From NCBI RefSeq assembly GCF_027922005.1, contig NZ_BSEV01000008.1:186001-250000 (forward strand): a stretch of 64,000 bases of DNA, in the 5' to 3' direction. Positions within the stretch are counted from its first letter, which is position 1. Every line of letters begins with the position of its first letter. The notes below the pieces were generated by a model, which was not told the origin of the DNA, did not search any database, and saw nothing but the letters and a program-made list of their open reading frames with translations. The position numbers and the translations under genes were made by a program. Positions 1-64,000 of this stretch are shown here, piece by piece. This stretch comes from Streptosporangium carneum (GTDB lineage Bacteria; Actinomycetota; Actinomycetes; Streptosporangiales; Streptosporangiaceae).

Positions 1-372
1 GCCACCATCGTGCCGTGCCCGCCGTACGGGGACTGGTCGCTGCCGAGCAATCACGCGGCGCTCGTGGCCGCGGCGGCCGCGGGGCTGGTGCTCGCCTGGC
101 CCGCGTCGACGCCGTATGTGATCGTGCTGGCCCTGCTGGGCGGGATGTCACGGGTGTTCGTCGGCGTCCACTACCCGCACGACGTGGCGGCGGGACTGCT
201 GCTGGGCGGGGCGCTCGCGCCGATGGTGTCGCTCGCGCTGAACAGGCCGACGACCGCGCTGGTCGAACGGCTGCGCGGGCTGCCGGTGCTGCGCCCGCTG
301 CTGCTCGCTCCCGCCGCGCCCGAGCGGGAACGGCTCACTCTCGCCGCACCAGACCGGCGTCGTGGGCGATGA
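1..372 (+). CDS. PAP2-family phosphatase, C-terminal part (gene begins before the window)
   Basis: The reading frame is open from base 1 and ends at 372, so only the C-terminal part of about 123 residues is seen. It carries the last two acid-phosphatase motifs of type 2 phosphatidic acid phosphatases: PSNHAA with a catalytic His, and SRVFVGVHYPHDVAAG, which fits the SR-x5-H-x3-D pattern. Hydrophobic stretches around these motifs fit membrane helices. The family removes phosphate from lipid phosphates such as undecaprenyl pyrophosphate at the membrane. The exact substrate cannot be told from this fragment. Its last 38 bases overlap the convergent response-regulator gene tail to tail. Confidence 0.85.
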   Translation, partial: ATIVPCPPYGDWSLPSNHAALVAAAAAGLVLAWPASTPYVIVLALLGGMSRVFVGVHYPHDVAAGLLLGGALAPMVSLALNRPTTALVERLRGLPVLRPLLLAPAAPERERLTLAAPDRRRGR

Positions 373-991
373 CGGCGGCCTGGACGCGGTTGCGCACGTC
401 CAGACGGCCCAGGATCGTGCTGGTGTAGGTCTTGACGCTGCCCTCAGCCAGGTGGAGCCGACGAGCGATCTCGGCGTTGGACAGTCCGGCGCCGACCAGC
501 GCCAGCACCTCCCGCTCGCGGTTGGTCAGCACCGCGACACGGTCGCGGGCCGCCGCCGCCCTGGCCAGTTGCTCGCCGGTCAGCTCGCTGACCACCCGGG
601 CCGCCACGCTGGGCGAGAGGTAGACCCCGCCCTCGGCCACCGCCCGCACCCCCAGCAGGAACTCGCGCGGGTCCCCGGTCTTGAGCAGGAATCCCGCGGC
701 CCCGTCACCGAGGGCCCGGGAGATGTAGGAGTCCCTGCCGAACGTCGTCATGATCAGCACAGCCGTGGCGGGCGCGACGGCGCGCAGCTCGGCGGTGGCG
801 CCCAGGCCGTCCAGGTGTGGCATGCGGATGTCGACCAGCGCCACGTCGGGCCGGTGCGCGCGCACCGCCTCGACCAGCGCCCGCCCGTCGGCGACCTCGG
901 CGACCACCTCGATCTCCGGGTCCGCCGACAGGATCATCCGCACCCCGGCGCGGATCACCGCCTCGTCGTCGGCCAGCACCACTCGCACCAA
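335..991 (-). CDS. LuxR/NarL-family response regulator
   Basis: The 218-residue protein has a receiver domain (about residues 1-120: acidic pair D8/D9, phosphoacceptor D54 in VDIRMP, conserved Lys in FLLKTGDP). A C-terminal LuxR helix-turn-helix follows (about 150-215, LTNREREVLALVGAGLSNAEIA). The start is a TTG directly before GTG, behind an AGGGGAGAG ribosome site. The histidine kinase gene lies 27 bases upstream on the same strand, so the two form a two-component operon. The kinase should phosphorylate D54 and so control DNA binding. The target genes are not evident. The 3' end overlaps the PAP2 gene. Confidence 0.93.
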   Translation of the reverse strand: MVRVVLADDEAVIRAGVRMILSADPEIEVVAEVADGRALVEAVRAHRPDVALVDIRMPHLDGLGATAELRAVAPATAVLIMTTFGRDSYISRALGDGAAGFLLKTGDPREFLLGVRAVAEGGVYLSPSVAARVVSELTGEQLARAAAARDRVAVLTNREREVLALVGAGLSNAEIARRLHLAEGSVKTYTSTILGRLDVRNRVQAAVIAHDAGLVRRE

Positions 992-1018
992 GGTCTCTCC
1001 CCTTCTCGCGGGTGAACT

Positions 1019-2626
1019 CTACGGAACCCGGTCGGCGGGCAGGAAATCCTTGCTCACCAGGCGGCCCTCCATGAAGCAGAGCCGGAACAGCTCGCGGTGC
1101 GTCTCGTCGAAGGGGTTGGGATGGGTGCCGTAGTAACGGCAGCTCGTCCCGGGCTGCCTGGGCGGCTCGCCGGGCACCGGTCCGTCGATGCGGGTGCGGC
1201 CGGGGAGAACCCGTTCCACGGCCGCCTGCTGCTGGCCGACGCGCAGCCCCTGGAAAACCGCGGGCGGCAGCACCGAGGTGGCGGCGTCGTAGACCATGAA
1301 GGCCGCCACCACCACTGTCACCGCCGTGCCCGCCGTGACGGCGGTGACGATCGCGGTGACGCGCGTACGGCGGGCCCGCCGCTGCGCCCTGGCCAGGTGC
1401 GCCGCGGAGACCGAGGGCGGGCTCGGCTCGGCTATCGGACCCGGCACGCGCGGCAGCCGCGCGCTCATCTCGAATCCCTCCCCGCGTGGTCCGGCCCGCA
1501 GCGATCCGCCGCACAACCGGACCCTCTCCCCGAGCCCCTCCAGCCCGTACCCGCCGCCCTGCCCGGCGGCCCCCTCACGCCCCCGCCCGTCCCCGTGGGC
1601 GCGCCGGCTCACCGCGTCCGCCGTCACCGCGCCCGCCGTCACCGCGCCCGTGGTCACCGTGACCACGCTCTCGGAGTCCAGGTGCTCGACCGTGACCGTC
1701 ACCGGGGCGCCCGGGGCGTGCTTGGCGGAGTTGGTCAGACCCTCCTGCACCACCCGCCGCAGCGCCCGCTCGGCCATGGCCGTCGGAGGAGGGCCCTGGC
1801 CCAGGGTGCGCGACTCCACCCGCATGCCCGCCGCCCTGGCACGCTCGACCAGCTCCGGGACGCTCTCCTGCGAGGGCACGGTGTCCTGGTGCAGCATGTC
1901 CACGATCTCCTGCAACCGCTTCGAGGCGGACGTCACCGCCCTGCGCGCCTCACCCGCCGCCTCCCGGTAGCGCTCGTCGAGACCGGGGGCCACCTCCAGC
2001 CCGCCGATCCGCAGCGCGACCAGTCCCAGTTCGTGGCCGAGCAGGTCATGCATGTCACCGGCGATGCGAGTGCGCTCGCGCGTCCTGGCCTGCTCGGCGA
2101 TGACCCGCTGGGCGCGCTCCAGTTCCTCGGCCCGCTCCCAGCCCTCCCTCGCCATGACCAGGTACTGCCGCCGGGCGCGCCCGGACAGCCACGGCACGAT
2201 CGCGGCCAGCACGACACCCGCTACCGCCACGAATCCGGCTCCCGCGTCGCGGATCAGCGGCGGCACCGCCCCGGCCAGGCCCAGCAGCACACCGAGGCCG
2301 ATCACCGCGGGCCTGGCCCGTTCCATCCGCACCCCGGCCAGATACGCCAGCACCGCCATCGCCGCGAATCCCCCGAACGGATTGCCCCGCACCACCCCGG
2401 CCAGCCACAGCGCCGAGCCCAGCAGCATCGCCGCCAGCGGCCGGGCACGGCTCAGCGCCACCCCCACGCCGATCACGACCAGGTAGGCGAGAATCTCCCA
2501 CCACTCGAGCCGGTAGGTCAGCTGGGAGGTGAACCCGGCCCACAACACCGGAATCCCCAGCGACGCCCACAACAGGGCGACGGTGAGCGGCTTCGCCTTT
2601 CCCCTCATCCCGGCAACGGTATCCAC
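1019..2626 (-). CDS. Sensor histidine kinase with an added C-terminal membrane-anchored domain
   Basis: The 535-residue protein is longer than usual for this NarX/DesK-like class (about 380-430). Hydrophobic N-terminal segments (residues 10-150) are followed by a HisKA_3 dimerisation domain with H193 in DMHDLLGHE, and a HATPase domain with the N box near 299 and GLEGLGERV near 361-369. A low-complexity VTAGAVTADAV stretch (327-339) sits inside the ATPase domain. After that domain ends near 393, a further transmembrane helix (423-447) leads to about 85 residues with two cysteines. That tail would face outside the cell and is not a standard kinase part. GTG start; partner regulator lies immediately downstream. 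Confidence 0.9.
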   Translation of the reverse strand: MDTVAGMRGKAKPLTVALLWASLGIPVLWAGFTSQLTYRLEWWEILAYLVVIGVGVALSRARPLAAMLLGSALWLAGVVRGNPFGGFAAMAVLAYLAGVRMERARPAVIGLGVLLGLAGAVPPLIRDAGAGFVAVAGVVLAAIVPWLSGRARRQYLVMAREGWERAEELERAQRVIAEQARTRERTRIAGDMHDLLGHELGLVALRIGGLEVAPGLDERYREAAGEARRAVTSASKRLQEIVDMLHQDTVPSQESVPELVERARAAGMRVESRTLGQGPPPTAMAERALRRVVQEGLTNSAKHAPGAPVTVTVEHLDSESVVTVTTGAVTAGAVTADAVSRRAHGDGRGREGAAGQGGGYGLEGLGERVRLCGGSLRAGPRGEGFEMSARLPRVPGPIAEPSPPSVSAAHLARAQRRARRTRVTAIVTAVTAGTAVTVVVAAFMVYDAATSVLPPAVFQGLRVGQQQAAVERVLPGRTRIDGPVPGEPPRQPGTSCRYYGTHPNPFDETHRELFRLCFMEGRLVSKDFLPADRVP

Positions 2627-2755
2627 GGTCGGGGAGTGCTCCCATTGCCGAAAGTCAACCCCGGCCGCGCCCGGCGGCGTCCACCCCGTTCACAACGCGG
2701 CCGCCGCGCCGCCGGCCCGTGCGGCGGCCCGGCGGCGCGGCGCGGCCGAGCTCGG

Positions 2756-3190
2756 TCAGAGACGTCCGTAGACGCGGTGGACGAACTCCGCGAGCTTGTC
2801 GTCGGGCAGTTGCTTGGCCAGGTCGGCTTCGCTGATCATGCCGACGATGCGGTGGTTGTCGATCACGGGCAGGCGCTTGATCTGGTGATGTTCCATCATG
2901 TTCAGGGCGTCCTCGACGCTGCTGTGGGCGTCGATCCACACCAGCCCCCGGGCGAGCTCGCCCGCCGTGGTCCGTTCGAGGTCCTTGCCCTCGGCACAAC
3001 ACTTGACCACGATGTCACGGTCGGTGATGATGCCCTTGAGCCGATCGTCCTCCCCGCAGATCGGCAGCGCGCCGACGTCCAGGTCGCGCATCATCTGCGC
3101 GGCCATGCGCAAGCTGTCCCGCTCGCCGATGCACTTGGCGTCCGGATGCATCATGTCCTGAACCGTCTTGCCGGCTCCTGCTGTGGCCAT
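2756..3190 (-). CDS. Protein with two CBS domains
   Basis: The ATG at 3190 is chosen because GGGAGGAGCG lies directly upstream and the residues before it do not look coding. The 144-residue product is two CBS motifs in tandem and nothing else. The first covers about residues 8-65 (VQDMMHPDAKCIGERDSL to GIITDRDIVV), the second about 75-135 (ending VGMISEADLAKQLP). The TDRD and SEAD turns are the usual adenosine-nucleotide-binding signatures. Stand-alone CBS pairs bind adenine nucleotides and often act as energy or stress sensors. No partner is encoded nearby, so the role stays general. Confidence 0.9.
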   Translation of the reverse strand: MATAGAGKTVQDMMHPDAKCIGERDSLRMAAQMMRDLDVGALPICGEDDRLKGIITDRDIVVKCCAEGKDLERTTAGELARGLVWIDAHSSVEDALNMMEHHQIKRLPVIDNHRIVGMISEADLAKQLPDDKLAEFVHRVYGRL

Positions 3191-3471
3191 CGCTCCTCCC
3201 TCGGGTATGGGTGACGTACTCCCAGACTTATGCCCGATATGTCGGCAATCAGTGGTTTTGGGGTGCGGAAAAGTGAGGAGAGGAACACTCGGAGCCGAGA
3301 GTCCGCGCCCGTCGCCGCCTCGGGGTCTGCGCATGCCGGAACGGGCACGCGCGAGGTCGACGACGGGCGCGGAGAACCTGTCCCGGCGGTCCGCCGGGTG
3401 GGCTCGTCGATCCCACGGAGGACCTGCCGCCGAAATCTCCGCCCCGAGGCGGAAGGAAGGCGCTCGCCCGA

Positions 3472-4122
3472 TCACGAGTCCTGGTGGGCCACCGGGCATC
3501 CGCCTGTCAGCTTGCCGAGGAAGGCGTTGGGGTCGTAGTAGTGCTCGACCTCGACGAGCCTGAGGTCGTCGGTCACCTTTGCGACGCTGACGCCGTACAT
3601 TTCGATTGTCTGGCCGTTGGGCGCGAAACCGTGGTATTCACCGTCGAAGACGCCCCAGTGTCGCCATTTGAAAGTGACGGTCGGTGGCGGGCTGAGCACC
3701 TCGAGCACCTCCCAGAAGAAACCGCCGGGAAACGCTTTGTGGAAGATGTGGTGGGAGGACTCGAAGCTCTCCTGCTCACCCCTGTAGAAGGCGCTTTCAC
3801 CGATCAGGATGTTGTAGCTGCCGATCTCCGCGATATCCGCCGCGCTCGCCCACGGGCCGCCGTTGACGTTGGTCCGGAAATGCTCGGTGACCATCGAGAC
3901 CCAGGTCGCGGGGTCCTTCTTGTGCGAGACCTCCATCTCGAAGACCTGCACGATCCGCTCGACCACGGCTTCCAACGAGTCGGGCTCGAAGTGGTGCGTC
4001 CGCTGCCGCGGCATCACCTCGTGTGAAAGGTGATAGTCGGGCGTCGCTCCGCGCCATTCCTGTGGATCCGCGGCGGCGACAACGGCCGAACGCCCCTGAA
4101 GCCACAACGGGATTTCGGACAA
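3472..4122 (-). CDS. NTF2-like (SnoaL-type) protein related to pathogen-related proteins
   Basis: The 216-residue product has features of an alpha+beta barrel of the NTF2/SnoaL superfamily: SSHHIFHKAFPGGFFWEVLEVL, a following FKWRHWG, and an IEMYGVSV strand. These resemble the plant and fungal pathogen-related protein group as I remember it. The family ranges from cyclases and isomerases to ligand-binding proteins, so no reaction can be assigned. The start is a TTG at 4122 with only a weak GGGCGG upstream. A later Met at MPRQRTHHF is the alternative, but the residues before it look coding. The NmrA-like gene lies 39 bases upstream on the same strand, so co-transcription is likely. Confidence 0.75.
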   Translation of the reverse strand: MSEIPLWLQGRSAVVAAADPQEWRGATPDYHLSHEVMPRQRTHHFEPDSLEAVVERIVQVFEMEVSHKKDPATWVSMVTEHFRTNVNGGPWASAADIAEIGSYNILIGESAFYRGEQESFESSHHIFHKAFPGGFFWEVLEVLSPPPTVTFKWRHWGVFDGEYHGFAPNGQTIEMYGVSVAKVTDDLRLVEVEHYYDPNAFLGKLTGGCPVAHQDS

Positions 4123-4161
4123 GACGATTCCGCCCTTTCGAGGAGGTGGTGACGGAAAATG

Positions 4162-5034
4162 TCAAGCCAGTGAATCCTGATCGACGGGGTGCGCCCCGTC
4201 AAGCTTTCTTCCGGAAATCCGGGCCGCCTCGTCCGCCGATTGCCCCTTCTGGCCTCCGCGGGGTCGCGGACCGCGCGTTCCGCCGCTCAGCATCCGGGAG
4301 ACGACCGTCTCCGCGGGCCTGCCGAGCACCCGTTCCAGGTCGGCGCTCTGCCGTTCCAGCGCACCGGCTCGCACCTGGGCGTTGAGCCAGCTCATGACCC
4401 CCGAGCCCGAGTCGGGCACCTCCCGGTAGGTCACGCCCAGCGCCCGGGCCGCCTCCGGATGGCTCCACAACGGACCGGTGAAGTCGTAGGCCCGGCCCAG
4501 ATGCCCGTCACCGGTCAGCACGTTCGCCGCCGCCTCGGCCAGATCGGACCTGAACGCGGTGTTCAGGCCGCGTCCCCCGGTGCTGCCGGCCAGCTCTCCA
4601 CCGGAGACCTGGGGGACGAACGCCTCACTGTAGAAGGGGTGGCGCAGCATCGTGTACGGCAGGCCGCTGTCGAGGATGGCCCGCTCGGTGACGTGGTGGG
4701 CCTCGGTCATGCCGGTGGCGCCGGTGTCGGCCCCCAGGAAGCTGGTGTAGGCGACGGCCCCGACTCCGACCTCCACGGCGGCGGCGATCGCGGCCAGGTG
4801 CTGGGCGACCCTGCGGGCCGGGTCGAGCTCCGGGGAGGAGATCAGGAGCAGGCGGGCGGCGCCGTCGAACGCCTCGCGCAGGCTCGCCGGATCGTCGTAG
4901 TCGCCCCGGCGGACCGGCACGCCCTCTGGCGCCCGCCCTGGATCGCGCACCGCGGCCACCACTTCGGCCCGGTTCCGCAGCCGGTCGACGACCAGGCGGC
5001 CGAGCTCACCGGACGCGGCCGAGATCACAATCAT
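4162..5034 (-). CDS. NmrA-like NAD(P)-binding oxidoreductase
   Basis: The 290-residue product begins MIVISAASGELGRLVVDRL, a Rossmann strand with a glycine-rich NAD(P) loop of the atypical short-chain dehydrogenase class (NmrA / QOR2 group). RDPGRAPEGVPVRRGDYDDPASL follows this group's usual order, as do the later ISSPEL and AYTSFLGAD segments and LRHPFYSEAF. The nearest relatives I recall reduce quinones or sense NADP. The ATG at 5034 is taken as the start; the open frame upstream runs through a 14-bp tandem repeat and is not credible coding sequence. It probably shares a transcript with the NTF2-like gene downstream. Confidence 0.88.
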   Translation of the reverse strand: MIVISAASGELGRLVVDRLRNRAEVVAAVRDPGRAPEGVPVRRGDYDDPASLREAFDGAARLLLISSPELDPARRVAQHLAAIAAAVEVGVGAVAYTSFLGADTGATGMTEAHHVTERAILDSGLPYTMLRHPFYSEAFVPQVSGGELAGSTGGRGLNTAFRSDLAEAAANVLTGDGHLGRAYDFTGPLWSHPEAARALGVTYREVPDSGSGVMSWLNAQVRAGALERQSADLERVLGRPAETVVSRMLSGGTRGPRPRGGQKGQSADEAARISGRKLDGAHPVDQDSLA

Positions 5035-5114
5035 GGGGCTCCCTTCGAAAGAACCGGCCAAGTCAACTCCCGGCGGGCGGCTCCGCGCCACCGCTTTTCC
5101 GCGCGGACCGGGTC

Positions 5115-5256
5115 CGACCGTCGTGACCGCCCCGTCGTGACCGGACCGTCGTGACCGCCCCGTCGTGACCGGACCGTCGTGACCGGACCGTCGTGACCGG
5201 ACCGTCGTGACCGGACCGTCGTGACCGGACCGTCGTGACCGGACCGTCGTGACCGG
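5115..5256. repeat. Tandem 14-bp minisatellite, about ten copies
   Basis: The unit GTGACCGGACCGTC recurs head to tail with a strict 14-base period. Some early copies carry CCGCCC in place of CCGGAC. It fills most of the gap between two divergent genes, the NmrA-like gene ending its start at 5034 and the alpha/beta hydrolase starting at 5404. The array keeps one frame open on each strand, which creates spurious N-terminal extensions. Copy number is likely variable between strains. Confidence 0.9.
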
Positions 5257-5310
5257 CCTTCCTCCGGCGGCCGGCTCCGGCCTGAGAGGCGAGACCATCC
5301 GAACAAAAAG

Positions 5311-5375
5311 AGAGCAGTGCTCTTGACGCCTACCGAGAAGGGGGGCATGATGAACCCATCGAGAGCATTGCTCTC
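5311..5375 (+). promoter_or_regulatory. Promoter with two palindromic operators before the alpha/beta hydrolase
   Basis: TTGACG (5323-5328), a 17-base spacer and CATGAT (5346-5351) form a good promoter. A palindrome AGAGCA-G-TGCTCT (5311-5323) overlaps the -35 element. A second, perfect palindrome GAGAGCA-T-TGCTCTC (5361-5375) covers the expected transcription start. The centres are 51 bases apart. Size and placement fit a TetR-type repressor. No TetR gene lies next to it, so the repressor would act from elsewhere. Confidence 0.7.
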
Positions 5376-5403
5376 AAAAAGAACAGCTGCTCACGGAGGA
5401 ATC

Positions 5404-6219
5404 ATGAAGACCCAGTTCCTGCAGGTCACCGGCGGCCGGATCGCCTACGACGACGAGGGCGACGGGCCGCTGGTGGTCATGGTCCTGGGCATGCTCGACA
5501 GCCGGGAGTCCTACCGGTTCCTACGCCCGTTGCTCGTCCAGGCGGGCTACCGGGTGGTGACGATGGACATCCGCGGCTACGGGGAGTCCTCCATCGACTG
5601 GGACGACTACTCCTACGCCGCCCAGGGCCGCGACATCGCCGCCCTGGTCGCGCACCTGGACGCGGGCCCCGCCGTCCTGGTCGGCAACTCCTACGCGGCG
5701 GGCTCCATCATGTGCGCCGCCGCCGAGGCCCCCGAGCTGGTCACGGGCGTGGCGCCGGTCGCCGGCTTCGTCCCGAACCTGCCGGTCGGGCCGGTCAAGC
5801 GGGCGCTGCTGGCACTGGTCGGCCAGGCCGTCGTGGCCTTCCCCTCCGTCTGGGGCGCCTACCTCAAGATGGCGTACCCCACCGCGCCGCCCGCCGACTT
5901 CGCCGAGTACCGCGCCCGGTCCGTCGCCGCGCTGCCCGCCCGCAGGAAGGCGACCCGCGCCTACACCACCGCGGGCCCGATGAGTGAGGAGTGGCTGGAC
6001 CGGGTGGCCTGCCCCGTGCTGATCGTCATGGGCACCGCCGACCCCGACTTCGCCGACCCCGCCGCCGTGGCCGAGCTCCAGGCCGCCAGGATGGGAGCGC
6101 CGCTGGCGCTGATCCAGGGCGCCGGGCACTACCCGCAGGCCGAGTTCCCCGAGGCTCTCGCCGAGGCCCTGCTGCCCTTCCTCGCCCGGGCTCACCGCTC
6201 CCCGGCCCTCACCGCCTGA
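5404..6219 (+). CDS. Alpha/beta hydrolase
   Basis: The 271-residue product has a complete alpha/beta-hydrolase layout: a beta-strand start (residues 10-30), MDIRGYGES, the nucleophile elbow VGNSYAAG with S96, a likely acid at GTADPDFADP, and the catalytic His in GAGHYPQ. The ATG at 5404 is preceded by GGAGGA at five bases. Upstream in-frame codons lie in the operator region and are rejected as a start. The family covers esterases, lipases and epoxide or haloalkane hydrolases, and the substrate is not readable here. The two strong palindromes in its promoter suggest ligand-induced expression, as for a detoxifying enzyme. Confidence 0.9.
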   Translation: MKTQFLQVTGGRIAYDDEGDGPLVVMVLGMLDSRESYRFLRPLLVQAGYRVVTMDIRGYGESSIDWDDYSYAAQGRDIAALVAHLDAGPAVLVGNSYAAGSIMCAAAEAPELVTGVAPVAGFVPNLPVGPVKRALLALVGQAVVAFPSVWGAYLKMAYPTAPPADFAEYRARSVAALPARRKATRAYTTAGPMSEEWLDRVACPVLIVMGTADPDFADPAAVAELQAARMGAPLALIQGAGHYPQAEFPEALAEALLPFLARAHRSPALTA

Positions 6220-6354
6220 GCACGGCCCCCGCCCTCGGGCGAGGACCGCGCTCCAGGCCGGGTCCCCGTCCAGACCGCGCCGAACGAACCCGGCGACCCG
6301 CCCGCACGGCCACGCCGGACGACGCGGCGTGCGATCGCCGGCCAACAATCGATC

Positions 6355-6392
6355 TTGACTCCGCACCGCGACGGTGTCAGCATCCAGTCATC
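6355..6392 (+). promoter_or_regulatory. Putative promoter giving a leaderless transcript
   Basis: TTGACT (6355-6360) is followed after 17 bases by a weak CAGCAT (6378-6383). Transcription would then begin at about 6390, only a few bases before the ATG at 6393. No ribosome-binding sequence lies before that ATG, which agrees with leaderless translation, a common mode in actinomycetes. Confidence 0.4.
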
Positions 6393-6710
6393 ATGAACAG
6401 CGACCACTCAGATGTGGGCGAACCCGACTACAGGCCCGTCGCCTACGTCCTGATCCTGCTGAGCGTCATCTTCGCGATCATGCCGGTCCGTCACGTCTTG
6501 ATCGAGGTCGACGAGTTCGGTCTCCGGCCGCTCGTTCACACGCTGGCCCTGGTCGGCCTGCCCGCGCTCGGAGCGCTCGTCGGAGCCTTCCTGAGATTCC
6601 GGGGTCCCGGCGGCAGGCTCTTCGGAGTCATGCTGGGGATCTTCGTCTCCACGATTCTCCTGATGGCGCTGCTCGCCTACTGGGTGTACGACTTCCTGAC
6701 CAACCTGTGA
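6393..6710 (+). CDS. Small membrane protein of unknown function
   Basis: The 105-residue protein begins with about 13 polar, acidic residues and then has three hydrophobic helices: about 15-33, 47-67 and 76-98 (FGVMLGIFVSTILLMALLAYWVY). Between helices 2 and 3 there is a basic glycine-rich loop (RFRGPGGR). I do not recognise the family. The ATG at 6393 is chosen because codon bias becomes convincing from there and a promoter lies just upstream. Its neighbours on the plus strand are an alpha/beta hydrolase 173 bases upstream and nothing downstream, so it looks monocistronic. Confidence 0.7.
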   Translation: MNSDHSDVGEPDYRPVAYVLILLSVIFAIMPVRHVLIEVDEFGLRPLVHTLALVGLPALGALVGAFLRFRGPGGRLFGVMLGIFVSTILLMALLAYWVYDFLTNL

Positions 6711-6806
6711 CCCCGCCTTCGGCCAGGCCCCGGCCGCGCGTCACCGCCACCGCGCCGAAACCCCGGCACGGTGCGGAGAGCATGATCACCGTGGTTCGCC
6801 GGGGGT

Positions 6807-7223
6807 TCAGCGGAGAGCGGCGGCCTCCTCCAGTGTTCGTCTCATCTCCTCCGCGCCTCGTTCGACACGCGCCCTGACCTCCGCGGCGAACGCGTCCGGC
6901 AGCAGGTCGGTCGTCCAGACGAGCCGGCTGCGATCCGCGCCCTCGGGGAAGACCTGGAAGGAGGCGTGGTGGTGGGTGAGGGACGGCCGTGCGCCCTCGA
7001 TCACCGCGTAGGCGAGCCTGCGGACCGTGTCGTCGACGTCGACGATCAGTTCGCGGACGACCCTGCCACCGGGGAAGACGAGGGTCCTGACCTCGCCCTC
7101 GATGCGGGTGTCGACGACGCGGCCGGGCAGGAGGCGGCGGTGCACCGCCCCGACGTCGCGTATCGCCGCCCACACCTGGTCGGGGTGGGAGTCGATCACG
7201 GTCTCCGTGCGGATGGAAGCCAT
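6807..7223 (-). CDS. SRPBCC (START-like) domain protein
   Basis: The 138-residue product has the SRPBCC order: an N-terminal strand MASIRTETVIDSHPDQVWAAI, a helix with the GAVHRRLLPG turn, strands such as RTLVFPGG, and a long C-terminal amphipathic helix rich in Glu, Arg and Ala. The fold encloses a hydrophobic cavity, and members act as cyclases, aromatases or ligand carriers. The ATG at 7223 follows GAGAGGACAGGTCGGAG. It lies 46 bases downstream of a MarR regulator on the same strand, so the pair is probably one transcript controlled by that regulator. Confidence 0.85.
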   Translation of the reverse strand: MASIRTETVIDSHPDQVWAAIRDVGAVHRRLLPGRVVDTRIEGEVRTLVFPGGRVVRELIVDVDDTVRRLAYAVIEGARPSLTHHHASFQVFPEGADRSRLVWTTDLLPDAFAAEVRARVERGAEEMRRTLEEAAALR

Positions 7224-7269
7224 CTCCGACCTGTCCTCTCTCGCCGCCGCGTCTGTCCGGGGGTTCGGC

Positions 7270-7887
7270 TCACGACCGCGCGCCGTCCGTGTCGCCACCT
7301 GTGTCGCCACCTGTGCCGCCGTCTGTGCCGCCGGTCTGCTCCAGATGCCGGAAGGCCCGGTTCTGGTTGTCGGCGAGGCGCAGGCACAGGTGCCGCAGTT
7401 GGCTCAGCTCCGCGGAAGTGAAGTCCCGGAAGACAGCCGCCATGGCGACCTGGGTCGGCCGCCGGAAGGACTCGATCCACGCCTGCCCCTCGGGGGTGAG
7501 CCTGGCCAGGACGGAGCGCCGGTCGTGCCGGTCGGGAACCCGCAGCACCAGGCCGTCGCGTTCGAGGGTGTCGACCAGCCCGGTGACGTTGCGGGAGCTC
7601 ACCCCCGCCGCCTGGGCCAGCTCGCCGATGCTGGTTCCCTCGCCGGGAGAGGCGTTCAGGCGGACCAGGATGTCGAGCGCCCCCGCGCTCAGGCCACGCC
7701 CCTCGGCTCCGTGGGCGCGCATGCGCTCGACGGCGCGGGCGGCGGCGCGGACCGCCGCCGCGGCCTCGAGCGCCAGGGTGTCCTCGCCCGCGGTGAAACT
7801 GGTCATGGCCGCTCTGGCCCGGGAGTCGTAGAGGAAGCCTTCGTCGTCGTGCTCGACGTCGGCCGATGATTTATGTACGTCCTTCAT
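7270..7887 (-). CDS. MarR-family transcriptional regulator
   Basis: The 205-residue protein has the MarR winged helix at about residues 75-140: GEGTSIGELAQAAGVSSRNVTGLVDTLERDGLV, then RRSVLARLTPEGQAW. Flanking helices serve dimerisation. The C-terminus is a TGGDTGGDTDG low-complexity tail. The start is set at ATG 7887 (MKDVHKSS). No ribosome site precedes it, so a leaderless message is possible. The start codon lies inside a perfect palindrome, which suggests autorepression. MarR proteins usually release DNA on binding small phenolic or lipophilic ligands. Confidence 0.88.
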   Translation of the reverse strand: MKDVHKSSADVEHDDEGFLYDSRARAAMTSFTAGEDTLALEAAAAVRAAARAVERMRAHGAEGRGLSAGALDILVRLNASPGEGTSIGELAQAAGVSSRNVTGLVDTLERDGLVLRVPDRHDRRSVLARLTPEGQAWIESFRRPTQVAMAAVFRDFTSAELSQLRHLCLRLADNQNRAFRHLEQTGGTDGGTGGDTGGDTDGARS

Positions 7888-7917
7888 AATGAAGGGCGAC
7901 TTTAGTACGTGCTTCGA
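7872..7917 (-). promoter_or_regulatory. Palindromic operator over the marR start
   Basis: The perfect palindrome CCTTCAT-A-ATGAAGG spans 7881-7895 and includes the ATG at 7887. Two similar segments, TACGTCCTTC and TACGTGCTTC, repeat directly around it at roughly one- to three-turn spacing. The region is also AT-rich against its surroundings. It is a good candidate autoregulatory site for the MarR protein. Confidence 0.6.
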
Positions 7918-8086
7918 TAAATGTCGACACGGGAGCCCCGATCCCGGATCCGGGAGGAAGCCGCGGGGAGAGGGACGGCGGCCGTCGTACGGCGGGCCGG
8001 ATCGCCTCGGGGCCGCCGTCACGGCCGCCGAGGCGACGGTCCTGTCGTCCGTGTGCTCTCCGTTCGCATGGCCACCGGGACAGGGG

Positions 8087-8641
8087 TCAGAAGAACCAGG
8101 AGACGGGCTCGTGCCCCCGGTCCACGATGTCGCTGAACCTCCCGCCCATGAAGCCGAGCGGCTCGCCGTCGCGCTCGCAGACGGTGAGCACCCGCCCGAT
8201 GACGACGACGTGGTCGCCCGCGACGAGATGCCGTTCCACCTCGCACTCCAGGTGGGCGAAGGCGTCGGGGATGACCGGCACCCTGTGCCTGCCGTAGGTG
8301 ACCTCGAGGCCGGAGAAGTGGTCCTCCCCGCGACGGGCGAAGCGGAGGGCGAGCTGTTCCTGCCTGGCGGACAGGATGCTGATCGCGAACCGTCCCGACC
8401 TGGTGACGGCGTCGGTGCTGCGTGCTCCGGTGGTCAGGCAGACCAGCAGCAGCGGCGGGTCCAGCGAGACCGAGGTCAGGGAGTTGACGGTCATGCCGTG
8501 CGGGACGCCGTCGACGACGGTGGTGACCACCGCGACGCCGGTGGCGAAGCGGCCCATGGCGCGCCGCATCGTCAGCGGGTCGACCGCGGGGTCCGCGGGA
8601 GAGGGGTCGGGCGCCACGGGACCGTCCACGAGGCGGTTCAT
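8087..8641 (-). CDS. Flavin reductase-like FMN-binding protein
   Basis: The 184-residue product matches the flavin reductase (HpaC/ActVB) fold: MRRAMGRFATGVAVVTT at the N-terminus, HGMTVNSLTSVSLDPPLLLVCL for FMN binding, FAISILSARQ, and a final VIGRVLTVC strand. It should reduce FMN or FAD with NAD(P)H and pass it to the HpaB-type monooxygenase encoded two genes upstream. The ATG at 8641 shares ATGA with the stop of the cupin gene, so translation is coupled. A more upstream start would reach into the cupin gene and is rejected. It is the last gene of a five-gene operon. Confidence 0.9.
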   Translation of the reverse strand: MNRLVDGPVAPDPSPADPAVDPLTMRRAMGRFATGVAVVTTVVDGVPHGMTVNSLTSVSLDPPLLLVCLTTGARSTDAVTRSGRFAISILSARQEQLALRFARRGEDHFSGLEVTYGRHRVPVIPDAFAHLECEVERHLVAGDHVVVIGRVLTVCERDGEPLGFMGGRFSDIVDRGHEPVSWFF

Positions 8642-8982
8642 GCGCGGTAGCGGACTTCGAAGGTGAGCACGCCCTCGCTGGTGCGCCACGGACCGTGCGG
8701 CATGCCCGGCGGGCGGCAGGCGTACATGCCCGCGGTGAAGGTCTCACCGAGCGTGAGGTCGGTGAAGGACCCCTCGAGGATGTAGACCTCCTCCCAGAAG
8801 TCGTGCTTCTGCACGCCCATCGGGGTCGAGTCGGCGCCGGGCGCGTAGCGCAGGACGCGGGTCGCGACCCCGCTGTCCGGATCCCCGGCGAGGATCCGCT
8901 CGGTGATGGCGGGGTCGCCGCCGGGGCAGACGGTGAAGTCGACGTCGGCGACGGGGAAGAACTCGTGTTCCGGCTTGCTCAT
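8638..8982 (-). CDS. Cupin-domain protein
   Basis: The 114-residue protein is a single small beta-barrel. WEEVYILEGSFTDLTLGETFTAGMYACRPPGMPHGPW fits the two cupin motifs, with a possible metal site around H80-region residues and the HGPW histidine. Single cupins can be isomerases, dioxygenases or sugar-binding proteins, so its reaction in the pathway is open. GGAGAG precedes the ATG. It lies 22 bases after the monooxygenase gene and overlaps the flavin reductase gene by four bases. Confidence 0.85.
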   Translation of the reverse strand: MSKPEHEFFPVADVDFTVCPGGDPAITERILAGDPDSGVATRVLRYAPGADSTPMGVQKHDFWEEVYILEGSFTDLTLGETFTAGMYACRPPGMPHGPWRTSEGVLTFEVRYRA

Positions 8983-9004
8983 GGGTCTCTCCGGTCTTTT
9001 CGGC

Positions 9005-10459
9005 TCAGACGAGGTCGTAGCCCGCGAGGAACGCGTCCACGTCGGCGAGCGGTTCGTCGAAGCCGTAGTTGCGGAAGGCGTAGCCCTTCACCACGAACGG
9101 CGCGCCCGCGTAGAACATCTCGTACTGGTGGTGGCGTCCCGCGAACTCGCTGCCGACCGCGTCCCAGACGAGTTTGAACAGCTTGACCCGCTCCTCGGCG
9201 GGAGCGCCCGGGCTGTGCACGTAGCGGTCGATGTCGGCGCGGGTCTCGGGGGTGGTCATGTCCGCCACGCTGGAGGGCACCTGCAGCACTCCGCCGCCGA
9301 CCAGGTCGCGCAGGATCGCCAGCACGCGGGGGTAGAGCTCGGTCTGCAGGCCCATCGCGCCGTAGACCGCGCGGGCGCCGGGCCGCCAGAGGCCCCGCTC
9401 GTCCGGCGCGGAGGTGTACTCCGCGGCGAGCACCGCCGACTCGACCAGGGACACCAGGCTGGCCAGCTCGCCCAGCTTCTCCACCACTCCGGGGAATCTG
9501 TCGACCCCGTTGACGGCCGCGACCTTGCGGGCGAGCCCGGCCAGGAACCTCAGCTTCACGCCGAACCTGATCTGGGCCTGCCAGTTGCCCAGCACGTGCG
9601 CGCCGGTGTCGAAGAACTGCCTGCGCAGCCCGGCGACGTCGCGGTAGACGAACACCCGCTCCCAGGGGATGAACACGTCGTCGAACACCAGCAGCGCGTC
9701 GGTCTCGTCGAAGCGGGTGGTCAGCGGATAGTCGTAGGCACTGGTCGCGGCCGGGGCGTACGGCCTGCGGCAGTACAGCTTCAGTCCCTCGGCTCCGACG
9801 GGCACGGCGAAGCTGATCGCGAAGTCGGCGTCCTCGGGGCCCAGCGGCTTGATGCAGGAGACGAGGATCTCGTCGGCGACCGCGCCGCCGGTGGCGAGCA
9901 TCTGGGCTCCCCTGACCACGATCCCGTCGGCCCGTTCCTCGGCCACGCCCACCTGGATCAGCTCCCCGTCCCAGGCGTGGGCCGTGGTCGCGCGGGAGAC
10001 CTGCGGAGGGATGATCGCGTAGGAGACGTACAGGTCCTCGTCGGCGACCCGCCGGTGGAACGCGGCGACGTTGGCGGCGAAGTCGCGCTCCCCCGCCTCC
10101 CCGGCGGCGAACGCCTCGGGGTGGGCGGCGAACGCGGACAGGAACGCGCCGACGTGGTCGGGGCTGCGGCCGACCCAGCCGTGGGTGTGCCGCGCCCACC
10201 TGGTCGCCGCCTCGCGGAAGGCCGTCAGGTCCTCCCGGCTGCGCGGGACCGTGAACACCTGGTTCACGGTCGCGCCGGTCTCCGGGTCGAGGCGGGCCAT
10301 GCCCGACGCGGGGTCGGCGGCGAGGTCGAACAGTTCGGCGATCGTGCGCGCGACGGGCGCGAACGCCGGATGGTGCGCGACGTCCTCGACCGCGGCGCCG
10401 TCGACGTAGACGCGTCGCGCGTCCTTCAGCGAGGCGAGATAGTCGGATCCACTCCGCAT
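9005..10459 (-). CDS. 4-hydroxyphenylacetate 3-hydroxylase (HpaB) family flavin monooxygenase
   Basis: The 484-residue protein agrees in length and content with HpaB/TftD-type oxygenases. The N-terminal MRSGSDYLASLKDARRVYVDG is typical. HTHGWVGRSPDH and SYAIIPPQVSRA belong to the acyl-CoA-dehydrogenase-like core. ILVSCIKPLGPEDADFAISF and DALLVFDDVFIPWERVFVYRD are family hallmarks, and the C-terminus carries the helical HpaB domain. Such enzymes use FADH2 from a separate reductase to hydroxylate phenols or open heterocycles. The reductase partner is encoded in the same operon. The ATG at 10459 shares its A with the stop of the DUF2848 gene (TGATG). Confidence 0.93.
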   Translation of the reverse strand: MRSGSDYLASLKDARRVYVDGAAVEDVAHHPAFAPVARTIAELFDLAADPASGMARLDPETGATVNQVFTVPRSREDLTAFREAATRWARHTHGWVGRSPDHVGAFLSAFAAHPEAFAAGEAGERDFAANVAAFHRRVADEDLYVSYAIIPPQVSRATTAHAWDGELIQVGVAEERADGIVVRGAQMLATGGAVADEILVSCIKPLGPEDADFAISFAVPVGAEGLKLYCRRPYAPAATSAYDYPLTTRFDETDALLVFDDVFIPWERVFVYRDVAGLRRQFFDTGAHVLGNWQAQIRFGVKLRFLAGLARKVAAVNGVDRFPGVVEKLGELASLVSLVESAVLAAEYTSAPDERGLWRPGARAVYGAMGLQTELYPRVLAILRDLVGGGVLQVPSSVADMTTPETRADIDRYVHSPGAPAEERVKLFKLVWDAVGSEFAGRHHQYEMFYAGAPFVVKGYAFRNYGFDEPLADVDAFLAGYDLV

Positions 10460-11121
10460 CACAGACTCCTCCGTTTCGTTTCGTAGGCGTGGGCCAGGAC
10501 CGTCCCGGCCGGTAGTTCGAGACGCATCCGCCAGTGGCCGCCGTAGGTGAACTCGCCCCTGAGCAGCGGCATGGTGCCGCAGAACAGCACCAGGTCTCCG
10601 GAGACCTCGCCGACCGCGGCGGTCATCCGTTCGAGCAGGTCGGCGGGGTGGCGCAGCGTCGCGACCGGCCCCGCCTGGTAGGTCCGCCCGTCGACGCTGG
10701 AGAGCGCGGTCAGGCCGTCCCAGTTCAGCGTCGACATGCCCGCGCCGATCTCGACGACGGTGTCGCCGACCGGTTTCGGGCACGCCGCCTTCGAGGCGGC
10801 GATGTCGGCGCGTTCCAGGTCCCGGTCGGTGTGGTCGGAGCCGACCCCCAGGAAGTAGCGGCCGCCGTGGCGGACGAGCACGGGCTCGACCTCGCCCGAG
10901 GTGGACGGTCCCCGGACCTCGATCACGCCGTCGGTGGTCAGCAGCCCCGGGTCCAGGTCGTAGAACGCGGGGACGCTGGACGGGCGCGGCACCCCGATGG
11001 CCTCCAGTTCGGCGATGTGCTCGGCCACCGCGGCCTCGTCCCTCGCCGTGTACCCGGCCACGATCAGTCGTTCCGGTGAGACCGCCAGCCGCTCGTTGCT
11101 GCCGGACACATTCAAGATCAC
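10459..11121 (-). CDS. DUF2848 family protein
   Basis: The 220-residue product has the segments I associate with DUF2848: VAGYTARDEAAVAEHIAELEAIGVPRPSSVPAFYDL, STSGEVEPVLV, and GVGSDHTDRDLE with SKAACPKPV. The fold resembles fumarylacetoacetate hydrolase-like proteins, and the GSDHTDR run may hold a catalytic or metal site, but no activity is proven to my knowledge. The GTG at 11121 follows GGAGG at ten bases. Another GTG at 11157 would overlap the upstream gene by 14 bases. It is sandwiched between a carbon-nitrogen hydrolase and the monooxygenase, so it probably handles a pathway intermediate. Confidence 0.8.
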   Translation of the reverse strand: MILNVSGSNERLAVSPERLIVAGYTARDEAAVAEHIAELEAIGVPRPSSVPAFYDLDPGLLTTDGVIEVRGPSTSGEVEPVLVRHGGRYFLGVGSDHTDRDLERADIAASKAACPKPVGDTVVEIGAGMSTLNWDGLTALSSVDGRTYQAGPVATLRHPADLLERMTAAVGEVSGDLVLFCGTMPLLRGEFTYGGHWRMRLELPAGTVLAHAYETKRRSL

Positions 11122-11143
11122 CTGTGTCGGTCCTCCGCTCACG

Positions 11144-12019
11144 TCATCCCTCGCCACCGCTGTCACCGCCGGACTCCTCGTCACCGGGACCGCCGCCGGC
11201 CCTCTCGTCATCGGCGTCGCCGCCGTCGGCGGGGTTCTCCACGGGCCAGCGGCGGTCGGCGAGCACGGGGAACTCCGCGCGCACCCGGTCGACCACCGCG
11301 GGATCGACCTCGCAGAAAGTGATCCCCTCGTCCTGTCCCGCTTCGGCGAGCACCGTGCCCCACGGGTCGACGACCCGGCTCGCGCCGCCCAGCTCCACTC
11401 CGCCGTCCTGCGTGCCGACGGCGTTGCACGCGACCACGACCAGCTGCTGCTCGACCGCCCTGCAGGAGGTGAACAGCCGCCAGTGCTCGCGCCGGGCGGC
11501 GGGCCAGGCCGCGGGCACGACCACGGTCTGCGCGCCCCGGTCGACCAGGCCGCGCCACAGCTCGGGGAAGCGCAGGTCGTAGCAGGTGGTCGCGCCGACA
11601 CGGCCCCAGACCGTGTCGGCGACGTCCAGCCGTTCCCCGGGCGTCAGCAGCTCCGCCTCCCGTGAGGCGTAGCCGAACACGTGCACCTTGCGGTAGGTGT
11701 GCGCGATCGTGCCCGCGGGGCCGATCAGCACCGCCGTGTTGAACAGCCGTCCTCTCCGGTCACGCTCGACGACGCTGCCGATGTGCACGTGCGCGCCCAG
11801 TTCGCGGGCCCACTCGCGCCCGGCGGCGACCGTCGGCCCGTCCAGCGGTTCCGCCCGGTCCTCGTAGGCGTCGAAGGCGAAGTAGCCGGCCGCCCACAGC
11901 TCGGGCAGCACCACCAGATCCGCGCCGCGCGCCTGGGAGACCATCCGGCCCACCCGCGTCCGGCGAGCGTCCGGCGTCTCCTCCGGCGGGCTGGCGACCT
12001 GAACCAGTGCGATCCTCAC
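11144..12019 (-). CDS. Carbon-nitrogen hydrolase (nitrilase superfamily)
   Basis: The 291-residue protein shows the nitrilase-superfamily triad: E40 in VVLPELW, K111 in TYRKVHVF, and C146 in ATTCYDLRFPELWR. Members cleave nitriles, amides or carbamoyl groups with release of ammonia. The DLRFPE motif is closest to the amidase-like branches (omega-amidase, carbamoylputrescine amidase), not true nitrilases. The last 30 residues are a Gly/Asp/Glu-rich tail without conserved sequence. The GTG at 12019 is preceded by GGAGGGACG. It is the first gene of the minus-strand operon that runs to 8087. Confidence 0.9.
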   Translation of the reverse strand: MRIALVQVASPPEETPDARRTRVGRMVSQARGADLVVLPELWAAGYFAFDAYEDRAEPLDGPTVAAGREWARELGAHVHIGSVVERDRRGRLFNTAVLIGPAGTIAHTYRKVHVFGYASREAELLTPGERLDVADTVWGRVGATTCYDLRFPELWRGLVDRGAQTVVVPAAWPAARREHWRLFTSCRAVEQQLVVVACNAVGTQDGGVELGGASRVVDPWGTVLAEAGQDEGITFCEVDPAVVDRVRAEFPVLADRRWPVENPADGGDADDERAGGGPGDEESGGDSGGEG

Positions 12020-12239
12020 GACCGTCCCTCCGTCACTGTCCCGCGATCCGGCCGCCGGGGCCGGTCGGCCACGACGCCGCGGGCGCGCCCGCCGGGTGGG
12101 CGGCACGCGCCCCCCTGCCCTCGGCCGGGAGGGGCAGGACCGGGAGGGGCAGGCCATGTCCCCGCGGCGCGCCGACGCGCCACCCCAACCGTCGGCAGGC
12201 GACGCCTCGGGTTGAGTCTTCGCTGGTCACAGCTTCTAG

Positions 12240-12391
12240 ACTGCTCATAGGCACAATGTATACATCTTGCAGACAACAGCGACAAGAGGGGCGAACAAAA
12301 ACCGAAGCGGCGCGTAACCAGACCTTGCCGGAGTGCGAACACCCCTATAAGTTACCGACCGAGTAGTCGGTCGGTTTTGAAGGGCAGACGC
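12240..12391. promoter_or_regulatory. Divergent control region with a GntR-type and a TetR-type palindrome
   Basis: The region separates the minus-strand catabolic operon from the plus-strand esterase. A perfect palindrome ATGTATACAT (12256-12265) fits the TGTATACA core bound by FadR-subfamily GntR regulators. On the plus strand TATAAG (12346-12351) with TTGCCG 15 bases upstream is a plausible promoter. The following inverted repeat ACCGACCGA-GTAG-TCGGTCGGT halves (12354-12375) covers the expected start point. Its core resembles the palindrome before the ABC importer at 13787. Confidence 0.65.
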
Positions 12392-13540
12392 ATGGGCGAA
12401 CGACTTTCCAGCGGGGTGACCATCCCCGGTTTCGAACGGGTCCGCGAGCGCTTCGAGGCGCTGCGCGCCGAGGACCCCGAGTATTCGGCGGCCGTCGCGG
12501 CCTACGTGGACGGCGAACTCGTCGTCGACCTGTGGGGCGGCCCCCGGCTGCGCGAGGACTCGATCCTCACCACCTTCTCGTGCACCAAGGGAGTCTCCGG
12601 CGTCTGTGTCGCCCTGCTGGTCGAGCGCGGGCTGCTCGACCTCGACGACCCGGTGAGCAAGTACTGGCCGGAGTTCGGCGTGCGGGGCAAGGCGGCCGTG
12701 ACCGTACGGGACCTGCTGTCGCACCAGGTCGGTCTCATTGGCGTCGACGGCGGCTTCACCGTCGAGGACCTGCTCCGGCACGAGGAGCTGGCCGAGCGCC
12801 TGGCGCGGCAGCGACCCTACTGGCAGCCGAAGGCCGGGCACGGCTACCACGCGCTGACGATCGGCGTCCTCGCCGACGAGCTGGTGCGCAGGACCGCGGG
12901 CCGCACTCTCGCCGAGTTCTACACCGAGGAGATACGACTCCCCCGCGACATCGACTTCTTCGTCGGCCTGCCCGAGACGGAGGAGGGACGCGTGGTCCCG
13001 GTGCTCGCCCCCGAACTCCCGTCCGCGCCGGCGTCGCCGCCCCAGGCGGAGGCGGTGTTCGCGCCGGGAACCCTCGGCGGGGCGGCGATGACCCCGGGCC
13101 CGGACTTCCCGCCGCTGCCCGAGCTGGCCAACACGCCCGCGGTGCACAGGGCGGGGCCGCCCTCCATGGGCGGCGTCGGGAGCGCGCGCGGCCTGGCGAA
13201 GCTGTACGCCTGCTGCGTCGGCGACGTCGGCGGAGCACGGCTGTTGAGCGCGGAGACCGTCGAGGCCGTCAGCAGGCTCCAGACCGTCGGCGACGATCTG
13301 GTGCTGGGGACGCCGACCCGCTTCGCCACGCTGTTCCAGAAGGCGGGCGGACCGCTCAGCTACGGAAGCCACCGGGCGTTCGGCCACGACGGCGTGGGCG
13401 GATGCGTCGGCTTCGCCGATCCCGAGGACGGACTGTGCTTCGGCTACACGACGCCGCAGATGCCCTTCCCCGGCGGCGCCGACGCGAGGGGACTGGCACT
13501 GGCGGCCACGGTCCGCGAGTGCGCGGCCGACCTCGGGTAA
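12392..13540 (+). CDS. Serine hydrolase of the class C beta-lactamase fold (EstB-like esterase)
   Basis: The 382-residue protein has the SxxK motif at S63-C-T-K66 (TTFSCTKGVSGV), a YHA triad in place of the Tyr-x-Asn motif (GHGYHALTIGVLADELV), and a FGHDGVGG segment where the Lys/His-x-Gly motif lies. There is no signal peptide, so it should act in the cytoplasm. This pattern is typical of esterases of family VIII, not penicillin-binding enzymes. The ATG at 12392 follows GAAGGGCAG. It is transcribed away from the HpaB operon and carries a TetR-like palindrome at its promoter, so a role in releasing the pathway substrate from an ester is reasonable. Confidence 0.88.
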   Translation: MGERLSSGVTIPGFERVRERFEALRAEDPEYSAAVAAYVDGELVVDLWGGPRLREDSILTTFSCTKGVSGVCVALLVERGLLDLDDPVSKYWPEFGVRGKAAVTVRDLLSHQVGLIGVDGGFTVEDLLRHEELAERLARQRPYWQPKAGHGYHALTIGVLADELVRRTAGRTLAEFYTEEIRLPRDIDFFVGLPETEEGRVVPVLAPELPSAPASPPQAEAVFAPGTLGGAAMTPGPDFPPLPELANTPAVHRAGPPSMGGVGSARGLAKLYACCVGDVGGARLLSAETVEAVSRLQTVGDDLVLGTPTRFATLFQKAGGPLSYGSHRAFGHDGVGGCVGFADPEDGLCFGYTTPQMPFPGGADARGLALAATVRECAADLG

Positions 13541-13609
13541 CCGCCTCCGCACACCGCACCCCCTCTCCGGGGAGGCGGGACCGCCCGCCGGACCCCGCCT
13601 CCCCGCTCC

Positions 13610-13704
13610 CGCACGGCCGGGCCGCCGCCACGCGCCGTCGCACCCGCACCCGCCTCCCACCCCGCACGGCCGGGCGGCCGCCGCGCGCCGTCGCGCCCGC
13701 ACCC
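13610..13704. repeat. Imperfect 42-bp direct repeat
   Basis: Two copies of a segment beginning CGCACGGCCGGGC and ending CGCCGTCGC.CCCGCACC lie at 13610-13651 and 13663-13704 with a few mismatches. They fill the gap between the esterase gene and the ABC importer. The GC-rich inverted parts could serve as a terminator for the esterase transcript. Confidence 0.6.
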
Positions 13705-13756
13705 CGCCCACCTGGGATTACGTGCCGAAACAGATGTCGGCACCCCCTTGCGTCCC

Positions 13757-13804
13757 GGTGACCGGGTCACTACTGTCAGCAGAATAACCGAGCGAGTACT
13801 CGGT
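13757..13804 (+). promoter_or_regulatory. Promoter and palindromic operator of the peptide importer operon
   Basis: GGTGAC (13757-13762) and CAGAAT (13780-13785) with 17 bases between them form a plausible promoter. ACCGAG-CGAGTA-CTCGGT (13787-13804) covers the start point. Its core GCGAGTACTCGGT closely matches CCGAGTAGTCGGT at 12359-12371 before the esterase gene. One TetR regulator, perhaps that encoded at 21046, could bind both. Confidence 0.6.
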
Positions 13805-13832
13805 AAGTAATCTGAATATCTCTGGAGGCGCC

Positions 13833-14780
13833 ATGAGCGCTCTTCGTCTGGTCGTCCGCCGTCTCCTGGCGTCGACACCGTTGCTCTTCCTCACATCCGC
13901 GCTGACCTTCGTGCTGGTCTCCCTGGTTCCCGGCGACCCGGCCCGCACCATCGCCGGGCAGCACTCGACCGCCGAGCAGTACCAGCTCATCCGCGACAGG
14001 CTGGGACTCGACCAGCCGCTGCCGGTGCAGTACTGGAACTGGCTCACCCAGGCCTTCCACGGCGACCTGGGCTCCTCGCTGTTCAGCGGCGAGGCCGTGA
14101 CGTCGATCCTGAGCAACCGGCTGCCGGTCTCGCTCTCCCTGATCCTCGCCAGCACGGTGGTCTCCGGGCTCGCGGGCGTCGCGCTCGGGCTGCTCAGCGC
14201 CCGCCGCGGCGGCGTGCTGATGAGGCTCGTGGACGGGCTCGCCACGCTGGGCCTGGCCGCTCCGCCGTTCTGGCTCGCGCTCCTCGTCATCGAGGTGTTC
14301 GCGGTGACGCTGCGCTGGTTCCCCGTGACGGGCTACGTGCCGCTCGAGGAGAACCCCGGCGGATGGGCGGGGTCACTGGTGCTGCCGGTCACCTCGATCG
14401 CCCTGGGCGCGGTCGCCATCATCGCCAAGCAGACCCGCGACTCGGTGCTGGACACCATGAACAAGGACTTCATCCGGGTGATGCAGGCCAACGGCTTCTC
14501 GCCGCGCTCGATCCTGTACCGGCACATCCTGCGCAACGCCGCGCTGCCGATCGTGACCGTGCTGGGCGTGCTGATGGTGAGCCTGCTCGGCGCGGTGGTC
14601 TTCGTGGAGACGGTGTTCGCGATGCCCGGCATCGCGAGCCTGACCCAGCAGGCGACCATCCAGCACGACATACCGGTCATCCAGGGCGCGGTCCTCTACA
14701 TCACCGTCTTCGTGATCGTGGTGAACCTCGCGGTGGACCTCGCCTACGTACGGCTCGACCCCCGAGTAAGGACCTCATGA
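13833..14780 (+). CDS. Peptide/nickel-type ABC transporter permease (DppB-like)
   Basis: The 315-residue membrane protein follows the DppB/OppB plan: an N-terminal helix (LVVRRLLASTPLLFLTSALTFVLVS), a periplasmic-type loop (GDPARTIAGQHS, LGLDQPLPVQYWNWL), and five further helices. The EAA-like cytoplasmic loop is at about 215-250 (IRVMQANGFSPRSILYRHILRNAALP). It forms the membrane channel together with the permease half of the next gene. TCTGGAGG precedes the ATG. The stop overlaps the next start as ATGA. It is the first gene of the plus-strand importer operon. Confidence 0.95.
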   Translation: MSALRLVVRRLLASTPLLFLTSALTFVLVSLVPGDPARTIAGQHSTAEQYQLIRDRLGLDQPLPVQYWNWLTQAFHGDLGSSLFSGEAVTSILSNRLPVSLSLILASTVVSGLAGVALGLLSARRGGVLMRLVDGLATLGLAAPPFWLALLVIEVFAVTLRWFPVTGYVPLEENPGGWAGSLVLPVTSIALGAVAIIAKQTRDSVLDTMNKDFIRVMQANGFSPRSILYRHILRNAALPIVTVLGVLMVSLLGAVVFVETVFAMPGIASLTQQATIQHDIPVIQGAVLYITVFVIVVNLAVDLAYVRLDPRVRTS

Positions 14781-16687
14781 CGACCACGAAGACCCGACCG
14801 GCCCTGGCGCGCCGCCTGCTGCGCAGGCCCTCGGCCGTGATCGCCGTCGCCTGGCTGGTGACGCTGACCGCCGCCAGCCTGGGCGCGCCGCTGATCGCCG
14901 CGCACGGACCGCTCGACCAGGACCTGACCCAGGTGCTGGCCCTGCCGTCGGCGGCACACCCCCTGGGCACCGACAGCCTGGGCCGCGACCTGCTCAGCAG
15001 GCTCCTGTACGGCGGGCAGCCCGCGCTGCTGGCGGTCGCCGAGGCGCTGGCCGTCCACCTGGTCGTCGGAGCCGGCCTCGGACTGGTCGCGGGATACCTG
15101 GGCGGCTGGGTCGACCACCTGACGACCCGGATCGGGGACCTGCTGTTCGCACTCCCCGCGATCGTCATCGTCCTCGTCGTGCTCTCGGTCTTCCCCGGCA
15201 ACCTGCACGCGGCCATGGTCACCTTCGGCGTCCTCGGCAGCCCCAGCATGATCCGGGTGCTGCGCTCACGCACCCTCGGCATCCGCCAGGAGATGTACGT
15301 CGCGGCCGCGCGGGTCAGCGGGCTGTCGGACGCCCAGATCCTGCGGCGGCACGTCCTGCCCCGCCTGACCAGCACGGTCATCGTCCAGGCCGCGCTGTTC
15401 TCCGGGGTGGCGGTGATCATCCAGGCCGGGCTCGGCTTCCTGGGGCTGGGCGCCCAGCCGCCCGCCCCGAGCTGGGGCGGGCTCGTCGCGGACGCCTCCC
15501 AGGTGATCGACCGCGACCCCTGGATGCTGGTGCCCGCCGGTGTGCCGCTCGTGCTGACGGTGATCGCGCTCATGGCGCTGGGCGACGCGATCCGCGACAC
15601 CGCCGTCGAGAACTGGTCGGTGTCCAAACTCGCCGCCTCGGGGCCCGTCGCCCCGCCGCCCGTCGCGGAGGAGATGGCAGAGGAGACGGCGGGGACGTCC
15701 CGCGCGCCCGACCCCGACGCGCTGCTGTCGGTGCGGGACCTGACGGTCGAGATCGGCGGCGTCCCCGTGGTCCAGGGCGTGAGCTTCGACGTCATGCCCG
15801 GTGAGACGCTCGGGGTCGTCGGGGAGTCCGGCTGCGGCAAGTCGGTGACCGCCCTCGGCGTCCTGGGCCTGGTGCCCGGCGGAGGCAGGGTCGTCCGGGG
15901 CCGTGTGGTCTTCGACGGCGTCGACCTGGTCGGATCCCCCGAGGGGCTGGCGAGGGTCAGGGGAAGCGGCATCGCGTACGTGTCGCAGGACCCGATGGTC
16001 GGCCTCGACCCCACCTTCACGGTCATGGCCCAGCTCGCCGAGGCCGTGCGCCGCCATCTCGGGACGACCCGCGAGCAGGCAAGGGAGCGCGTGCTCGAAC
16101 TCCTGGCGATGGTCGGCGTCCCCGACCCGCCCTCGGTCGCCAGGCGCCATCCGCACCAGCTGTCGGGTGGTCTGGCGCAGCGCGTGCTCATCGCGCTCGC
16201 CCTCGCCGGACGGCCACGGCTGCTGATCGCCGACGAGCCGACGACCGCGCTGGACGTGAGCGTGCAGAAGGAGATCCTGACCCTCCTGCACACCCTCCAG
16301 CGGCGGACCGGGATCGCGGTGCTCATCGTCACCCACGACTGGGGCGTGGTGGCCACCCTCTGCCACCGGTCCCTGGTCATGTACGCCGGGCAGGTCGTCG
16401 AGCAGGCGGACGTGGAGCCGATGTTCGTCCGGCCGCTGCACCCCTACACGGCGGGCCTGCTCGCCGCCAACCCCCACCAGGCCGTCAGCGGCCACCCGCT
16501 GGTCACGATCCCGGGCGCGGTGCCGCCCCCGCGCGACTGGCCGGTCGGCTGCCGGTTCGCGGCCCGCTGCCCGCACGCCGCCGACGACTGCCGCGCCGCG
16601 CCCGTCGCGCTCGTCCAGCCGGAACAGGCCCGGCTCACCCGCTGCCTGCACTTCGAGGAACTCGTCGACGAAGGAGTCCGCCGGTGA
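14777..16687 (+). CDS. Fused ABC permease and ATPase (DppC-DppD-like)
   Basis: The 636-residue protein joins two normally separate subunits. Residues 1-285 are a DppC-like permease (DQDLTQVLALPSAAHPLGTDSLGRDLLSRL, EAA loop near 170-205). A linker of about 35 residues follows. Residues 315-636 are an ATPase with Walker A GESGCGKSV, Q-loop SQDPM, signature LSGGLAQRV, Walker B LLIADEP and H-loop THDWG. The C-terminal CRFAARCPHAADDC is typical of oligopeptide transporters. Such fusions are known in actinomycetes. It starts inside the stop of the first permease gene and ends inside the start of the second ATPase (GTGA). Confidence 0.94.
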   Translation: MTTTKTRPALARRLLRRPSAVIAVAWLVTLTAASLGAPLIAAHGPLDQDLTQVLALPSAAHPLGTDSLGRDLLSRLLYGGQPALLAVAEALAVHLVVGAGLGLVAGYLGGWVDHLTTRIGDLLFALPAIVIVLVVLSVFPGNLHAAMVTFGVLGSPSMIRVLRSRTLGIRQEMYVAAARVSGLSDAQILRRHVLPRLTSTVIVQAALFSGVAVIIQAGLGFLGLGAQPPAPSWGGLVADASQVIDRDPWMLVPAGVPLVLTVIALMALGDAIRDTAVENWSVSKLAASGPVAPPPVAEEMAEETAGTSRAPDPDALLSVRDLTVEIGGVPVVQGVSFDVMPGETLGVVGESGCGKSVTALGVLGLVPGGGRVVRGRVVFDGVDLVGSPEGLARVRGSGIAYVSQDPMVGLDPTFTVMAQLAEAVRRHLGTTREQARERVLELLAMVGVPDPPSVARRHPHQLSGGLAQRVLIALALAGRPRLLIADEPTTALDVSVQKEILTLLHTLQRRTGIAVLIVTHDWGVVATLCHRSLVMYAGQVVEQADVEPMFVRPLHPYTAGLLAANPHQAVSGHPLVTIPGAVPPPRDWPVGCRFAARCPHAADDCRAAPVALVQPEQARLTRCLHFEELVDEGVRR

Positions 16688-17739
16688 CCGCCCGCCCGCT
16701 GCTCGAAGTGGACGGCCTCACCGTCGAGTACGGCCAGGGCCGCGCGCCGTCGCTGCGCGCGGTCGACGGGGTCTCCTTCGACGTGCGTCCCGGCGAGACC
16801 GTCGGCCTGGTCGGCGAGTCGGGCTCGGGCAAGTCGACCATCGCCCGCGCGGTGCTCGGCCTCACCCCGGTCCACTCGGGGGAGATCCGCTTCGACGGAG
16901 CCGACATCACCCGCGCGAACCGCGGGCTCAGACGCACGCTGAGCGCCCGCCTGCAGATGGTGTTCCAGGATCCGTACTCGTCGCTGAACCCGGCGCGGAC
17001 GATCGGCCAGACCCTCGCCGAACCGCTGCTGGTCCACCACAGGCTCCGCCCCGCGCAGGTCGACGCGCGCGTGGCGGCCATGCTGGAGCGCGTCGGCCTG
17101 CCGGCGCAGGCCGCGGAACGCTATCCCGCCCAGTTCTCCGGCGGCCAGCGCCAGCGCGTCGCCATCGCGCGGGCCCTGATGACGTCGGCCGAGCTGGTCG
17201 TGTGCGACGAGCCGGTCAGCGCCCTCGACCTGTCGATCCAGGCGCAGACCCTGAACCTGCTGTCCGAGCTGCAGCGCGAGCTGTCGCTGAGCTACCTGTT
17301 CATCGCGCACGACCTGCCGGTCGTCCGGTACCTGTCCCACCGTGTCGTCGTCCTCTACCACGGGGCCGTCATGGAGACCGGGCCGGTCGAGCTGGTCTAC
17401 GAACGCCCGGCGCACCCCTACACCCGGGCGTTGCTCGCCGCGGTCCCCGACCCCGACCCGAGGGTCAGGAGCGGCCGTCACGACGCGCCCGTCGCCGCCG
17501 CCCAGGCCGCGCCGCGGTCGTCGGCCGTCGGCTGCCCCTTCGCGCCCAGGTGCGCGCACGCCGTCGAGCTGTGCCGTACGGAACGCCCCCCGCTGCTGCC
17601 GCTGCGGGGCGACGGCGTCGCCGGCGGGGCGGCGGTGGCCTGCCACCGGGCCGAGGAACTCATATCCACCGGGAACGACGTCGCGTCCGGCACGGTCGCC
17701 GCGGGCCTCCCGAAAGACATCCAGATGGAGGAAACGTGA
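16684..17739 (+). CDS. Peptide ABC transporter ATP-binding protein (DppF-like)
   Basis: The 351-residue ATPase has Walker [10 protein letters not shown], the Q-loop [11 protein letters not shown], signature FSGGQRQRV, Walker B LVVCDEP and the H-loop IAHDL. The C-terminal oligopeptide-transporter extension includes [14 protein letters not shown]. It should pair with the ATPase half of the fused upstream protein to form the asymmetric motor of the importer. The GTG start overlaps the upstream stop, and its own TGA shares a base with the ATG of the binding-protein gene (TGATG), so all four genes are translationally coupled. Confidence 0.95.
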
Positions 17740-19292
17740 TGTCGGTGATCTCAAGGCATCGCGCCGCGGCCGGGCTGCTCTCGGTCGCGCTCGTCACCGC
17801 TTCGACCGCGGCGTGCGGCGGCCAGGCCTCGGGAGCGGGCGGCTCCGACACCCTCACCGTGATCTCCGGCACCGCGCCGGCGACCCTCGACCCGGTGAAG
17901 GCCAACGTCGGCTCGGACAACTGGTTCGTCAACCTCGCCTACGACACCCTCCTGCGGCTCGGCCCCGACGGCGAGATCCAGCCGGGACTGGCGGAGAAAT
18001 GGGGTTATGTCGGCGAGAACAACAAGGTGTTCGACCTGACGCTGCGCGCCGACGCCAAGTTCGCGGACGGCACGCCGGTGACGGCGCGGGCCGTCGCCGA
18101 CTCGCTGAACTACGCCAGGAAGAACGGCCTCAACTCCGCCACGTGGTCGAGCGCGATCGACTCGGTCACCGCGACGGGACCGCTCACCGTGCGCGTCCGC
18201 TGCGCGACCCCGCACCCGGTGCTGCCGATGCTGCTCAACCAGATCCAGCTCATGGGCTCGGTGATCAGCCCGAAGGGCCTCGCGGACCCGTCGAAGATGG
18301 GCTCGGCGAGTTTCGGCGCGGGACCGTACGTCCTGGACAGCGCGCAGAGCGCCACCGGCGACCACTACACCTACACCCCGAACCCCAACTACTGGGACAA
18401 GTCCCGGATCCACTGGAAGAAGGTGGTCATCAAGGTCGTGACCAACCCGAGTTCCGGCCTGGACGCCGTCAAGACCGGGCAGGCCGACCTGATCCCCGTC
18501 ATCGCCAACCAGGCGGACACCGCGAAGACCTCGGGGCTCGCGGTGATCAACGCCCCCATCGCCTTCGTGGGGGTGAACCTCGCCGACCGGGACGGCACGC
18601 TCGCCGAACCGCTGGGCGACGTGCGCGTCCGACAGGCCCTGAACCACGCCGTCAACCGGCAGGCGATCACCCAGGCGGTCTTCAGGGAGTACGGACAGCC
18701 GACCGCCCAGCTCTCCCTGCCCGGCCTGGACGGCTACGTCTCCGACTACGACAACCGCTATCCCTACGATCCCGAACGGGCGAAGAAGCTGCTCGCCGAG
18801 GCGGGATACCCCGACGGCTTCTCGCTGCGCGCGGAGGTGCAGGGGGTCAACGGGTTCGACCTGGTCCCCCAGGCCGTGTTCCAGCAGTGGAAGCAGATCG
18901 GCGTCACGGTGAACGTCGTCACCGACACGACCGTGGGCGGCTTCCTGGCCAACGCGACGTCCAAGACGTTCCCCGCGCTCGGCTTCGCCTACGGCGGGCT
19001 CCCGACCTATCTCACCTCGCTGGACTGGATGCTCCCCCACACCTCCGCCTTCAACCCCTTCGCCTCCAAGGACGACAAGCTGACCGCGATGCTGGCCGAG
19101 GCCGCCGCGGCTCCGGAGAGCAAGCAGGCCGGGCTCTACCGGAACGCCATGCGGTACGTCGTCGACCAGGCGTGGTTCGTCGCCGTCGCCCGGCAGGACA
19201 ACATCTACGCCTACAACGACAAGAAGCTCACCGGGGTGACGGTCGCCCCCGGCTACCTGCCCGACCTCGCGTGGACCGTCGCGCCCAAGTGA
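17739..19292 (+). CDS. Extracellular solute-binding lipoprotein of the peptide importer
   Basis: The 517-residue protein starts with a lipoprotein signal (hydrophobic core GLLSVALVTAS, lipobox TAAC with Cys near residue 25). It then follows family 5 solute-binding proteins: ISGTAPATLDPVKANVGSDNWFVNLAYDTLLRL, FDLTLRADAKFADGTPVTARAV, VRQALNHAVNRQAI and YDPERAKKLLAEAGYPDGF. Such proteins capture di- or oligopeptides, nickel, opines or other amides outside the cell. The context of amide and ester hydrolases suggests a non-peptide amide or glycoside substrate, but this is inference. GGAGG lies before the ATG at 17739. Confidence 0.95.
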   Translation: MSVISRHRAAAGLLSVALVTASTAACGGQASGAGGSDTLTVISGTAPATLDPVKANVGSDNWFVNLAYDTLLRLGPDGEIQPGLAEKWGYVGENNKVFDLTLRADAKFADGTPVTARAVADSLNYARKNGLNSATWSSAIDSVTATGPLTVRVRCATPHPVLPMLLNQIQLMGSVISPKGLADPSKMGSASFGAGPYVLDSAQSATGDHYTYTPNPNYWDKSRIHWKKVVIKVVTNPSSGLDAVKTGQADLIPVIANQADTAKTSGLAVINAPIAFVGVNLADRDGTLAEPLGDVRVRQALNHAVNRQAITQAVFREYGQPTAQLSLPGLDGYVSDYDNRYPYDPERAKKLLAEAGYPDGFSLRAEVQGVNGFDLVPQAVFQQWKQIGVTVNVVTDTTVGGFLANATSKTFPALGFAYGGLPTYLTSLDWMLPHTSAFNPFASKDDKLTAMLAEAAAAPESKQAGLYRNAMRYVVDQAWFVAVARQDNIYAYNDKKLTGVTVAPGYLPDLAWTVAPK

Positions 19293-19392
19293 CGGGCGGA
19301 GAGCGGGGCCGGGCGGACCGGCTCCGCCCTCCACGATGCGACATATCCCGCTGAAACGGACATACCTACTGGAACAGACGAAGGAGCACCCG

Positions 19393-20991
19393 ATGATCGC
19401 GCACACCCGGCACGGAGCCGTCGAGGGGGCGGCCGACGGGCCGGTCACCGTCTTCAAGGGCGTCCCGTTCGCCGCCTCCCCGGTCGGTGAGCTGCGCTTT
19501 CGCCCGCCGCGCCCGCCAGCGCCGTGGACCGGCGTCAGGCCCGCCCTCGAGTACGGCCCGGCGGTCCCCCAGTCGTACGACGCCCTCGCCGAGGAGATGC
19601 TCGGCCGGGGCCCCTTCCCCGCCTCCGAGGAATCCTGCCTGAACCTGAACGTCTGGACGCCCGGCGTCGACGGCGAACGGCGTCCGGTGATGGTCTGGAT
19701 CCACGGCGGGGCGTTCCTCAACGGCTCGGGCGGCGACGTCACCTACGACGGGGCACGCCTGGCCGCGCGGCACGACGTGGTCGTCGTGACGGTCAACTAC
19801 CGGGTCGGCGTCCTGGGCTTCCTCCACCTCGCCGACGCGCTGGGCGAGGAGTACGCCGGATCAGGCAACCTCGGGCTCCTCGACCAGATCGCGGCACTGC
19901 GCTGGGTGGGCGAGAACATCGAGGCGTTCGGCGGCGACCCGGGAAACGTCACGGTGTTCGGCCAGTCGGCCGGAGCCATGAGCATCGTGACCCTGCTGAC
20001 CGTGCCCGCGGCCGAGGGGCTGTTCCACCGGGCCGTCGCGCAGAGCGGCAGCGCGGAGCTCGTGCGCGACCCTGGGCTCGCCGCCGCGGTGACGCGTGAG
20101 CTCCTCGACCTGCTCGGCGTCGACGAGCCTGCCGAACAGCGGTTGCGGGAGATCCCCGTCGCCGACCTGATCTCCGCCGAGGAGGCGCTGTGCTCGGCGA
20201 TGCGGGCACGAGGCGACGGGGTGGGACTGCCGTTCACCCCCGTCGTCGACGGAGTCGTCCTTCCCGCCAGACCGCTGGACGCGATCCGGGGCGGGGCGGT
20301 GCCCGCCGTACCGCTCCTGCTCGGCGCCAACCGGGAGGAGGGCAGGCTCTTCCTCCTCACCCCGCAACCACCCGTCCCCGACGAGGCAGCGCTCACCGCG
20401 CTCTTCGCCGACTCCTGCGCCGACGGCGTCGAGGCGCTGGAGACCTTCCGCTCGCTGGACCCCGGGGCGAGCCCGGCGGAGCTGGTGGCGACGCTCATCG
20501 GGACGCGGCTGTTCGTCGCGCCCACCGACCGGCTCGCCGAGGCCTACGCCGCGCTGACGCCGGACGTCTGGCGCTACCTGTTCGCCTGGCGTTCCCGGGC
20601 GCGCGACGGCGTGCTCGGAGCGTGCCACTCCATGGAGCTGCCGTTCGTCTTCGACAACCTGGACCAGCCGGGCGTGCGCCTCTTCACCGGACCGAACCCC
20701 CCGCAGACGCTGGCCGACAACATGGGCGAGGCGTGGGCGGCGTTCGCGCGGCACGGGCGGATGCCCGCCGACTGGCCGCGCTACGACGCGGACAGTCGGT
20801 GGACCAGGGTGTTCGACACCGCGGACACGACCGAGCGCGACCCCTTCGGCCCGCTGCGACGGCTGGACGTCGGCGCGGAGTCCGGCGTGCGGTCCGGCGC
20901 GGGATCGGGCGCGCAGTTCAGCACGAGATCGGGTGCGCGGTCCGGCGCGGGATCCGGTGCGGGGTCCGGCGCGGGATCCGGTGCGGGATGA
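19393..20991 (+). CDS. Type B carboxylesterase with a Gly-Ser-Ala repeat tail
   Basis: The 532-residue protein is a carboxylesterase of the cholinesterase fold: IHGGAFLNGSGG oxyanion hole (near 104-114), nucleophile S192 in FGQSAGAMS, and a late His in GACHSMELPFVF. No signal peptide is seen, so it is probably cytoplasmic. The last 35 residues are a degenerate repeat of SGAGSGA units that the family lacks. The ATG at 19393 follows AAGGAG at eight bases. It lies 100 bases after the binding-protein gene and probably belongs to the same transcript, hydrolysing an imported ester. Confidence 0.92.
   Translation: MIAHTRHGAVEGAADGPVTVFKGVPFAASPVGELRFRPPRPPAPWTGVRPALEYGPAVPQSYDALAEEMLGRGPFPASEESCLNLNVWTPGVDGERRPVMVWIHGGAFLNGSGGDVTYDGARLAARHDVVVVTVNYRVGVLGFLHLADALGEEYAGSGNLGLLDQIAALRWVGENIEAFGGDPGNVTVFGQSAGAMSIVTLLTVPAAEGLFHRAVAQSGSAELVRDPGLAAAVTRELLDLLGVDEPAEQRLREIPVADLISAEEALCSAMRARGDGVGLPFTPVVDGVVLPARPLDAIRGGAVPAVPLLLGANREEGRLFLLTPQPPVPDEAALTALFADSCADGVEALETFRSLDPGASPAELVATLIGTRLFVAPTDRLAEAYAALTPDVWRYLFAWRSRARDGVLGACHSMELPFVFDNLDQPGVRLFTGPNPPQTLADNMGEAWAAFARHGRMPADWPRYDADSRWTRVFDTADTTERDPFGPLRRLDVGAESGVRSGAGSGAQFSTRSGARSGAGSGAGSGAGSGAG
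20872..20990 (+). repeat. Short GC-rich repeats coding the esterase tail
   Basis: Units close to GGTGCGGGATCCGGCGCG repeat imperfectly and encode the Ser-Gly-Ala-Gly tail of the carboxylesterase. The regular period suggests slippage growth at the 3' end of the gene. Confidence 0.75.
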
Positions 20992-21045
20992 CGCGCCGCA
21001 CCGCTTTCCGTCCCACCCGCCTGACCGACCAGGGAAGATAGGGAT

Positions 21046-21651
21046 ATGAGTACTTCCGGCCGGACCCAGGCACGCGGTGAGGCCCGTAAGGAGCACATCC
21101 TCGAGGTAGCCTTCAAGATCTTCGCGGAGAACGGCTACCGTGGCGCCTCGATCGCGGACATCGCCGAGGGATGCGGCCTGTCGCAACCCGGTCTGCTGCA
21201 CCACTTCTCCACCAAGGCCGACCTGCTGGCCGGGGTCCTGGAGCACCGCGACAGGCTCGACGCGGAGAAGTTCCACATGGACGAGCCGACCCCCGGCATC
21301 GCCGCCCTGAAGCGTTACGTCAAGCTCGTCGAGTACAACGCGCACCTGCCCGGACTGGTGAAACTGTTCGCCATCGTGACCGGCGAGGCCGCGGTCAACA
21401 GCGCGCACCCGGCGCACGAGTGGGTCGTCGCCCGCTATCACAGACGCATCGGCGACCTCGCCGCCAGCCTACGGCTGGGCGTCGACGACGGCTCGATCCG
21501 CGCCGACGTCGACACGACGGCGACGGCCCGCCGGGTGTTCGCCATGATGGACGGCCTGCAGCTGCAGTGGCTGCTGCACCCCGAGCAGGTGGACATGCCC
21601 GGCCTGTTCCGCTCGTTCGTCGACGACCTGATCGCCGAGATCACCCCCTGA
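21046..21651 (+). CDS. TetR-family transcriptional regulator
   Basis: The 201-residue protein has a TetR helix-turn-helix at about residues 15-60 (RKEHILEVAFKIFAENGYRGASIADIAEGCGLSQPGLLHHFSTKADLL), followed by a helical ligand-binding domain. It lies 54 bases after the carboxylesterase and may share the importer transcript. The two related palindromes at 12354 and 13787 are the natural candidates for its binding sites, which would make it the pathway regulator. No such palindrome lies directly before its own ATG. A weak GGGAT-type ribosome site precedes it. Confidence 0.9.
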   Translation: MSTSGRTQARGEARKEHILEVAFKIFAENGYRGASIADIAEGCGLSQPGLLHHFSTKADLLAGVLEHRDRLDAEKFHMDEPTPGIAALKRYVKLVEYNAHLPGLVKLFAIVTGEAAVNSAHPAHEWVVARYHRRIGDLAASLRLGVDDGSIRADVDTTATARRVFAMMDGLQLQWLLHPEQVDMPGLFRSFVDDLIAEITP

Positions 21652-21736
21652 CCGCGGCCGTCGGCCGCCCGGCGACGGTCCGCGGGGCGGCCGGGGATGG
21701 CATGCTGGGAAAACCGCCATCACGAGGAGACCCGGG

Positions 21737-22003
21737 ATGACCCACCCCTTCGGCATGCAGCCCGCGCCCCGGCGCACCCCCCTCAGCGCGGAGGAGAAGG
21801 CCAGGAGCGAGACGAACTTCGCCCCCCTGGTCGCCGAGAGCCTCATGGCCAACGGACGGTTCAGTGTGAGCGCCGACACCCCGGAGATGGCGGAGCTGTT
21901 CCAGCGGGTCGCCCGCAGGGTGGGCGACATGCTCGGGCGGCCCGTGGTCAGCTACGCCAACGGCAGGCGCATCGTGATCACCTTCGGCCAGGAGACCTCC
22001 TGA
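21737..22003 (+). CDS. Small protein of unknown function
   Basis: The 88-residue product (MTHPFGMQPAPRRTPL at the start, YANGRRIVITFGQ near the end) has no signal peptide or membrane helix. It appears to hold one helix-rich middle part (SAEEKARSETNFAPLVAESLM) and a C-terminal beta hairpin. I do not recognise a family. GAGGAGA precedes the ATG at about eight bases and codon bias is strong, so it is likely real. It follows the TetR gene by 85 bases. Confidence 0.65.
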   Translation: MTHPFGMQPAPRRTPLSAEEKARSETNFAPLVAESLMANGRFSVSADTPEMAELFQRVARRVGDMLGRPVVSYANGRRIVITFGQETS

Positions 22004-22169
22004 CTCCGCGCCCCCTGAGGGGACACGGGCCGGTGAAGACCGGCTCCTGACGGGACACGGACTGACGAAGGCCGGCTCATGGTGCCTTGTCAGGCAACGA
22101 CTGCCCTGTGGCTTGCGACGCGCCGGTCGGGATCCGTTCTCGGCCGGCGCGTTCTCCATCCCCTGCGCC

Positions 22170-22775
22170 TCACACCGCAACGCTCTCCCGCGTAGGTGGA
22201 GTGGCACCGACGACCGCCCAAGCCGCCTCGATCATGCGGAAGATCTCGTCCACCGCGGTCTGCGGATCGTCCGTTTCGCGGGCGACCGAGAAGGCGTCGA
22301 CCACGAAGCGTGCGATCGCGCCACAGGTCGGCGTGGTCTGCGGCACGTCCAGGTCGGCGGCGATGGCCGTTGCCAGCGACCGGGCGTGGCGCTGTCTCAT
22401 CGACTCCTCGTACTGCCGCAGCGCCGGTGATTCCTCGATCATGCGCCACAGCGGGGCGGCGCCGTCCGCCGTGCAGTGCCGCACCATGGCGTGGATCTCG
22501 CGGCGCAGGGCGGGGATGAGCGCCTCGTGCGGCCGGCGGTCGGTGACCGCCCGCACGAGGCGCTGCTCGAAGTCCTCGTCCTGCTCGAAGACCAGGGCTT
22601 CCTTCGAGCTGAAGTGGGAGAAGAGCGTGGTCACGGCCACGTCGGCCTCGGCGGCCACCTCGCGGATGCCCACCGCTTCGTAGCCGCGCTCGGAGAACAG
22701 GCGCAGGGCGGTGTCGGCGATCTTCTGGCGGGTCGCGGCCTTCTTACGCTCGCGGCGTCCGGGCTGCTCGGTCAC
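22170..22775 (-). CDS. TetR-family transcriptional regulator
   Basis: The 201-residue protein has the TetR DNA-binding domain at about residues 12-58 (ATRQKIADTALRLFSERGYEAVGIREVAAEADVAVTTLFSHFSSKEALVF) and an all-helical C-terminal domain. The start is GTG 22775. It is divergent from a quinone-oxidoreductase-like gene, and the 70-base gap carries repeated CTAACCGTTAG-like elements, which makes it the likely repressor of both genes. Confidence 0.92.
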   Translation of the reverse strand: MTEQPGRRERKKAATRQKIADTALRLFSERGYEAVGIREVAAEADVAVTTLFSHFSSKEALVFEQDEDFEQRLVRAVTDRRPHEALIPALRREIHAMVRHCTADGAAPLWRMIEESPALRQYEESMRQRHARSLATAIAADLDVPQTTPTCGAIARFVVDAFSVARETDDPQTAVDEIFRMIEAAWAVVGATPPTRESVAV

Positions 22776-22778
22776 GCG

Positions 22779-22836
22779 TTAACACTACCAGGTGTGAAAA
22801 CCTAACCGTTTCAAAAAGCTAACGGTTAGTGTTATG
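22779..22836. promoter_or_regulatory. Operator cluster between tetR and the oxidoreductase gene
   Basis: CTAACGGTTAG (22819-22829) is a perfect palindrome around a central G. CTAACCGTTTC (22802-22812) is a second, imperfect copy 17 bases away. Outside them TAACACTACC (22780-22789) and GGTTAGTGTTA (22825-22835) form a longer inverted pair. The sites would cover both divergent promoters. Confidence 0.65.
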
Positions 22837-22845
22837 GTCTGCCGC

Positions 22846-23739
22846 ATGAGGAAAGTGAACTTCACCGAGTTCGGCGGTCCGGACGTCCTGCACATCATTG
22901 AGGTCGAGGAACCCCACGCGGGCCCCGGCCAGGTACGCATAGCGGTGCGGGCAGCAGGCGTGAACCCCGTCGACTGGAGAATCCGTGAAGGCCAGATCCT
23001 GAAGGCCCATCCGATCCGGCTGCCCGCCGGAGTCGGACTGGACGCCTCAGGAGTGGTCGACGAGATCGGGGAGGGCGTCGAAGGGTTCGAAATCGGCGAC
23101 CGCGTGTTCGGCGAAGGCGCTGACACCTATGCCGAGTTCGCCGTGCTCTCGGCCTGGGCTCGGATGCCCGACGGCCTGTCCTTCGAAGAGGCGGCCGGAT
23201 ATCCCTCCGTGGTCGAGACCGCGCTGCGCGTCATCGGCCAGGTCGGCGTCCAGCCCGGGCAGACACTCCTTGTCAGTGGTGCCTCCGGCGGAGTCGGGTC
23301 CGCGGTGCTGCAGATCGCCCGCGACCGTGGCATCACGGTGATCGGCACGGCCGGGGCGGCGAACCAGGACTATCTGCGCAGCCTCGGTGCCCTCGCCACG
23401 ACATACGGCCCCGGCTGGGTCGACAGAGTGCGCCGGCTCGGTCCCGTCGACGCGGCCCTCGATCTCGCCGGCTCCGGCGTGATTCCCGAACTCCTGGAGC
23501 TGACCCGGGACCCGCAGAGGGTCGTCTCCATCGCCGACCTCAGCGCGCCGCAGTTCGGCGTCCGATTCTCCGGCGAGGCCGGAAGCGTGCCGGAAGCACT
23601 CGCCGAGGCCGCCGCGCTCATCGCGCGGGGGAAGCTCCACATCCCGGTCGACAAGTCCTACACGTTGGCCGAAGCCGCGAAGGCGCACATCGACAGCCGC
23701 GCCGGCCACACACGCGGCCGCCGCGTCATCCTCGTTTAG
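22846..23739 (+). CDS. NADP-dependent quinone oxidoreductase-like protein (MDR superfamily)
   Basis: The 297-residue protein follows the zinc-less medium-chain dehydrogenase plan: a GroES-like N-terminal half (FTEFGGPDVLHIIEVEEPHAGPGQVRIAV, AAGVNPVDWRIREG, GLDASGVVDEIGEGV), then a Rossmann half with LLVSGASGGVGSAVLQIARDRG. The usual catalytic zinc ligands are absent. Such proteins reduce quinones or other activated double bonds with NADPH. The ATG at 22846 is preferred because MRKVNFTEFGG is the normal N-terminus. A second ATG lies 12 bases upstream. It is divergent from, and probably repressed by, the TetR protein. Confidence 0.9.
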   Translation: MRKVNFTEFGGPDVLHIIEVEEPHAGPGQVRIAVRAAGVNPVDWRIREGQILKAHPIRLPAGVGLDASGVVDEIGEGVEGFEIGDRVFGEGADTYAEFAVLSAWARMPDGLSFEEAAGYPSVVETALRVIGQVGVQPGQTLLVSGASGGVGSAVLQIARDRGITVIGTAGAANQDYLRSLGALATTYGPGWVDRVRRLGPVDAALDLAGSGVIPELLELTRDPQRVVSIADLSAPQFGVRFSGEAGSVPEALAEAAALIARGKLHIPVDKSYTLAEAAKAHIDSRAGHTRGRRVILV

Positions 23740-23779
23740 TGCCGCCTCAGGCGACGTTCGCCCTTCCGCAGAACAGAAC

Positions 23780-24565
23780 CTAGCGGGACATGGACCGGTG
23801 GAGGCCGGCGAGCGGGGCGAGCTCGGCCGTCGGGACCGCGAGCCGTACGTCGTCGGCGATGACGTCCACCTGCTCCCACGTGACGTAGCGGCTGTTTCTG
23901 TGCAGGCGGCGGACCACGGCCGCGACCAGCGCGGGAGCCTGCCCCGCCGGACCGCGCTCGTAGCCGAACAGCTGACCCGTGTGCCGGGGGACCACGATGA
24001 GACCCGCGACGCGGAAGGCGTGCTGCACCTCGCCCAGCATCGGCCCGTCCTGGCTGAGCCGGACGTCGGCCACCTGCCCCACCAGCGCGCCCGAGTCGTC
24101 GACGACGCGACGCCCGATGAGATCGCTCATGCGCAGCCGTCCGGTGAGGTCGCCCCTCCTGGCCGGGCGGCGCTCCCCCGCCGCGGTCTCGACGCCGCTG
24201 CCGGGAAGCGGGGCGATGACGTTGACCCTGACCCAGTGTTCGAGGGCCGCCTCCTGGACGTCGCCGCCCACCGTGACCGCGCTGCCGATCTCGGACACCG
24301 TGATCATGGGAATTCGCTGGGGGCCGGGGTCCTCCTCGGGACGGAACAGCTCGGTCACACCCACGACCAGGCGGCCGACGACGCCGCCGATCCGCGGGCC
24401 CAGGGCGAGCGGCCCGGCCAGGATCGCCAGGACGTAGGGGCGGCCCTGCTCGTCCGTCGTCAGCTCCAGGTCGTCGACCTTGCAGATCATGCGGCCGTCC
24501 TCGGCTCTGACGACCTGCCGGTCGAGCAGGTGGAGCTGCGCGTGCAGGGTTCTGGCCGTCGTCAT
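23780..24565 (-). CDS. PRC-barrel domain protein
   Basis: The 261-residue protein has two beta-barrel-like parts. The first (about residues 8-75) starts LHAQLHLLDRQVVRAEDGRMICKVDDLEL. The second (about 145-215) reads MSDLIGRRVVDDSGALVGQVADVRL. Both have the PRC-barrel pattern of a strand, an Asp-Gly turn and Val-Asp-Asp-Leu. No membrane segment is seen. PRC barrels bind RNA, metal or protein partners; in magnesium-transporter-linked proteins they sit on the cytosolic side. The ATG shares ATGA with the stop of the NRAMP-like gene, so it is likely a cytosolic partner of that transporter. Confidence 0.85.
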   Translation of the reverse strand: MTTARTLHAQLHLLDRQVVRAEDGRMICKVDDLELTTDEQGRPYVLAILAGPLALGPRIGGVVGRLVVGVTELFRPEEDPGPQRIPMITVSEIGSAVTVGGDVQEAALEHWVRVNVIAPLPGSGVETAAGERRPARRGDLTGRLRMSDLIGRRVVDDSGALVGQVADVRLSQDGPMLGEVQHAFRVAGLIVVPRHTGQLFGYERGPAGQAPALVAAVVRRLHRNSRYVTWEQVDVIADDVRLAVPTAELAPLAGLHRSMSR

Positions 24566-25785
24566 TGTCCCGCCTTCGTCGCGATCATCAGGGGGATCGC
24601 CGCCACGGCCGCCACGACGAGCAGGATCATGTAGGCGGTGCCGAGGAAGTTGGAGAAGCGGCCGTTGACCTTGTCCCCCATGTAGTCGGGATCGTTGGCG
24701 ATCATCAGCACGGGCAGGTAGGTCAGCGGCAGCGCGGCGGCGGAGAAGACGAGCGAGTACTCCGTCACCTTGATGGGGTCGACGGTCGTCAGGATCAGCG
24801 CGGTGGCGACGATCACGGCGACCAGCACGGAGGCGTGGAACCTGGCCGCGTCCTTCGGCCTGACGTACTTTCCCCACTGCCAGCCGAAGTACTGGCTCAG
24901 CGTGTAACCGGACGACAGGGCGGTCTCCAGCGTCGCGCCGAACGTCGCGGCGAAGACCCCGAAGATCACCGCGGCCAGCCCGATCTTCCCGAGGGCGAGT
25001 CCCGCGGGCAGCACCATCTGGCCCAGCGTGTCCACCTGCACCTGCGCGGGCAGGAAGAGCGTGGCGGCACAGGCCGCGATGACCAGCGACAGGAACCCCC
25101 CGAGCGGGAAACCGACGAACACGTTGGCCCGCGCGGTGACCAGGTCCTTGCGCGTCCAGCGTTCCTCGACGCCTCCCGAGGAGAAGAAGAACACCTCGTA
25201 CGGCGTCATCGCCGCGCCCAGCAGGGCGATCGCGTAGTACCAGTAGGTGGGGACGGGCTCGTCGGGAGGCGGGCTCGTCAGCTGGCGGGTCAGCTCGCCG
25301 ACGTCGGGGTCCAGCTGCCACAGCGCCACGGCGAAGGCGACCAGCGCCAGCCCCGCCAGGCCGAAGACCTTCTCCATCGTGGAGAACCTGACCCGCCACA
25401 TCACCAGCCACGCCGTCAGGCCGACCGCGGGCACCCAGAGCAGGTAGTTCACCCCCGTGGCCAGCTCCAGGGCGAGCGCCGCGCCGCCGATCTCGGCGGC
25501 CAGCGTGAGCAGGTTGATGCCGAACGACGCCCCCAGGTTGACCAGTCCCGCGCGCGGCCCGAGCCGTTCGCGCACCAGGTCGAAGACCGGGCGCTGGGAC
25601 ACCGCGGCGATCCTGCCCGACATCTCGGCGAACAGGCAGATCCCCACGACGCCGACGACGACCACCCAGGCCAGCGACATCCCGAACCGGGCTCCCACCA
25701 GGGAGTTGGCCACCAGGTCGCCGATGTCGACGAACCCGCCGATGGCGGTGAGGATGCCGAGCGTCACGGCGAACACCTTCTTCAC
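24562..25785 (-). CDS. NRAMP-like divalent metal transporter with altered metal-site motifs
   Basis: The 407-residue membrane protein has about eleven hydrophobic helices in NRAMP order. Where classic NRAMP proteins have DPGN in helix 1, it has D20-I-G-D23 (GGFVDIGDL). Helix 6 reads GAAMTPYEVFFFSSGG where MPHN is expected. Loss of the metal-binding Met and Asn is a trait of the NRAMP-related magnesium transporters and other divergent branches. It is therefore more likely a magnesium-type or other hard-cation carrier than a manganese/iron importer. The GTG at 25785 overlaps the stop of the lipoprotein gene (GTGA). Confidence 0.85.
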   Translation of the reverse strand: MKKVFAVTLGILTAIGGFVDIGDLVANSLVGARFGMSLAWVVVVGVVGICLFAEMSGRIAAVSQRPVFDLVRERLGPRAGLVNLGASFGINLLTLAAEIGGAALALELATGVNYLLWVPAVGLTAWLVMWRVRFSTMEKVFGLAGLALVAFAVALWQLDPDVGELTRQLTSPPPDEPVPTYWYYAIALLGAAMTPYEVFFFSSGGVEERWTRKDLVTARANVFVGFPLGGFLSLVIAACAATLFLPAQVQVDTLGQMVLPAGLALGKIGLAAVIFGVFAATFGATLETALSSGYTLSQYFGWQWGKYVRPKDAARFHASVLVAVIVATALILTTVDPIKVTEYSLVFSAAALPLTYLPVLMIANDPDYMGDKVNGRFSNFLGTAYMILLVVAAVAAIPLMIATKAGQ

Positions 25786-26237
25786 CGGTGCGCCTCCCCG
25801 AGCCGCCGAAGCTCCGAGCCGAGCCGTTCCAGCGTCCTGGCCGCCTCGTCCGGCTGTTCGATCCCACCCCGCCTGACCTCGATCAGCAGGTCCTCGACCT
25901 CGTCCTCGGCCTGCGAGGTCAGGTCGGTGACCTGCGAGCGCAGCCGGTCCGACGCGTCCGACGGCGGCTGCACCCCGCCGAACTGGTCGTTCACGCTGCC
26001 CAGCGACTCGGCCGCATCGGTGAGGAGGACCTTCAGGTAGGCGGTGGTGAGGTCGTGTTCTCCCTGTACGGCCAGCCGTACCAGCTCCACGCTCGAGGCC
26101 GCGGCCTGCGCGGTCGCCCCCGCCTTCAGCGCGTAGTCGTGGTCGTCCCACGCCGGGCTCACGCAACCGCTCACCGAACAGGTCGCGAGCGCCACCGTCA
26201 CCGCGGCGAGCGCCCGCCGCGCGTCCTGGCCCCTCAT
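25782..26237 (-). CDS. Small lipoprotein of the transporter operon
   Basis: The 151-residue protein begins with a signal peptide and a lipobox (VALATCSVSGC, lipidated Cys about residue 26). The mature part is almost entirely helical with heptad-like Leu/Val spacing (EHDLTTAYLKVLLTDAAESLGSVNDQF; LRSQVTDLTSQAEDEVEDLLIEVRRG), which suggests a coiled coil outside the membrane. The family is not recognised. It is coupled by overlap to a 30-residue membrane peptide upstream and to the NRAMP-like transporter downstream, so it may be an outer-face accessory subunit. Confidence 0.82.
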   Translation of the reverse strand: MRGQDARRALAAVTVALATCSVSGCVSPAWDDHDYALKAGATAQAAASSVELVRLAVQGEHDLTTAYLKVLLTDAAESLGSVNDQFGGVQPPSDASDRLRSQVTDLTSQAEDEVEDLLIEVRRGGIEQPDEAARTLERLGSELRRLGEAHR

Positions 26238-26326
26238 GCCCCACGTCGCAACAGGAGATAGCCGAGCACGCCGAGCAGTACCAGGAACTGTCCCCAGGCC
26301 GCGAGCAACACCAGTCCCTCATCCAT
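26234..26326 (-). CDS. 30-residue single-span membrane peptide
   Basis: A short frame reads MDEGLVLLAAWGQFLVLLGV followed by LGYLLLRRGA. It is one transmembrane helix (about residues 4-25) with an acidic start and a basic C-terminus (positive side inside). Its TGA overlaps the ATG of the lipoprotein gene as ATGA, the same type of coupling seen at each later junction in this operon. No strong ribosome site is visible before its own ATG. Small single-span proteins often tune metal transporters, so it could be a regulatory subunit of the NRAMP-like protein. Confidence 0.6.
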   Translation of the reverse strand: MDEGLVLLAAWGQFLVLLGVLGYLLLRRGA

Positions 26327-26416
26327 CACACCGGGAGAAGTGCCCGAACGGACAACGATCAGTCGTCGTCCATGACGGATCCTTCCCCGCCGAGGCGGAC
26401 GCCTGGCGGATGCGCC

Positions 26417-27235
26417 TCAGCCGACCATGCCGAGGAAGGACGCCAGGGCGATCAGCACGACCGTCAGCGTCGCCGCGGACCACCTCGGCGCGGGCCCCTC
26501 CCGCAGCACGGAGACGCCGAGGGGAACCAGCGCGAAGGTCAGCCCCGCGATCCCCAGCAGGGCGATCGGGTCGCCGCTGCCCTTGAGCACGCCCAGCGGC
26601 AGCCCCGACGCCAGCCCCAGCCCGACGGAGCGCGCCATGCCGAGCACGCCCGGACCGAACACCCTGGACCGGAAGGCGCCGACGGCGAGCACGATCCAGC
26701 CGAACATGACGGCGACGGAGAGCACCTTGAAGACGTGGAAGGCCCCGTAGGAGTCGGCGACCGCCTTCGACGCCGCCTCCAGCCCCTGGGCGTCCACCAT
26801 CCGGAAGGCCATGTGGTTCGCGCCCTCGTGGAAGGTCTTGGCGAACAGGCCGAGGACAACCAGCGTGACCCCCCACCTCGCCCACCCCGGCTGGGAGAGG
26901 CCGATCCGGCGGGCCAGCGAGGTCGCCGCGGGCCACAGGAGCACGAGGCCCGCGGAGAAGAGGCTGTAGGACAGGGTCATCCTGCCGGGATCCGCGGCGA
27001 AGGCGGCGAGTTGCCCGGGGAAGAAGTCGTCGACTCCGACGCGGGTGAGGACGCCCGCCAGGAGCAGCAGCGGCCCCAGGACGAGCCCTGCCCCCTCCAG
27101 CCACCTCCCGGGGAACGAGGGCGGCGTCACGGAGTCGGGGAGTCCCGCGAGCGGGGTCTTCGTGGTCGTACCAGGGAACGAGGGCGGCGTCACGGAGTCG
27201 GGGAGCTCTGCGGGCGGGGTCTTCGTGGTCGTCAT
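26417..27235 (-). CDS. Multi-span membrane protein with a duplicated N-terminal peptide
   Basis: The 272-residue protein begins with two near-identical 21-residue units, TTTKTPPAELPDSVTPPSFPG and TTTKTPLAGLPDSVTPPSFPG (each shown unit is 21 or fewer residues when the first Thr is shared), followed by about eight hydrophobic helices. The family is not recognised. Polar motifs HEGANHMAFRM and KAVADSYGAFHVFKVL lie between helices. The ATG at 27235 gives the shortest form that keeps both units. It runs in the same direction as the transporter operon but 90 bases upstream of the 30-residue peptide gene. Confidence 0.75.
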   Translation of the reverse strand: MTTTKTPPAELPDSVTPPSFPGTTTKTPLAGLPDSVTPPSFPGRWLEGAGLVLGPLLLLAGVLTRVGVDDFFPGQLAAFAADPGRMTLSYSLFSAGLVLLWPAATSLARRIGLSQPGWARWGVTLVVLGLFAKTFHEGANHMAFRMVDAQGLEAASKAVADSYGAFHVFKVLSVAVMFGWIVLAVGAFRSRVFGPGVLGMARSVGLGLASGLPLGVLKGSGDPIALLGIAGLTFALVPLGVSVLREGPAPRWSAATLTVVLIALASFLGMVG

Positions 27236-27237
27236 AC
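27112..27237 (-). repeat. 63-bp tandem duplication inside a gene
   Basis: Two copies of a 63-base unit, with GAGGGCGGCGTCACGGAGTC in each, lie head to tail with few mismatches and encode the duplicated 21-residue peptide at the N-terminus of the membrane protein. The in-frame period shows a recent duplication. Confidence 0.85.
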
Positions 27238-27363
27238 CGACGATCCAACGCCGAAAGGCCTCCCCGCACATGGGCGCTGGAGCGAGAGACGACGGTAGTA
27301 CTGGCACTACCCCGCTGGACGAGACCCCACCGCGGGTCTCCTGATGGGACCGCGGCCGCGGGG

Positions 27364-28497
27364 CTACAGCCTGACGGTGGCCGGGTCCACGCTGTCCGCC
27401 ATCGCCTGCGCGCCCGCGTCGTTGAGGTGCGTGTGGTCGCCGCTGTCGAGGTCGGGACGGATGAAGTCGGGTCTGTCAGGGTCCTGTACGGCCGCCGCCA
27501 CGTCGAACACCGCGTCGAAGACGCCGCCGGTGCGGATCCACTCGTTGACGACCCGCCGGGTCCGCTGCCCCTCCGGTGTGTCGACGCCGGGGTAGATCGA
27601 CCCGGCGAACGGCCCGATGGTCGCCGCCAGGATCCTGAGACCGGCCTCGTGGCTCCTGCGGGCCAGCTCGGTGAACCCGGCGACGAGGTCGTCCGCCGTG
27701 GCGGGCGGCAGACCGGCGATCCCGGGCAGGCCCAGATCGTTGATGCCGAAGTGGACCAGGACGTGGCTCACCCCCGGCACCTGGAGCACGTCACGCTCGA
27801 ACCTGGCCAGCGCGTGCTCGCCGATCTCGTCGGTCAGCAGGCGGTTGCCCGCGATGCCCTGGTTGACCACCCAGCCCCGCGCCAGACGGCGGTTCAGCAG
27901 GTTCGGGGAACGCCGGTTGGCTCCCGGGGTGGTGCCGACCCCGTCGAACCACGAGTCGCCGAAGGCCACGGCGACCGCGGCGCCCTCCGGGACCCGCACG
28001 TCGACCCCGGTGATGTAGAACCGCGAGGCGACCTCCTCCGCTCCGGGGAGCGCGACGTCGGAGACCGCGTCGCCCCTCGTCACGTAGGCGCTCTCCTGCG
28101 GCTGGTGGGAGAAGGTGGCCGGGCCCGTCTCCTCGGGGAGGTACAGGCTCACCGCGAGATCGGCTCCCGCGCCGACCGCCAGCCCCACGGGGTCGCTCAC
28201 CACCTGGCCGCCGACGGGGATCGTCGTCTCCGCCGCCCCGCCGAAGCGAAGCCCGGTGTCGGTCTCCGCGACGATCTCGCTGCCCGACTTGCGCAGGGCC
28301 ACGCGTGCGGCCGCCACGGTCAGCGGCCGCACGCCGTACCGGTTGCTGAACCGCACCCGCAGGGCCTCACCGCCGCCGTCGAGGTGGAGGATCTGCCGCA
28401 CGGTCTGGTCGGCGAAGGCCCGGGACCGTACGTAGGAGATCCGCTCGTACGGACTGATCACCGCGGACCGGAAGGCCGCCACCCATGTCGTGGTCAT
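27364..28497 (-). CDS. SGNH/GDSL-type hydrolase
   Basis: The 377-residue protein contains the SGNH blocks: GDSW with the nucleophilic Ser (VAVAFGDSWFDGVGTT, near residue 180), the Gly block (VVNQGIAGNRLL), the Asn block (VHFGINDLG) and the Asp-x-x-His block (DSGDHTHLNDAGAQAMAD). The first 165 residues form a separate beta-rich domain. There is no signal peptide. Relatives hydrolyse esters of sugars, lipids or aryl compounds. The ATG is at 28497. It stands alone, with a 200-base gap to the FAD-oxidoreductase gene upstream. Confidence 0.9.
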   Translation of the reverse strand: MTTTWVAAFRSAVISPYERISYVRSRAFADQTVRQILHLDGGGEALRVRFSNRYGVRPLTVAAARVALRKSGSEIVAETDTGLRFGGAAETTIPVGGQVVSDPVGLAVGAGADLAVSLYLPEETGPATFSHQPQESAYVTRGDAVSDVALPGAEEVASRFYITGVDVRVPEGAAVAVAFGDSWFDGVGTTPGANRRSPNLLNRRLARGWVVNQGIAGNRLLTDEIGEHALARFERDVLQVPGVSHVLVHFGINDLGLPGIAGLPPATADDLVAGFTELARRSHEAGLRILAATIGPFAGSIYPGVDTPEGQRTRRVVNEWIRTGGVFDAVFDVAAAVQDPDRPDFIRPDLDSGDHTHLNDAGAQAMADSVDPATVRL

Positions 28498-28701
28498 AGT
28501 CGCCCAAACTTCCGACTGAACAACCCTGTTTCGCCTTTACCGGCGCCAGCGAACGTTTCCTGACTGCACCATGTAAACACTTCTCACAGCTTGATGTAAG
28601 CGCTTTCCCGCCCCGCCGTGGACGAAAGGGGTGGCGGAGCCGCCGACCGGAGTGATCGGCGACCTCCCGCCACCCGCTTCCGGCAGGTTCGCCCGGACCC
28701 G

Positions 28702-30174
28702 TCAGCGCCCGCCGTGCCCAGCGGGTTCCGAGGCTCCCCTGACGTTCTCCCTCGAGGCGTCCCCCTGCCGTCCACCGGCGGACGCGCCGCCGCCGAAGAG
28801 CTTCGACCCGACGAACTCCCCGATCCCCCCGAGCACCTTCCCGTTGACCAGGGCGTTGCGCAGCACGCGCACGACCATCTCGGGGCGCATGAGCGACTCG
28901 GGGCGCTCGACCATGCCCGCGGCCTTCATGTAGGCGGCGGTGACCTTGCCGTCGTAGGCCGAGGCCGTCTGCACGAGCGAGAGGTAGAGCTGCTGCACCC
29001 TGACCATCAGGGTCCGCTCCCCCTCGACGCCGGGGAAGCCGAGGTCCACCACGTTGGTCATCTCCCACGGCGGGGTGATGACGTCGCGGGCCAGGTCGCG
29101 GAAGTACTGGGCCGGGTCGGGGGCCGCGCCGGTGTGCAGGTGCTGCCGGATGGTGAGCGCCCCGAGCGCCGCGACGGTCATGCCCTGGGCGTAGACGGGG
29201 TTGAAGCAGCACACGGCGTCCCCGGTCACCAGCAGGCCGTCCGGCAGGCGGCTCATGCTCTCGTAACGCCTGCGCAGCGTCGTCGGGAAGCGGAAGGCGA
29301 CCGGCTCGTCGAGCGGCTCGGCCTGCTGGAGGGCGTCGTAGATGTCGGAGGTGGCCAGCGTCTTCAGCCAGGCGTACAGGCCCTCCTGGTCGGTGGGCGG
29401 GTGGTCGCCCAGCAGGCCGTACGTGGTCAGCTCGACCCTGTCCCCGTCGGTCTTGGTGAAGATCGCACCGCGGGGCAGGTCCGGCGAGGCGACCGGGTTG
29501 ATCGACAGATCGCCGTGGTAGGGGTCGGCGAGCAGACGGTAGTGCTGGGTCACGTAGCCCAGGCCGATCTTCTTGCGGACCTCGGGGACCCGGGGGTAGC
29601 CGAGGTTCTCCAGCCAGATGGGCGTGCGGGACCCGCGCCCCGTGGCGTCGACCACCAGGTCGGCGTCGAGGATCTCCACGCTGTCGTCCTCGCCGAGGCG
29701 CTGCACCCGCACACCGGTGATCCGGCTGTGGTCCGCGGTCGCCTCGATCCCGAGGATGTCGTACTTTTCGAGGAAGACGACGTTGGGCAGGGCCTGCGTC
29801 CGCTCACGGATGTGACGCTCCAGCATCGGCCTGCTGGCGGAGACGCACACGAGGCCGGCGTGCTGCTGCCTGACCGGCTTGCCCTTGAAGTACCACCGCA
29901 CGTCTCCCGCCAGGTCGCCGGTCGGCACGCCGTCGGCGAACAGCTCCTCGGTGATGCCGGGGAACAGCTCCTCCATGGCCAGCTGGCCACGGGCGAGCAG
30001 GCCGTTGATGTGCCGTCCCTGGGGGCAGCCGCGCCGCGGCCCCTCCACTCCGACCAGCACGTCGCGGTCGACGATGAACACCTCGTCATACGCGTCGGCG
30101 AGCACCCTGGCCGCGAACAGCCCGGCGAGGCTCCCGCCGAGCACAACCGCTCGCGTATTGGTCACGTCGCTCAC
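28702..30174 (-). CDS. FAD-dependent monooxygenase / oxidoreductase
   Basis: The 490-residue flavoprotein begins with the FAD Rossmann motif VVLGGSLAGLFAARVLAD (GxGxxG variant GGSLAG). It has a second FAD contact at LLVTGDAVCCFNPVYAQGMTVAALGA, the GD motif of the p-hydroxybenzoate-hydroxylase class. VDATGRGSRTPIWL is also typical. Enzymes of this class hydroxylate or epoxidise aromatic and polyketide substrates, and close relatives occur as stand-alone enzymes. The GTG start at 30174 follows GAGGAGGT. A short-chain dehydrogenase is encoded 250 bases upstream on the same strand. Confidence 0.9.
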   Translation of the reverse strand: MSDVTNTRAVVLGGSLAGLFAARVLADAYDEVFIVDRDVLVGVEGPRRGCPQGRHINGLLARGQLAMEELFPGITEELFADGVPTGDLAGDVRWYFKGKPVRQQHAGLVCVSASRPMLERHIRERTQALPNVVFLEKYDILGIEATADHSRITGVRVQRLGEDDSVEILDADLVVDATGRGSRTPIWLENLGYPRVPEVRKKIGLGYVTQHYRLLADPYHGDLSINPVASPDLPRGAIFTKTDGDRVELTTYGLLGDHPPTDQEGLYAWLKTLATSDIYDALQQAEPLDEPVAFRFPTTLRRRYESMSRLPDGLLVTGDAVCCFNPVYAQGMTVAALGALTIRQHLHTGAAPDPAQYFRDLARDVITPPWEMTNVVDLGFPGVEGERTLMVRVQQLYLSLVQTASAYDGKVTAAYMKAAGMVERPESLMRPEMVVRVLRNALVNGKVLGGIGEFVGSKLFGGGASAGGRQGDASRENVRGASEPAGHGGR

Positions 30175-30427
30175 GGTTACCTCCTCGAATCCCGAAGTTG
30201 GATCATGAGTCGCCGGCGGTGGCGTGTCGGCCCGCCGATCTTTCGCTTCCCCGCGCCTCCGCCCGCGCCGTCGTCGGTCTCCTCCGGCTGTCGGCCCCGG
30301 CGGGCGGGCGGGGGCCGAAGCGGACGGCGGGCGACGTCAGCCGAGGCGGTCGTGGGGTCGGTCGTCCTGGGTCGGTCGTCTGGATCTGCGGGCTCAGGCC
30401 GTCGGAGGCGGTCGTCAGCCGGGGGCG

Positions 30428-31183
30428 TCAGCCGGGAACGGAGCCGACCAGGCCGCCGTCGACGACGAACTCCTGGCCGGTGACGTAGGACGCGCGGGAC
30501 GAGAGCAGGAAGGCGACCGCGTCGGCGATCTCCTCGGCGCTGCCCAGCCTGCCCAGTGCGACCTGGCTGCCGAAGAACTCCTGGATCTGCTCGTTGCCGC
30601 CGGTGACGGTCTCGAGCATGTCCGTCTTGACGTGGCCCGGGGTGACGGTGTTGATCCTGACGCCCCGAGCGGCCAGGTCGGGGGCGAGCGTGCGGGCCAG
30701 GTTGAGCACGGCGGCCTTGCTCGCGGCGTACACCGACGCCAGTCCGACGCCGCGGTGGACGAGCCAGGAGGAGTTCACCACGATCGCCCCGCCGTTCTCG
30801 ACGAGCGGCAGAGCCTTCTGCACGGTGAAGAAGGCGCCCTTGAAGTTGACGCCGACGACCTGGTCGAAGTCGGCCTCGGTGACGTCGGCGGCGAGCGCGG
30901 AGAAGGGCACTCCGGCGTTGGCGAACACACCGCTCAACGTGCCGAACCGCTCTCCGGCCCGGGCGACGAGCTCGTCGAGGTCACCGATCCTGGTCACGTC
31001 CGTGGGCACGGCCAGCACTCTGTCACCGGCGTCGAGGGCCTTCGACGCGGCTTCGAGCCGGTCGGCGCCGCGCCCGGCGAGCACCACGTTCGCGCCCGCG
31101 GCGACCAGGTGACGCGCGGTGGCCAGGCCGATTCCGCTGCCGCCTCCGGTGATCAGGATGGTTTTTCCTGCAAATTCAGACAT
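30428..31183 (-). CDS. Short-chain dehydrogenase/reductase
   Basis: The 251-residue protein is a classical SDR: the cofactor motif TGGGSGIGLATA (residues 12-23), NAG in VFANAGVPF, catalytic Ser in VVNSSWLVH, and the YAASKAA Tyr-x3-Lys motif. The C-terminal GLVGSVPG tail closes the fold. Acidic residues for NAD are not seen after strand 2, where AGRGADRLE with an Arg suggests NADPH. The ATG at 31183 gives MSEFAGKTILITGG. The upstream region is AT-rich. It could form an operon with the FAD enzyme downstream. Confidence 0.92.
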   Translation of the reverse strand: MSEFAGKTILITGGGSGIGLATARHLVAAGANVVLAGRGADRLEAASKALDAGDRVLAVPTDVTRIGDLDELVARAGERFGTLSGVFANAGVPFSALAADVTEADFDQVVGVNFKGAFFTVQKALPLVENGGAIVVNSSWLVHRGVGLASVYAASKAAVLNLARTLAPDLAARGVRINTVTPGHVKTDMLETVTGGNEQIQEFFGSQVALGRLGSAEEIADAVAFLLSSRASYVTGQEFVVDGGLVGSVPG

Positions 31184-31833
31184 GCCATTAGAGTCACATT
31201 CGTGTCTCACGTAACGCATCTCTTGAATTGCGATGTTTTATTAGGCGTAGTTCCACGGTTCACGCCATTGCACCCGACTTAATTCCCCCTCCACACCGTC
31301 CCCCCGAACCCCTTCCCCACCGCGCTCCCCACCGCCCCCCGCACCGGAACTCCGCACCGGACCCGCGTCGCGAAAGGACCGGGCGGACGGCGGTCACGCC
31401 TCCACCATCCCCGCCGCCTCCGCCATCCCCGCCACCTCCGCGATCCCGTCGCCTTCGCAACCCCTGCCGTCTCCGCGATCCCGTCGCCTTCGCAACCCCT
31501 GTCGCCTCCACGGCCCCCTGCCGCCTCCGCCGTCCCTGTCGCCGACGCCCGCCACGCCGGGACACCGACCCCGCCCCTCTCGACGCCTCTGACAGCCACC
31601 CCTTCTATTCGAACTTATTTACGATATATCACCGTATAGGGGTACAGGAGAGCCGCGGTGATCCGCCCGAACGGTCCAGCATTTAGACAGGACCGGATAC
31701 ACCTCTACGTCCCGCTTGAACCGTTCCCATCCCGCAATCTGAACTTCAGTCCTGATTCTGCGGTCCTGGCATATGATCGACAGACTTTATAGCTATATGA
31801 CATGACGTCACATCGAAGACCGGAGGATCATCC
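31184..31833. other. 650-base intergenic region with a 31-bp direct repeat
   Basis: No convincing gene is present. A perfect 31-base direct repeat starting CTCCGCGATCCCGTCGCC lies at 31436-31466 and 31471-31501, inside a pyrimidine-rich tract that gives only proline/arginine-rich open frames. The flanks (31184-31270 and 31600-31833) are unusually AT-rich. On the plus strand CTGGCA (31766-31771), 16 bases and TATAGC (31788-31793) form a likely promoter for the methyltransferase gene. The palindromes TATAGCTATA (31788-31797) and TGACGTCA (31803-31810) lie over and just after it. Confidence 0.6.
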
Positions 31834-32682
31834 TTGTCGGGAAACATGGACTGGTCCAGACTGACGCCTGACGACTCCCGCGCCTCGAAGCCCGTCGACC
31901 TGCGCACGAACCAACCCCACTCGGCCCGGGTCTACGACTACATGCTGGGCGGCAAGGACAACTTCGCCGCCGACCGCAAGGTCGCCGAAGAGGTCATGGC
32001 CGGCTCCCCCTACCTGCGGGTCTCCGTGAGGGCCAACCGGAACTTCATGGTCCGCGCGGCCCGCCACCTCGTCTCCGAGCTGGGGATAACCCAGTTCCTG
32101 GACATCGGCACCGGACTGCCGACCTCGCCGAACCTCCACGAGGTCGTGCAGGCGGTCAACCCCGAGGCGCGGATCGTCTACATCGACAACGACCCCATCG
32201 TGCTGCAGCACGCCCGCGCCCTGCTCGTCGGCACCCCCGTGGGCAAGACCGCCTACATCGACGCCGACATCCATGACCCGGAGGGCATCCTCAACTCTCC
32301 CGAGGTACGGCAGACCCTCGACCTGGACAAGCCGGTCGCCCTCTGCCTGATCGCCATCCTGCACTTCATCCCCGACGAGCAGGAGGCGCACGACATCGTC
32401 CGCAGGCTCATGGAGCCGCTGCCCCCCGGAAGCGCCATGGCCATGTCCACCATCGCGATCGACGCCGCCCCCGAGCGCGTCACGTCGGCCGTAGCGGCGT
32501 TCAACGCACGCGGGATCGCCTCGAAGACGCGCACCAGAGCCGAGGTCGACCTCTTCTTCGACGGCCTGGACATGGTTCCCCCCGGCGCGACGCCCGTACA
32601 CCACTGGCACCCCGACGACGAGGCGAAGTCCCTGAAGGACAACGAGGTCTCAATGTACGGCGGCATCGGCATCAAACGCTGA
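31834..32682 (+). CDS. SAM-dependent methyltransferase of the DUF574 type
   Basis: The 282-residue protein fits the actinomycete-specific methyltransferase group (DUF574 / Methyltransf_19): NQPHSARVYDYMLGGKDNFAADRKVAEEVM near the start, RAARHLVSELGITQFLDIGTGLPTSPNLHEV, VYIDNDPIVLQHARALL, and FIPDEQEAHDIVRRLMEPLPPGSAMAMS. The DIGTGL loop binds S-adenosylmethionine. Substrates are not known for this large paralogous family. The start is TTG at 31834, seven bases after GGAGG. An ATG four codons later has no ribosome site. Confidence 0.9.
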   Translation: MSGNMDWSRLTPDDSRASKPVDLRTNQPHSARVYDYMLGGKDNFAADRKVAEEVMAGSPYLRVSVRANRNFMVRAARHLVSELGITQFLDIGTGLPTSPNLHEVVQAVNPEARIVYIDNDPIVLQHARALLVGTPVGKTAYIDADIHDPEGILNSPEVRQTLDLDKPVALCLIAILHFIPDEQEAHDIVRRLMEPLPPGSAMAMSTIAIDAAPERVTSAVAAFNARGIASKTRTRAEVDLFFDGLDMVPPGATPVHHWHPDDEAKSLKDNEVSMYGGIGIKR

Positions 32683-32698
32683 CACCCGCCTCTCCCAC

Positions 32699-32730
32699 GC
32701 GGGGCCGTCGTTCCCTGAACGACGCCCCCG
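32699..32730 (+). terminator. Hairpin after the methyltransferase gene
   Basis: CGTCGTTC (32706-32713) and GAACGACG (32717-32724) pair around a three-base loop, and GGGG/CCCC extend the stem past one bulged C. It lies 20 bases after the stop codon. Confidence 0.65.
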
Positions 32731-32823
32731 CACGCGGCCACAAGCGGATACGACGTCGGGAGACGGGACCGTCCCCCGCTCCCCGGACACCGTGCGTCAA
32801 AGGATGAGAGGGCCGTCTTCGGG

Positions 32824-33450
32824 TCACTTGCCGCCGTCACGGAGGACAAGCAGCTCGCGCCCCTTGCGGCGGGCGCCGTCGACCCAGGCCGGGAGCTTCT
32901 CGCCGACCAGCCACGCGGCCTCCTCGAGGTCGTCCTCGTCGTACGGGAGCAGCTCGCAGTCGAGGTGGATCCGGTCGGTGTCGAAGCCGGCGAGTTCGGC
33001 GTGGATGCGGTCGAGGTCGGCCTTCGACGCGAGCATGGGGAAGGGCCAGGGGTCCGCGTCGGGCTCCGCGTCGCGCCACGGGAACGTCCAGCACCGCCCC
33101 CACAGGTCGGCGAGGCTCACCAGGCCCCAGACGTGAAACGCCTCCTGAAGCCGGTCCCAGCCGCGCCCCGGCAGGACCACCGACCCGAGCGGATCTCCTG
33201 CGGTGCGGCCGAGAAGCTCCAGCAACCACGCGTACCCGCCGGGACGGGACGGGTCGAGCCGCCCGGCGACGACCTCCCGCAGCGCCGCCTCCACCTCGGC
33301 CGCGTCGGTGGCCCGCAGCAGCTCGTCGGCTTCCTTCAGTTCCTCGATCCTGCCGAGAGCGACCCGGACGAGCGCGTCGTCGTTGGAACCGACCATGCCA
33401 AGGAAGGCGTCGGCATCGATCGCGAACGCCGATATGTATTGTTCGGCCAT
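32824..33450 (-). CDS. Protein of unknown function
   Basis: The 208-residue protein has an N-terminal helical part (about 1-110: MAEQYISAFAIDADAFLGMVGSND, then Glu/Ala-rich helices) and a C-terminal part rich in Trp and Asp (WGRCWTFPWRDAEPDADPWPF, LDCELLPYDEDDLEEAAWLVGEKLPAWV). There is no signal peptide or membrane span. It resembles a type of hypothetical protein common in Streptomyces, but I cannot name the family. It faces the methyltransferase gene convergently with the hairpin at 32699 between them. Confidence 0.75.
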   Translation of the reverse strand: MAEQYISAFAIDADAFLGMVGSNDDALVRVALGRIEELKEADELLRATDAAEVEAALREVVAGRLDPSRPGGYAWLLELLGRTAGDPLGSVVLPGRGWDRLQEAFHVWGLVSLADLWGRCWTFPWRDAEPDADPWPFPMLASKADLDRIHAELAGFDTDRIHLDCELLPYDEDDLEEAAWLVGEKLPAWVDGARRKGRELLVLRDGGK

Positions 33451-33466
33451 CCCGCCATTATCGTGA

Positions 33467-33951
33467 TCTTGTCAAAGCCGGGGCCGCACACGACAGCCGT
33501 CTGATCACTTTCTTGGGAAATCACTCATCTGGCGTCCCCGTGTGTACGAGAGCCACGTGCACTGAACGAGAAGCCCAAAGTACGGCTGGCTGCACGGGGG
33601 CCGCTTCCACCCACCCGTGAGGCGGGCACTTCGGTGATGCTGTCGATGCCCACCCCGCCCACCCGCTGACCATGTCCACACGCGCCCACACAGCCGACAA
33701 GAAGCACGCCTCCACCGACCTGGACCGCCTCCCCGTCGAATGCGGCCGGGGCCATCCCCGCATGTGGGACGGATGGCCTGTTTTCGGGGCTGTGCCGCAG
33801 GCCCATGAGGAATCGAGTCGCCCCAGGACGAGCGCCCCCCTGACCGGCGGTGTCCCGGTCGAGCCGGACCTCGGCGGCAGGGGCATCGCCGTCCCTGTTC
33901 GGGGTATCGCAGACAGTTCACCGGTGGTGCGCGACGAGGGGAAAGACTGAG
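33467..33951. other. Intergenic stretch without a convincing gene
   Basis: The 485 bases contain open frames on both strands but none has consistent codon bias, a ribosome site or a recognisable product. GC content is lower than in flanking genes. It presumably holds the promoters for the divergent unknown-function gene and STAS gene; I see no clear -35/-10 pair. Confidence 0.5.
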
Positions 33952-34317
33952 GTGAATCATCACAGGCAGGCCTTGCGGGTGCAGGTGACCCATCATGGGC
34001 ACTGCAGTGTGCTGCGGGTCGGCGGGCACCTGGACTTCATCACCGCCCCCACGCTCACCGACCGCGTCGACGCGCTCTGGGAGTCGAGCCCGCGCCTGGT
34101 GCTGGAGCTGTCTCAACTGACCTTCTACGACTCCACCGCCATAGGAGTCCTGGCCCGCCTGCGGCAGCGCGTCCTGGACACCGCCACCGGCCGTCTTCTG
34201 CTCGTGGGCCTTCCCCACGGATTACGGCATCTGCTGGACCGAACCGGCCTGTTGGCGCACTTCGAGGTGCGAGAGGGCACCGACCAGGCCGTCGCCGAGC
34301 TGCTCCCCTCAGAATGA
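33952..34317 (+). CDS. STAS-domain anti-sigma factor antagonist
   Basis: The 121-residue protein is a single STAS domain: strands LRVQVTHHG and SVLRVGGHLDFITAPTL, then LVLELSQLTFYDSTAIGVLARL with D60-S61-T62 at the conserved phosphorylation position, and a final FEVREGTDQAV. In SpoIIAA/RsbV proteins the Ser is phosphorylated by an anti-sigma kinase, and the unphosphorylated form frees the sigma factor. No anti-sigma kinase or sigma factor is encoded nearby. The GTG at 33952 follows GAGGGGAAAG. Confidence 0.9.
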   Translation: MNHHRQALRVQVTHHGHCSVLRVGGHLDFITAPTLTDRVDALWESSPRLVLELSQLTFYDSTAIGVLARLRQRVLDTATGRLLLVGLPHGLRHLLDRTGLLAHFEVREGTDQAVAELLPSE

Positions 34318-34362
34318 AAGCTTTATCGTTCCCCCGCTACCGAAAATCTGTAGTGACAGATG

Positions 34363-34391
34363 TAGACATCCGCGATGGGAGAGGCTAGAGT
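34363..34391 (+). promoter_or_regulatory. Promoter of the merR leader transcript
   Basis: TAGACA (34363-34368) and TAGAGT (34386-34391) are separated by exactly 17 bases and match the vegetative consensus well. Transcription should start near 34398, which gives the MerR gene an untranslated leader of about 440 bases. Just upstream TCTGTAGTGACAGATGTAGA is also AT-rich. Confidence 0.6.
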
Positions 34392-34397
34392 TTCTGA

Positions 34398-34838
34398 CAT
34401 CGCAAGGAACGGATCCACGAGGGCAGAGCAGTACGTGAGCAGGGCGACGAACTGTCCGGACGAACGTGGATAGCAGTGAACGACGCAGATGGACGGCAGA
34501 AGGTCGGACGTGCCAGGGCCAGCAGGGTTGAAGGGTCCAGCCGTGGACGCGCTGCCACAGCGGTAACGGATCGAATCAAGAAGTCAGAGATAACGAAAGG
34601 AGTGTTGAACGCCATCAGGATCGCCCGCTGCCGGCTGAAGTTCGCCGCACGGGTACCGCAGCTCCACGGATTGGACGGTGGTCTACGGTCACGCATACGC
34701 GATCCCCGCACCCTCGCCCTTCGGGGCGGCCAGTGCGGAAGCAGTGAACCGGCCCCAGGGCCGGTAGATGGTGTTGAACCTCGTTGGGCCCCGGCGCATC
34801 ATGGCGCCGGGGCCCCTGTCGGCGTTAGGGAAGGTTGA
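34398..34838 (+). ncRNA. Long structured 5' leader of the merR gene (candidate cis-regulatory RNA)
   Basis: Between the promoter and the ATG lie two strong hairpins: CCGGCCC/GGGCCGG (34749-34764), and a perfect 12-bp stem GGGCCCCGGCGC (34786-34797) with GCGCCGGGGCCC (34804-34815) around ATCATG. The ribosome site AGGGAAGG comes only 11 bases after the second stem. An open frame from GTG 34476 runs through the leader and stops at TGA 34836-34838, directly against the MerR ATG. It could be a leader peptide but has poor codon bias. The layout would suit attenuation or control of initiation. Confidence 0.5.
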
Positions 34839-35255
34839 ATGGATCAAGCACTGACAGCCCGAAGTCCCCAATCCCACAACGAATTCCGGGACGTCCCCCG
34901 GGACAGCGCCCTCACGGCGCAGGCGGCCGAGCCCCTCCACGGCACGGTCGGCGACAACTCCGATCAGAAGTTCGACGATGAGGACTACCCCGCTTACAGC
35001 ATGGGCCGGGCCGCGGAAATCCTCGGCGTCACCCAGGCGTTCCTGCGTAACCTGGGCACCGCCAAACTCATCGAGCCGCAGCGCTCCGCAGGCGGTCACC
35101 GCCGTTACTCGCGCTACCAGTTGCGCCTGGCCGCCCGCGCCCGGGAACTGGTCGACCAGGGCACCGCCTTGGAGGCCGCCTGCCGCATCATCGTCCTGGA
35201 AGACCAGCTCGCCGAAGCCCTGCGCATCAACGCCGAACTGCGCCGGCGCGACTGA
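34839..35255 (+). CDS. MerR-family DNA-binding protein
   Basis: The 138-residue protein has a disordered N-terminal 45 residues, then a MerR winged helix (about 48-110: YSMGRAAEILGVTQAFLRNLGTAKLIEPQRSAGGHRRYSRYQLRLAARARELVDQGTALEAACRII), then a short helix LEDQLAEALRINAEL. The GGHRRYSRYQL wing is the standard MerR signature. No cysteines for metal and no large effector domain are present. Relatives are widely conserved in streptomycetes, where I recall them as growth- or stress-linked regulators. AGGGAAGG precedes the ATG. Confidence 0.9.
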   Translation: MDQALTARSPQSHNEFRDVPRDSALTAQAAEPLHGTVGDNSDQKFDDEDYPAYSMGRAAEILGVTQAFLRNLGTAKLIEPQRSAGGHRRYSRYQLRLAARARELVDQGTALEAACRIIVLEDQLAEALRINAELRRRD

Positions 35256-35350
35256 CCGGCCACTCCCCTCACTTCGCCCTGTTCCACGATCTGTCCCGCT
35301 TCCGTTGCCGGGTGTCTGCCATCCGGTGCGGGACAGCCTCGGAGCACCGA

Positions 35351-35378
35351 GTGTTCCTCCGCACGCGGGGATGGTCTC
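35351..35378 (+). CRISPR. Solitary degenerate type I-E-like CRISPR repeat
   Basis: The 28 bases GTGTTCCTCCGCACGCGG plus GGATGGTCTC match the actinomycete type I-E repeat pattern (GTGCTCCCCGCGCACGCGGGGATGG) with a few changes in its first half. No second copy lies one spacer length away on either side, so this is a single repeat, not an array. It abuts the stop codon of the PIMT-like gene. Confidence 0.45.
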
Positions 35379-36547
35379 TACGGCTTTTTCCAGACCGCCT
35401 CAACTGATTGCCGCTTCTCACGCAGCCATGCCTGCTGACCGTCAGCGGTGACGGTCAGCCCGAACTCCCCATGTCCTGGCCGTCCCTGGTCGACCCACCA
35501 CAGGTAGGCGGCCTCGACCTCGTCCCACAGGCTGCGGGGGCCGCCCTGGTAGACCTGGGAGGCCGAGTGACCGTCCTCGCCGTAGAAGAACACCGCCGCC
35601 CATGAGCGGTCGGTCAGTCCGTACAGCCAGACGCCCGGCGTGCCGTCGGTGTCGTGACCGGAGACATGCGTGCAGTCGGGCACCAGGAGGCCGAGGGCGA
35701 ACTCCACGCCGGGCGGCATGAGGGACGACGCGGACAATGTCGGCACCGACCTGCGGGTGTCGTCTGGCCAGTCATCGCCGTCGATGTAGTCGCCGTGCCT
35801 GACCTCCAGACGTTGGGAGCGGATCTGCATGAACCGGGCGAGCCTGGTGAAGCGTCCGCTCGCGGTGCCGTCGTCGGCGACGACCAGGCGGACGATGGCG
35901 TCCTGGTGGCTGTAACGCGTCCCCCAGGGCATCACGATGACCGCGCCCGGCTTCGCCTGGTCGATCCAGGCTCTGGGAACCTCGCGGACGGACACGGTCA
36001 CCAGGATCCGGTCGTACGGCGCTCGCTCCGGCCAGCCGAGCAGGCCGTCGCCGGTGACCACCTCCGGACGCCAACCGGCCGCGTCCAAAGCCTTGCGCGC
36101 CCTGGCGGCCACCGCCGCGTCGAGCTCGACAGAGACGACGTTGCGCTCACCCAGCCGGGCCGACAGCAGCGCGGCGCACCAACCGGTTCCGGTGCCGATC
36201 TCCAGCACGCGCATCCCGTCAGACACCGACAGGTCGGCGAACATGGCGAACACCAGACTGGGCATCGAACCGGAACTGGTTCTCAGCTCGCCGACAGCGG
36301 TCCCCGTATGGTCGCCGTCGTCCCACTGGGTGGTGATGGGCACATCGGCGTCCGCCCAGCGGCGCCACTCCTCGGGAGTGTCCGTTCTGGAGATGACAAG
36401 GTCACGGCCGTCGTCGAAGGGCCACATCACCTCGGGGAGGAAAAGCGCCCTGGGAACCTCGCCGTATGCCCTCATCCACTCCGGAGCCACACCCGCTTCG
36501 AGGAGGATGTCACACAGCGTCTGTCCGGCCTCGGGACCAGCCGTCAC
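35378..36547 (-). CDS. Protein-isoaspartate methyltransferase (PIMT)-like enzyme with a C-terminal extension
   Basis: The 389-residue protein has a PCMT-type N-terminal half: VPRALFLPEVMWPFDDGRDL, MFADLSVSDGMRVLEIGTGTGWCAALLSARLG (SAM loop), VVTGDGLLGWPERAPYDRILVTVSVREVPRAWIDQAKPGAVIVMPWG. Residues 230-389 are an added domain with several Trp residues. True PIMT repair enzymes are only about 210 residues. Length and layout fit the PIMT homologues found in lanthipeptide and graspetide gene clusters, which methylate Asp residues of a precursor. The ATG overlaps the stop of a 37-residue peptide gene (ATGA). Confidence 0.88.
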   Translation of the reverse strand: MTAGPEAGQTLCDILLEAGVAPEWMRAYGEVPRALFLPEVMWPFDDGRDLVISRTDTPEEWRRWADADVPITTQWDDGDHTGTAVGELRTSSGSMPSLVFAMFADLSVSDGMRVLEIGTGTGWCAALLSARLGERNVVSVELDAAVAARARKALDAAGWRPEVVTGDGLLGWPERAPYDRILVTVSVREVPRAWIDQAKPGAVIVMPWGTRYSHQDAIVRLVVADDGTASGRFTRLARFMQIRSQRLEVRHGDYIDGDDWPDDTRRSVPTLSASSLMPPGVEFALGLLVPDCTHVSGHDTDGTPGVWLYGLTDRSWAAVFFYGEDGHSASQVYQGGPRSLWDEVEAAYLWWVDQGRPGHGEFGLTVTADGQQAWLREKRQSVEAVWKKP

Positions 36548-36657
36548 TTCTGAGTCGGCTTCTCATGCTGACCCGGCGGTGTGGACTTGTCGGGCTCTGG
36601 CTTCGTCGGTGTGAAAGGCTGCGGCTTCGGATGCCGGTCACCCTCGTGCTCCCCCAT
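36544..36657 (-). CDS. 37-residue proline-rich peptide coupled to the PIMT-like gene
   Basis: The peptide reads MGEHEGDRHPKPQPFTPTKP at its start and ends with STPPGQHEKPTQK. It is rich in Pro, Lys, Glu and Thr, has no Cys, and holds two Asp residues. GAGAGG lies at seven bases before the ATG, and the TGA overlaps the ATG of the methyltransferase. Coupling at fixed ratio suggests a substrate or a partner peptide. A modified-peptide precursor is one option, but no leader/core border or second modifying enzyme is visible. Codon use is ordinary for the genome. Confidence 0.65.
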   Translation of the reverse strand: MGEHEGDRHPKPQPFTPTKPEPDKSTPPGQHEKPTQK

Positions 36658-37565
36658 GCGCTTGCCTCTCACTACACGGAGTCCTGACGCGGAGCGTTCG
36701 CCGACAAGCGTAGCGTCGCAACAGGCAACCAAGAGGAGACATCATTCTCCATCGCTCTTCGACCACGAGGTCTATGGCCACGCGGCCGCCTTCGTGATGA
36801 CGGCCGCCCATGCGCCCTTCAGCTTGCCGGGGATGTTTCCCTTGCTCAACGAACTGATCGTTTACGGCGTGCGGCCCAGCCGTACTCAACGGCGTTGATT
36901 CGGTTCAGGTCGCATAAACCGAACGACACATGGGCGACATCACTAGCTTCAGCCTGTGATCAATGTCCGGACCGCATACACCGAACGGCACGCACGAAGG
37001 GCCCGATCCAACGAAAATGCTTAATTTTCGCCTCAGTCACCAATAAACCCGCAGGTCAGCAAGAGTGCTCCCCGCGCACGCGGGGATGGCCCAAAAGGGC
37101 CGCCCCCCTCGGCGGCGACCGTCTTGCGCATGCTCCGCGAGTACGACGCCGCCGCGGCACCGGCCGAAGGCCGACCAGCCTGTACCAACCGTAACTGTGA
37201 TCACTCACAGCTGTTTTGCGGCTGGTTACACGGACCCGAGTGGAGGGCTGTTCAGCACAACAATCCGGAGGATGAAAAACAAGCTTAGATCCTGCCTCTG
37301 GACCAATGTCGACGGAGCCCTACGAACGACCGCTGCGGCCCTGCTCAACACGAGAACGCTCATAGCTCGCTGTGAGCAGGATCATCCGTTTTGCCCGGCT
37401 GACGGATGATAATGTCTGTGAGACCGCCAATCGGTATCCGGGATTCAGACAGGAGAGGCCGGAAAAACTACCCGCCGAACTGGCCTTTCACTCTTTCCTG
37501 GCCTTATTTGGCCAAGTTATCCTGACGATCCATATTCTGCCGCTTCCCGATCTAGCGTGCCAGGT
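36658..37565. other. Gene-poor region with an AT-rich CRISPR-leader-like segment and gene fragments
   Basis: No intact gene is recognised in 908 bases. From 36990 to 37063 the DNA is AT-rich and ends AACCCGCAGGTCAGCAAGA, the form of a type I-E leader next to its first repeat. After the repeat, a frame from about 37105 encodes ATVLRMLREYDAAAAPAEGR and then CTNRNCDHSQLFC before a stop at 37286; it has coding-like bias at first but no start and may be a gene remnant. A promoter-like TTGGCC (37508-37513) and TATTCT (37533-37538) precede the next gene. Confidence 0.5.
37064..37092 (+). CRISPR. Single type I-E CRISPR repeat next to a leader-like sequence
   Basis: GTGCTCCCCGCGCACGCGG with GGATGGCCCA is an almost exact actinomycete type I-E repeat, with its CCCCGCG/CGCGGGG stem intact. 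It follows an AT-rich leader-like tract. No second repeat follows at about 61 bases, so there is no array. It may be an emptied array, a solo repeat left by deletion, or an unlinked acquisition site. No cas genes are in the window. Confidence 0.6.
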
Positions 37566-38012
37566 ATGACATCACCTACTCCATCTGCCCAGCAGGGAGC
37601 CTCACAGCAATGGGTCCAGAGCGGCCCTCTCGCCCTCAGGCACACCCTCAAGGGCGCCGACCGTACCCACGAGAAGGTCTCTGGGGTTCCGGACCTTCGG
37701 ATTCCCTTTCCCGGTGTGTGGGAGGTCTCCTATCACGCCCTCCACGCGCTGGCCGCCGCAGGGCCGTATCTGTATGTCCACACGGCATTGTTCAAGAACG
37801 GCGTGCTCATTCCCGGTAGTGAGGCCCAAAGCGGCGTCGGCGGTGTGAATGTGACACTCCGGGTCACCGCTGGGCAGACGCTCCTGCAGACCTTCGCCGC
37901 CGGAGATGTCGTGACGCTTCACGCGTACCGGATAGGGACCGGCGATGCCTTCATCGAAAGCGGCGGTGACGGACGCACCGGAGTCACGGCGCACTGGGTG
38001 AGCGCGGTCTGA
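37566..38012 (+). CDS. C1q/TNF-like jelly-roll protein
   Basis: The 148-residue protein appears to be one beta-sandwich: LRIPFPGVWEVSYHALHALAAAG, YLYVHTALFKNGVLIPGSEAQSG, VNVTLRVTAGQTLLQTFAAGDVVTLHAYRIG. This order of aromatic-rich strands resembles the C1q/TNF-like domain seen in BclA-type spore proteins and phage tail or fibre tips. There is no signal peptide. The ATG at 37566 is used; a GTG nine bases upstream is the alternative, and no strong ribosome site is seen. It lies in a mobile-DNA-like neighbourhood, so a phage origin is possible. Confidence 0.65.
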   Translation: MTSPTPSAQQGASQQWVQSGPLALRHTLKGADRTHEKVSGVPDLRIPFPGVWEVSYHALHALAAAGPYLYVHTALFKNGVLIPGSEAQSGVGGVNVTLRVTAGQTLLQTFAAGDVVTLHAYRIGTGDAFIESGGDGRTGVTAHWVSAV

Positions 38013-38238
38013 GCGCCGGTGCGCATGGGACAGGAGGAGAGCGCGCTGCCCGGCGCTCGACCCTGGTCAGCCGGACAGGGCACCGGCCTTCTGCTAGAAG
38101 GTCGATCACCGCCTACCGCGACAAGAACGGCATCAAAAACCAGCTCTTGTGCGTCCACCGCGGCTCCGACTGAACCTGGTTACGCTGTCCAAACGACAGC
38201 GCCACTGTGAACTTGGACCACCCCGATCGAGGAGAGCG
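38013..38238 (+). pseudogene. Likely gene remnant
   Basis: A frame before 38172 reads ITAYRDKNGIKNQLLCVHRG then SD and stops, with coding-like composition but no start or upstream domain. It could be the C-terminal end of a lost replication, relaxase or helicase-type gene, but I cannot identify it. The rest of the gap is the leader of the next gene. Confidence 0.3.
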
Positions 38239-38535
38239 TTGACCATCCAGGAGACACCACCCGAGCAGATTCCGGCCGTGATCACCGTCCGTGAGGTGCC
38301 CGCGGCCGCCGAGGCGCGCGACGCGCTGCTGAAGGCCATCACGGCCCAGGCGAACGCCATCGCTGACGGACATCAGGGCCAGGCGTCCACGGCGGTGGAG
38401 GAACTCGCCCGCGCCTATGCCCTGGTGACCTCCGGCGCCACGGCTGTGGCACCGACGGGTGAGACCACCACAATCCCGCTGCAGAGCAGGGCCGGTGGCC
38501 ACCAGGTGGGACTCTGCCTCGAACTGGAGCCGTAG
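38239..38535 (+). CDS. Small protein of unknown function
   Basis: The 98-residue product has a short beta-start (AVITVREVPAAAEARDALLKAITAQ), a long alanine-rich helix (ADGHQGQASTAVEELARAYALVTSGAT) and a last beta hairpin (TTIPLQSRAGGHQVGLCLEL). No signal or membrane span is present. The TTG at 38239 is preceded by GAGGAG at five bases, which makes it the best start. Family and role unknown. A further fragment (LVNDGVSIANMDLGKSVDADG) lies at about 38600-38686 without a start. Confidence 0.55.
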   Translation: MTIQETPPEQIPAVITVREVPAAAEARDALLKAITAQANAIADGHQGQASTAVEELARAYALVTSGATAVAPTGETTTIPLQSRAGGHQVGLCLELEP

Positions 38536-38755
38536 AACGGCAGAAGGCGTCAGGGCGGCGGCCGTCAGCGCTAAGCCGCCCTGGCGCACGTCCACGCCGC
38601 CTGGTCAACGACGGCGTCTCCATCGCCAACATGGACCTCGGCAAGAGCGTCGATGCGGACGGCGTCTTCCACGGGTTCCGCAGATGAACCGCTACGCCGC
38701 CGAGGAGCACGGAACGTCACCAGTAGGGGCTCTAGGGGATCTCAGCTCTGGTTTC

Positions 38756-39136
38756 TTAGCTTTTGGTTGGTCTGTCAGTGTCGGGGGCCAGGTGTGGGGT
38801 GTGCTTTCTGACCGCTTCCAGCAATTGGCTCTTCGACGGGTTGACCATCGCCTCTCCCGCCACGGTCACGGTCGGCACGGTCTCGTTTCCGTCCGCGACC
38901 GAACGGACGAACGCCGCCGCGTCGGGGTCCGCCCAGATGTTGACCTCGTTGTAGCGCAGCCGCGTGAAGCGCAGTCGTGTGCGCAGCTTCATGCAGTACG
39001 TGCAGCCGGGCCGCCAGTAGACGACCACCCCCTTGTGGTCCGCGTCCTTGTATGACGCAGCCCGGCCCCGGCGAGGGAGGTTCGTGACGACCAGCAACGC
39101 GAGTGCGACGAGGAGAACGACCAGCGAAGGGGACAT
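38756..39136 (-). CDS. Membrane-anchored glutaredoxin-like protein
   Basis: The 126-residue protein starts with one transmembrane helix (about residues 3-20, LVVLLVALALLVVTNL), then a glutaredoxin/thioredoxin fold: VVVYWRPGCTYCMKLRTRLRF with the CxxC redox motif C45-T-Y-C48, NEVNIWADPDAAAFVRSVADGNETVPTVTVAGEAMVNPSKSQLLEAV with the cis-Pro (TVPTV). It likely reduces disulphides or mycothiol-mixed disulphides at the membrane. GAAGGGG precedes the ATG. It is followed upstream by the DUF397/XRE pair on the same strand. Confidence 0.88.
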   Translation of the reverse strand: MSPSLVVLLVALALLVVTNLPRRGRAASYKDADHKGVVVYWRPGCTYCMKLRTRLRFTRLRYNEVNIWADPDAAAFVRSVADGNETVPTVTVAGEAMVNPSKSQLLEAVRKHTPHLAPDTDRPTKS

Positions 39137-39193
39137 GGGGGAAGTATCTCAAGGCCGCTTCACCTGCCCCTCCGCGCACCCTGCCGACCTTCA

Positions 39194-39403
39194 TCACTCC
39201 TGGAGGTGCCCGTGGCGGATGCTCCTCAGGAAGTCACTCCAGACACCCGGAGGGAAGGTCAGTACCGGGCCGGAAGGGTCCTTGCTGTCGCGGACCGCGA
39301 CGAGGCCGGGAAGATTCGTCGCCACCTCAACGCAGTTGTCGTTGCTGCTGCCGCTAAGGCTGGACTTGCGGAACACGGCGGTAGACAAGTCAGGGGCGGT
39401 CAT
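39194..39403 (-). CDS. DUF397 protein
   Basis: The 69-residue product is a full DUF397 domain: FRKSSLSGSSNDNCVEVATNLPGLVAVRDSKDPSGPVLTFPPGVWSDFLRSI. These small proteins are almost always encoded beside an XRE-type regulator with a DUF5753 domain, as here, and act with it in the control of differentiation or antibiotic formation (the BldB / AbaA type). The ATG at 39403 lies within the 3' end of the regulator gene (14-base overlap), so both are translationally coupled. Confidence 0.92.
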   Translation of the reverse strand: MTAPDLSTAVFRKSSLSGSSNDNCVEVATNLPGLVAVRDSKDPSGPVLTFPPGVWSDFLRSIRHGHLQE

Positions 39404-40238
39404 GTTCACTCCTCGCCTCGGCGATAACCGCCGTGGACTCCTCGGGGGACAGGCACGTGTCAATGAGGCGCTCAAATGCCACCCTAAGGCTACGGACCTG
39501 ATCAGTGGCTTCTACGTAGACATCTCCGCCAGGGCAACCGGTGTAGCCCACGTCAGGGTCCTCCGGATCGAAGGACAGCACCGAGAAAGCACCGTCCAGA
39601 CCGATGTGCGGGCCAGCCGCCAAAGGCAGGATCTGGATAGTGACGTTTGGCCGGTCGGCGACCTGGAGTAGATCGTCGAGTTGGCAAGCCATGACGGAAG
39701 ACGGCCCTATCGGACGCCGTAGGGCTCCCTCATCCACCAGAGCGTGGAACGTGGGCGCGTTCGGCCCGAGCAGGTGAATCTTGCGGGTCATCCGGGCAGC
39801 CACGCGACGCTCGATATCGGATGCGCCAAGGTCGGGGCGACCACCTCGGATCAGCTCCTGGGCGTACTCCTTGTGCTGGAGTAGGCCAGGAATCAACAGC
39901 GGCTCCCAAGTACGGATAACCGACGCATCTGCCTCTAGAACGACATATGAGCCCCCGAACACGTCATGGTACGCAGTCCACCAACCGCGCACGGCGGCAT
40001 CCTTACATAGCTGGATCAGCCCGGCTTTCGTAGACGAGTCCGCACCGAAGAGGTCACAAGCGTGGCTGACGCTGGATGGCGTTAGAGCGATCCTTGCATT
40101 CTCGATCCGGTTCACCTTGCTGACTGACCAGCCAAGCTGGACGGCCACCTCCGCCACGCTAAGACCAGCATTCTCTCGAAGTCGTCGCAGCTCACGGCCT
40201 AGACGGCGATGGCGAACGGTGGGGGACTTCATCGACAT
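39390..40238 (-). CDS. XRE-family regulator with DUF5753
   Basis: The 282-residue protein has an N-terminal helix-turn-helix (RRLGRELRRLRENAGLSVAEVAVQLGWSVSKVNRIENARIALTPSSV, about residues 9-60) and a DUF5753 domain (about 95-275: IRTWEPLLIPGLLQHKEYAQELIRGG, LVDEGALRRPIG, TIQILPLAAGPHIGLDGAFSVLSF). The start is ATG 40238, or the second ATG two codons on; no ribosome site stands out. Upstream the element TTGCAC occurs twice (40278 and 40303 regions) and may be an autoregulatory site. It forms the usual pair with DUF397. Confidence 0.92.
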   Translation of the reverse strand: MSMKSPTVRHRRLGRELRRLRENAGLSVAEVAVQLGWSVSKVNRIENARIALTPSSVSHACDLFGADSSTKAGLIQLCKDAAVRGWWTAYHDVFGGSYVVLEADASVIRTWEPLLIPGLLQHKEYAQELIRGGRPDLGASDIERRVAARMTRKIHLLGPNAPTFHALVDEGALRRPIGPSSVMACQLDDLLQVADRPNVTIQILPLAAGPHIGLDGAFSVLSFDPEDPDVGYTGCPGGDVYVEATDQVRSLRVAFERLIDTCLSPEESTAVIAEARSEHDRP

Positions 40239-40390
40239 GACGGCATTCTGCCGCCCCTGTTCCAAAAACTCTACAGGCAAATCGCTTGCACAGGTGCGCA
40301 TTGCACGTCAATGATGTGACCGGCACCCCCGAAGGGAACACTATGACGAAACCAGTTCGATCTATTTCCTATATGTCAGATTTTACCCCA

Positions 40391-40666
40391 TCAATCCCGC
40401 TCTTTACTCCACTTATCCGAACTATGCACAAAAGTTCCGATTTGCGGAACGGTATAAACGAACCCTTGATCCCTCAGGTACGCGACCACTTTTCGCGCAG
40501 TTGTGCGCGCAATACCGAACTCTTGGACCATCTGCGCTTCGGAGGGCACAAGGTGGCGGGGCAGGTACTCCCCCCGCTCAATCCTCCCCTGAAGGACCTC
40601 GACCACTTGGATCCATATGGGCCGGTCAGGCTCAAACTCGATCACCAGACGAATGTAGACGCGCAC
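40391..40666 (-). CDS. Minimal GntR-type winged-helix regulator
   Basis: The 91-residue protein is only a GntR DNA-binding domain: FEPDRPIWIQVVEVLQGRIERGEYLPRHLVPSEAQMVQEFGIARTTARKVVAYLRDQGFVYTVPQIGTFV. There is no effector domain. Such mini-GntR proteins are typical of actinomycete integrative elements (the KorSA type of pSAM2). The start is GTG 40666, although a second GTG at VIEFEPD is possible. Directly upstream lie a 17-bp palindrome and four 10-bp iterated repeats, which are likely its own operators. Confidence 0.82.
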   Translation of the reverse strand: MRVYIRLVIEFEPDRPIWIQVVEVLQGRIERGEYLPRHLVPSEAQMVQEFGIARTTARKVVAYLRDQGFVYTVPQIGTFVHSSDKWSKERD

Positions 40667-40671
40667 CTACG

Positions 40672-40728
40672 AGCTAGATCATCTAGCTACGAGTGCACAC
40701 GAGTACAGACGAGTAGATACAAGTATTC
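40672..40728 (-). promoter_or_regulatory. Palindrome and four 10-bp tandem repeats before the mini-GntR gene
   Basis: AGCTAGAT-C-ATCTAGCT (40672-40688) is a perfect 17-base palindrome. It is followed by ACGAGTGCAC, ACGAGTACAG, ACGAGTAGAT and ACAAGTATTC (40689-40728), four copies with an exact 10-base period. All lie on one face of the helix. This suits cooperative binding by a small regulator. Confidence 0.7.
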
Positions 40729-40831
40729 GAACATGCGAGCGACTTCACTGCCCAAATGACTCTATGAAACGGACCCGGCCGACGCTTGCCACGTCCGGAC
40801 GGGTCCTTGATCAGGAAGGCACTCCTGACCC

Positions 40832-41526
40832 ATGACCAACCCTAGTGTTCCGGTCCTGGACCGGCTGTCGATCAGGGACGACTGCGGCTGCTTCGCCGAC
40901 GCCGCACCGATGCCTATGGGGTGTGCCGACTGCGGTCACGCCCCCTACGCGCACGGCTGTCCCGGTCACCGCTCCGACCATGACTACGTCCAGCCGGACG
41001 GCGCGCTGATGGCGGCCCGTCTTCGGGAACGGCGTCGCGCCGGGGCGTGCGTTCTTCCCCGTGTCGCAGCGCCCGCAGAGGTGGCTCCAATCGCGACGGC
41101 CAAGGTGCCCGCCCAGCGCCGCCCCGAGCGGCCCGCCGTACGGACGTCACCGGCCGCCTCGGAGACGTCGCCCGCCCCGAAGACCGCCGCCCAGCCCCTG
41201 ACATCGAACGGGCCTGTTCGGAGCGAACCGCTGCCGTGCACGTCGGTCTCGGCCACACCACCGGTACGGCCGCCGCTGCCCAGAAGAACACGCCGTCCCC
41301 TCCCCCGCCCGCGTCCCCGATCCATCGGGCTGTCGCGGCCCGGCGGCCCACGGGTCGGCAGCTGTCGGCCTGCCCGCGACCGCCTGCCCCCGTCTCATGG
41401 CACCGGCCAGGCCTGGACCGTCCCCGAGCTTCGGCCGCCCACGTCGTGCGGCGCGCCGCACGTTCTCCTCACCCACCCCACAAGCCGAGTCCGGCTGGAC
41501 GCCCGCAGCTCCAGCCGAACCCTTGA
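40832..41526 (+). CDS. Cys/His-rich hypothetical protein, possibly frameshifted
   Basis: The first 75 residues look real: DDCGCFADAAPMPMGCADCGHAPYAHGC holds a likely zinc-binding set, followed by DHDYVQPDGALMAARLRERR. Further on the frame turns into Pro/Arg-rich sequence. From about 41220 the third-position GC bias moves to another frame that stops at 41526, 20 bases before the next gene. In the original frame the sequence stays open to 41761 and would fuse to the next gene. I favour a separate gene with a frameshift or a disordered tail. A similar zinc-type N-terminus occurs in integrative-element proteins. Confidence 0.45.
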
Positions 41527-41545
41527 GCGCGAAGGAGCGCGATCC

Positions 41546-41761
41546 ATGGAGAATGCCAAGGCCATCCTGACGAGTCAGACGATCGAGGGCTGGCGGCTGA
41601 TCCTCAGCGACGCCGGACGCTTCTGGGCCTTCCGTCAGGCGCCCTTCTCCATCGACGCGTTGCGCGCCGGGGCCGATCCCGCCGTGGACGCCGACACCTT
41701 CGCCGAGGTTCGGGACGCGGTGGAGCGGCAGGAGGAGATCGCCCGGCAGGTGACCTCGTGA
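41546..41761 (+). CDS. Small protein, first of three tandem paralogues
   Basis: The 71-residue product reads TIEGWRLILSDAGRFWAFRQ and continues with APFSIDALRAG and DADTFAEVRDAVERQEEIARQ. The pattern is a short Trp-containing beta hairpin and a C-terminal helix. GAAGGAG lies nine bases before the ATG, although the upstream frame is also open. The GTGA overlap with the next gene shows coupling. The same hairpin-plus-helix layout recurs in the next two products, so they form a small family of unknown function. Confidence 0.65.
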   Translation: MENAKAILTSQTIEGWRLILSDAGRFWAFRQAPFSIDALRAGADPAVDADTFAEVRDAVERQEEIARQVTS

Positions 41762-42150
41762 TCAGGCTGCGTCGCTCCCGCCCGCCGGGACGCCACCGCG
41801 ACGGACAGCCGCACACCAGCGTCCACCGCCGCCTGTGGGACGGCCCCGCCCGGGATGAGGCCCAACGACTGGAACGTTCCATGCCTGCCTGGCTGGTTCT
41901 CTACAGCCTGGGCAACCGCCGCTTCTACGCCATCGCCAGGCACTGGGAAACAGCCGAGCCGGTCATCGTCTGCGACGACACCGCCGAAGGGCTGGAAGCG
42001 CGGATGCGCGAGGAGGAGACGGCCTTCGCCCGGACGCTCTCCGTGTCCCCTCTCCCGAACGGGCACCACGACGCTCCCTCCCCTCCGCGCATCGTCACTT
42101 CCCCGACGCGGGTGCCCGGACCGCCGCATCCCTACCAGTGGGTCGCATGA
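41758..42150 (+). CDS. Small protein, second of three tandem paralogues
   Basis: The 130-residue product has a basic, unstructured N-terminus (about 40 residues). Its core, MPAWLVLYSLGNRRFYAIAR then HWETAEPVIVCDDTAEGLEARMREEETAF, has the same order as its neighbours (Trp, strand, turn, aromatic-rich strand, acidic helix). The C-terminus is Pro-rich and disordered. It starts with GTG inside the stop of the previous gene and overlaps the next one by ATGA. I do not recognise the family. Confidence 0.65.
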   Translation: MIRLRRSRPPGRHRDGQPHTSVHRRLWDGPARDEAQRLERSMPAWLVLYSLGNRRFYAIARHWETAEPVIVCDDTAEGLEARMREEETAFARTLSVSPLPNGHHDAPSPPRIVTSPTRVPGPPHPYQWVA

Positions 42151-42446
42151 ACACTGATCCACCGCCTCGTCCCAGCCGCCCCGACCCCGCACGGCGGCGG
42201 CAGTGCACCGCGTTGGAGGAGACGCATCCGGGCTGGCGGGTCTTTCACGACGCCGGAACCGGCAACAGCGTCTGGAGCGCCTACCGCCGCGCCTTCCCCA
42301 CCAAACAGGAAGTCGCGGCAGGTGTCCGGCTCCTGATCAGGGCGGCCACCGCCGAGCAACTGGACGAGAAACTGAAGGCCCAGACCGAGATCCTGGCCGC
42401 CCTGCCTCCTCCGGAGCCGCCGATCACCCCTCGGACCTTCCTGTAG
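42147..42446 (+). CDS. Small protein, third of three tandem paralogues
   Basis: The 99-residue product has a Pro/Arg-rich start, then THPGWRVFHDAGTGNSVWSA with YRRAFPTKQEVAAGVRLLI, and a C-terminal helix AATAEQLDEKLKAQTEILAAL. It matches the layout of the two preceding proteins. The ATG at 42147 overlaps the previous stop as ATGA. A strong inverted repeat 100 bases downstream (42545-42581) probably ends the transcript. Confidence 0.65.
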   Translation: MNTDPPPRPSRPDPARRRQCTALEETHPGWRVFHDAGTGNSVWSAYRRAFPTKQEVAAGVRLLIRAATAEQLDEKLKAQTEILAALPPPEPPITPRTFL

Positions 42447-42544
42447 GTCCTGACCGACCCGGTACGGCTCCGCGAACCCGCACGGCACGCCGTACCCCCT
42501 GATCGTGCGACCCGGGAAGGAGTGGGGCACCTCGTCCTGTCCGC

Positions 42545-42581
42545 GTCCGGGCGGCCGCGCCCTTGTCACGGCCGCCCGGAC
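42545..42581. terminator. Perfect 13-bp inverted repeat between convergent genes
   Basis: GTCCGGGCGGCCG (42545-42557) and CGGCCGCCCGGAC (42569-42581) pair around an 11-base loop. It lies between the plus-strand small-gene cluster and the minus-strand protease gene that ends at 42610 and can serve both. Confidence 0.75.
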
Positions 42582-42593
42582 TCGTTCGTCTGT

Positions 42594-42630
42594 GGAGCCA
42601 GGATCTCGTCTAGGGAGCCAGGATCTCGTC
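42594..42630. repeat. 17-bp direct duplication at the protease gene 3' end
   Basis: GGAGCCAGGATCTCGTC occurs at 42594-42610 and 42614-42630. The second copy encodes the last residues (DEILAP) of the protease. The first copy, just past the stop codon, is a duplicated remnant of that end. Confidence 0.7.
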
Positions 42631-45258
42631 GATCGCGGCGTGCAGGTTCGGGTGCGGGCCGATGTGGTGGAGGTCGGCGATGTGCTGGCCCGTGCCGGTG
42701 CTTCTGAGGGTGTCGTTGACCTCGACCGGGGTGAGCACCGCGCCCGCGTTCTTGGCCACTCCCTGGAGGTCGGCCACCACTCCGGCCACGATGGCGCCGG
42801 CGCTGGAGGTGCCGTTGAAGGTGCCGGCGTACAGCTTGTTCGGGTTGGTCTCCGAGGGGGTCAGTTCCTGCCAGCCGGGGGCGCCCAGCGTCGCCACGCA
42901 CGCGCCGTAGGCCTGGACGTTCACCCGCAGGCCGTACGTGGAGAACGACAGCGCGCTCCGCTCCGGGGCCGGGCTGGAGCCGGTGCAGTTCGTCCCGCCG
43001 GGGCTGGGCGGCGATCCCGCACCGACCATGATGGCGCCGGAGTCGGGGCGGCCCATGATGGTGGTGGCGTAGGTGTCGCTGGAGTCGTCGAGGTCGTTGC
43101 CGCCGTTGCCCGCCGGCTCGACCACGGTCACCCCTGCCGCGACGGCCAGCACCGTCTGGTCGTAGACGCTGCTGTCCACCTCCCACGGGTACCAACCGCT
43201 GGAGGTCACGATCGCGACCTCGTACAGGATCACGTCGCCGGGGCTGGAGTGCGCGGTGGCGTAGGCGACGGCGTCGGGAACGGCGGTGCCGGACAGGTGC
43301 AGTGTGGCGTTCGGCGCGATGCCCGCGATGCCGACCCCGTTGTCGTCCTGGGCGCCGATGACTCCGGCGACGCCGGTGCCGTGGTGGACGGAGGAGTCGT
43401 TGGAGCACGGGTCGCCGAACATGGGCGGCACCTGGACCACCTCGCCGGCCGCGACGCGCCCGGCCAGGTCCTCATGGCACAGGTTCCACGAGTTCAGCAC
43501 CCCGAGCAGTTCGACCGGGGACGTCCTGCCGGTGGTGGTGCCGTCGCCGAGACGGCCGCTGCCGTTGGCGCCCCAGACGTAGAGCCACTGGCCGAGCTTG
43601 GTGACGTTGTGCGCCAGCCCGGCCGCGATCGTCTCGCTGTTCGCGGAGATCGCGATGGGGGTGGTGGAGTCGGTGGTGGTGCCGTTGCCGAGCTGCCCCT
43701 GGGCGTTGTCGCCCCAGGTGTAGGTGTCGGAGGTGGCCGACAACGTCGCGGCGACGCTGTGCAGCGAACCCGCCGACACGCTGCTGACGTTGGTCAGGCC
43801 GGACACCGCGACCGGGGTCTTCCTGTCGGTGGTGGTGCCGTCGCCGAGCTGCCCCTGGGCGTTGTCGCCCCAGGCCTTGACCGTGCCGCCGGAGATCAGG
43901 GCGAGCACGTGGTCGGCGCGGCTGCTGACCTGGCTGACGCCGGTCAGGCCGGACACCGCGACCGGGGAGATCCTGTCGGTGGTGGTGCCGTCGCCGAGCT
44001 GCCCCTGGCTGTTGTCACCCCAGGCCTTGACCGTGCCGGTGGAGAGCACCGCGACCGAGTGGGCGGTTCCCGCCGCGACGGTGCCGAGCGTCGCGGACAC
44101 CCCCGTGAGGCCGGGGACGGCGATCGCGACCGGCGAGTCGGTGCCCGCGTAGCCGAGCTGGCCCTGGCTGTTGTCGCCCCAGGCCCGGACGGTGCCGTCG
44201 GCCAGGACGGCCAGGGCATGGCCCGCGCCCGCGCTCACGCCCACCGCGTTGTAGATTCCGGCGACCTGCACCGGGACCGAGCTGTCGGTGAGGGTGCCGT
44301 TGCCGAGCTGACCCTGGCTGTTGTCGCCCCAGGCCCACACGGTGCCGTCGTTCTTCATTGCGACCGAGAAGGCGTTGCCCGCGGAGACGGCGGTGACGCC
44401 GGTCAGGCCGGGGACGGCGACCGGGACCTTCTTGGTCGTGGTGTGCCCCAGACCGAGCTGGCCCTGGGCGTTGTCACCCCACGACCACACCTGCCCGAAC
44501 GTCGGGGCCCACGACACCAGCAGGGAGTGGTCGTCACCCGCCGCCACCGTCTGCTGCCCGTACAGCGGGGTCACCACGGACTGGACCTCGATGTCGGTGA
44601 CCGTGATGCCGTCGCCCTTGCCGCCGGGCTGCGCGTTGGCGTAGTCGGCGTCGACCCCTCCGCCCTGGACGGAGTTGGCCGCGTTTCGGTACTTCTGGTG
44701 CGAGCTCAACGGCTCGGTGGGGGATGTCAGGATCGGCTTCGCCTGGGCGATCTCCACCGACGGCAGGGCGTTCAGGTCGCTCAGCAGCGACTCGATGCCC
44801 TTGGGCACGGTGACGACGAACCATGAGTTCAGGTCGGGCAGCTCCCGGCCGACCCGCTTCTCCAGCTGGAGGCGCTGCTGGGTGACCTTCGTCTCGGGGG
44901 TGGACGACAGCGGCCTGATCGACGCGCCCTTGTACTTGGCCAGCACCCGCTGCACCTCGGAGGCGTCGGCCGAGTTCTCCGCGACCAGTTTGCGGTCGCG
45001 CAGCCGTACCTCCCGGTCGGCCTTGAACTTCACCGACAACTGGGTGGTGGAGAACCCCTTGGGAAGCGGCCCGTGCGTCCCGGGTGCCTTCCCCTTGTCC
45101 TTGCTGTGGTCATAGGCCTGAGCGGGTTCGGCCCAGGCTGTCCCCGCCGAGACCATCCCGGACAGCGCACCGACCGCCACGGCCAGCACGGCCGCGGCCA
45201 GTCGCCGACGCGACGACCATAAACTTCTATGAATCCGGGCATTGGAGTGAACGGACAA
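42610..45258 (-). CDS. Secreted subtilisin-type protease with an inserted RCC1 propeller (copy 1)
   Basis: The 882-residue protein has a signal peptide (about 1-44, AWA end, RRR before the core). A prodomain-like part follows (about 65-180, LPDLNSWFVVTVPKGIESLL). The S8 catalytic domain is split: D222 (GDGITVTDIEVQS), then seven RCC1 repeats of about 50 residues (225-588, WGDNSQGQLGNGT type), then SWNLCHEDLAGRV, H626 (HHGTGVAGV), oxyanion N718 (PAGNGG) and S818 (GTSSAG). All catalytic residues are present, so it may be active. The TTG at 45258 is chosen because its paralogues start at the same place behind AGGAGA. Extracellular; substrate unknown. Confidence 0.9.
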   Translation of the reverse strand: MSVHSNARIHRSLWSSRRRLAAAVLAVAVGALSGMVSAGTAWAEPAQAYDHSKDKGKAPGTHGPLPKGFSTTQLSVKFKADREVRLRDRKLVAENSADASEVQRVLAKYKGASIRPLSSTPETKVTQQRLQLEKRVGRELPDLNSWFVVTVPKGIESLLSDLNALPSVEIAQAKPILTSPTEPLSSHQKYRNAANSVQGGGVDADYANAQPGGKGDGITVTDIEVQSVVTPLYGQQTVAAGDDHSLLVSWAPTFGQVWSWGDNAQGQLGLGHTTTKKVPVAVPGLTGVTAVSAGNAFSVAMKNDGTVWAWGDNSQGQLGNGTLTDSSVPVQVAGIYNAVGVSAGAGHALAVLADGTVRAWGDNSQGQLGYAGTDSPVAIAVPGLTGVSATLGTVAAGTAHSVAVLSTGTVKAWGDNSQGQLGDGTTTDRISPVAVSGLTGVSQVSSRADHVLALISGGTVKAWGDNAQGQLGDGTTTDRKTPVAVSGLTNVSSVSAGSLHSVAATLSATSDTYTWGDNAQGQLGNGTTTDSTTPIAISANSETIAAGLAHNVTKLGQWLYVWGANGSGRLGDGTTTGRTSPVELLGVLNSWNLCHEDLAGRVAAGEVVQVPPMFGDPCSNDSSVHHGTGVAGVIGAQDDNGVGIAGIAPNATLHLSGTAVPDAVAYATAHSSPGDVILYEVAIVTSSGWYPWEVDSSVYDQTVLAVAAGVTVVEPAGNGGNDLDDSSDTYATTIMGRPDSGAIMVGAGSPPSPGGTNCTGSSPAPERSALSFSTYGLRVNVQAYGACVATLGAPGWQELTPSETNPNKLYAGTFNGTSSAGAIVAGVVADLQGVAKNAGAVLTPVEVNDTLRSTGTGQHIADLHHIGPHPNLHAAIDEILAP

Positions 45259-45440
45259 CAAACTCTCCTCTGGCGTCGTCTTCGACGCACGAGTTCAGAG
45301 CCTCACCATCAGTGACCCCGGGCATGCCGAACAGCGACGGCGTGCTTCCCGAGCGCATTGATCCGGAGCCTCGACGCCACCGGAAGGCCCATTACTCGCG
45401 CAATCGACATACGTCATGAAAACAACAGACCCGACGAATA

Positions 45441-45603
45441 AGCATAGGCCGATCACCCACTTAAAAATCAACCTTTAATGCGATTTACACGATCGGCTGT
45501 TAAGTGGGCACACGGAGTTATTTCATCGATTCTTAAAAGGTTTGATCTGTCGCGAAAATTTAATGAGGGTACGCTTGACAGCGATCACAAAAGCCCGTAG
45601 AAA
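45441..45603. promoter_or_regulatory. Conserved divergent promoter module, copy 1
   Basis: On the minus strand TTGATT (45466-45471) and TATGCT (45441-45446), 19 bases apart, point at the protease gene. On the plus strand TTGACA (45575-45580), 17 bases and TAGAAA (45598-45603) form a near-consensus promoter pointing away from it. The 100 bases between them contain GATTTACACG.TCGG and CATCGATTC elements that recur in copies 2 and 3. Confidence 0.7.
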
Positions 45604-45609
45604 TGACGG

Positions 45610-45705
45610 TCATTCGATATTCGACCGCGTTCCGTGTCCGGCCGGTCGTCGTACGCGACCACGTCGCGGGAAGGGTGGCCCCCGGCGGGGGCCCGCCGGG
45701 CTTCC
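45610..45705 (+). ncRNA. Candidate small RNA from the divergent promoter
   Basis: The strong plus-strand promoter at 45575-45603 is not followed by a protein gene. About 75 bases downstream CCCGGCGG (45681-45688) and CCGCCGGG (45693-45700) form a stable hairpin followed by CTTCCTTCC. This gives a predicted transcript of about 95 bases. The downstream sequence is partly shared with copy 3. It is inference only. Confidence 0.3.
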
Positions 45706-46275
45706 TTCCGGAGCCGGTGGACTTCCCTTCGGAGAAGGCGCGCACGAACCACCGGAGAAGGCTCGCACGGACCACGCGCTCTTCCCGGAACAGGACACTG
45801 CCACGAGAGGGCGGCTTCCGGAGCGGAGCGGATCCGGGCGAAACCCCGGTGAAACAGAGCCGAAGGAAACACGCCCCTGACGGCCCTCATCGTGCGAGAA
45901 TTTCGGACCTCATCGTGCGAGAAACACCCCGCCACACCACGGGGACGAACAAACGCGGTTCTCAGGGCACGAACACGGCACGGCGACGACCGGACGACAC
46001 TCGCCCTCGCGAACGCCGCAGCCACATGCCGACGCGTGGAAAAGGCGAGTCGACGGCCGTCGACGCTCGGCCTCCGCCTCGAAATCCCGCACCCACTCGC
46101 CGAAGTCCCGCGTGTCTGTCATGTTCCGCACGGCACGGCTGGCATGTGCAGAAACGGCTGGCCTCGTGTGGAGGATTCGGTGGGGATTTTCCCGGCTGCG
46201 GTAGGGCACGCCCTACCCCCGGTACGGCTGCCGACATGACTGTCCTGGCGATCACGGGCCGACAGACTTCAGGGC

Positions 46276-47400
46276 ATGGGGAGATCAACTGTGCGACGGA
46301 TGGCAGCGGTCGGCGTGCTGACGGCGGTGGCGCTGAGTGCGGGGGCTCCGGCCTTCGCGGCGGCGGCCGGCCCGGCGGATCCGCAGACGATGCTGGACAC
46401 GCTGACCAAGGCGGACGGGTTCACGGGCGCGTTGCTGCACACGAGTGACGGGGGAACGCTCACCTCGGGGGTGGCCGAGCGCGGAACCGACACGCCGATG
46501 GTCGGGGCGGAGGGGAGATTCAGGATCGCCAGCGTGACCAAGCCGGTCATGGCGGTCGCGGTGTTGCAGCTCGTGGCACAGGGGCGCATCGAGCTGGACG
46601 CTCCGCTGGAGCGCTACCTGCCCGGAGTGGTGCGGGGCAAGGGAGGCGACGGCCGGAAGATCACGGTACGGCAGGTGCTGCAGCAGACCAGCGGGCTGCC
46701 GGAGTACGTGTTCCTGGTGGACTGGAACAAGCCGTTTCCCGACACCAAGGGATACCTGGCCCTGGCCCTGGCACAGAAACCCACGGGGAAGCCGGGTGAG
46801 CGGTGGGCCTACTCCAACACCAACTACCTGGTGGCGGGGATGATCGTGAACAGGGTCACCGGGCAGGACTTCCGCGTCGTGACGGCCAGGAACATCTTCG
46901 GCAGGCTCGGGCTCAAGGGCACCTACTGGCCCAGGCGCGGGGAGACGGGTCTGCGTGGGCCGCACGCCCGCTTCTACGGCACCCTCCCGACCGCTCCCGA
47001 CAAGGAGGGCGACGTCACCGCGCTGCCCGGCTACGAGTTGGGCGCCAGCGGCGGGCTGGTGTCCACCCCGGCCGACATGAACCGTTTCTGGGAGGGGGTC
47101 TTCAACGGCGAGCTGGTCCCCGACGCGACTCTGCGCGCCATGTTCTCGCCGACGGTCGCGACGGCCGATCCCGAGCGATGGCCGCTCAGCGAGAGGTACG
47201 GCCTGGGCCTGGGGAAGCGAAAGCTGCCCTGCGGCGGCACGGCCTGGTTGCACGGCGGTGACGTGCCCGGGGTGACGGTGCTCAGCGGCAGGTCCGAGCG
47301 GGGCCGTACGGCGACGGTCTACGTGACCGGCTCGGCCGACACCCCCCGCAAAGCCGCCGACCTGATCGCGACCTTCGACGCGGCCATGTGCGCCGGGTGA
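46276..47400 (+). CDS. Secreted serine hydrolase / D-Ala-D-Ala carboxypeptidase-like protein
   Basis: The 374-residue protein starts with a signal peptide (about 1-31, AFAAAA cleavage region). It has S86-V-T-K89 (RIASVTKPVMAVAV), the YSN triad in RWAYSNTNYLVAGMIV, and HGG in TAWLHGGDVPG. This is the class C beta-lactamase/DD-peptidase fold, and the YSN and secretion fit a cell-wall carboxypeptidase of the Streptomyces R61 type. The ATG at 46276 has only a weak CAGGGC before it. The gene is monocistronic and converges on the oxidoreductase gene. Confidence 0.9.
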   Translation: MGRSTVRRMAAVGVLTAVALSAGAPAFAAAAGPADPQTMLDTLTKADGFTGALLHTSDGGTLTSGVAERGTDTPMVGAEGRFRIASVTKPVMAVAVLQLVAQGRIELDAPLERYLPGVVRGKGGDGRKITVRQVLQQTSGLPEYVFLVDWNKPFPDTKGYLALALAQKPTGKPGERWAYSNTNYLVAGMIVNRVTGQDFRVVTARNIFGRLGLKGTYWPRRGETGLRGPHARFYGTLPTAPDKEGDVTALPGYELGASGGLVSTPADMNRFWEGVFNGELVPDATLRAMFSPTVATADPERWPLSERYGLGLGKRKLPCGGTAWLHGGDVPGVTVLSGRSERGRTATVYVTGSADTPRKAADLIATFDAAMCAG

Positions 47401-47416
47401 GACCGGGTCCGGTGTC

Positions 47417-48403
47417 TCAGAGCGCGACGACGACCTTCCCCGCGGCGTGTCCCTCCTCCGCGTACCTGACGGCGGCGGGGATCTCCTCGAACCGGTAGCG
47501 CCGGTCGACGACGGGGGTGACCCTGCCGTCCTCGACGAGTTCGGTCAGCGTCATCAGGTTCTGTTTGTTCTCCGTGCACCGGACCACATTCGTCAGGAAC
47601 ATCCTCTGGGACACGAACGGCGAAACCGCGAGCGCCGAGATGATGTGCCCCATGGGTTGCAGCCATCGGCCACCCGGTCCGCCGACGGCGACGTAGGTCC
47701 CCCTGGGGGTCAGCGCCCGTCGGCAGGCCGATCCCGGGCGGCTTCCCGCGATGTCCAGCATCAGGTCGTAGCGCCTGCCGTTCCGCGTGAAATCCTCCTT
47801 GGTGTAGTCGACGACCTCGTCCGCGCCGATCGACCGGACCAGGTCCGTGTTCCGCGGGCCGCAGACGCCGGTGACGTGCGCGCCGAACGCCTTGGCGAGT
47901 TGCACGGCGAACGTGCCCACGCCTCCTGAGGCCCCGTTGACGAGGACTCTGTGCCCCGGCTGAACCCGCCCCTGGTCGCGCAGGCCCAGCAGGGCGGTGT
48001 TGGCGGCCAGCGGCACCGCCGCCGCCTGCTCGAACGACAGGTTCTTCGGTTTGGGCGCCAGTTCGCCTTCCTTGATGCAGACGTACTCGGCGAAGCCGCC
48101 CTGTTTGGACATCGCGAACACCTCGTCGCCGGGGCGGAACTCCGTCACGTCCCTGCCGACCGCCTCGACCTGTCCCGCCACGTCGGCGCCCAGGATGTCG
48201 ATCTTCGGCTTGCGCAGGCCGAGGCCGCCGCCCATCAGGCGCGCGAGGTACGGCTCGCCTCTCATGAGGTGCCAGTCGTACGGCTGGACGGAGGTGGCGC
48301 GCACCCGGACCAGCACCTCGTCGTCGCCGGGCACGGGTCTGTCGAGGTCGGTGAGCTCCAACGCCTCGGGTGGGCCGTACGAACGCAGGACGAACGCCTT
48401 CAT
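47417..48403 (-). CDS. NAD(P)-dependent alcohol dehydrogenase / quinone oxidoreductase-like protein
   Basis: The 328-residue protein follows the medium-chain dehydrogenase plan: MKAFVLRSYGPPEALELTDLDRPVPGDDEVLVRV, SVQPYDWHLMRGEP, ILGADVAGQVEAVGRDV, GASGGVGTFAVQLAKAFGAHVTGVCGPRN. Zinc ligands are missing, as in NADPH:quinone reductases; VCGPRN is typical of this NADP-binding branch. It probably reduces quinones or enones in the cytoplasm. GAGGAG lies before the ATG at 48403; longer forms would include unlikely Arg-rich sequence. It ends 16 bases from the convergent hydrolase gene. Confidence 0.92.
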   Translation of the reverse strand: MKAFVLRSYGPPEALELTDLDRPVPGDDEVLVRVRATSVQPYDWHLMRGEPYLARLMGGGLGLRKPKIDILGADVAGQVEAVGRDVTEFRPGDEVFAMSKQGGFAEYVCIKEGELAPKPKNLSFEQAAAVPLAANTALLGLRDQGRVQPGHRVLVNGASGGVGTFAVQLAKAFGAHVTGVCGPRNTDLVRSIGADEVVDYTKEDFTRNGRRYDLMLDIAGSRPGSACRRALTPRGTYVAVGGPGGRWLQPMGHIISALAVSPFVSQRMFLTNVVRCTENKQNLMTLTELVEDGRVTPVVDRRYRFEEIPAAVRYAEEGHAAGKVVVAL

Positions 48404-48686
48404 CACATTCTCCTCATCCATCACCGGTGCGGGGGTCTTCTGCCGCGCAGCGGGCCCGCCGGGGACCGCCGCGCTCACGGATCGACGTCGTGGGCCGCGT
48501 CGACAGGGCCGAGACGTCGCCGCCCTGAGAACGGCGAGCGTGTCACGGGCCACGAGAAATCAGCGTAGAAGGCCTGTTCAGAGGGCTCATCAGCCGAAAG
48601 TACGCCTGATTGGCGGCTGATCGGCCGGCTCAGGTCAGACCGTTCCGCCGATGAACCGTCACCGTCCCGGTCGTCACGATCGGGTC

Positions 48687-49463
48687 ATGACCGACGAGAG
48701 CCTGACAGAACACCTTCCGCCGCAGAGAGGCGACCGGGCGACGAACGGCGGGCGCACGGAACGGACTTCCGCCGTGGCCTCCTCAGCCGGGACGTCCTGG
48801 CTCGTGCCTGCCGCGCTGCTTCTGCTCAGCGCGATTCCGGTGATCGCCGGAACCGTCCGCCTGACCGAGCTGACGGGCGGCGCGGAGGTCACCCCGGCGA
48901 ACGCGCGGTTCTTCGCCGCTCCCCTGCCCGTGGTGCTGCACATCCTCGGTGTCAGCCTGTACAGCGTCGCGGGGGCCTTCCAGTTCGCCCCCCGTCTCCG
49001 CCGCCGGAGGCCCGGCTGGCACCGCGTCGCCGGACGGGTCCTGGTCCTGTGCGGACTCGTCTCGGCGCTTTCCGGGCTGTGGATGACCCTGTTCTATCCG
49101 CGCCCCGCCGGTGACGGTGATCTCGTGTCCGCTCTCCGGCTCGTGTTCGGCTCGGCCATGCTCCTGGCCGTGGTTCTCGGTTTCACCGCGATCCGGCGGC
49201 GGGACTTCGCCCGGCACCGCGCCTGGATGATCCGTGGTTACGCGATCGGCCTGGGCGCGGGCACGCAGGCGCTGACCCACCTGCCCTGGTTCCTGCTCGT
49301 CGGCACGCCTGGCGAGCTTCCCAGAGCGCTGCTCATGGGCGCCGGTTGGGTGATAAACGTCGCCGTGGCCGAATGGATCATCCGCAGGCGGCCGAACAGG
49401 CCGGGCCGCGCCAGGTCAGGTCCCGCCGACGCGGGCGGTCGCACGACCCGGCTCAGCTCCTGA
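48687..49463 (+). CDS. DUF2306 membrane protein
   Basis: The 258-residue protein has a polar N-terminus of about 35 residues and five to six hydrophobic helices. Features of DUF2306 are visible: FFAAPLPVVLHILGVSLYSVAGAFQFAPRLRRRRPGWHRVAGRVLVLCGL and IRRRDFARHRAWMIRGYAIGLGAGTQ. The conserved His residues (HILG, HRVAG, HRAWM) suggest a membrane metal or haem site. The function of the family is not known to me. The ATG at 48687 lacks a strong ribosome site; another ATG 36 bases upstream is possible. Its 3' end overlaps the response regulator gene by 11 bases. Confidence 0.85.
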   Translation: MTDESLTEHLPPQRGDRATNGGRTERTSAVASSAGTSWLVPAALLLLSAIPVIAGTVRLTELTGGAEVTPANARFFAAPLPVVLHILGVSLYSVAGAFQFAPRLRRRRPGWHRVAGRVLVLCGLVSALSGLWMTLFYPRPAGDGDLVSALRLVFGSAMLLAVVLGFTAIRRRDFARHRAWMIRGYAIGLGAGTQALTHLPWFLLVGTPGELPRALLMGAGWVINVAVAEWIIRRRPNRPGRARSGPADAGGRTTRLSS

Positions 49464-50112
49464 CGCGGTTGGTCTCGTAGGCCCACATGGCGATCTCGAC
49501 GCGGTTGCGGGCGCCGAGTTTGGCCATCAGGCTGGCGACGTGGGACTTGACGGTGCTGAGCGAGATGTGAAGCTCGTCGGCGATCTCGTTGTTGGTCCTC
49601 CCGCGTGCCACGACGGCCAGGATCTGTTCCTCCCGGTCGGTGAGCACCTCGACGGGGTGCACCGGCGCCGAGGCGGGCCCGGTGCGGGCGAAGGCTCCGA
49701 GCAGGCGCGCGGTGACGCTCGGGGCGATGAGCGCGTCGCCTGCGGCGGCGGCGTGGACGGCCTGGGAGAGCATGGCGGCCCCGGCGTTCTTGAGCAGAAA
49801 CCCCCGGGCACCGGCTCGCAGGGCGGCGTAGACGTACTCGTCGAGGTCGAATGTGGTGATGACGACGACGGCGAGGGGGTCGGCGACGTCCGGCCCGGCG
49901 AGGGATCGGGTGGCTTCGATGCCGTCGAGGCCCGGCATGCGAATGTCGAACAGGCACACGTCGGGGCGTAGGCGTCGCGCGAGCTCGACGGCTCGCCGCC
50001 CGTCGGCGGCCTCGCCGACGACCTCGATGTCCGGCTGGGCGCCGAGGATCATCACGAGCCCGGTGCGGACGATCTCCTGGTCGTCGGCGACGAGCACCCG
50101 GATGCCGCTCAT
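49453..50112 (-). CDS. LuxR/NarL-family response regulator
   Basis: The 219-residue protein has a receiver domain (RVLVADDQEIVRTGLVMIL, phosphoacceptor Asp in CLFDIRMPGLDG near residue 55, Lys in FLLKNAG) and a C-terminal LuxR helix-turn-helix (LTDREEQILAVVARGRTNNEIADELHISLSTVKSHVASLMAKL). The ATG at 50112 shares ATGA with the stop of the kinase gene, so the two are coupled. Its target genes are not evident. A longer frame upstream lies inside the kinase gene and is rejected. Confidence 0.94.
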   Translation of the reverse strand: MSGIRVLVADDQEIVRTGLVMILGAQPDIEVVGEAADGRRAVELARRLRPDVCLFDIRMPGLDGIEATRSLAGPDVADPLAVVVITTFDLDEYVYAALRAGARGFLLKNAGAAMLSQAVHAAAAGDALIAPSVTARLLGAFARTGPASAPVHPVEVLTDREEQILAVVARGRTNNEIADELHISLSTVKSHVASLMAKLGARNRVEIAMWAYETNRVRS

Positions 50113-51311
50113 GTCGCCGCCCCGGTCCGGGGCAGCACGGCGGTCACGGTCCAGCCGCGATCGGAGTCGGGGCCTGCTTCGCAGGTTCCGCCGAGCAGGT
50201 CGGCGCGTTCGATCATGCCGATGAGTCCGTACCCCGGCGACGCGGCCGGACGGATGAGGCCGCTGTCGCCGTCGTCGCTCACGCGCAGGCGCACCGAGGT
50301 GTCGTCGGCGGTGACGCGGACCTCGACGCGGGTGGCGTGCCGGGCGTGCCGGCGGGCGTTGGTGACCGACTCCTGGGCGATGCGGTAGATCGCGGCCTCG
50401 ACCGACGGGGGAAGGTCGCCGAGGTCGCCTGAGATCTCCACGTCGACGGACGGGCCGGAACGGCCTCGGCCCGTGAGCTGTTCGAGGTCGGCGATGCGGC
50501 GGCCCGGCTCCAGTTCCGCGGACTCGTCCCGGCGCAGGAGGCGGACCATGGCGCGCATCTCGTCGAGGGCGCGCGCCGCCTCGGCCTCGATCACGTGGAG
50601 CGCCTCGGTGGCGGCGTCCGGCCGCGACGCCGACGTGGCGATGCCGGCCTGTGCCCGGATCGCCATCGCCGAGACGTGATGGGCGACGGTGTCGTGCAGG
50701 TCGCGGGCCAGCCGTTCGCGTTCGAGCAGCTTGATCTGCTCGAGCTCGCGCGTCCTCGCCCCGGCGCGGTAGCGGAAGGCCCCGCCCAGGGCGACGGCAG
50801 AGGACGTGACGGCGAACGCGCCGACCATGTCGCCGGGGGTGAGGCGGCCGAAGAGCAGCGAGAGGGAGACCATGACGATCATGAGCGTCAACCCGATCGC
50901 GACCTCGCGTCCCGACCCCCACCGGAACAGCGCGTAGAACACGACCAGGAGGTACACCATCGTGTACGTCTCCAGGGGGACGCCGTCCGTCAGCAGCGGG
51001 GCGAGGCTCGTGACGCCGCAGACGATCGCGACCATCGGCAGCGGTCTGGTCCGACGCCACAGCAACGTCGGCGTCAGCCCGACGGTGACGATCACCGAGA
51101 CGGCCCGCCACGGAAGGTCGGGCCGCAGGACCCCTTCGAGGATCGCGACCGGCACGAGCACCCCCACGAGCACCCAGTCCCGCCACACCCGCGACGGCGG
51201 ATCGGGAGGGCGGGGCTCGTTCCACACGGAGCGCAGCAGGCCGGACACCACATCATCGTACGAGAGCCCGTTCCACCCTGGAGCATCTGAAAACACACGT
51301 TTCACCGGCAC
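50109..51311 (-). CDS. Sensor histidine kinase (DesK/NarX type)
   Basis: The 400-residue protein has an N-terminal cytosolic start, four to five membrane helices (about 45-160), a HisKA_3 domain with H-box RERLARDLHDTVAHHVSAMAIRAQ (His about residue 200), and a HATPase domain (ESVTNARRHA, DDGDSG, GYGLIGMIERADLLGG). It should sense a membrane-linked signal and phosphorylate the regulator encoded downstream. GTG 51311 is chosen because GGAGG lies five bases before it. An ATG 18 bases further upstream has no such site. Confidence 0.92.
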   Translation of the reverse strand: MPVKRVFSDAPGWNGLSYDDVVSGLLRSVWNEPRPPDPPSRVWRDWVLVGVLVPVAILEGVLRPDLPWRAVSVIVTVGLTPTLLWRRTRPLPMVAIVCGVTSLAPLLTDGVPLETYTMVYLLVVFYALFRWGSGREVAIGLTLMIVMVSLSLLFGRLTPGDMVGAFAVTSSAVALGGAFRYRAGARTRELEQIKLLERERLARDLHDTVAHHVSAMAIRAQAGIATSASRPDAATEALHVIEAEAARALDEMRAMVRLLRRDESAELEPGRRIADLEQLTGRGRSGPSVDVEISGDLGDLPPSVEAAIYRIAQESVTNARRHARHATRVEVRVTADDTSVRLRVSDDGDSGLIRPAASPGYGLIGMIERADLLGGTCEAGPDSDRGWTVTAVLPRTGAAT

Positions 51312-51943
51312 GCTCGCCTCCACCGGCATCGGCGCGTCGCCGTGCCGTCACCCGGAGGAACCGGCGTGGCACACCTCTCGCCACGACAGGTCCCACCCCC
51401 CGGAGGGCGCCCACGCTTTCTCCCCGCCGCGAGGGAGTGCAGAAACCGTCAACAACAATTACAGAAATGGTCAATGACAACCCACCCGTAACCCGACAAA
51501 CTAATTAAAGATTCACCCAAGAAGGGAGGTAAATGCGCAAGAAACCACAGAATTCACAGATGACGGCCGACGGCGAACTCCCTGACCGCCTGTCTCACCG
51601 TGACCGCCACCGGCCCCGCGTCCGGGGAGTGCGGCTCCCCCGATGAGCACTCCCCTTCTGCGCGCCCCACACGTTCTGTGCGCCCCTCACGTTCTGTGCG
51701 CCCCACACACCCGCGCGTAGCCGGGACGCACCCAGGCCTGCGAGGCGCATCGGTCACCACATCGGCTCCATCCTCCACCGGTGCCGCCTCTCCCCGATCG
51801 AAAGCCGCGCACTCCGCGCCGTCCGACGGTGCAGGACCGACGGCGGCGCCGGCCGTACCACCGTCTTCCCGCGACCGGAGACAACCGGCTCCGCGCGTCG
51901 TGCCTTTGTCGCCACAGCAGCATCATCCGACCCAGGAGAGAGC
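51312..51943. other. 630-base intergenic region with a possible 37-residue ORF and short repeats
   Basis: The AT-rich part near 51440-51535 is likely promoter DNA. A small frame at 51533-51646 (MRKKPQNSQMTADGELPDRL and 17 more residues) has an excellent GGGAGGT ribosome site, but its codon bias is weak. At 51667-51702 CACGTTCTGTGCGCCCC occurs twice in tandem. The rest shows no gene. Confidence 0.45.
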
Positions 51944-52300
51944 ATGCGTCCTAACAAACTCACATCTGTCGCCCTGGCCGCCCTCGTCGGTTGTGCAGGC
52001 CTGACGGCGGTGGCCGTCGTCACCCCGGCCACGGCCTCCTCCACCTCCGTGGCCGCCTTCAAGGGCTACCAGATCGTCAAGCTGCCCAACGCCAACGTCC
52101 CCAACTTCACCCGCCGCGTCGTCAAGTGCCCCGCCGGCAAGCGGGCCGTCGGCGGCGGAGCCGAGGCCCAGGGCAACGACGCGATCCTGGTCGGCTCCTT
52201 CCCCACCGACGACGGCACGGGATGGATCGGCCTCGGCCGCCAGAACGACTACCAGGACGTCGGCATCAGCGTCTACGCGATCTGCGCCGCCGTCAGCTGA
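51944..52300 (+). CDS. Small secreted protein
   Basis: The 118-residue protein has a clear signal peptide (about 1-31, LAALVGCAGLTAVAVV, cleavage near ATAS). The mature part holds two Cys and reads VVKCPAGKRAVGGGAEAQGN and GWIGLGRQNDYQDVGISVYAICA. CPAGKRAVGGGAE and YAICA are repeated motifs of a secreted actinomycete domain that I remember as of unknown function. A disulphide between C89-region and the C-terminal Cys is likely. AGGAGAGAGC precedes the ATG. A hairpin follows the stop. Confidence 0.85.
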   Translation: MRPNKLTSVALAALVGCAGLTAVAVVTPATASSTSVAAFKGYQIVKLPNANVPNFTRRVVKCPAGKRAVGGGAEAQGNDAILVGSFPTDDGTGWIGLGRQNDYQDVGISVYAICAAVS

Positions 52301-52316
52301 CCCGCGCCCGCCCTCC

Positions 52317-52342
52317 CCCGGCCGGATCCCGATCCGGCCGGG
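52317..52342 (+). terminator. Hairpin after the small secreted protein gene
   Basis: CCCGGCCGGATC (52317-52328) and GATCCGGCCGGG (52331-52342) are perfect complements. With a practical four- to six-base loop this gives a stem of about ten base pairs, 17 bases after the stop. Confidence 0.7.
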
Positions 52343-52670
52343 ACCTTTCCCGAGCCCGCACCCCTTGGAAACAGCCGGAGCCCCGGCCCCCGGCCACGGA
52401 GCTTCGTCCCGGCCGGGCCGGTGCGCGGTGCCGAGCGCCGCAGCGCGACCCCACGGCGCTCGGCACCGCACGCCGGCCCGGCCGGACACATCACCTGCGC
52501 GATACGGGACGCCCCGGGCACACGGCGCGGCCGTGAAGGCGGAGACACGGCCCGGCCGTGGAGGCGGACATCGTGGCGGGCTCCGCCGACACCGCAGGAC
52601 AGACGCGCTTCGCATCGGAGCCGTGTCCGGACGGCACGCCATCCCCCCTGCCGCCCTACAAGGAGAACAG

Positions 52671-55600
52671 ATGTCTCATCCCCCACAGCGCCCAGCCTTA
52701 CCCAGGGGTCTGGTCCGGGCGCTCGTCGGCATGCTCGCGCTCTTGTGCCTGGTCCTTCCCCAGAGCATGGCGAACGCCGCGCCGTCCGAGCCCGGCAAGA
52801 TCGACGCGGCGGTCCGCGCCGACCTGAAGGACGGCCAGGCTACCTTCTGGGTTCGCCTGAAGGGCGAGGCCGATCTCGGCGCCGCCCGCGCGGCCGTCAC
52901 GAAGGCGGCCAAGGCCAAGGCGGTGTACGACTCCAAGACCTCGCACGCGAAGAGGTCCCAGGCCAGGCTCCGCGCGTTGCTGACCGAACGGCACGCCGAG
53001 CACACCCCGTTCTGGATCGTCAACGCGGTGAAGGTGACCGCCGACGCCGAGCTGGCGGCACGGATCGCCGCCCTGCCCGAGGTGGCCGCCGTCGAACCCG
53101 TCGGCACGGTCGAGATGCCCAAACACAAGCCGGGCAAGGCGGACGCGAGGGCAAGGGCGGCGAACACGGTCGAATGGAACATCGACCGGATAAAGGCGCC
53201 GCGGGTGTGGAACGAGCTGAACAACCGGGGCGAGGGCATCGTCGTCGCCGTCTTCGACAGCGGAGTGGACTTCGAGCACCCGGAGCTGATCGAGCAGTAC
53301 CGCGGCAGGCGTGCCGACGGCAGCGTGGACCACAACTACAACTGGTTCGACCCCAGCGGACTCTGCCTCGAGCAGGCGCCGTGCGACCGGCAGGGGCACG
53401 GCACGCACGTGGCCGGCATCATGACCGGCAAGAACGGGATCGGGGTCGCGCCCGGCGCCCGGTGGATCGCCACCAACGGCTGCAGCACCGGCAGCTGCGG
53501 GGACGCCGATCTGCTGGCGGCCGGGCAGTGGATGATCGCGCCCACCGACCTGAACGGCCACAACCCCCGTCCCGACCTCGCCCCCGACATCATCAACAGC
53601 TCCTGGGGCTGGATGCAGCGTGTCTTCGACTACCGGCAGACCGTCGAGGCGTGGGTCGCCGCGGGCATCTTCCCGATGTTCGCCAACGGCAACGAGGGGA
53701 ACGAAACACCGTGCGACTCAAGCATCAGCCCCGCCAAGTACGTCGCGAGCTACAGCGCGGGCAACCTCGACAGCAACGGCAACATGTACTACACCTCCAG
53801 CCGGGGTCCGGGTGACAACGGGGAGATCAAACCCAACATCTCCGCCCCGGGGACCGACATACGCTCGGCGGCTCTCGGCGGTGGATACGTCAACGACACC
53901 GGGACCTCCATGGCGTCCCCGCACGTGGCCGGCGCGGTCGCGCTGCTGTGGTCCGCCGCGCCGTCCCTGAGGAGGGACGTGGCCGCCACCCGGCTGCTGC
54001 TCGACGACACCGCCGTCGACATCCCCGACACGAGATGCGGCGGGACATCCGACGACAACAACGTCGCCGGTGAGGGCGCCCTGGACGCCCACGCCGCCGT
54101 GCAGGCCGCGCCGGACGAACCGCTCGGCGACCTGCGCGGCACGCTCACCGCCGGCGGCCTGCCCCTGCCCAAGGCCGACGTGACGGTCACCGGGCCGCTG
54201 GGCCGTACGGTGGCCACAGGCGAGGACGGCACCTACTCCGTGCCGCGCCTGCCTCCCGGCGACTACCAGGTCACCGCCACCCGGTTCGGCTACCAGGCCT
54301 CCTCCCGGACGGTGACGGTCGCGGACGGCCAGACGGTGAGCGCCGACCTCACGCTGACCCGCCTGCCCCACGCTGTCGTCTCCGGCACGGTCACCGCGGC
54401 GGGCGTACCCGAGCCGGGTGCCACGATCACCGTGTCCGGCACGTCGGTCAAGGTGGTCACCGACGGTGCGGGCCGCTACCGGATGGAGCTGCCGCACGGC
54501 TCCCACCGCCTGGAGATCAAAGCCACCTCCCGCTGCGTCGCCGCGGCCACCGAGCAGATCACCATGACCGCGGACCAGACCGAGAACATCGATCTGCGGC
54601 TGCGCAGCGACGCCTTCGGCTACACCTGCACCGAGGGCGCCGAGCCGTACGTGGCGGGCACCCAGCGCCTCGCGCTGGCCGGCGCAACGGCGGCCGAGCG
54701 GGTGACGCTGCCGTTCCCGGTGCCCTTCTACGGCGCCCCCCGGAGCGAGATCTGGGTCGCCTCCGACGGGTTCGCGTCCTTCACCGCGATCTCATCCGCC
54801 GACGGGCACAACGCGGCCCTGCCGGACGGGGAGTCCCCTCATCTGGCGGTCTATCCGTTCTGGGACGACCTGAACGTGAGCGGCGGCGCCGGCGTCTACA
54901 CCGCCACGGTCGGCACGGCCCCCCGCCGGTCCTTCGTGATCGAATGGCGCGACGTCGCCCTGCTGGACACCGGCCCGCGCCTGTCGTTCTCCGTACTGCT
55001 GGGCGAGGACGGCACGATCGGCTACCGCTACAAGGACCTCGGCACCGACCTCGAGCAGGGCAAGGACGCCACGATCGGGATCGAGAACGCCACCAGCACC
55101 GACGCGCTGCTCTACTCCTACAACACCACCTCGCTCACCAACGGGCAGAGCCTGACGTTCACCGCCGATCGCGGCGTGGTGCGCGGCACGGTCACCGACG
55201 CCAACGACGGCCAGGCGGTGGCCGGGGCGACGGTGACGTTCCCCCACGTGGCCACGTTCACCACCGGCCAGGACGGCACCTTCTACGGCCAGATCCCCGC
55301 CGGAAACCACACCGCGCAGGTGTCCAGGCAGCACTACGGCACCACCACCCGGTACGTGACCGTCGCCCCGCGTGCCGTCACCACCGTGGACACCGCCCTG
55401 ATCACCGGAAAGGTCACCGCCTCACCCGCGCAGGTGAGTCTGACGGCTCCGCCCGGCGCCACCAGGACGGCGACCGTCACACTCACCAACCACGGCTGGC
55501 CGACCCCCTTCGACGTCACCGCCGAATCGGACCGGCCCGGCTGGCTGAGCGTCTCTCCCGGGACGGGCGGACTCCTCAAGGACCAGTCGGCGGCCCTGAC

Positions 55601-55721
55601 CGTCACCGTCTCCACCGCCGGTCTCGCGCCCGGCGACACGCGCAGCGGCGAACTCGTCATCCGCTCGACCAGCGGGCGCCGGCCGGTCTTCCAGGTCCCG
55701 GTGACCCTGACGGTGCCCTGA
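52671..55721 (+). CDS. Large secreted S8 subtilase with carboxypeptidase-regulatory-like domains
   Basis: The 1016-residue protein has a signal peptide (about 1-37), a prodomain (about 40-150), and an S8 domain (170-460) with D196 (VAVFDSGVDFEHPEL), H243 (GHGTHVAGI), oxyanion N341 and S413 (GTSMASPHVA). At least three carboxypeptidase-regulatory-like beta domains follow (about 485-560, 565-640, 840-900), then a beta-rich C-terminal part. This is the bacillopeptidase F-like plan, without an insertion. It acts outside the cell. AAGGAG lies before the ATG at 52671. It may degrade proteins together with the RCC1-type proteases. Confidence 0.93.
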   Translation: MSHPPQRPALPRGLVRALVGMLALLCLVLPQSMANAAPSEPGKIDAAVRADLKDGQATFWVRLKGEADLGAARAAVTKAAKAKAVYDSKTSHAKRSQARLRALLTERHAEHTPFWIVNAVKVTADAELAARIAALPEVAAVEPVGTVEMPKHKPGKADARARAANTVEWNIDRIKAPRVWNELNNRGEGIVVAVFDSGVDFEHPELIEQYRGRRADGSVDHNYNWFDPSGLCLEQAPCDRQGHGTHVAGIMTGKNGIGVAPGARWIATNGCSTGSCGDADLLAAGQWMIAPTDLNGHNPRPDLAPDIINSSWGWMQRVFDYRQTVEAWVAAGIFPMFANGNEGNETPCDSSISPAKYVASYSAGNLDSNGNMYYTSSRGPGDNGEIKPNISAPGTDIRSAALGGGYVNDTGTSMASPHVAGAVALLWSAAPSLRRDVAATRLLLDDTAVDIPDTRCGGTSDDNNVAGEGALDAHAAVQAAPDEPLGDLRGTLTAGGLPLPKADVTVTGPLGRTVATGEDGTYSVPRLPPGDYQVTATRFGYQASSRTVTVADGQTVSADLTLTRLPHAVVSGTVTAAGVPEPGATITVSGTSVKVVTDGAGRYRMELPHGSHRLEIKATSRCVAAATEQITMTADQTENIDLRLRSDAFGYTCTEGAEPYVAGTQRLALAGATAAERVTLPFPVPFYGAPRSEIWVASDGFASFTAISSADGHNAALPDGESPHLAVYPFWDDLNVSGGAGVYTATVGTAPRRSFVIEWRDVALLDTGPRLSFSVLLGEDGTIGYRYKDLGTDLEQGKDATIGIENATSTDALLYSYNTTSLTNGQSLTFTADRGVVRGTVTDANDGQAVAGATVTFPHVATFTTGQDGTFYGQIPAGNHTAQVSRQHYGTTTRYVTVAPRAVTTVDTALITGKVTASPAQVSLTAPPGATRTATVTLTNHGWPTPFDVTAESDRPGWLSVSPGTGGLLKDQSAALTVTVSTAGLAPGDTRSGELVIRSTSGRRPVFQVPVTLTVP

Positions 55722-55759
55722 CAGCGGGCGCCCCACCGCCGCTGACCGCCCCGCGCCGA

Positions 55760-55795
55760 AGCCCCCGTCCCAGCCTCCCGGCCGGGACGGGGGCT
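55760..55795 (+). terminator. Hairpin after the large subtilase gene
   Basis: AGCCCCCGTCCC (55760-55771) pairs with GGGACGGGGGCT (55784-55795) around a 12-base loop, 38 bases after the stop codon. It can serve both the subtilase and the convergent NTF2-fold gene. Confidence 0.75.
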
Positions 55796-55903
55796 CCCCC
55801 GTCCCCACCCCCTACCAGGAACAGCGCCGTTCCCCGGGGCTCTTCCGGGAGCTCGCGGCCGACGACCGTACGGTTCCCCGACGGCACCCGCCGGTACGCG
55901 GTG

Positions 55904-56305
55904 TCACCGCGGGTCATCGCCTTCCGGGCCCACGCCGAACGGGTTGTCGACGACGTAACGCCAGTGCCCGTCCTGTCCGCGCCGGGCGACGTCGGTGGCG
56001 GTGCCCTCCACGTGCACGGGGCGGCCGTCACGGTCCGTGCCGTCGATGGTCCAGTCCACGATCAGCAGCGCGATGTCGCCGGCGGTGTAGACGTGCCGCG
56101 GCCGGACGGCGATCGGCGCCCCGATGCTCATGAACTCCTCGTTGGCGGCATGGGCCTGGGGTCCGGTCAGTGGGGAGCCCGGCTCGGGGACGAACACCGC
56201 CCCGCTCTCGTACACCTCCGCCACCGCCGCCGGATCACCGCTGTTGAACCGCTCGGCGAACACCAGGGGCACGTCCTCGGGACGGTCTGCCAGTCGTCGC
56301 GTCAT
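55904..56305 (-). CDS. SgcJ/EcaC-type NTF2-fold protein
   Basis: The 133-residue protein fits the SgcJ/EcaC group of NTF2-like proteins: VPLVFAERFNSGDPAAVAEVYESGAVFVPEPGSPLTG, then beta strands HVYTAGDIALLIVDWTIDGTDRDGRPVHVEGTATDVARR, and a Trp-containing last strand (GHWRYVVDNPFG). The cavity could hold a small ligand; no activity is established in this branch. The start is ATG 56305 behind AAAGGA, with GTG directly before it as the alternative. It is divergent from an HxlR regulator that probably controls it. Confidence 0.85.
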   Translation of the reverse strand: MTRRLADRPEDVPLVFAERFNSGDPAAVAEVYESGAVFVPEPGSPLTGPQAHAANEEFMSIGAPIAVRPRHVYTAGDIALLIVDWTIDGTDRDGRPVHVEGTATDVARRGQDGHWRYVVDNPFGVGPEGDDPR

Positions 56306-56367
56306 CACCGCACGTCCTTTCAGCGGGTAGAAATCACCGAGACGCGGAAACGCTAGGAGGCGCTCTC

Positions 56368-56757
56368 GTGACTCACCAAACGGTTGGCCACCCGCCCCGG
56401 CCGGGCCTGCCCGACGACCCTCTCGCGAGCGTCGGCGAACCCACCCCGTCCTGTCCGGTGGAGGTCACCCTCGCGGCCCTGCGCGGTCGCTGGACGACCC
56501 TCGTGATCCGCGAGCTTCTGCGCGGCGACCGCACCTTCAGCGAACTCCGCCAGGCGCTGCCCGCGCTGTCGGACAAGGTGCTGTCCGACCGGCTGGCGCA
56601 CCTCGTCCAGGTCGGTGTCCTGGACCGCCGCCGTCAGGCCGACTGGCCGCCCCGCACCCACTACGGGCTCACGCCCCACGGACGACGCCTCGGCCCCGTC
56701 CTCCAGGCGCTCTGGGACTGGGGCGCCCAGCAGCCGCCCCCGGCGTCCGAGCCCTGA
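56368..56757 (+). CDS. HxlR-family transcriptional regulator
   Basis: The 129-residue protein is a single HxlR winged helix: CPVEVTLAALRGRWTTLVIRELLRGDRTFSELRQALPALSDKVLSDRLAHLVQVGVLDRRR, then a GLTPHGRRL wing. The conserved Cys (C29) may sense oxidants or electrophiles, as in several family members. The GTG start follows GGAGG at seven bases. It is divergent from the NTF2-fold gene across 62 bases, the normal layout for a regulator and its target. Confidence 0.9.
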   Translation: MTHQTVGHPPRPGLPDDPLASVGEPTPSCPVEVTLAALRGRWTTLVIRELLRGDRTFSELRQALPALSDKVLSDRLAHLVQVGVLDRRRQADWPPRTHYGLTPHGRRLGPVLQALWDWGAQQPPPASEP

Positions 56758-56786
56758 TCGCGCCGGCGCGAGAGTTCGCAGGACAT

Positions 56787-56824
56787 GTCCCGGCCCCCGC
56801 GTCGGACGACGCGGGGGCCGGGAC
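56787..56824. terminator. Perfect 17-bp inverted repeat between convergent genes
   Basis: GTCCCGGCCCCCGCGTC (56787-56803) and GACGCGGGGGCCGGGAC (56808-56824) are perfect complements around a four-base loop. It separates the HxlR gene from protease copy 2 and should end transcription from both sides. Confidence 0.85.
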
Positions 56825-56837
56825 GCAAGATGTTCCG

Positions 56838-59507
56838 CTACGGAGCCAGGATGTCGTCGATGGCCGCGTGCAGGTCGGGTTGCGGGCCGATGTGGTGGGG
56901 GTCGCCGGTGGCCTGCGGCGTGCCGGTCAGTTTGAGGGTGTCGCGGACCTGGGCCGGGGTGAGCACCCCGGTCGCCGCCTTGGCCACGCCCTGCAGGTCG
57001 GCCACCGCGCCGGCGACGACGGCGCTGGCGCTGGAGGTGCCGCTGAAGACGCCGGTGTACATCTTGGTCGGATCGGTCACCGACGGGGTCAGGTCGTTGG
57101 AGCTGGTGGTGCCCAGGGTCGCCACGCACGCGCCGTAGGCCTGAACGTCCACGCGTGAGCCGTACGTGGAGAACGACATGGCGGTCCGCTCGGCGGGCGG
57201 GGAGGAGCCGAGGCAGTTCGTCCCGCCGGGGCTGGGCGGCGCGCCCGCCCCGACCACGATGGCGCCGGAGTCGGGACGCCCCATGAAGGTGGCGGCGTAG
57301 GCGTCGGTCGGGTCGTCGAGGTCGTTGCCGCCGTTGCCCGCCGCCTCGACCACGGTCACCCCGGCCGCGGTGGCCAGCACCGTCTGGTCGTAGATGCTGC
57401 TGTCCACCTCCCAGGGGTACCAGCCTTCGTCGAGGTTGCCGGGCACCACCGCGAGCTCGTACAGGATCACGTCACCGGGTCCGGAAGTCGAGGTGGCGTA
57501 GGCGACGGGGTCGGAGATGTCGGTGCCGGTCAGGTGCAGCGTGGCGTGCGGCGCGATGCCCGCCATGCCGACCCCGTTGTCGTCCTTGGCGCCGATCACC
57601 CCGGCGACGGAGGTGCCGTGGTAGACCGAGACGTCGTTGGAGCACGGGTCGCCGAACATGGACGGCAGCTGCACCACCGCGCCGGTCGCGACGCGCCCGG
57701 CGAGGTCCTCATGACACAGGTTCCACCGGGTGGTCACCCCGCTCAGCTGGGTCGGGCTGGTCCGGGAGACGGTGGTGCCGTCGCCGAGCCGGCCGCTGCC
57801 GTTGGAACCCCAGACGTGGAAGGTCGGGGTGACCTTGGTGAGGGTGTGGGACAGGCCCGCCGCGATCCAGTCGGCGGACACGGAGGTCGCGACGGGCGTC
57901 TTGGAGTCGACGGTGGTGCCGTTGCCGAGCTGGCCCTGGGCGTTGTCGCCCCAGGTGTACGTCGCCGTGGGCGTGCCGGACGACGACGTCGTGGCGACGC
58001 TGTGCAGGGAGCCCGCGGAAACGCTGTTGACGTTGCTCAGGCCGGGGACGGTGGTCGGGGTCTTCCTGTCGGTCAGGGTGCCGTCGCCGATCTGGCCCTG
58101 GCTGTTGTCGCCCCACGCCTTGACCGTGCCTGCGGACAGCACGGCGAGAACGTGGTCGCCGCGGCTGCTGACCTGGGTGACGCCGCTCAGCCCGGGGACG
58201 GTGGTCGGGGAGAGCCGGTCGATGACGGTGCCGTCGCCGATCTGGCCCTGGCTGTTGTCGCCCCACGCCTTGACCGTGCCTGCGGACAGCAGGGCGACCG
58301 AGTTGCCGCCTCCCGCCGCGACACCGCCGCTTCCGGCGAACACACCCGTGAGGCCGGGAACGGTGGTCGCGGTCGAGGAGTCGAAGCCCGTGCTGCCGTA
58401 GCCGAGCTGGCGCTGGCTGTTGTCGCCCCAGGCCTTGACGGTGCCGTCGGACAGGACGGCCAGGACATGGCCCGCGCCCGCGCTCACCGCCATCGCGTTG
58501 GTGATGCCGGTGACCTGCACCGGGACCAGGCTGTCGGTGAAGGTGCCGTTGCCGAGCTGCCCCTGGCTGTTGTCGCCCCAGGCCCACACGGTGCCGTCGA
58601 TCTTCATTGCGACCGAGTAACCGTTGCCGGCGGAGACGGACTGGACACCGGTCAGGCCGGGAACCCGTGACGGGACCTTCCTGCCCGTGGTGTGGCCCAG
58701 ACCGAGCTGGCCCTGGGCGTTGTCACCCCACGCCCACGCCTCTCCGCCGGAAGCACCCCACAGAAGCGCCAGCGAGTGGTCGTTGCCCGCGGCGATGGTC
58801 TGCGGCCCGTAGCCGGGGATCACCGTGGACTGGACCTCGAGGTCGGTGACGGTGATGCCGTCGCCCTTGCCGCCGGGCTGCGCGTTGGCGTACTCGGCGT
58901 CGACCCCTCCGCCCTGTACGGAGTTGGCCGCGTTGCGGTACTTCTGGTGCGAGCTTAGCGGCTCGGTGGGCGACACCGGGATGGGCTTGGCCTGGGCGAT
59001 CTCGACCGACGGCAGGGCGTTCAGGTCTTTCAGCAGCGGCTCGACGCCCTCGGGAACGGTGACGACGAACCACGAGTTCAGGTCGGGGAGTCTGCGACCG
59101 GTCTTCTTCTCCAACTGGAGGCGCCGCTCGGTGACCTTCGTCTCAGGGGTGGACGACAGCGGCCTGATCGACGCGCCCTTGTACCTGGCCAGCACCCGCT
59201 GGATCTCGGAGGCGTCGGCCGCGTCCTCCGCGACCAGCTTGCGGTCGCGCAGCCGTACGACCAGGTCGGGCTTGAACTTCACCGACAGCTGGGTTCTGGA
59301 GAACCCTTTGGGAAGCGGCCCGTGCGTCCCCGGCGCGACCCCCTTCTCCTTGCTGTGGTCGTAGGGGGGAGCGGGTTCGGCCGAGGCCGGTCCGGCCGAG
59401 ACCACTCCCGGCACCATGCCGAAGGTCACGGTGAGCAGGGCCGCGGCGAGCCGCCGTCGTGCTGTCTGAGACCTTCCACGGTCCCGGACATTGGAGTGAA
59501 CTGACAA
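56838..59507 (-). CDS. Secreted subtilisin-type protease with an inserted RCC1 propeller (copy 2)
   Basis: The 889-residue paralogue of copy 1 keeps each part: signal peptide (1-43, ASA end), prodomain-like region, D222 (GITVTDLEVQS), seven RCC1 repeats (about 245-590), RWNLCHEDLAGRV, H630 (YHGTSVAGV), N725 (AAGNGG) and S825 (GTSSASA). Two RCC1 repeats read GQIGDGT in place of GQLGDGT. The TTG start follows AGGAGAATTCG, shared with copy 3. The upstream module with divergent promoters is present as well. Copies 2 and 3 are adjacent and in the same direction. An extracellular, active protease with an unknown target is the likely role. Confidence 0.9.
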   Translation of the reverse strand: MSVHSNVRDRGRSQTARRRLAAALLTVTFGMVPGVVSAGPASAEPAPPYDHSKEKGVAPGTHGPLPKGFSRTQLSVKFKPDLVVRLRDRKLVAEDAADASEIQRVLARYKGASIRPLSSTPETKVTERRLQLEKKTGRRLPDLNSWFVVTVPEGVEPLLKDLNALPSVEIAQAKPIPVSPTEPLSSHQKYRNAANSVQGGGVDAEYANAQPGGKGDGITVTDLEVQSTVIPGYGPQTIAAGNDHSLALLWGASGGEAWAWGDNAQGQLGLGHTTGRKVPSRVPGLTGVQSVSAGNGYSVAMKIDGTVWAWGDNSQGQLGNGTFTDSLVPVQVTGITNAMAVSAGAGHVLAVLSDGTVKAWGDNSQRQLGYGSTGFDSSTATTVPGLTGVFAGSGGVAAGGGNSVALLSAGTVKAWGDNSQGQIGDGTVIDRLSPTTVPGLSGVTQVSSRGDHVLAVLSAGTVKAWGDNSQGQIGDGTLTDRKTPTTVPGLSNVNSVSAGSLHSVATTSSSGTPTATYTWGDNAQGQLGNGTTVDSKTPVATSVSADWIAAGLSHTLTKVTPTFHVWGSNGSGRLGDGTTVSRTSPTQLSGVTTRWNLCHEDLAGRVATGAVVQLPSMFGDPCSNDVSVYHGTSVAGVIGAKDDNGVGMAGIAPHATLHLTGTDISDPVAYATSTSGPGDVILYELAVVPGNLDEGWYPWEVDSSIYDQTVLATAAGVTVVEAAGNGGNDLDDPTDAYAATFMGRPDSGAIVVGAGAPPSPGGTNCLGSSPPAERTAMSFSTYGSRVDVQAYGACVATLGTTSSNDLTPSVTDPTKMYTGVFSGTSSASAVVAGAVADLQGVAKAATGVLTPAQVRDTLKLTGTPQATGDPHHIGPQPDLHAAIDDILAP

Positions 59508-59680
59508 CGAATTCTCCTATGGAGCCCTCAATGCCGCATGAGTTCAGAGCGTCACATCCGGTTACCGGGACATTCCGATCGGCGGCGGCATGCTTCCTGA
59601 GAACATCAATCCGAGGCCGCCGGGAGACCCGTTAATCACACAATCGACATATGTGGTGAAACCTGCAGACCCGGCGAGTC

Positions 59681-59843
59681 AGCATAGGCTGATCACCCAC
59701 ACGAAAATCAAGCGGGTAACCGATTTACACGGTCGGACGCCGAGCGGACACGCGGAGTCATTTCATCGATTCCTGCAATGTCGACCTGTCGTCGGAAAGT
59801 TAATTTCGGCACGGTTGACAGGGCCGGGGAAAAGTCGTAGAAA
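59681..59843. promoter_or_regulatory. Conserved divergent promoter module, copy 2
   Basis: Minus strand: TTGATT (59706-59711) and TATGCT (59681-59686), 19-base spacer. Plus strand: TTGACA (59815-59820), 17 bases and TAGAAA (59838-59843). Intervening GATTTACACGGTCGG and TTTCATCGATTCCTG match copies 1 and 3. The plus-strand promoter would transcribe toward the 3' end of copy 3, antisense to it. Confidence 0.7.
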
Positions 59844-60169
59844 AGATCGCCCTCGCCGCCCGGTCACCTGTCGCACTCATTTCCACCCTGCCGTCTCGCG
59901 CCGTCACGCCGCGACACCGGACTCCTACGGCAAGCGCCCGGCCGGTTCAGGGTTCCGGTGACACTTCGCGACTTTTGGGGTCGAGGTCGCACGAGAACGG
60001 CCACTCCGTGATTACGCGAAGTTTGTGAAGACACCGAAGATCACGCGGTGGCCGCAGCCGACGGCGTCGGCCATGAGGTTGAGCCAGGCGAAACCCAGGT
60101 GAATGAGAGCGGAAAGGAACGCGTCCTGACGGCCCACAGCGGGTCGAGTGTGTCGGCGGGCGACGGGTC

Positions 60170-60199
60170 CCGGCCCCGCGTCGTTCAGCGCGGGGCCGG
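60170..60199. terminator. Hairpin after protease copy 3
   Basis: CCGGCCCCGCG (60170-60180) pairs with CGCGGGGCCGG (60189-60199) around an eight-base loop, 17 bases past the stop of copy 3 on the minus strand. Copies 1 and 2 have comparable stems in the same place. Confidence 0.75.
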
Positions 60200-60215
60200 A
60201 GCGCACGGTGATCCG

Positions 60216-62879
60216 CTACGGAGCCAGGATGGCGTCGATGGCGGCGTGCAGGTCCGGTTGGGGGCCGATGTGGTGGGGGTCGCCGGCGGGCTGCGGCGTG
60301 CCGGTCAGTTTGAGGGTGTCGCGGACCTGGGCCGGGGTGAGCACCCCGCTCGCCGCCTTGGCGACTCCCTGGAGGTCGGCCACCGCGCCGGCGACGACGG
60401 CGCTGGCGCTGGAGGTGCCGCTGAAGTAGGGCGCGTACATCTTGGTCGGATCGGTCTCCGAGGGGGTCAGGTCCTGCCAGCCGGGAACGCCCAGGGTCGC
60501 CACGCACGCGCCGTAGGCCTGGACGTCGACGCGCGAGCCGTACGTGGAGAACGACAGCGCGGTCCGCTCGGCGGCAGGGGTGGACCCGGTGCAGTTCGTC
60601 CCGCCGGGGCTCGGCGGCGCTCCCGCGCCGACCATGACGGCGCCGGAGTCGGGACGTCCCATGACGGTGACGGCGTAGGGGTCGGTCGGGTCGTCGAGGT
60701 CGTTGCCGCCGTTGCCCGCCGCCTCGACCACGGTCACCCCGGCCGCGGTCGCCAGCACCGTCTGGTCGTAGACGCTGCTTTCCAGCTCCCAGGGATACCA
60801 GGGACCGGAGATCGGTATCGCGCTCTCGTACACGAACACGTCGCCCGGCACGGAGTGCGCGGTGGCGTAGGCGACGGAGTCGGGAATGTCGGTGCCGGTC
60901 AGGTGCAGCTTGGCGTGCGGCGCGATGCCCGCCATGCCGACCCCGTTGTCGTCCTGGGCGCCGATGACCCCGGCGACGGCGGTGCCGTGCTGCACCGCGA
61001 AGTCGTTGGAGCACGGGTCGCCGAACATGGTCGGCGACTGGACCACCGCACCGGTCGCGACACGCCCGGCCAGGTCCTCGTGGCACATGTTCCACGAGTT
61101 GGTCACCCCGAGCAGCGGGGTCGGACCGGTCCGGGAGGTGGTGGTGCCGTCGCCGAGCCGCCCGCTGCCGTTGGAGCCCCAGACGTGGAACACCGGGCTG
61201 ACCTTGCTGACGGTGTGCGCCAGGCCCGCCGCGATCGTGTCAGCGGACAGGGAGAGCGCGACGGGGGTGGTGGAGTCGACGACGGTGCCGTTGCCGAGCT
61301 GCCCCTGGGCGTTGTCGCCCCAGGTGTACGTCGTCGCGGGCGAACCGGCCGACGCCGTCGTGACGGCGCTGTGCAGGGAGCCCGCGGAGACGCTGCTGAC
61401 GTTGGCCAGGCCGGACACCGCGACCGGGGTCTTCCTGTCGACGACGGTGCCGTTGCCGATCTGCCCCTGGGAGTTGTCGCCCCACGCCTTGACCGTGCCG
61501 CTGGTGAGCAGGGCGAGCACGTGGTCGGCGCGGCTGCTGACCTGGCTGACGCCGGTCAGGCCGAAGACGGTGACAGGGGAGGTCCGGTCAGTGGTGGTGC
61601 CGTCGCCGAGCTGCCCCTGGCTGTTGTCACCCCAGGCCTTGACCGTGCCGCCGGAGAGCAGGGCGACCGAGTGGGCGGTTCCCGCCGCGACGCTGCCGAA
61701 CACGGTGGACACGCCCGTGAGGCCGGGGACGACGGTCGCGGTCGAGGAGTCGGCGCCCGTGGTGCCGTAGCCGAGCTGGCGCTGGCTGTTGTCACCCCAG
61801 GCCTTGACGGTGCCGTTCGACAGGACGGCCAGGACGTGGCCGGCGCCCGCGCTCACGCCGACCGCGTTGGTGATGCCGGTGACCTGCACCGGGACCGAGC
61901 TGTCGACGACGGTGCCGTTGCCGAGCTGGCCCTGGCTGTTGTCGCCCCAGGCCCACACGGTGCCGTCGAGCTTCAGCGCGACCGAGAAACCGTTGCCGGC
62001 GGAGACGGCGCTGACGCCGGTCAGAGTGGGGATCCGCACCGGGACCTTCTTGGTCGTGGTGTTCCCGATGCCGAGCTGGCCCTGGGAGTTGTCGCCCCAC
62101 GCCCACACATTCCCGGCCCCCAACGCGCCCCACGCCATCATCAGCGTGTGCTCGTCGCCCGCGGAGATCGACTGCGGCCCCTGGTTCGGGAGCACCGTGC
62201 TCTGCACCTCGAGGTCGGTGACCGTGATGCCGTCGCCCTTGCCGCCGGGCTGCGCGTTGGCGTACTCGGCGTCGACCCCTCCGCCCTGTACGGAGTTGGC
62301 CGCGTTGCGGTACTTCTGGTGCGAGCTCAACGGCTCGCTGGGAGACGCCAGGTTCGGCCTGGCCTGGGCGATCTCCACCGACGGCAGGGCGTTCAGGTCG
62401 CCCAGCAGCGACTCGATGCCCTCGGGAACGGTGACGACGAACCACGAGTTCAGGTCAGGCAGCTCACGGCCGGTCCGCTTCTCCAACTGGAGGCGCTGCC
62501 GGGTGACCTTCTCCTCGGACGTGCGCGACAACGGCCTGATCGACGCGCCCTTGTGCTTGGCCAGCACCCGCTGCACCTCGGCGGCGTCGGCGGTGTTCTC
62601 CGCGACCAGTTTCTGACCGCGGAGCCGTACGGTCAGATCTGGCTTGAACTTCACCGTGAGCTGGGTCGTGGAGAAGCCCTCGGGAAGCGGGCCGTGCGTG
62701 CCCGGTGCTTTCCCCTTGTCCTTGCTGTGGTCGTACGCCGGGACCGGTTCGGCCGAGGCGGGGCCCGCCGGTGTCACAGCCGACAGCGTGCCGACGGTCA
62801 CGGCGAGCACGGCCGCGGCGAGCCGCCGCATCGACGACCGTGACCTTCCGCGATCCCGAGCATTGGAGTGAGCTGACAA
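60216..62879 (-). CDS. Secreted subtilisin-type protease with an inserted RCC1 propeller (copy 3)
   Basis: The 887-residue protein repeats the plan of copies 1 and 2: signal peptide (1-43, ASA end), prodomain-like region, D222 (GITVTDLEVQS), seven RCC1 repeats (about 255-590), SWNMCHEDLAGRV, H631 (QHGTAVAGV), N723 (AAGNGG), S823 (GTSSASA). The propeller loops differ more between copies than the catalytic core does. The TTG start is preceded by GAGGAGAATTCG. Its divergent promoter module lies at 63063-63226. Likely extracellular and active; target unknown. Confidence 0.9.
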   Translation of the reverse strand: MSAHSNARDRGRSRSSMRRLAAAVLAVTVGTLSAVTPAGPASAEPVPAYDHSKDKGKAPGTHGPLPEGFSTTQLTVKFKPDLTVRLRGQKLVAENTADAAEVQRVLAKHKGASIRPLSRTSEEKVTRQRLQLEKRTGRELPDLNSWFVVTVPEGIESLLGDLNALPSVEIAQARPNLASPSEPLSSHQKYRNAANSVQGGGVDAEYANAQPGGKGDGITVTDLEVQSTVLPNQGPQSISAGDEHTLMMAWGALGAGNVWAWGDNSQGQLGIGNTTTKKVPVRIPTLTGVSAVSAGNGFSVALKLDGTVWAWGDNSQGQLGNGTVVDSSVPVQVTGITNAVGVSAGAGHVLAVLSNGTVKAWGDNSQRQLGYGTTGADSSTATVVPGLTGVSTVFGSVAAGTAHSVALLSGGTVKAWGDNSQGQLGDGTTTDRTSPVTVFGLTGVSQVSSRADHVLALLTSGTVKAWGDNSQGQIGNGTVVDRKTPVAVSGLANVSSVSAGSLHSAVTTASAGSPATTYTWGDNAQGQLGNGTVVDSTTPVALSLSADTIAAGLAHTVSKVSPVFHVWGSNGSGRLGDGTTTSRTGPTPLLGVTNSWNMCHEDLAGRVATGAVVQSPTMFGDPCSNDFAVQHGTAVAGVIGAQDDNGVGMAGIAPHAKLHLTGTDIPDSVAYATAHSVPGDVFVYESAIPISGPWYPWELESSVYDQTVLATAAGVTVVEAAGNGGNDLDDPTDPYAVTVMGRPDSGAVMVGAGAPPSPGGTNCTGSTPAAERTALSFSTYGSRVDVQAYGACVATLGVPGWQDLTPSETDPTKMYAPYFSGTSSASAVVAGAVADLQGVAKAASGVLTPAQVRDTLKLTGTPQPAGDPHHIGPQPDLHAAIDAILAP

Positions 62880-62939
62880 CGAATTCTCCTCTGGCGTCTT
62901 TCGCGACGCACGAGTTCAGAGCCTTGCAGTCAGTGATCC

Positions 62940-62967
62940 CGGGCATGCCGACCAGCGGCGGCATGCC
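62940..62967 (-). other. Leader hairpin of protease copy 3
   Basis: GGGCATGCCG and CGGCATGCCC (62940-62967) form a ten-bp stem in the untranslated leader, about 60 bases before the start codon. A degenerate version exists in copy 1 near 45332-45352. Confidence 0.5.
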
Positions 62968-63062
62968 CACCCGAGCACATCGGTCCGAGGCGTCACCACC
63001 GTCGGAAGACCCGTTACTCGCACAATCGACATGTGTCACGAAAACAACAAACTCGGCGAGTC

Positions 63063-63226
63063 AGCATAGGCCGATCACCCGCTCTAAAATCAAGCGAAAA
63101 AGCGATTTACACGGTCGGCCATTAGGCGAACGCGCGGAGTCATTGCATCGATTCACGGCAGAACGGAGCCAGCACTCAACGGCTCATTCAAATGCGCTTG
63201 ACAGCGGCCGAAGAACGTCATAGAAG
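63063..63226. promoter_or_regulatory. Conserved divergent promoter module, copy 3
   Basis: Minus strand: TTGATT (63088-63093) and TATGCT (63063-63068), 19-base spacer. Plus strand: TTGACA (63198-63203), 17 bases and TAGAAG (63221-63226). The shared GATTTACACGGTCGGC and GAGTCATTGCATCGATTC elements lie between. No gene follows the plus-strand promoter before the convergent glycosyltransferase-like gene. Confidence 0.7.
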
Positions 63227-63561
63227 TGATGGCCCTCCGACGCCCGGCCGTCCGCCGCACTCCGTGTCCACGCGGTCTTCGTATGCCTTCACACTGGGAG
63301 AAGGGCGACTCTCGCGGCACGTGCCCGGCTGATTCCACCACCGTGAAAAGAACGCACGCAGCACACTTTCTCCTCGAAAACGGGGCACGTCCGGAGTGGC
63401 GGATTCCCGCACGAGGCGGAGCCGAACGAAACATCCGGTGAAACAGATCAGAAAGAAACGTGTCCGGGCGTCCCCTGCGGCGCGGAAAATCCCTTCCCCG
63501 CCGCGAGGGCGAAGCCGGCGGTTCTCAGGGCGCGGATGCGACACGGGGACGACCGGGCGAC
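63227..63561. other. Region downstream of the copy 3 divergent promoter
   Basis: No protein gene is supported. Parts such as CTCCGTGTCC (63261 region) and CCGGTGAAACAGATCAGAAAGAAAC (written here only as a landmark at 63436-63460) match the corresponding stretch after the copy 1 promoter in order and spacing. This agrees with a duplicated non-coding unit. Confidence 0.4.
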
Positions 63562-64000
63562 TCATCCACGCCGCCCTCCCCCGGACGCCGTACGGGAGCC
63601 CGCGAGGGCCAGGGCGGCGGCGAGGCAGGCCACCGGGAAGACCGGCAGGACGTATCGGTGGTCGAAGTCGAGGACGGCGACCGGCGCGACAAGCAGGAAC
63701 ATCGCGACGGCCCAGGGCAGCAGGGCCTGGCGACGCCGTGGCAGTGCGCCGAGCACGCCCAGCAGCAGGACCGCGCCCAGCAGCGGGCCGTGCAGATACG
63801 CGGGGTAGCGGTAGGCCGCCAGCAGGCTCGCGTACGGCTCGACGGAGTACATGCCGCGGATGTCCGAGTCGTACTCACGACGGACCTGGTCGATCAGCGG
63901 GAAGTCGGGCAGCGGCCAGCTCCCCCTGGGAAAGGTGAGGGAGGCGTTGACCCGTTTGGGGTGGGCGACCGGAGTCCAGGCGAAGGTGAGGGAGGTGTCC
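63562..64000 (-). CDS. Multi-span membrane protein, glycosyltransferase-like C-terminal part (gene continues beyond the window)
   Basis: The frame is open to the right edge, so only the C-terminal 145 residues are seen. An extracellular-type loop (LTFPRGSWPLPDFPLIDQVRREYDSDIRGMYSVEP) is followed by three hydrophobic helices: GPLLGAVLLLGVLGAL, LLPWAVAMFLLVAPVAVL and YVLPVFPVACLAAALALAG. DFDHRYVLPVFP resembles the last helices of GT39/GT83-type lipid-linked sugar transferases. The identification rests on that similarity only. The C-terminus is a short Gly/Arg tail. Confidence 0.6.
   Translation of the reverse strand, partial: DTSLTFAWTPVAHPKRVNASLTFPRGSWPLPDFPLIDQVRREYDSDIRGMYSVEPYASLLAAYRYPAYLHGPLLGAVLLLGVLGALPRRRQALLPWAVAMFLLVAPVAVLDFDHRYVLPVFPVACLAAALALAGSRTASGGGRRG

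Follow-up and report, generated by a model that had tools for sequence, protein, structure and literature searches.

RCC1-split subtilases of Streptosporangium carneum: a propeller inserted between the catalytic Asp and His

Three subtilase genes interrupted by RCC1 repeats

The window analysed here, that is, the whole stretch of 64,000 nucleotides of Streptosporangium carneum DNA, carries three related genes on its minus strand. An earlier note, made from the letters alone, had described them as subtilases whose catalytic domain is split by an RCC1 propeller, and the three open reading frames, with translations of 883, 889 and 887 aa, were found on that strand at the positions it had claimed. 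The genes, their parts and the regions upstream of them are the following:

42610..45261, minus strand: copy 1, RCC1-split subtilase, 883 aa (P0001)
44587..45114, minus strand: copy 1, pro-domain and S8 first segment, closing with the catalytic Asp strand TVTDIE
43489..44586, minus strand: copy 1, inserted RCC1 propeller, 366 aa
42613..43488, minus strand: copy 1, S8 second segment (catalytic His, oxyanion Asn, Ser)
45262..45561, minus strand: copy 1, upstream region, resembling those of copies 2 and 3
56838..59507, minus strand: copy 2, RCC1-split subtilase, 889 aa (P0002)
58836..59363, minus strand: copy 2, pro-domain and S8 first segment
57726..58835, minus strand: copy 2, inserted RCC1 propeller, 370 aa
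56841..57725, minus strand: copy 2, S8 second segment
59508..59807, minus strand: copy 2, upstream region, counterpart of that of copy 1
60216..62879, minus strand: copy 3, RCC1-split subtilase, 887 aa (P0003)
62208..62735, minus strand: copy 3, pro-domain and S8 first segment
61095..62207, minus strand: copy 3, inserted RCC1 propeller, 371 aa
60219..61094, minus strand: copy 3, S8 second segment
62880..63179, minus strand: copy 3, upstream region, counterpart of that of copy 1

The upstream regions of the three copies resemble one another across some 300 bases (84% mean column identity in 371 columns, 60 coding bases included), and a GGAG stretch resembling a ribosome-binding site precedes the TTG start in every copy. 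On the plus strand, an unsplit subtilase with three carboxypeptidase-regulatory-like stretches lies between the split copies (window 52365-55721), and copy 1 has as neighbour a serine hydrolase of the beta-lactamase family whose start resembles a signal sequence (window 46276-47400). Three copies had been claimed from the window; the genome holds four, the fourth (L058) being located on another contig, and these four are among 19 S8 matches in the genome.

In each protein, the catalytic Asp lies N-terminal to the RCC1 repeats, within GDGITVTD[IL]E (residues 223, 222 and 222 in copies 1, 2 and 3). The repeats are followed by WN.CHE (592, 595 and 596) and then by the catalytic His (627, 630 and 631), the oxyanion Asn (719, 725 and 723) and the Ser (819, 825 and 823), the order Asp, His, Ser and the oxyanion Asn being complete in all three copies. 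The numbering of copy 1 starts at the earlier of two TTG codons that directly follow each other, and consequently runs one ahead. The range of 626-631 previously given for the His stands, and the position 222 given for the Asp is right for copies 2 and 3 but not for copy 1.

In the window copies, Pfam detected RCC1 (PF00415) as seven stretches per copy, at 201.6-212.2 bits (cut-off 21.7), and WD40_RLD (PF25390) at 233-253 bits (cut-off 150). The insert had been described as seven RCC1 repeats in about 365 residues, which agrees with these seven stretches and with the measured lengths of 366, 370 and 371 residues. Peptidase_S8 (PF00082) matched the second segment only, with 66.1, 75.6 and 79.3 bits against a curated cut-off of 21.8. 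This match begins after the repeats, at residue 612-622 and at profile position 41-48, indicating that the Asp-bearing start of the profile is cut off by the repeats. No model spanning the whole protein was found in the Pfam and NCBIfam scans, the Pfam scan gave no binding domain besides RCC1, and the model for the type VII secretion mycosin (TIGR03921) scored 29.9, 44.5 and 36.9 bits, below its equivalog cut-off of 278.75.

At the level of the sequence, these results confirmed that the three genes encode S8 subtilases with an RCC1 propeller between the strand of the catalytic Asp and the text WNxCHEDL...HGT...GTS, and we regard this split architecture, taken by itself, as practically certain. 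Judging from a signal-peptide-like N-terminus, a pro-domain and the triad, the proteins are apparently secreted, and the S8 core with its retained triad is probably a working, self-processing protease.

The insertion site in the S8 fold

The earlier note had read GWNLNHEDL as ordinary S8 text. This was too general, as such text is typical of one S8 subgroup only (DxExxW...HEDL); the Hymenobacter subtilase L166 reads DSGIDSVHTDL at that segment, which is the canonical S8 text. The members of the subgroup that lack the insert, for which we know of no established name, occur in actinobacteria and myxobacteria and align with the split proteins over the pro-domain, the Asp strand, the HEDL strand, the His, Asn and Ser and the C-terminal part. 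In all 33 unsplit relatives, exactly two residues lie between D-x-E and the W or F of the next strand, whereas the 22 split proteins have 365-379 residues there, occupied by the propeller. Six myxobacterial relatives (L169-L174), read directly, were contiguous and without insert. We also aligned profiles with hhalign, using for the unsplit family 16 chosen sequences (A6). The Asp-side profile of the split proteins (A5) aligned with columns 55-215 of A6 (E 2.2e-32) and the His/Ser-side profile (A2) with columns 218-502 (E 1.7e-68). Since A5 ends at column 215 and A2 starts at column 218, the propeller replaces a two-residue turn just past the Asp strand. As aligned, the site is exact, and what stands in place of the turn is a complete, putatively seven-bladed RCC1 propeller. 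We take the site to correspond to about residues 34-35 of subtilisin BPN', a surface position near the active site.

AlphaFold2 was run on copy 3, from residue 49, with 22 sequences. The model (pLDDT 84.9, pTM 0.81) places the Asp strand at 171-176 and the propeller strands from 190 to 541, in model numbering; the loop before the catalytic His was modelled poorly, with block means of pLDDT of 59-79 over 551-600. The chains ranked highest by Foldseek were then compared with VIA-align. With unprocessed pro-subtilisin (3whi), the copy 3 model aligned at Z 29.3 and 3.5 A over 323 of 355 residues, in the model range 16-834, an alignment that spans the pro-domain and both S8 segments and leaves the predicted propeller looped out. 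With UVR8, the same model aligned at Z 56.2 and 2.1 A over 353 residues, on 175-544. A second model, covering 1199 residues of the longer member L093 (pLDDT 85.7, pTM 0.80), aligned with 3whi at Z 28.8 and 2.9 A over 320 residues (range 16-837), and a second propeller matched at about 855-1199. The S8 core, Asp strand included, is thus predicted to fold round the inserted propeller. In both predicted models the core closes around it, as the earlier note had proposed to check, and the Asp segment lies within the S8 fold, not outside it as that note had considered. The two-residue turn of the relatives and the pro-subtilisin alignment across the propeller likewise uphold the claim of an insertion within the S8 catalytic domain, just past the Asp strand.

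In the alignment of the 22 split proteins (A1), the catalytic Asp is conserved in 21 rows and the His, the oxyanion Asn and the Ser in all. One of the six copies of genome G327 (L142:3425-6004) reads ITVSVIE, with Val where the other rows have the catalytic Asp, and keeps the His, Asn and Ser, and from its sequence could possibly be a natural pseudoprotease. The text that follows the catalytic His is mostly HGT, with HGN in L092, HAT in L093 and L100 and HPT in L099. We also considered a catalytic Asp located after the repeats. The candidate, the Asp of HED, was rejected, as it is Glu in 7 of the 22 split proteins, and no better Asp site was found beyond the RCC1 repeats.

Four Cys columns stand out in the same alignment, with Cys in 22, 22, 21 and 22 of the 22 rows. 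The first (WNxCHED), beside the strand by which the chain re-enters the S8 core, is present in 22/22 split proteins and in 0/33 unsplit ones, a difference between the split proteins and the rest of the DxExxW...HEDL subgroup. Together with the second, which lies before HGT, it brackets the re-entry of the chain into the S8 core, the pair being present in 22/22 (C599 and C623 in copy 3), and we infer a putative disulfide clamp joining the two. The propeller was the least conserved part, the mean share of the commonest residue being 0.635, compared to 0.699 and 0.673 in the other segments.

Distribution and evolution of the split form

The order of domains (S8 Asp, RCC1, S8 His/Ser) was sought in the genomes of the order, class and phylum, where 22 split proteins from 10 genomes were assembled: four in the genome of the window, six in G327, three in G266, two each in G262 and G310, and one each in G316, G252, G291, G237 and G572. 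The closest relative in a named record belongs to Streptosporangium saharense (75% identity across residues 10-884). When 345 genomes of the order were searched for the whole protein, which is how the split proteins of the order were found, full-length matches occurred in at least 9 genomes and a frame-broken one in one more. Some match was present in at least 103 genomes, in most cases only to RCC1 or only to the S8 half. All genome counts are minima, since two candidates were scored per genome in the order and six in the class and phylum. The His/Ser half, as query, matched 23 of 394 genomes of the class, in the split form in G000, G327 and G572 and in the unsplit form in 20, with all matches of at least 51% identity being split and all those of at most 42% unsplit. 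Of 396 genomes of the phylum it matched 10, the genome of the window with the split form and the other nine, including G398, with the unsplit one. No close relative without the insert was found by these His/Ser-half searches of class and phylum.

A further search gave 25 matches in 11 of 19 genomes, and none of the eight matches examined was split; L166 (Hymenobacter, E 1.9e-11) and L158 were examined and left out of the counts. Among plasmids, 102 records matched and none covered 80% of the protein in one place. The Haloferax mediterranei plasmid NZ_CP039140.1 (11615-13096) carries an S8 peptidase matching residues 51-881 in two pieces, with 52% covered over about 1.5 kb, which is apparently the unsplit form in an archaeon. 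The copy of G268 (L101) is broken across frames and was excluded from A1. That of G291 (L099) was retained, its S8 end running out of frame; an RCC1 match lies in another open frame past this end. The frame breaks of L101 and L099 reflect either decay or sequencing error. Comparison of 18 loci and the window, with nine neighbours scanned, suggested no functional partner among the neighbours. A methyltransferase-like gene lies beside L092, L095 and L100, and the pairs L058/L090 and L094/L096 are syntenic.

Beyond the S8 domain, ten split proteins have another RCC1 propeller, 353-358 residues long (L092, L093, L140, two genes of L141, L142, L095, two genes of L097, and L100); they come from G327, G262, G266 and G237. 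In the second gene of L097 this propeller is covered for 230 residues only, and the propeller tree was built without it. In that quick, unrooted tree, the 22 inserted and nine C-terminal propellers formed separate branches (SH-aLRT 100), and a recent origin of the insert by copying of the C-terminal propeller was rejected accordingly. In the unsplit proteins L150 (G736) and L169-L171 (myxobacteria), other repeats are found past the S8 domain, with units like FAVGTDRAVYHKAWD and FDGDGRSDYAVWRPSTG; repeat modules thus recur at the C-terminus in the DxExxW...HEDL group.

In a tree of the His/Ser half with 55 rows, which is unrooted and carries a long-branch warning, one branch parted the 22 split from the 33 unsplit proteins (100/99). 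The split or unsplit state changed once on it, compared to a mean of 17 changes when shuffled, and the propeller is present in every row of the split branch. The simplest reading of the sequences is a single insertion of the propeller. One loss would be formally possible as well; the single insertion is preferred because the unsplit form also occurs in myxobacteria.

That the three copies are under selection had been claimed earlier, and is supported by the codon model (F3x4), with an omega among four paralogs of 0.12 for the pro-domain and Asp strand, 0.25 for the propeller and 0.20 for the S8 second half. For the propeller in six sequences omega was 0.16. On average, therefore, purifying selection acts on all parts. 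Diversifying selection on the propeller, at which a simple count had hinted (dN/dS of 0.73-1.17 in the four paralogs), was rejected, as the codon model gave only 0.25, and we take the simple values to be inflated by the strong third-position GC bias. In a purpose-written implementation, the M7/M8 site tests were not significant (2dlnL of 3.4 and 4.8 for the propeller, 1.3 and 4.9 for the S8 half, 2.2 and 0.4 for the pro-domain), nor were the M1a/M2a tests (2dlnL at most 3.3). The segment trees of the paralogs, which carry no support values, disagree, and exchange between paralogs is possible; if real, it would weaken the site-selection tests.

Possible roles of the propeller, and known systems

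The earlier note had suggested that the propeller could gate the active site or recruit a substrate. The reading that we favour is close to the second of these: the propeller would form a rigid surface platform on the S8 core and hold a protein, either substrate or partner, near the cleft; we infer both this nearness and the docking. The combination of the split S8 architecture with docking of a substrate or partner by the propeller seems to us somewhat more probable than its opposite. Docking is preferred because two precedents exist. One is the P57 subtilase, whose inserted PA domain binds collagen according to PMC5177683, and the other BLIP-II, a member of the RCC1/BLIP-II group of propellers, which is described in PMC9218822 as a product that soil bacteria secrete and as a potent beta-lactamase inhibitor. 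The low constraint on the propeller fits docking, and would also fit a loosely constrained spacer. The link to beta-lactamases that might be drawn from the likeness to BLIP-II and from the beta-lactamase-family gene at 46276-47400 would be only a resemblance.

The propeller could instead keep the secreted protease at the cell wall, a hypha or a polymer, with no role at the active site. The ten members with a second propeller at the C-terminus would suit such adhesion, as would the window copies, in which the Pfam scan leaves the propeller as the one candidate for binding. An anchor, however, has no need to be sited inside the catalytic domain, and the site is identical in 22/22; moreover, the inserted propellers branch apart from the nine C-terminal ones. 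We consider this explanation unlikely, though not far-fetched. A gate or allosteric lever, in which a ligand on the propeller displaces the Asp strand or blocks the cleft, turning the protease on or off, appears distinctly unlikely. The insert does start two residues past the catalytic Asp, and the conserved Cys pair, lying between the strand of re-entry and the catalytic His, might provide a coupling of the two domains, yet the Cys at re-entry might equally insulate the S8 core from the insert. To a more specific version we give little credence: that ligand or prey bound to the propeller would, through the Cys-pinned re-entry strand, position both Asp and His, each paralog being switched on by its own target; if so, the members with two propellers would grip the target from both sides. 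Finally, that a propeller with adjacent ends was merely tolerated in a surface loop, hitch-hiking on the protease, would agree with its being the least constrained segment in omega and in residue conservation, but is barely plausible given purifying selection on it (in the four paralogs and in the six sequences alike), its presence in 22 members with identity to copy 3 down to 46%, and a 55-row tree with no propeller-less row in the split branch.

The split proteins offer a testable system in which to study how proteases acquire substrate specificity. They are a clear example from nature in which a large closed domain separates two residues of the same catalytic triad, the unsplit relatives pinning the insert to a two-residue turn, and the site is a candidate place for mounting binding domains on subtilases. 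With 6, 4, 3, 2 and 2 copies in five of the ten genomes, the variants possibly do different jobs.

Seven repeats are also found in UVR8, RCC1 and the HERC2 RLDs (PF00415, PF25390), and UVR8 matches the whole modelled propeller. The split proteins differ from them in that both propeller ends are tied into a protease core, and the functions of UVR8 and RCC1 themselves are not implied for the insert. Among subtilases, the tripeptidyl peptidase II/pyrolysin group resembles the split proteins in having a large insert that separates the catalytic Asp from the His and is not known to be an RCC1 propeller, and in the PA-domain subtilases the PA domain is located between His and Ser. TPPII is an exopeptidase, as stated in PMC9549277. 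The PA-domain subtilases, such as P57 (PMC5177683), likewise accommodate a separate, substrate-binding domain within the S8 catalytic domain; the PA fold is unlike the RCC1 propeller, and no PA domain was among the Pfam matches of the three window proteins at E 1. The Streptomyces protein BLIP-II is a secreted propeller of the RCC1/BLIP-II group that grips a globular protein (PMC9218822). The predicted copy 3 model aligned with it at Z 28.6 over 243 residues, and phmmer with the insert as query did not match it at E 0.001; BLIP-II is a stand-alone inhibitor, whereas the propeller of the split proteins sits in the protease core. No published account combining RCC1 with a subtilase in this domain order was found in searches of mainly open-access literature. 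Subtilases with inserted domains are known already, as are inserts between Asp and His, and an RCC1 propeller at that place would add to them.
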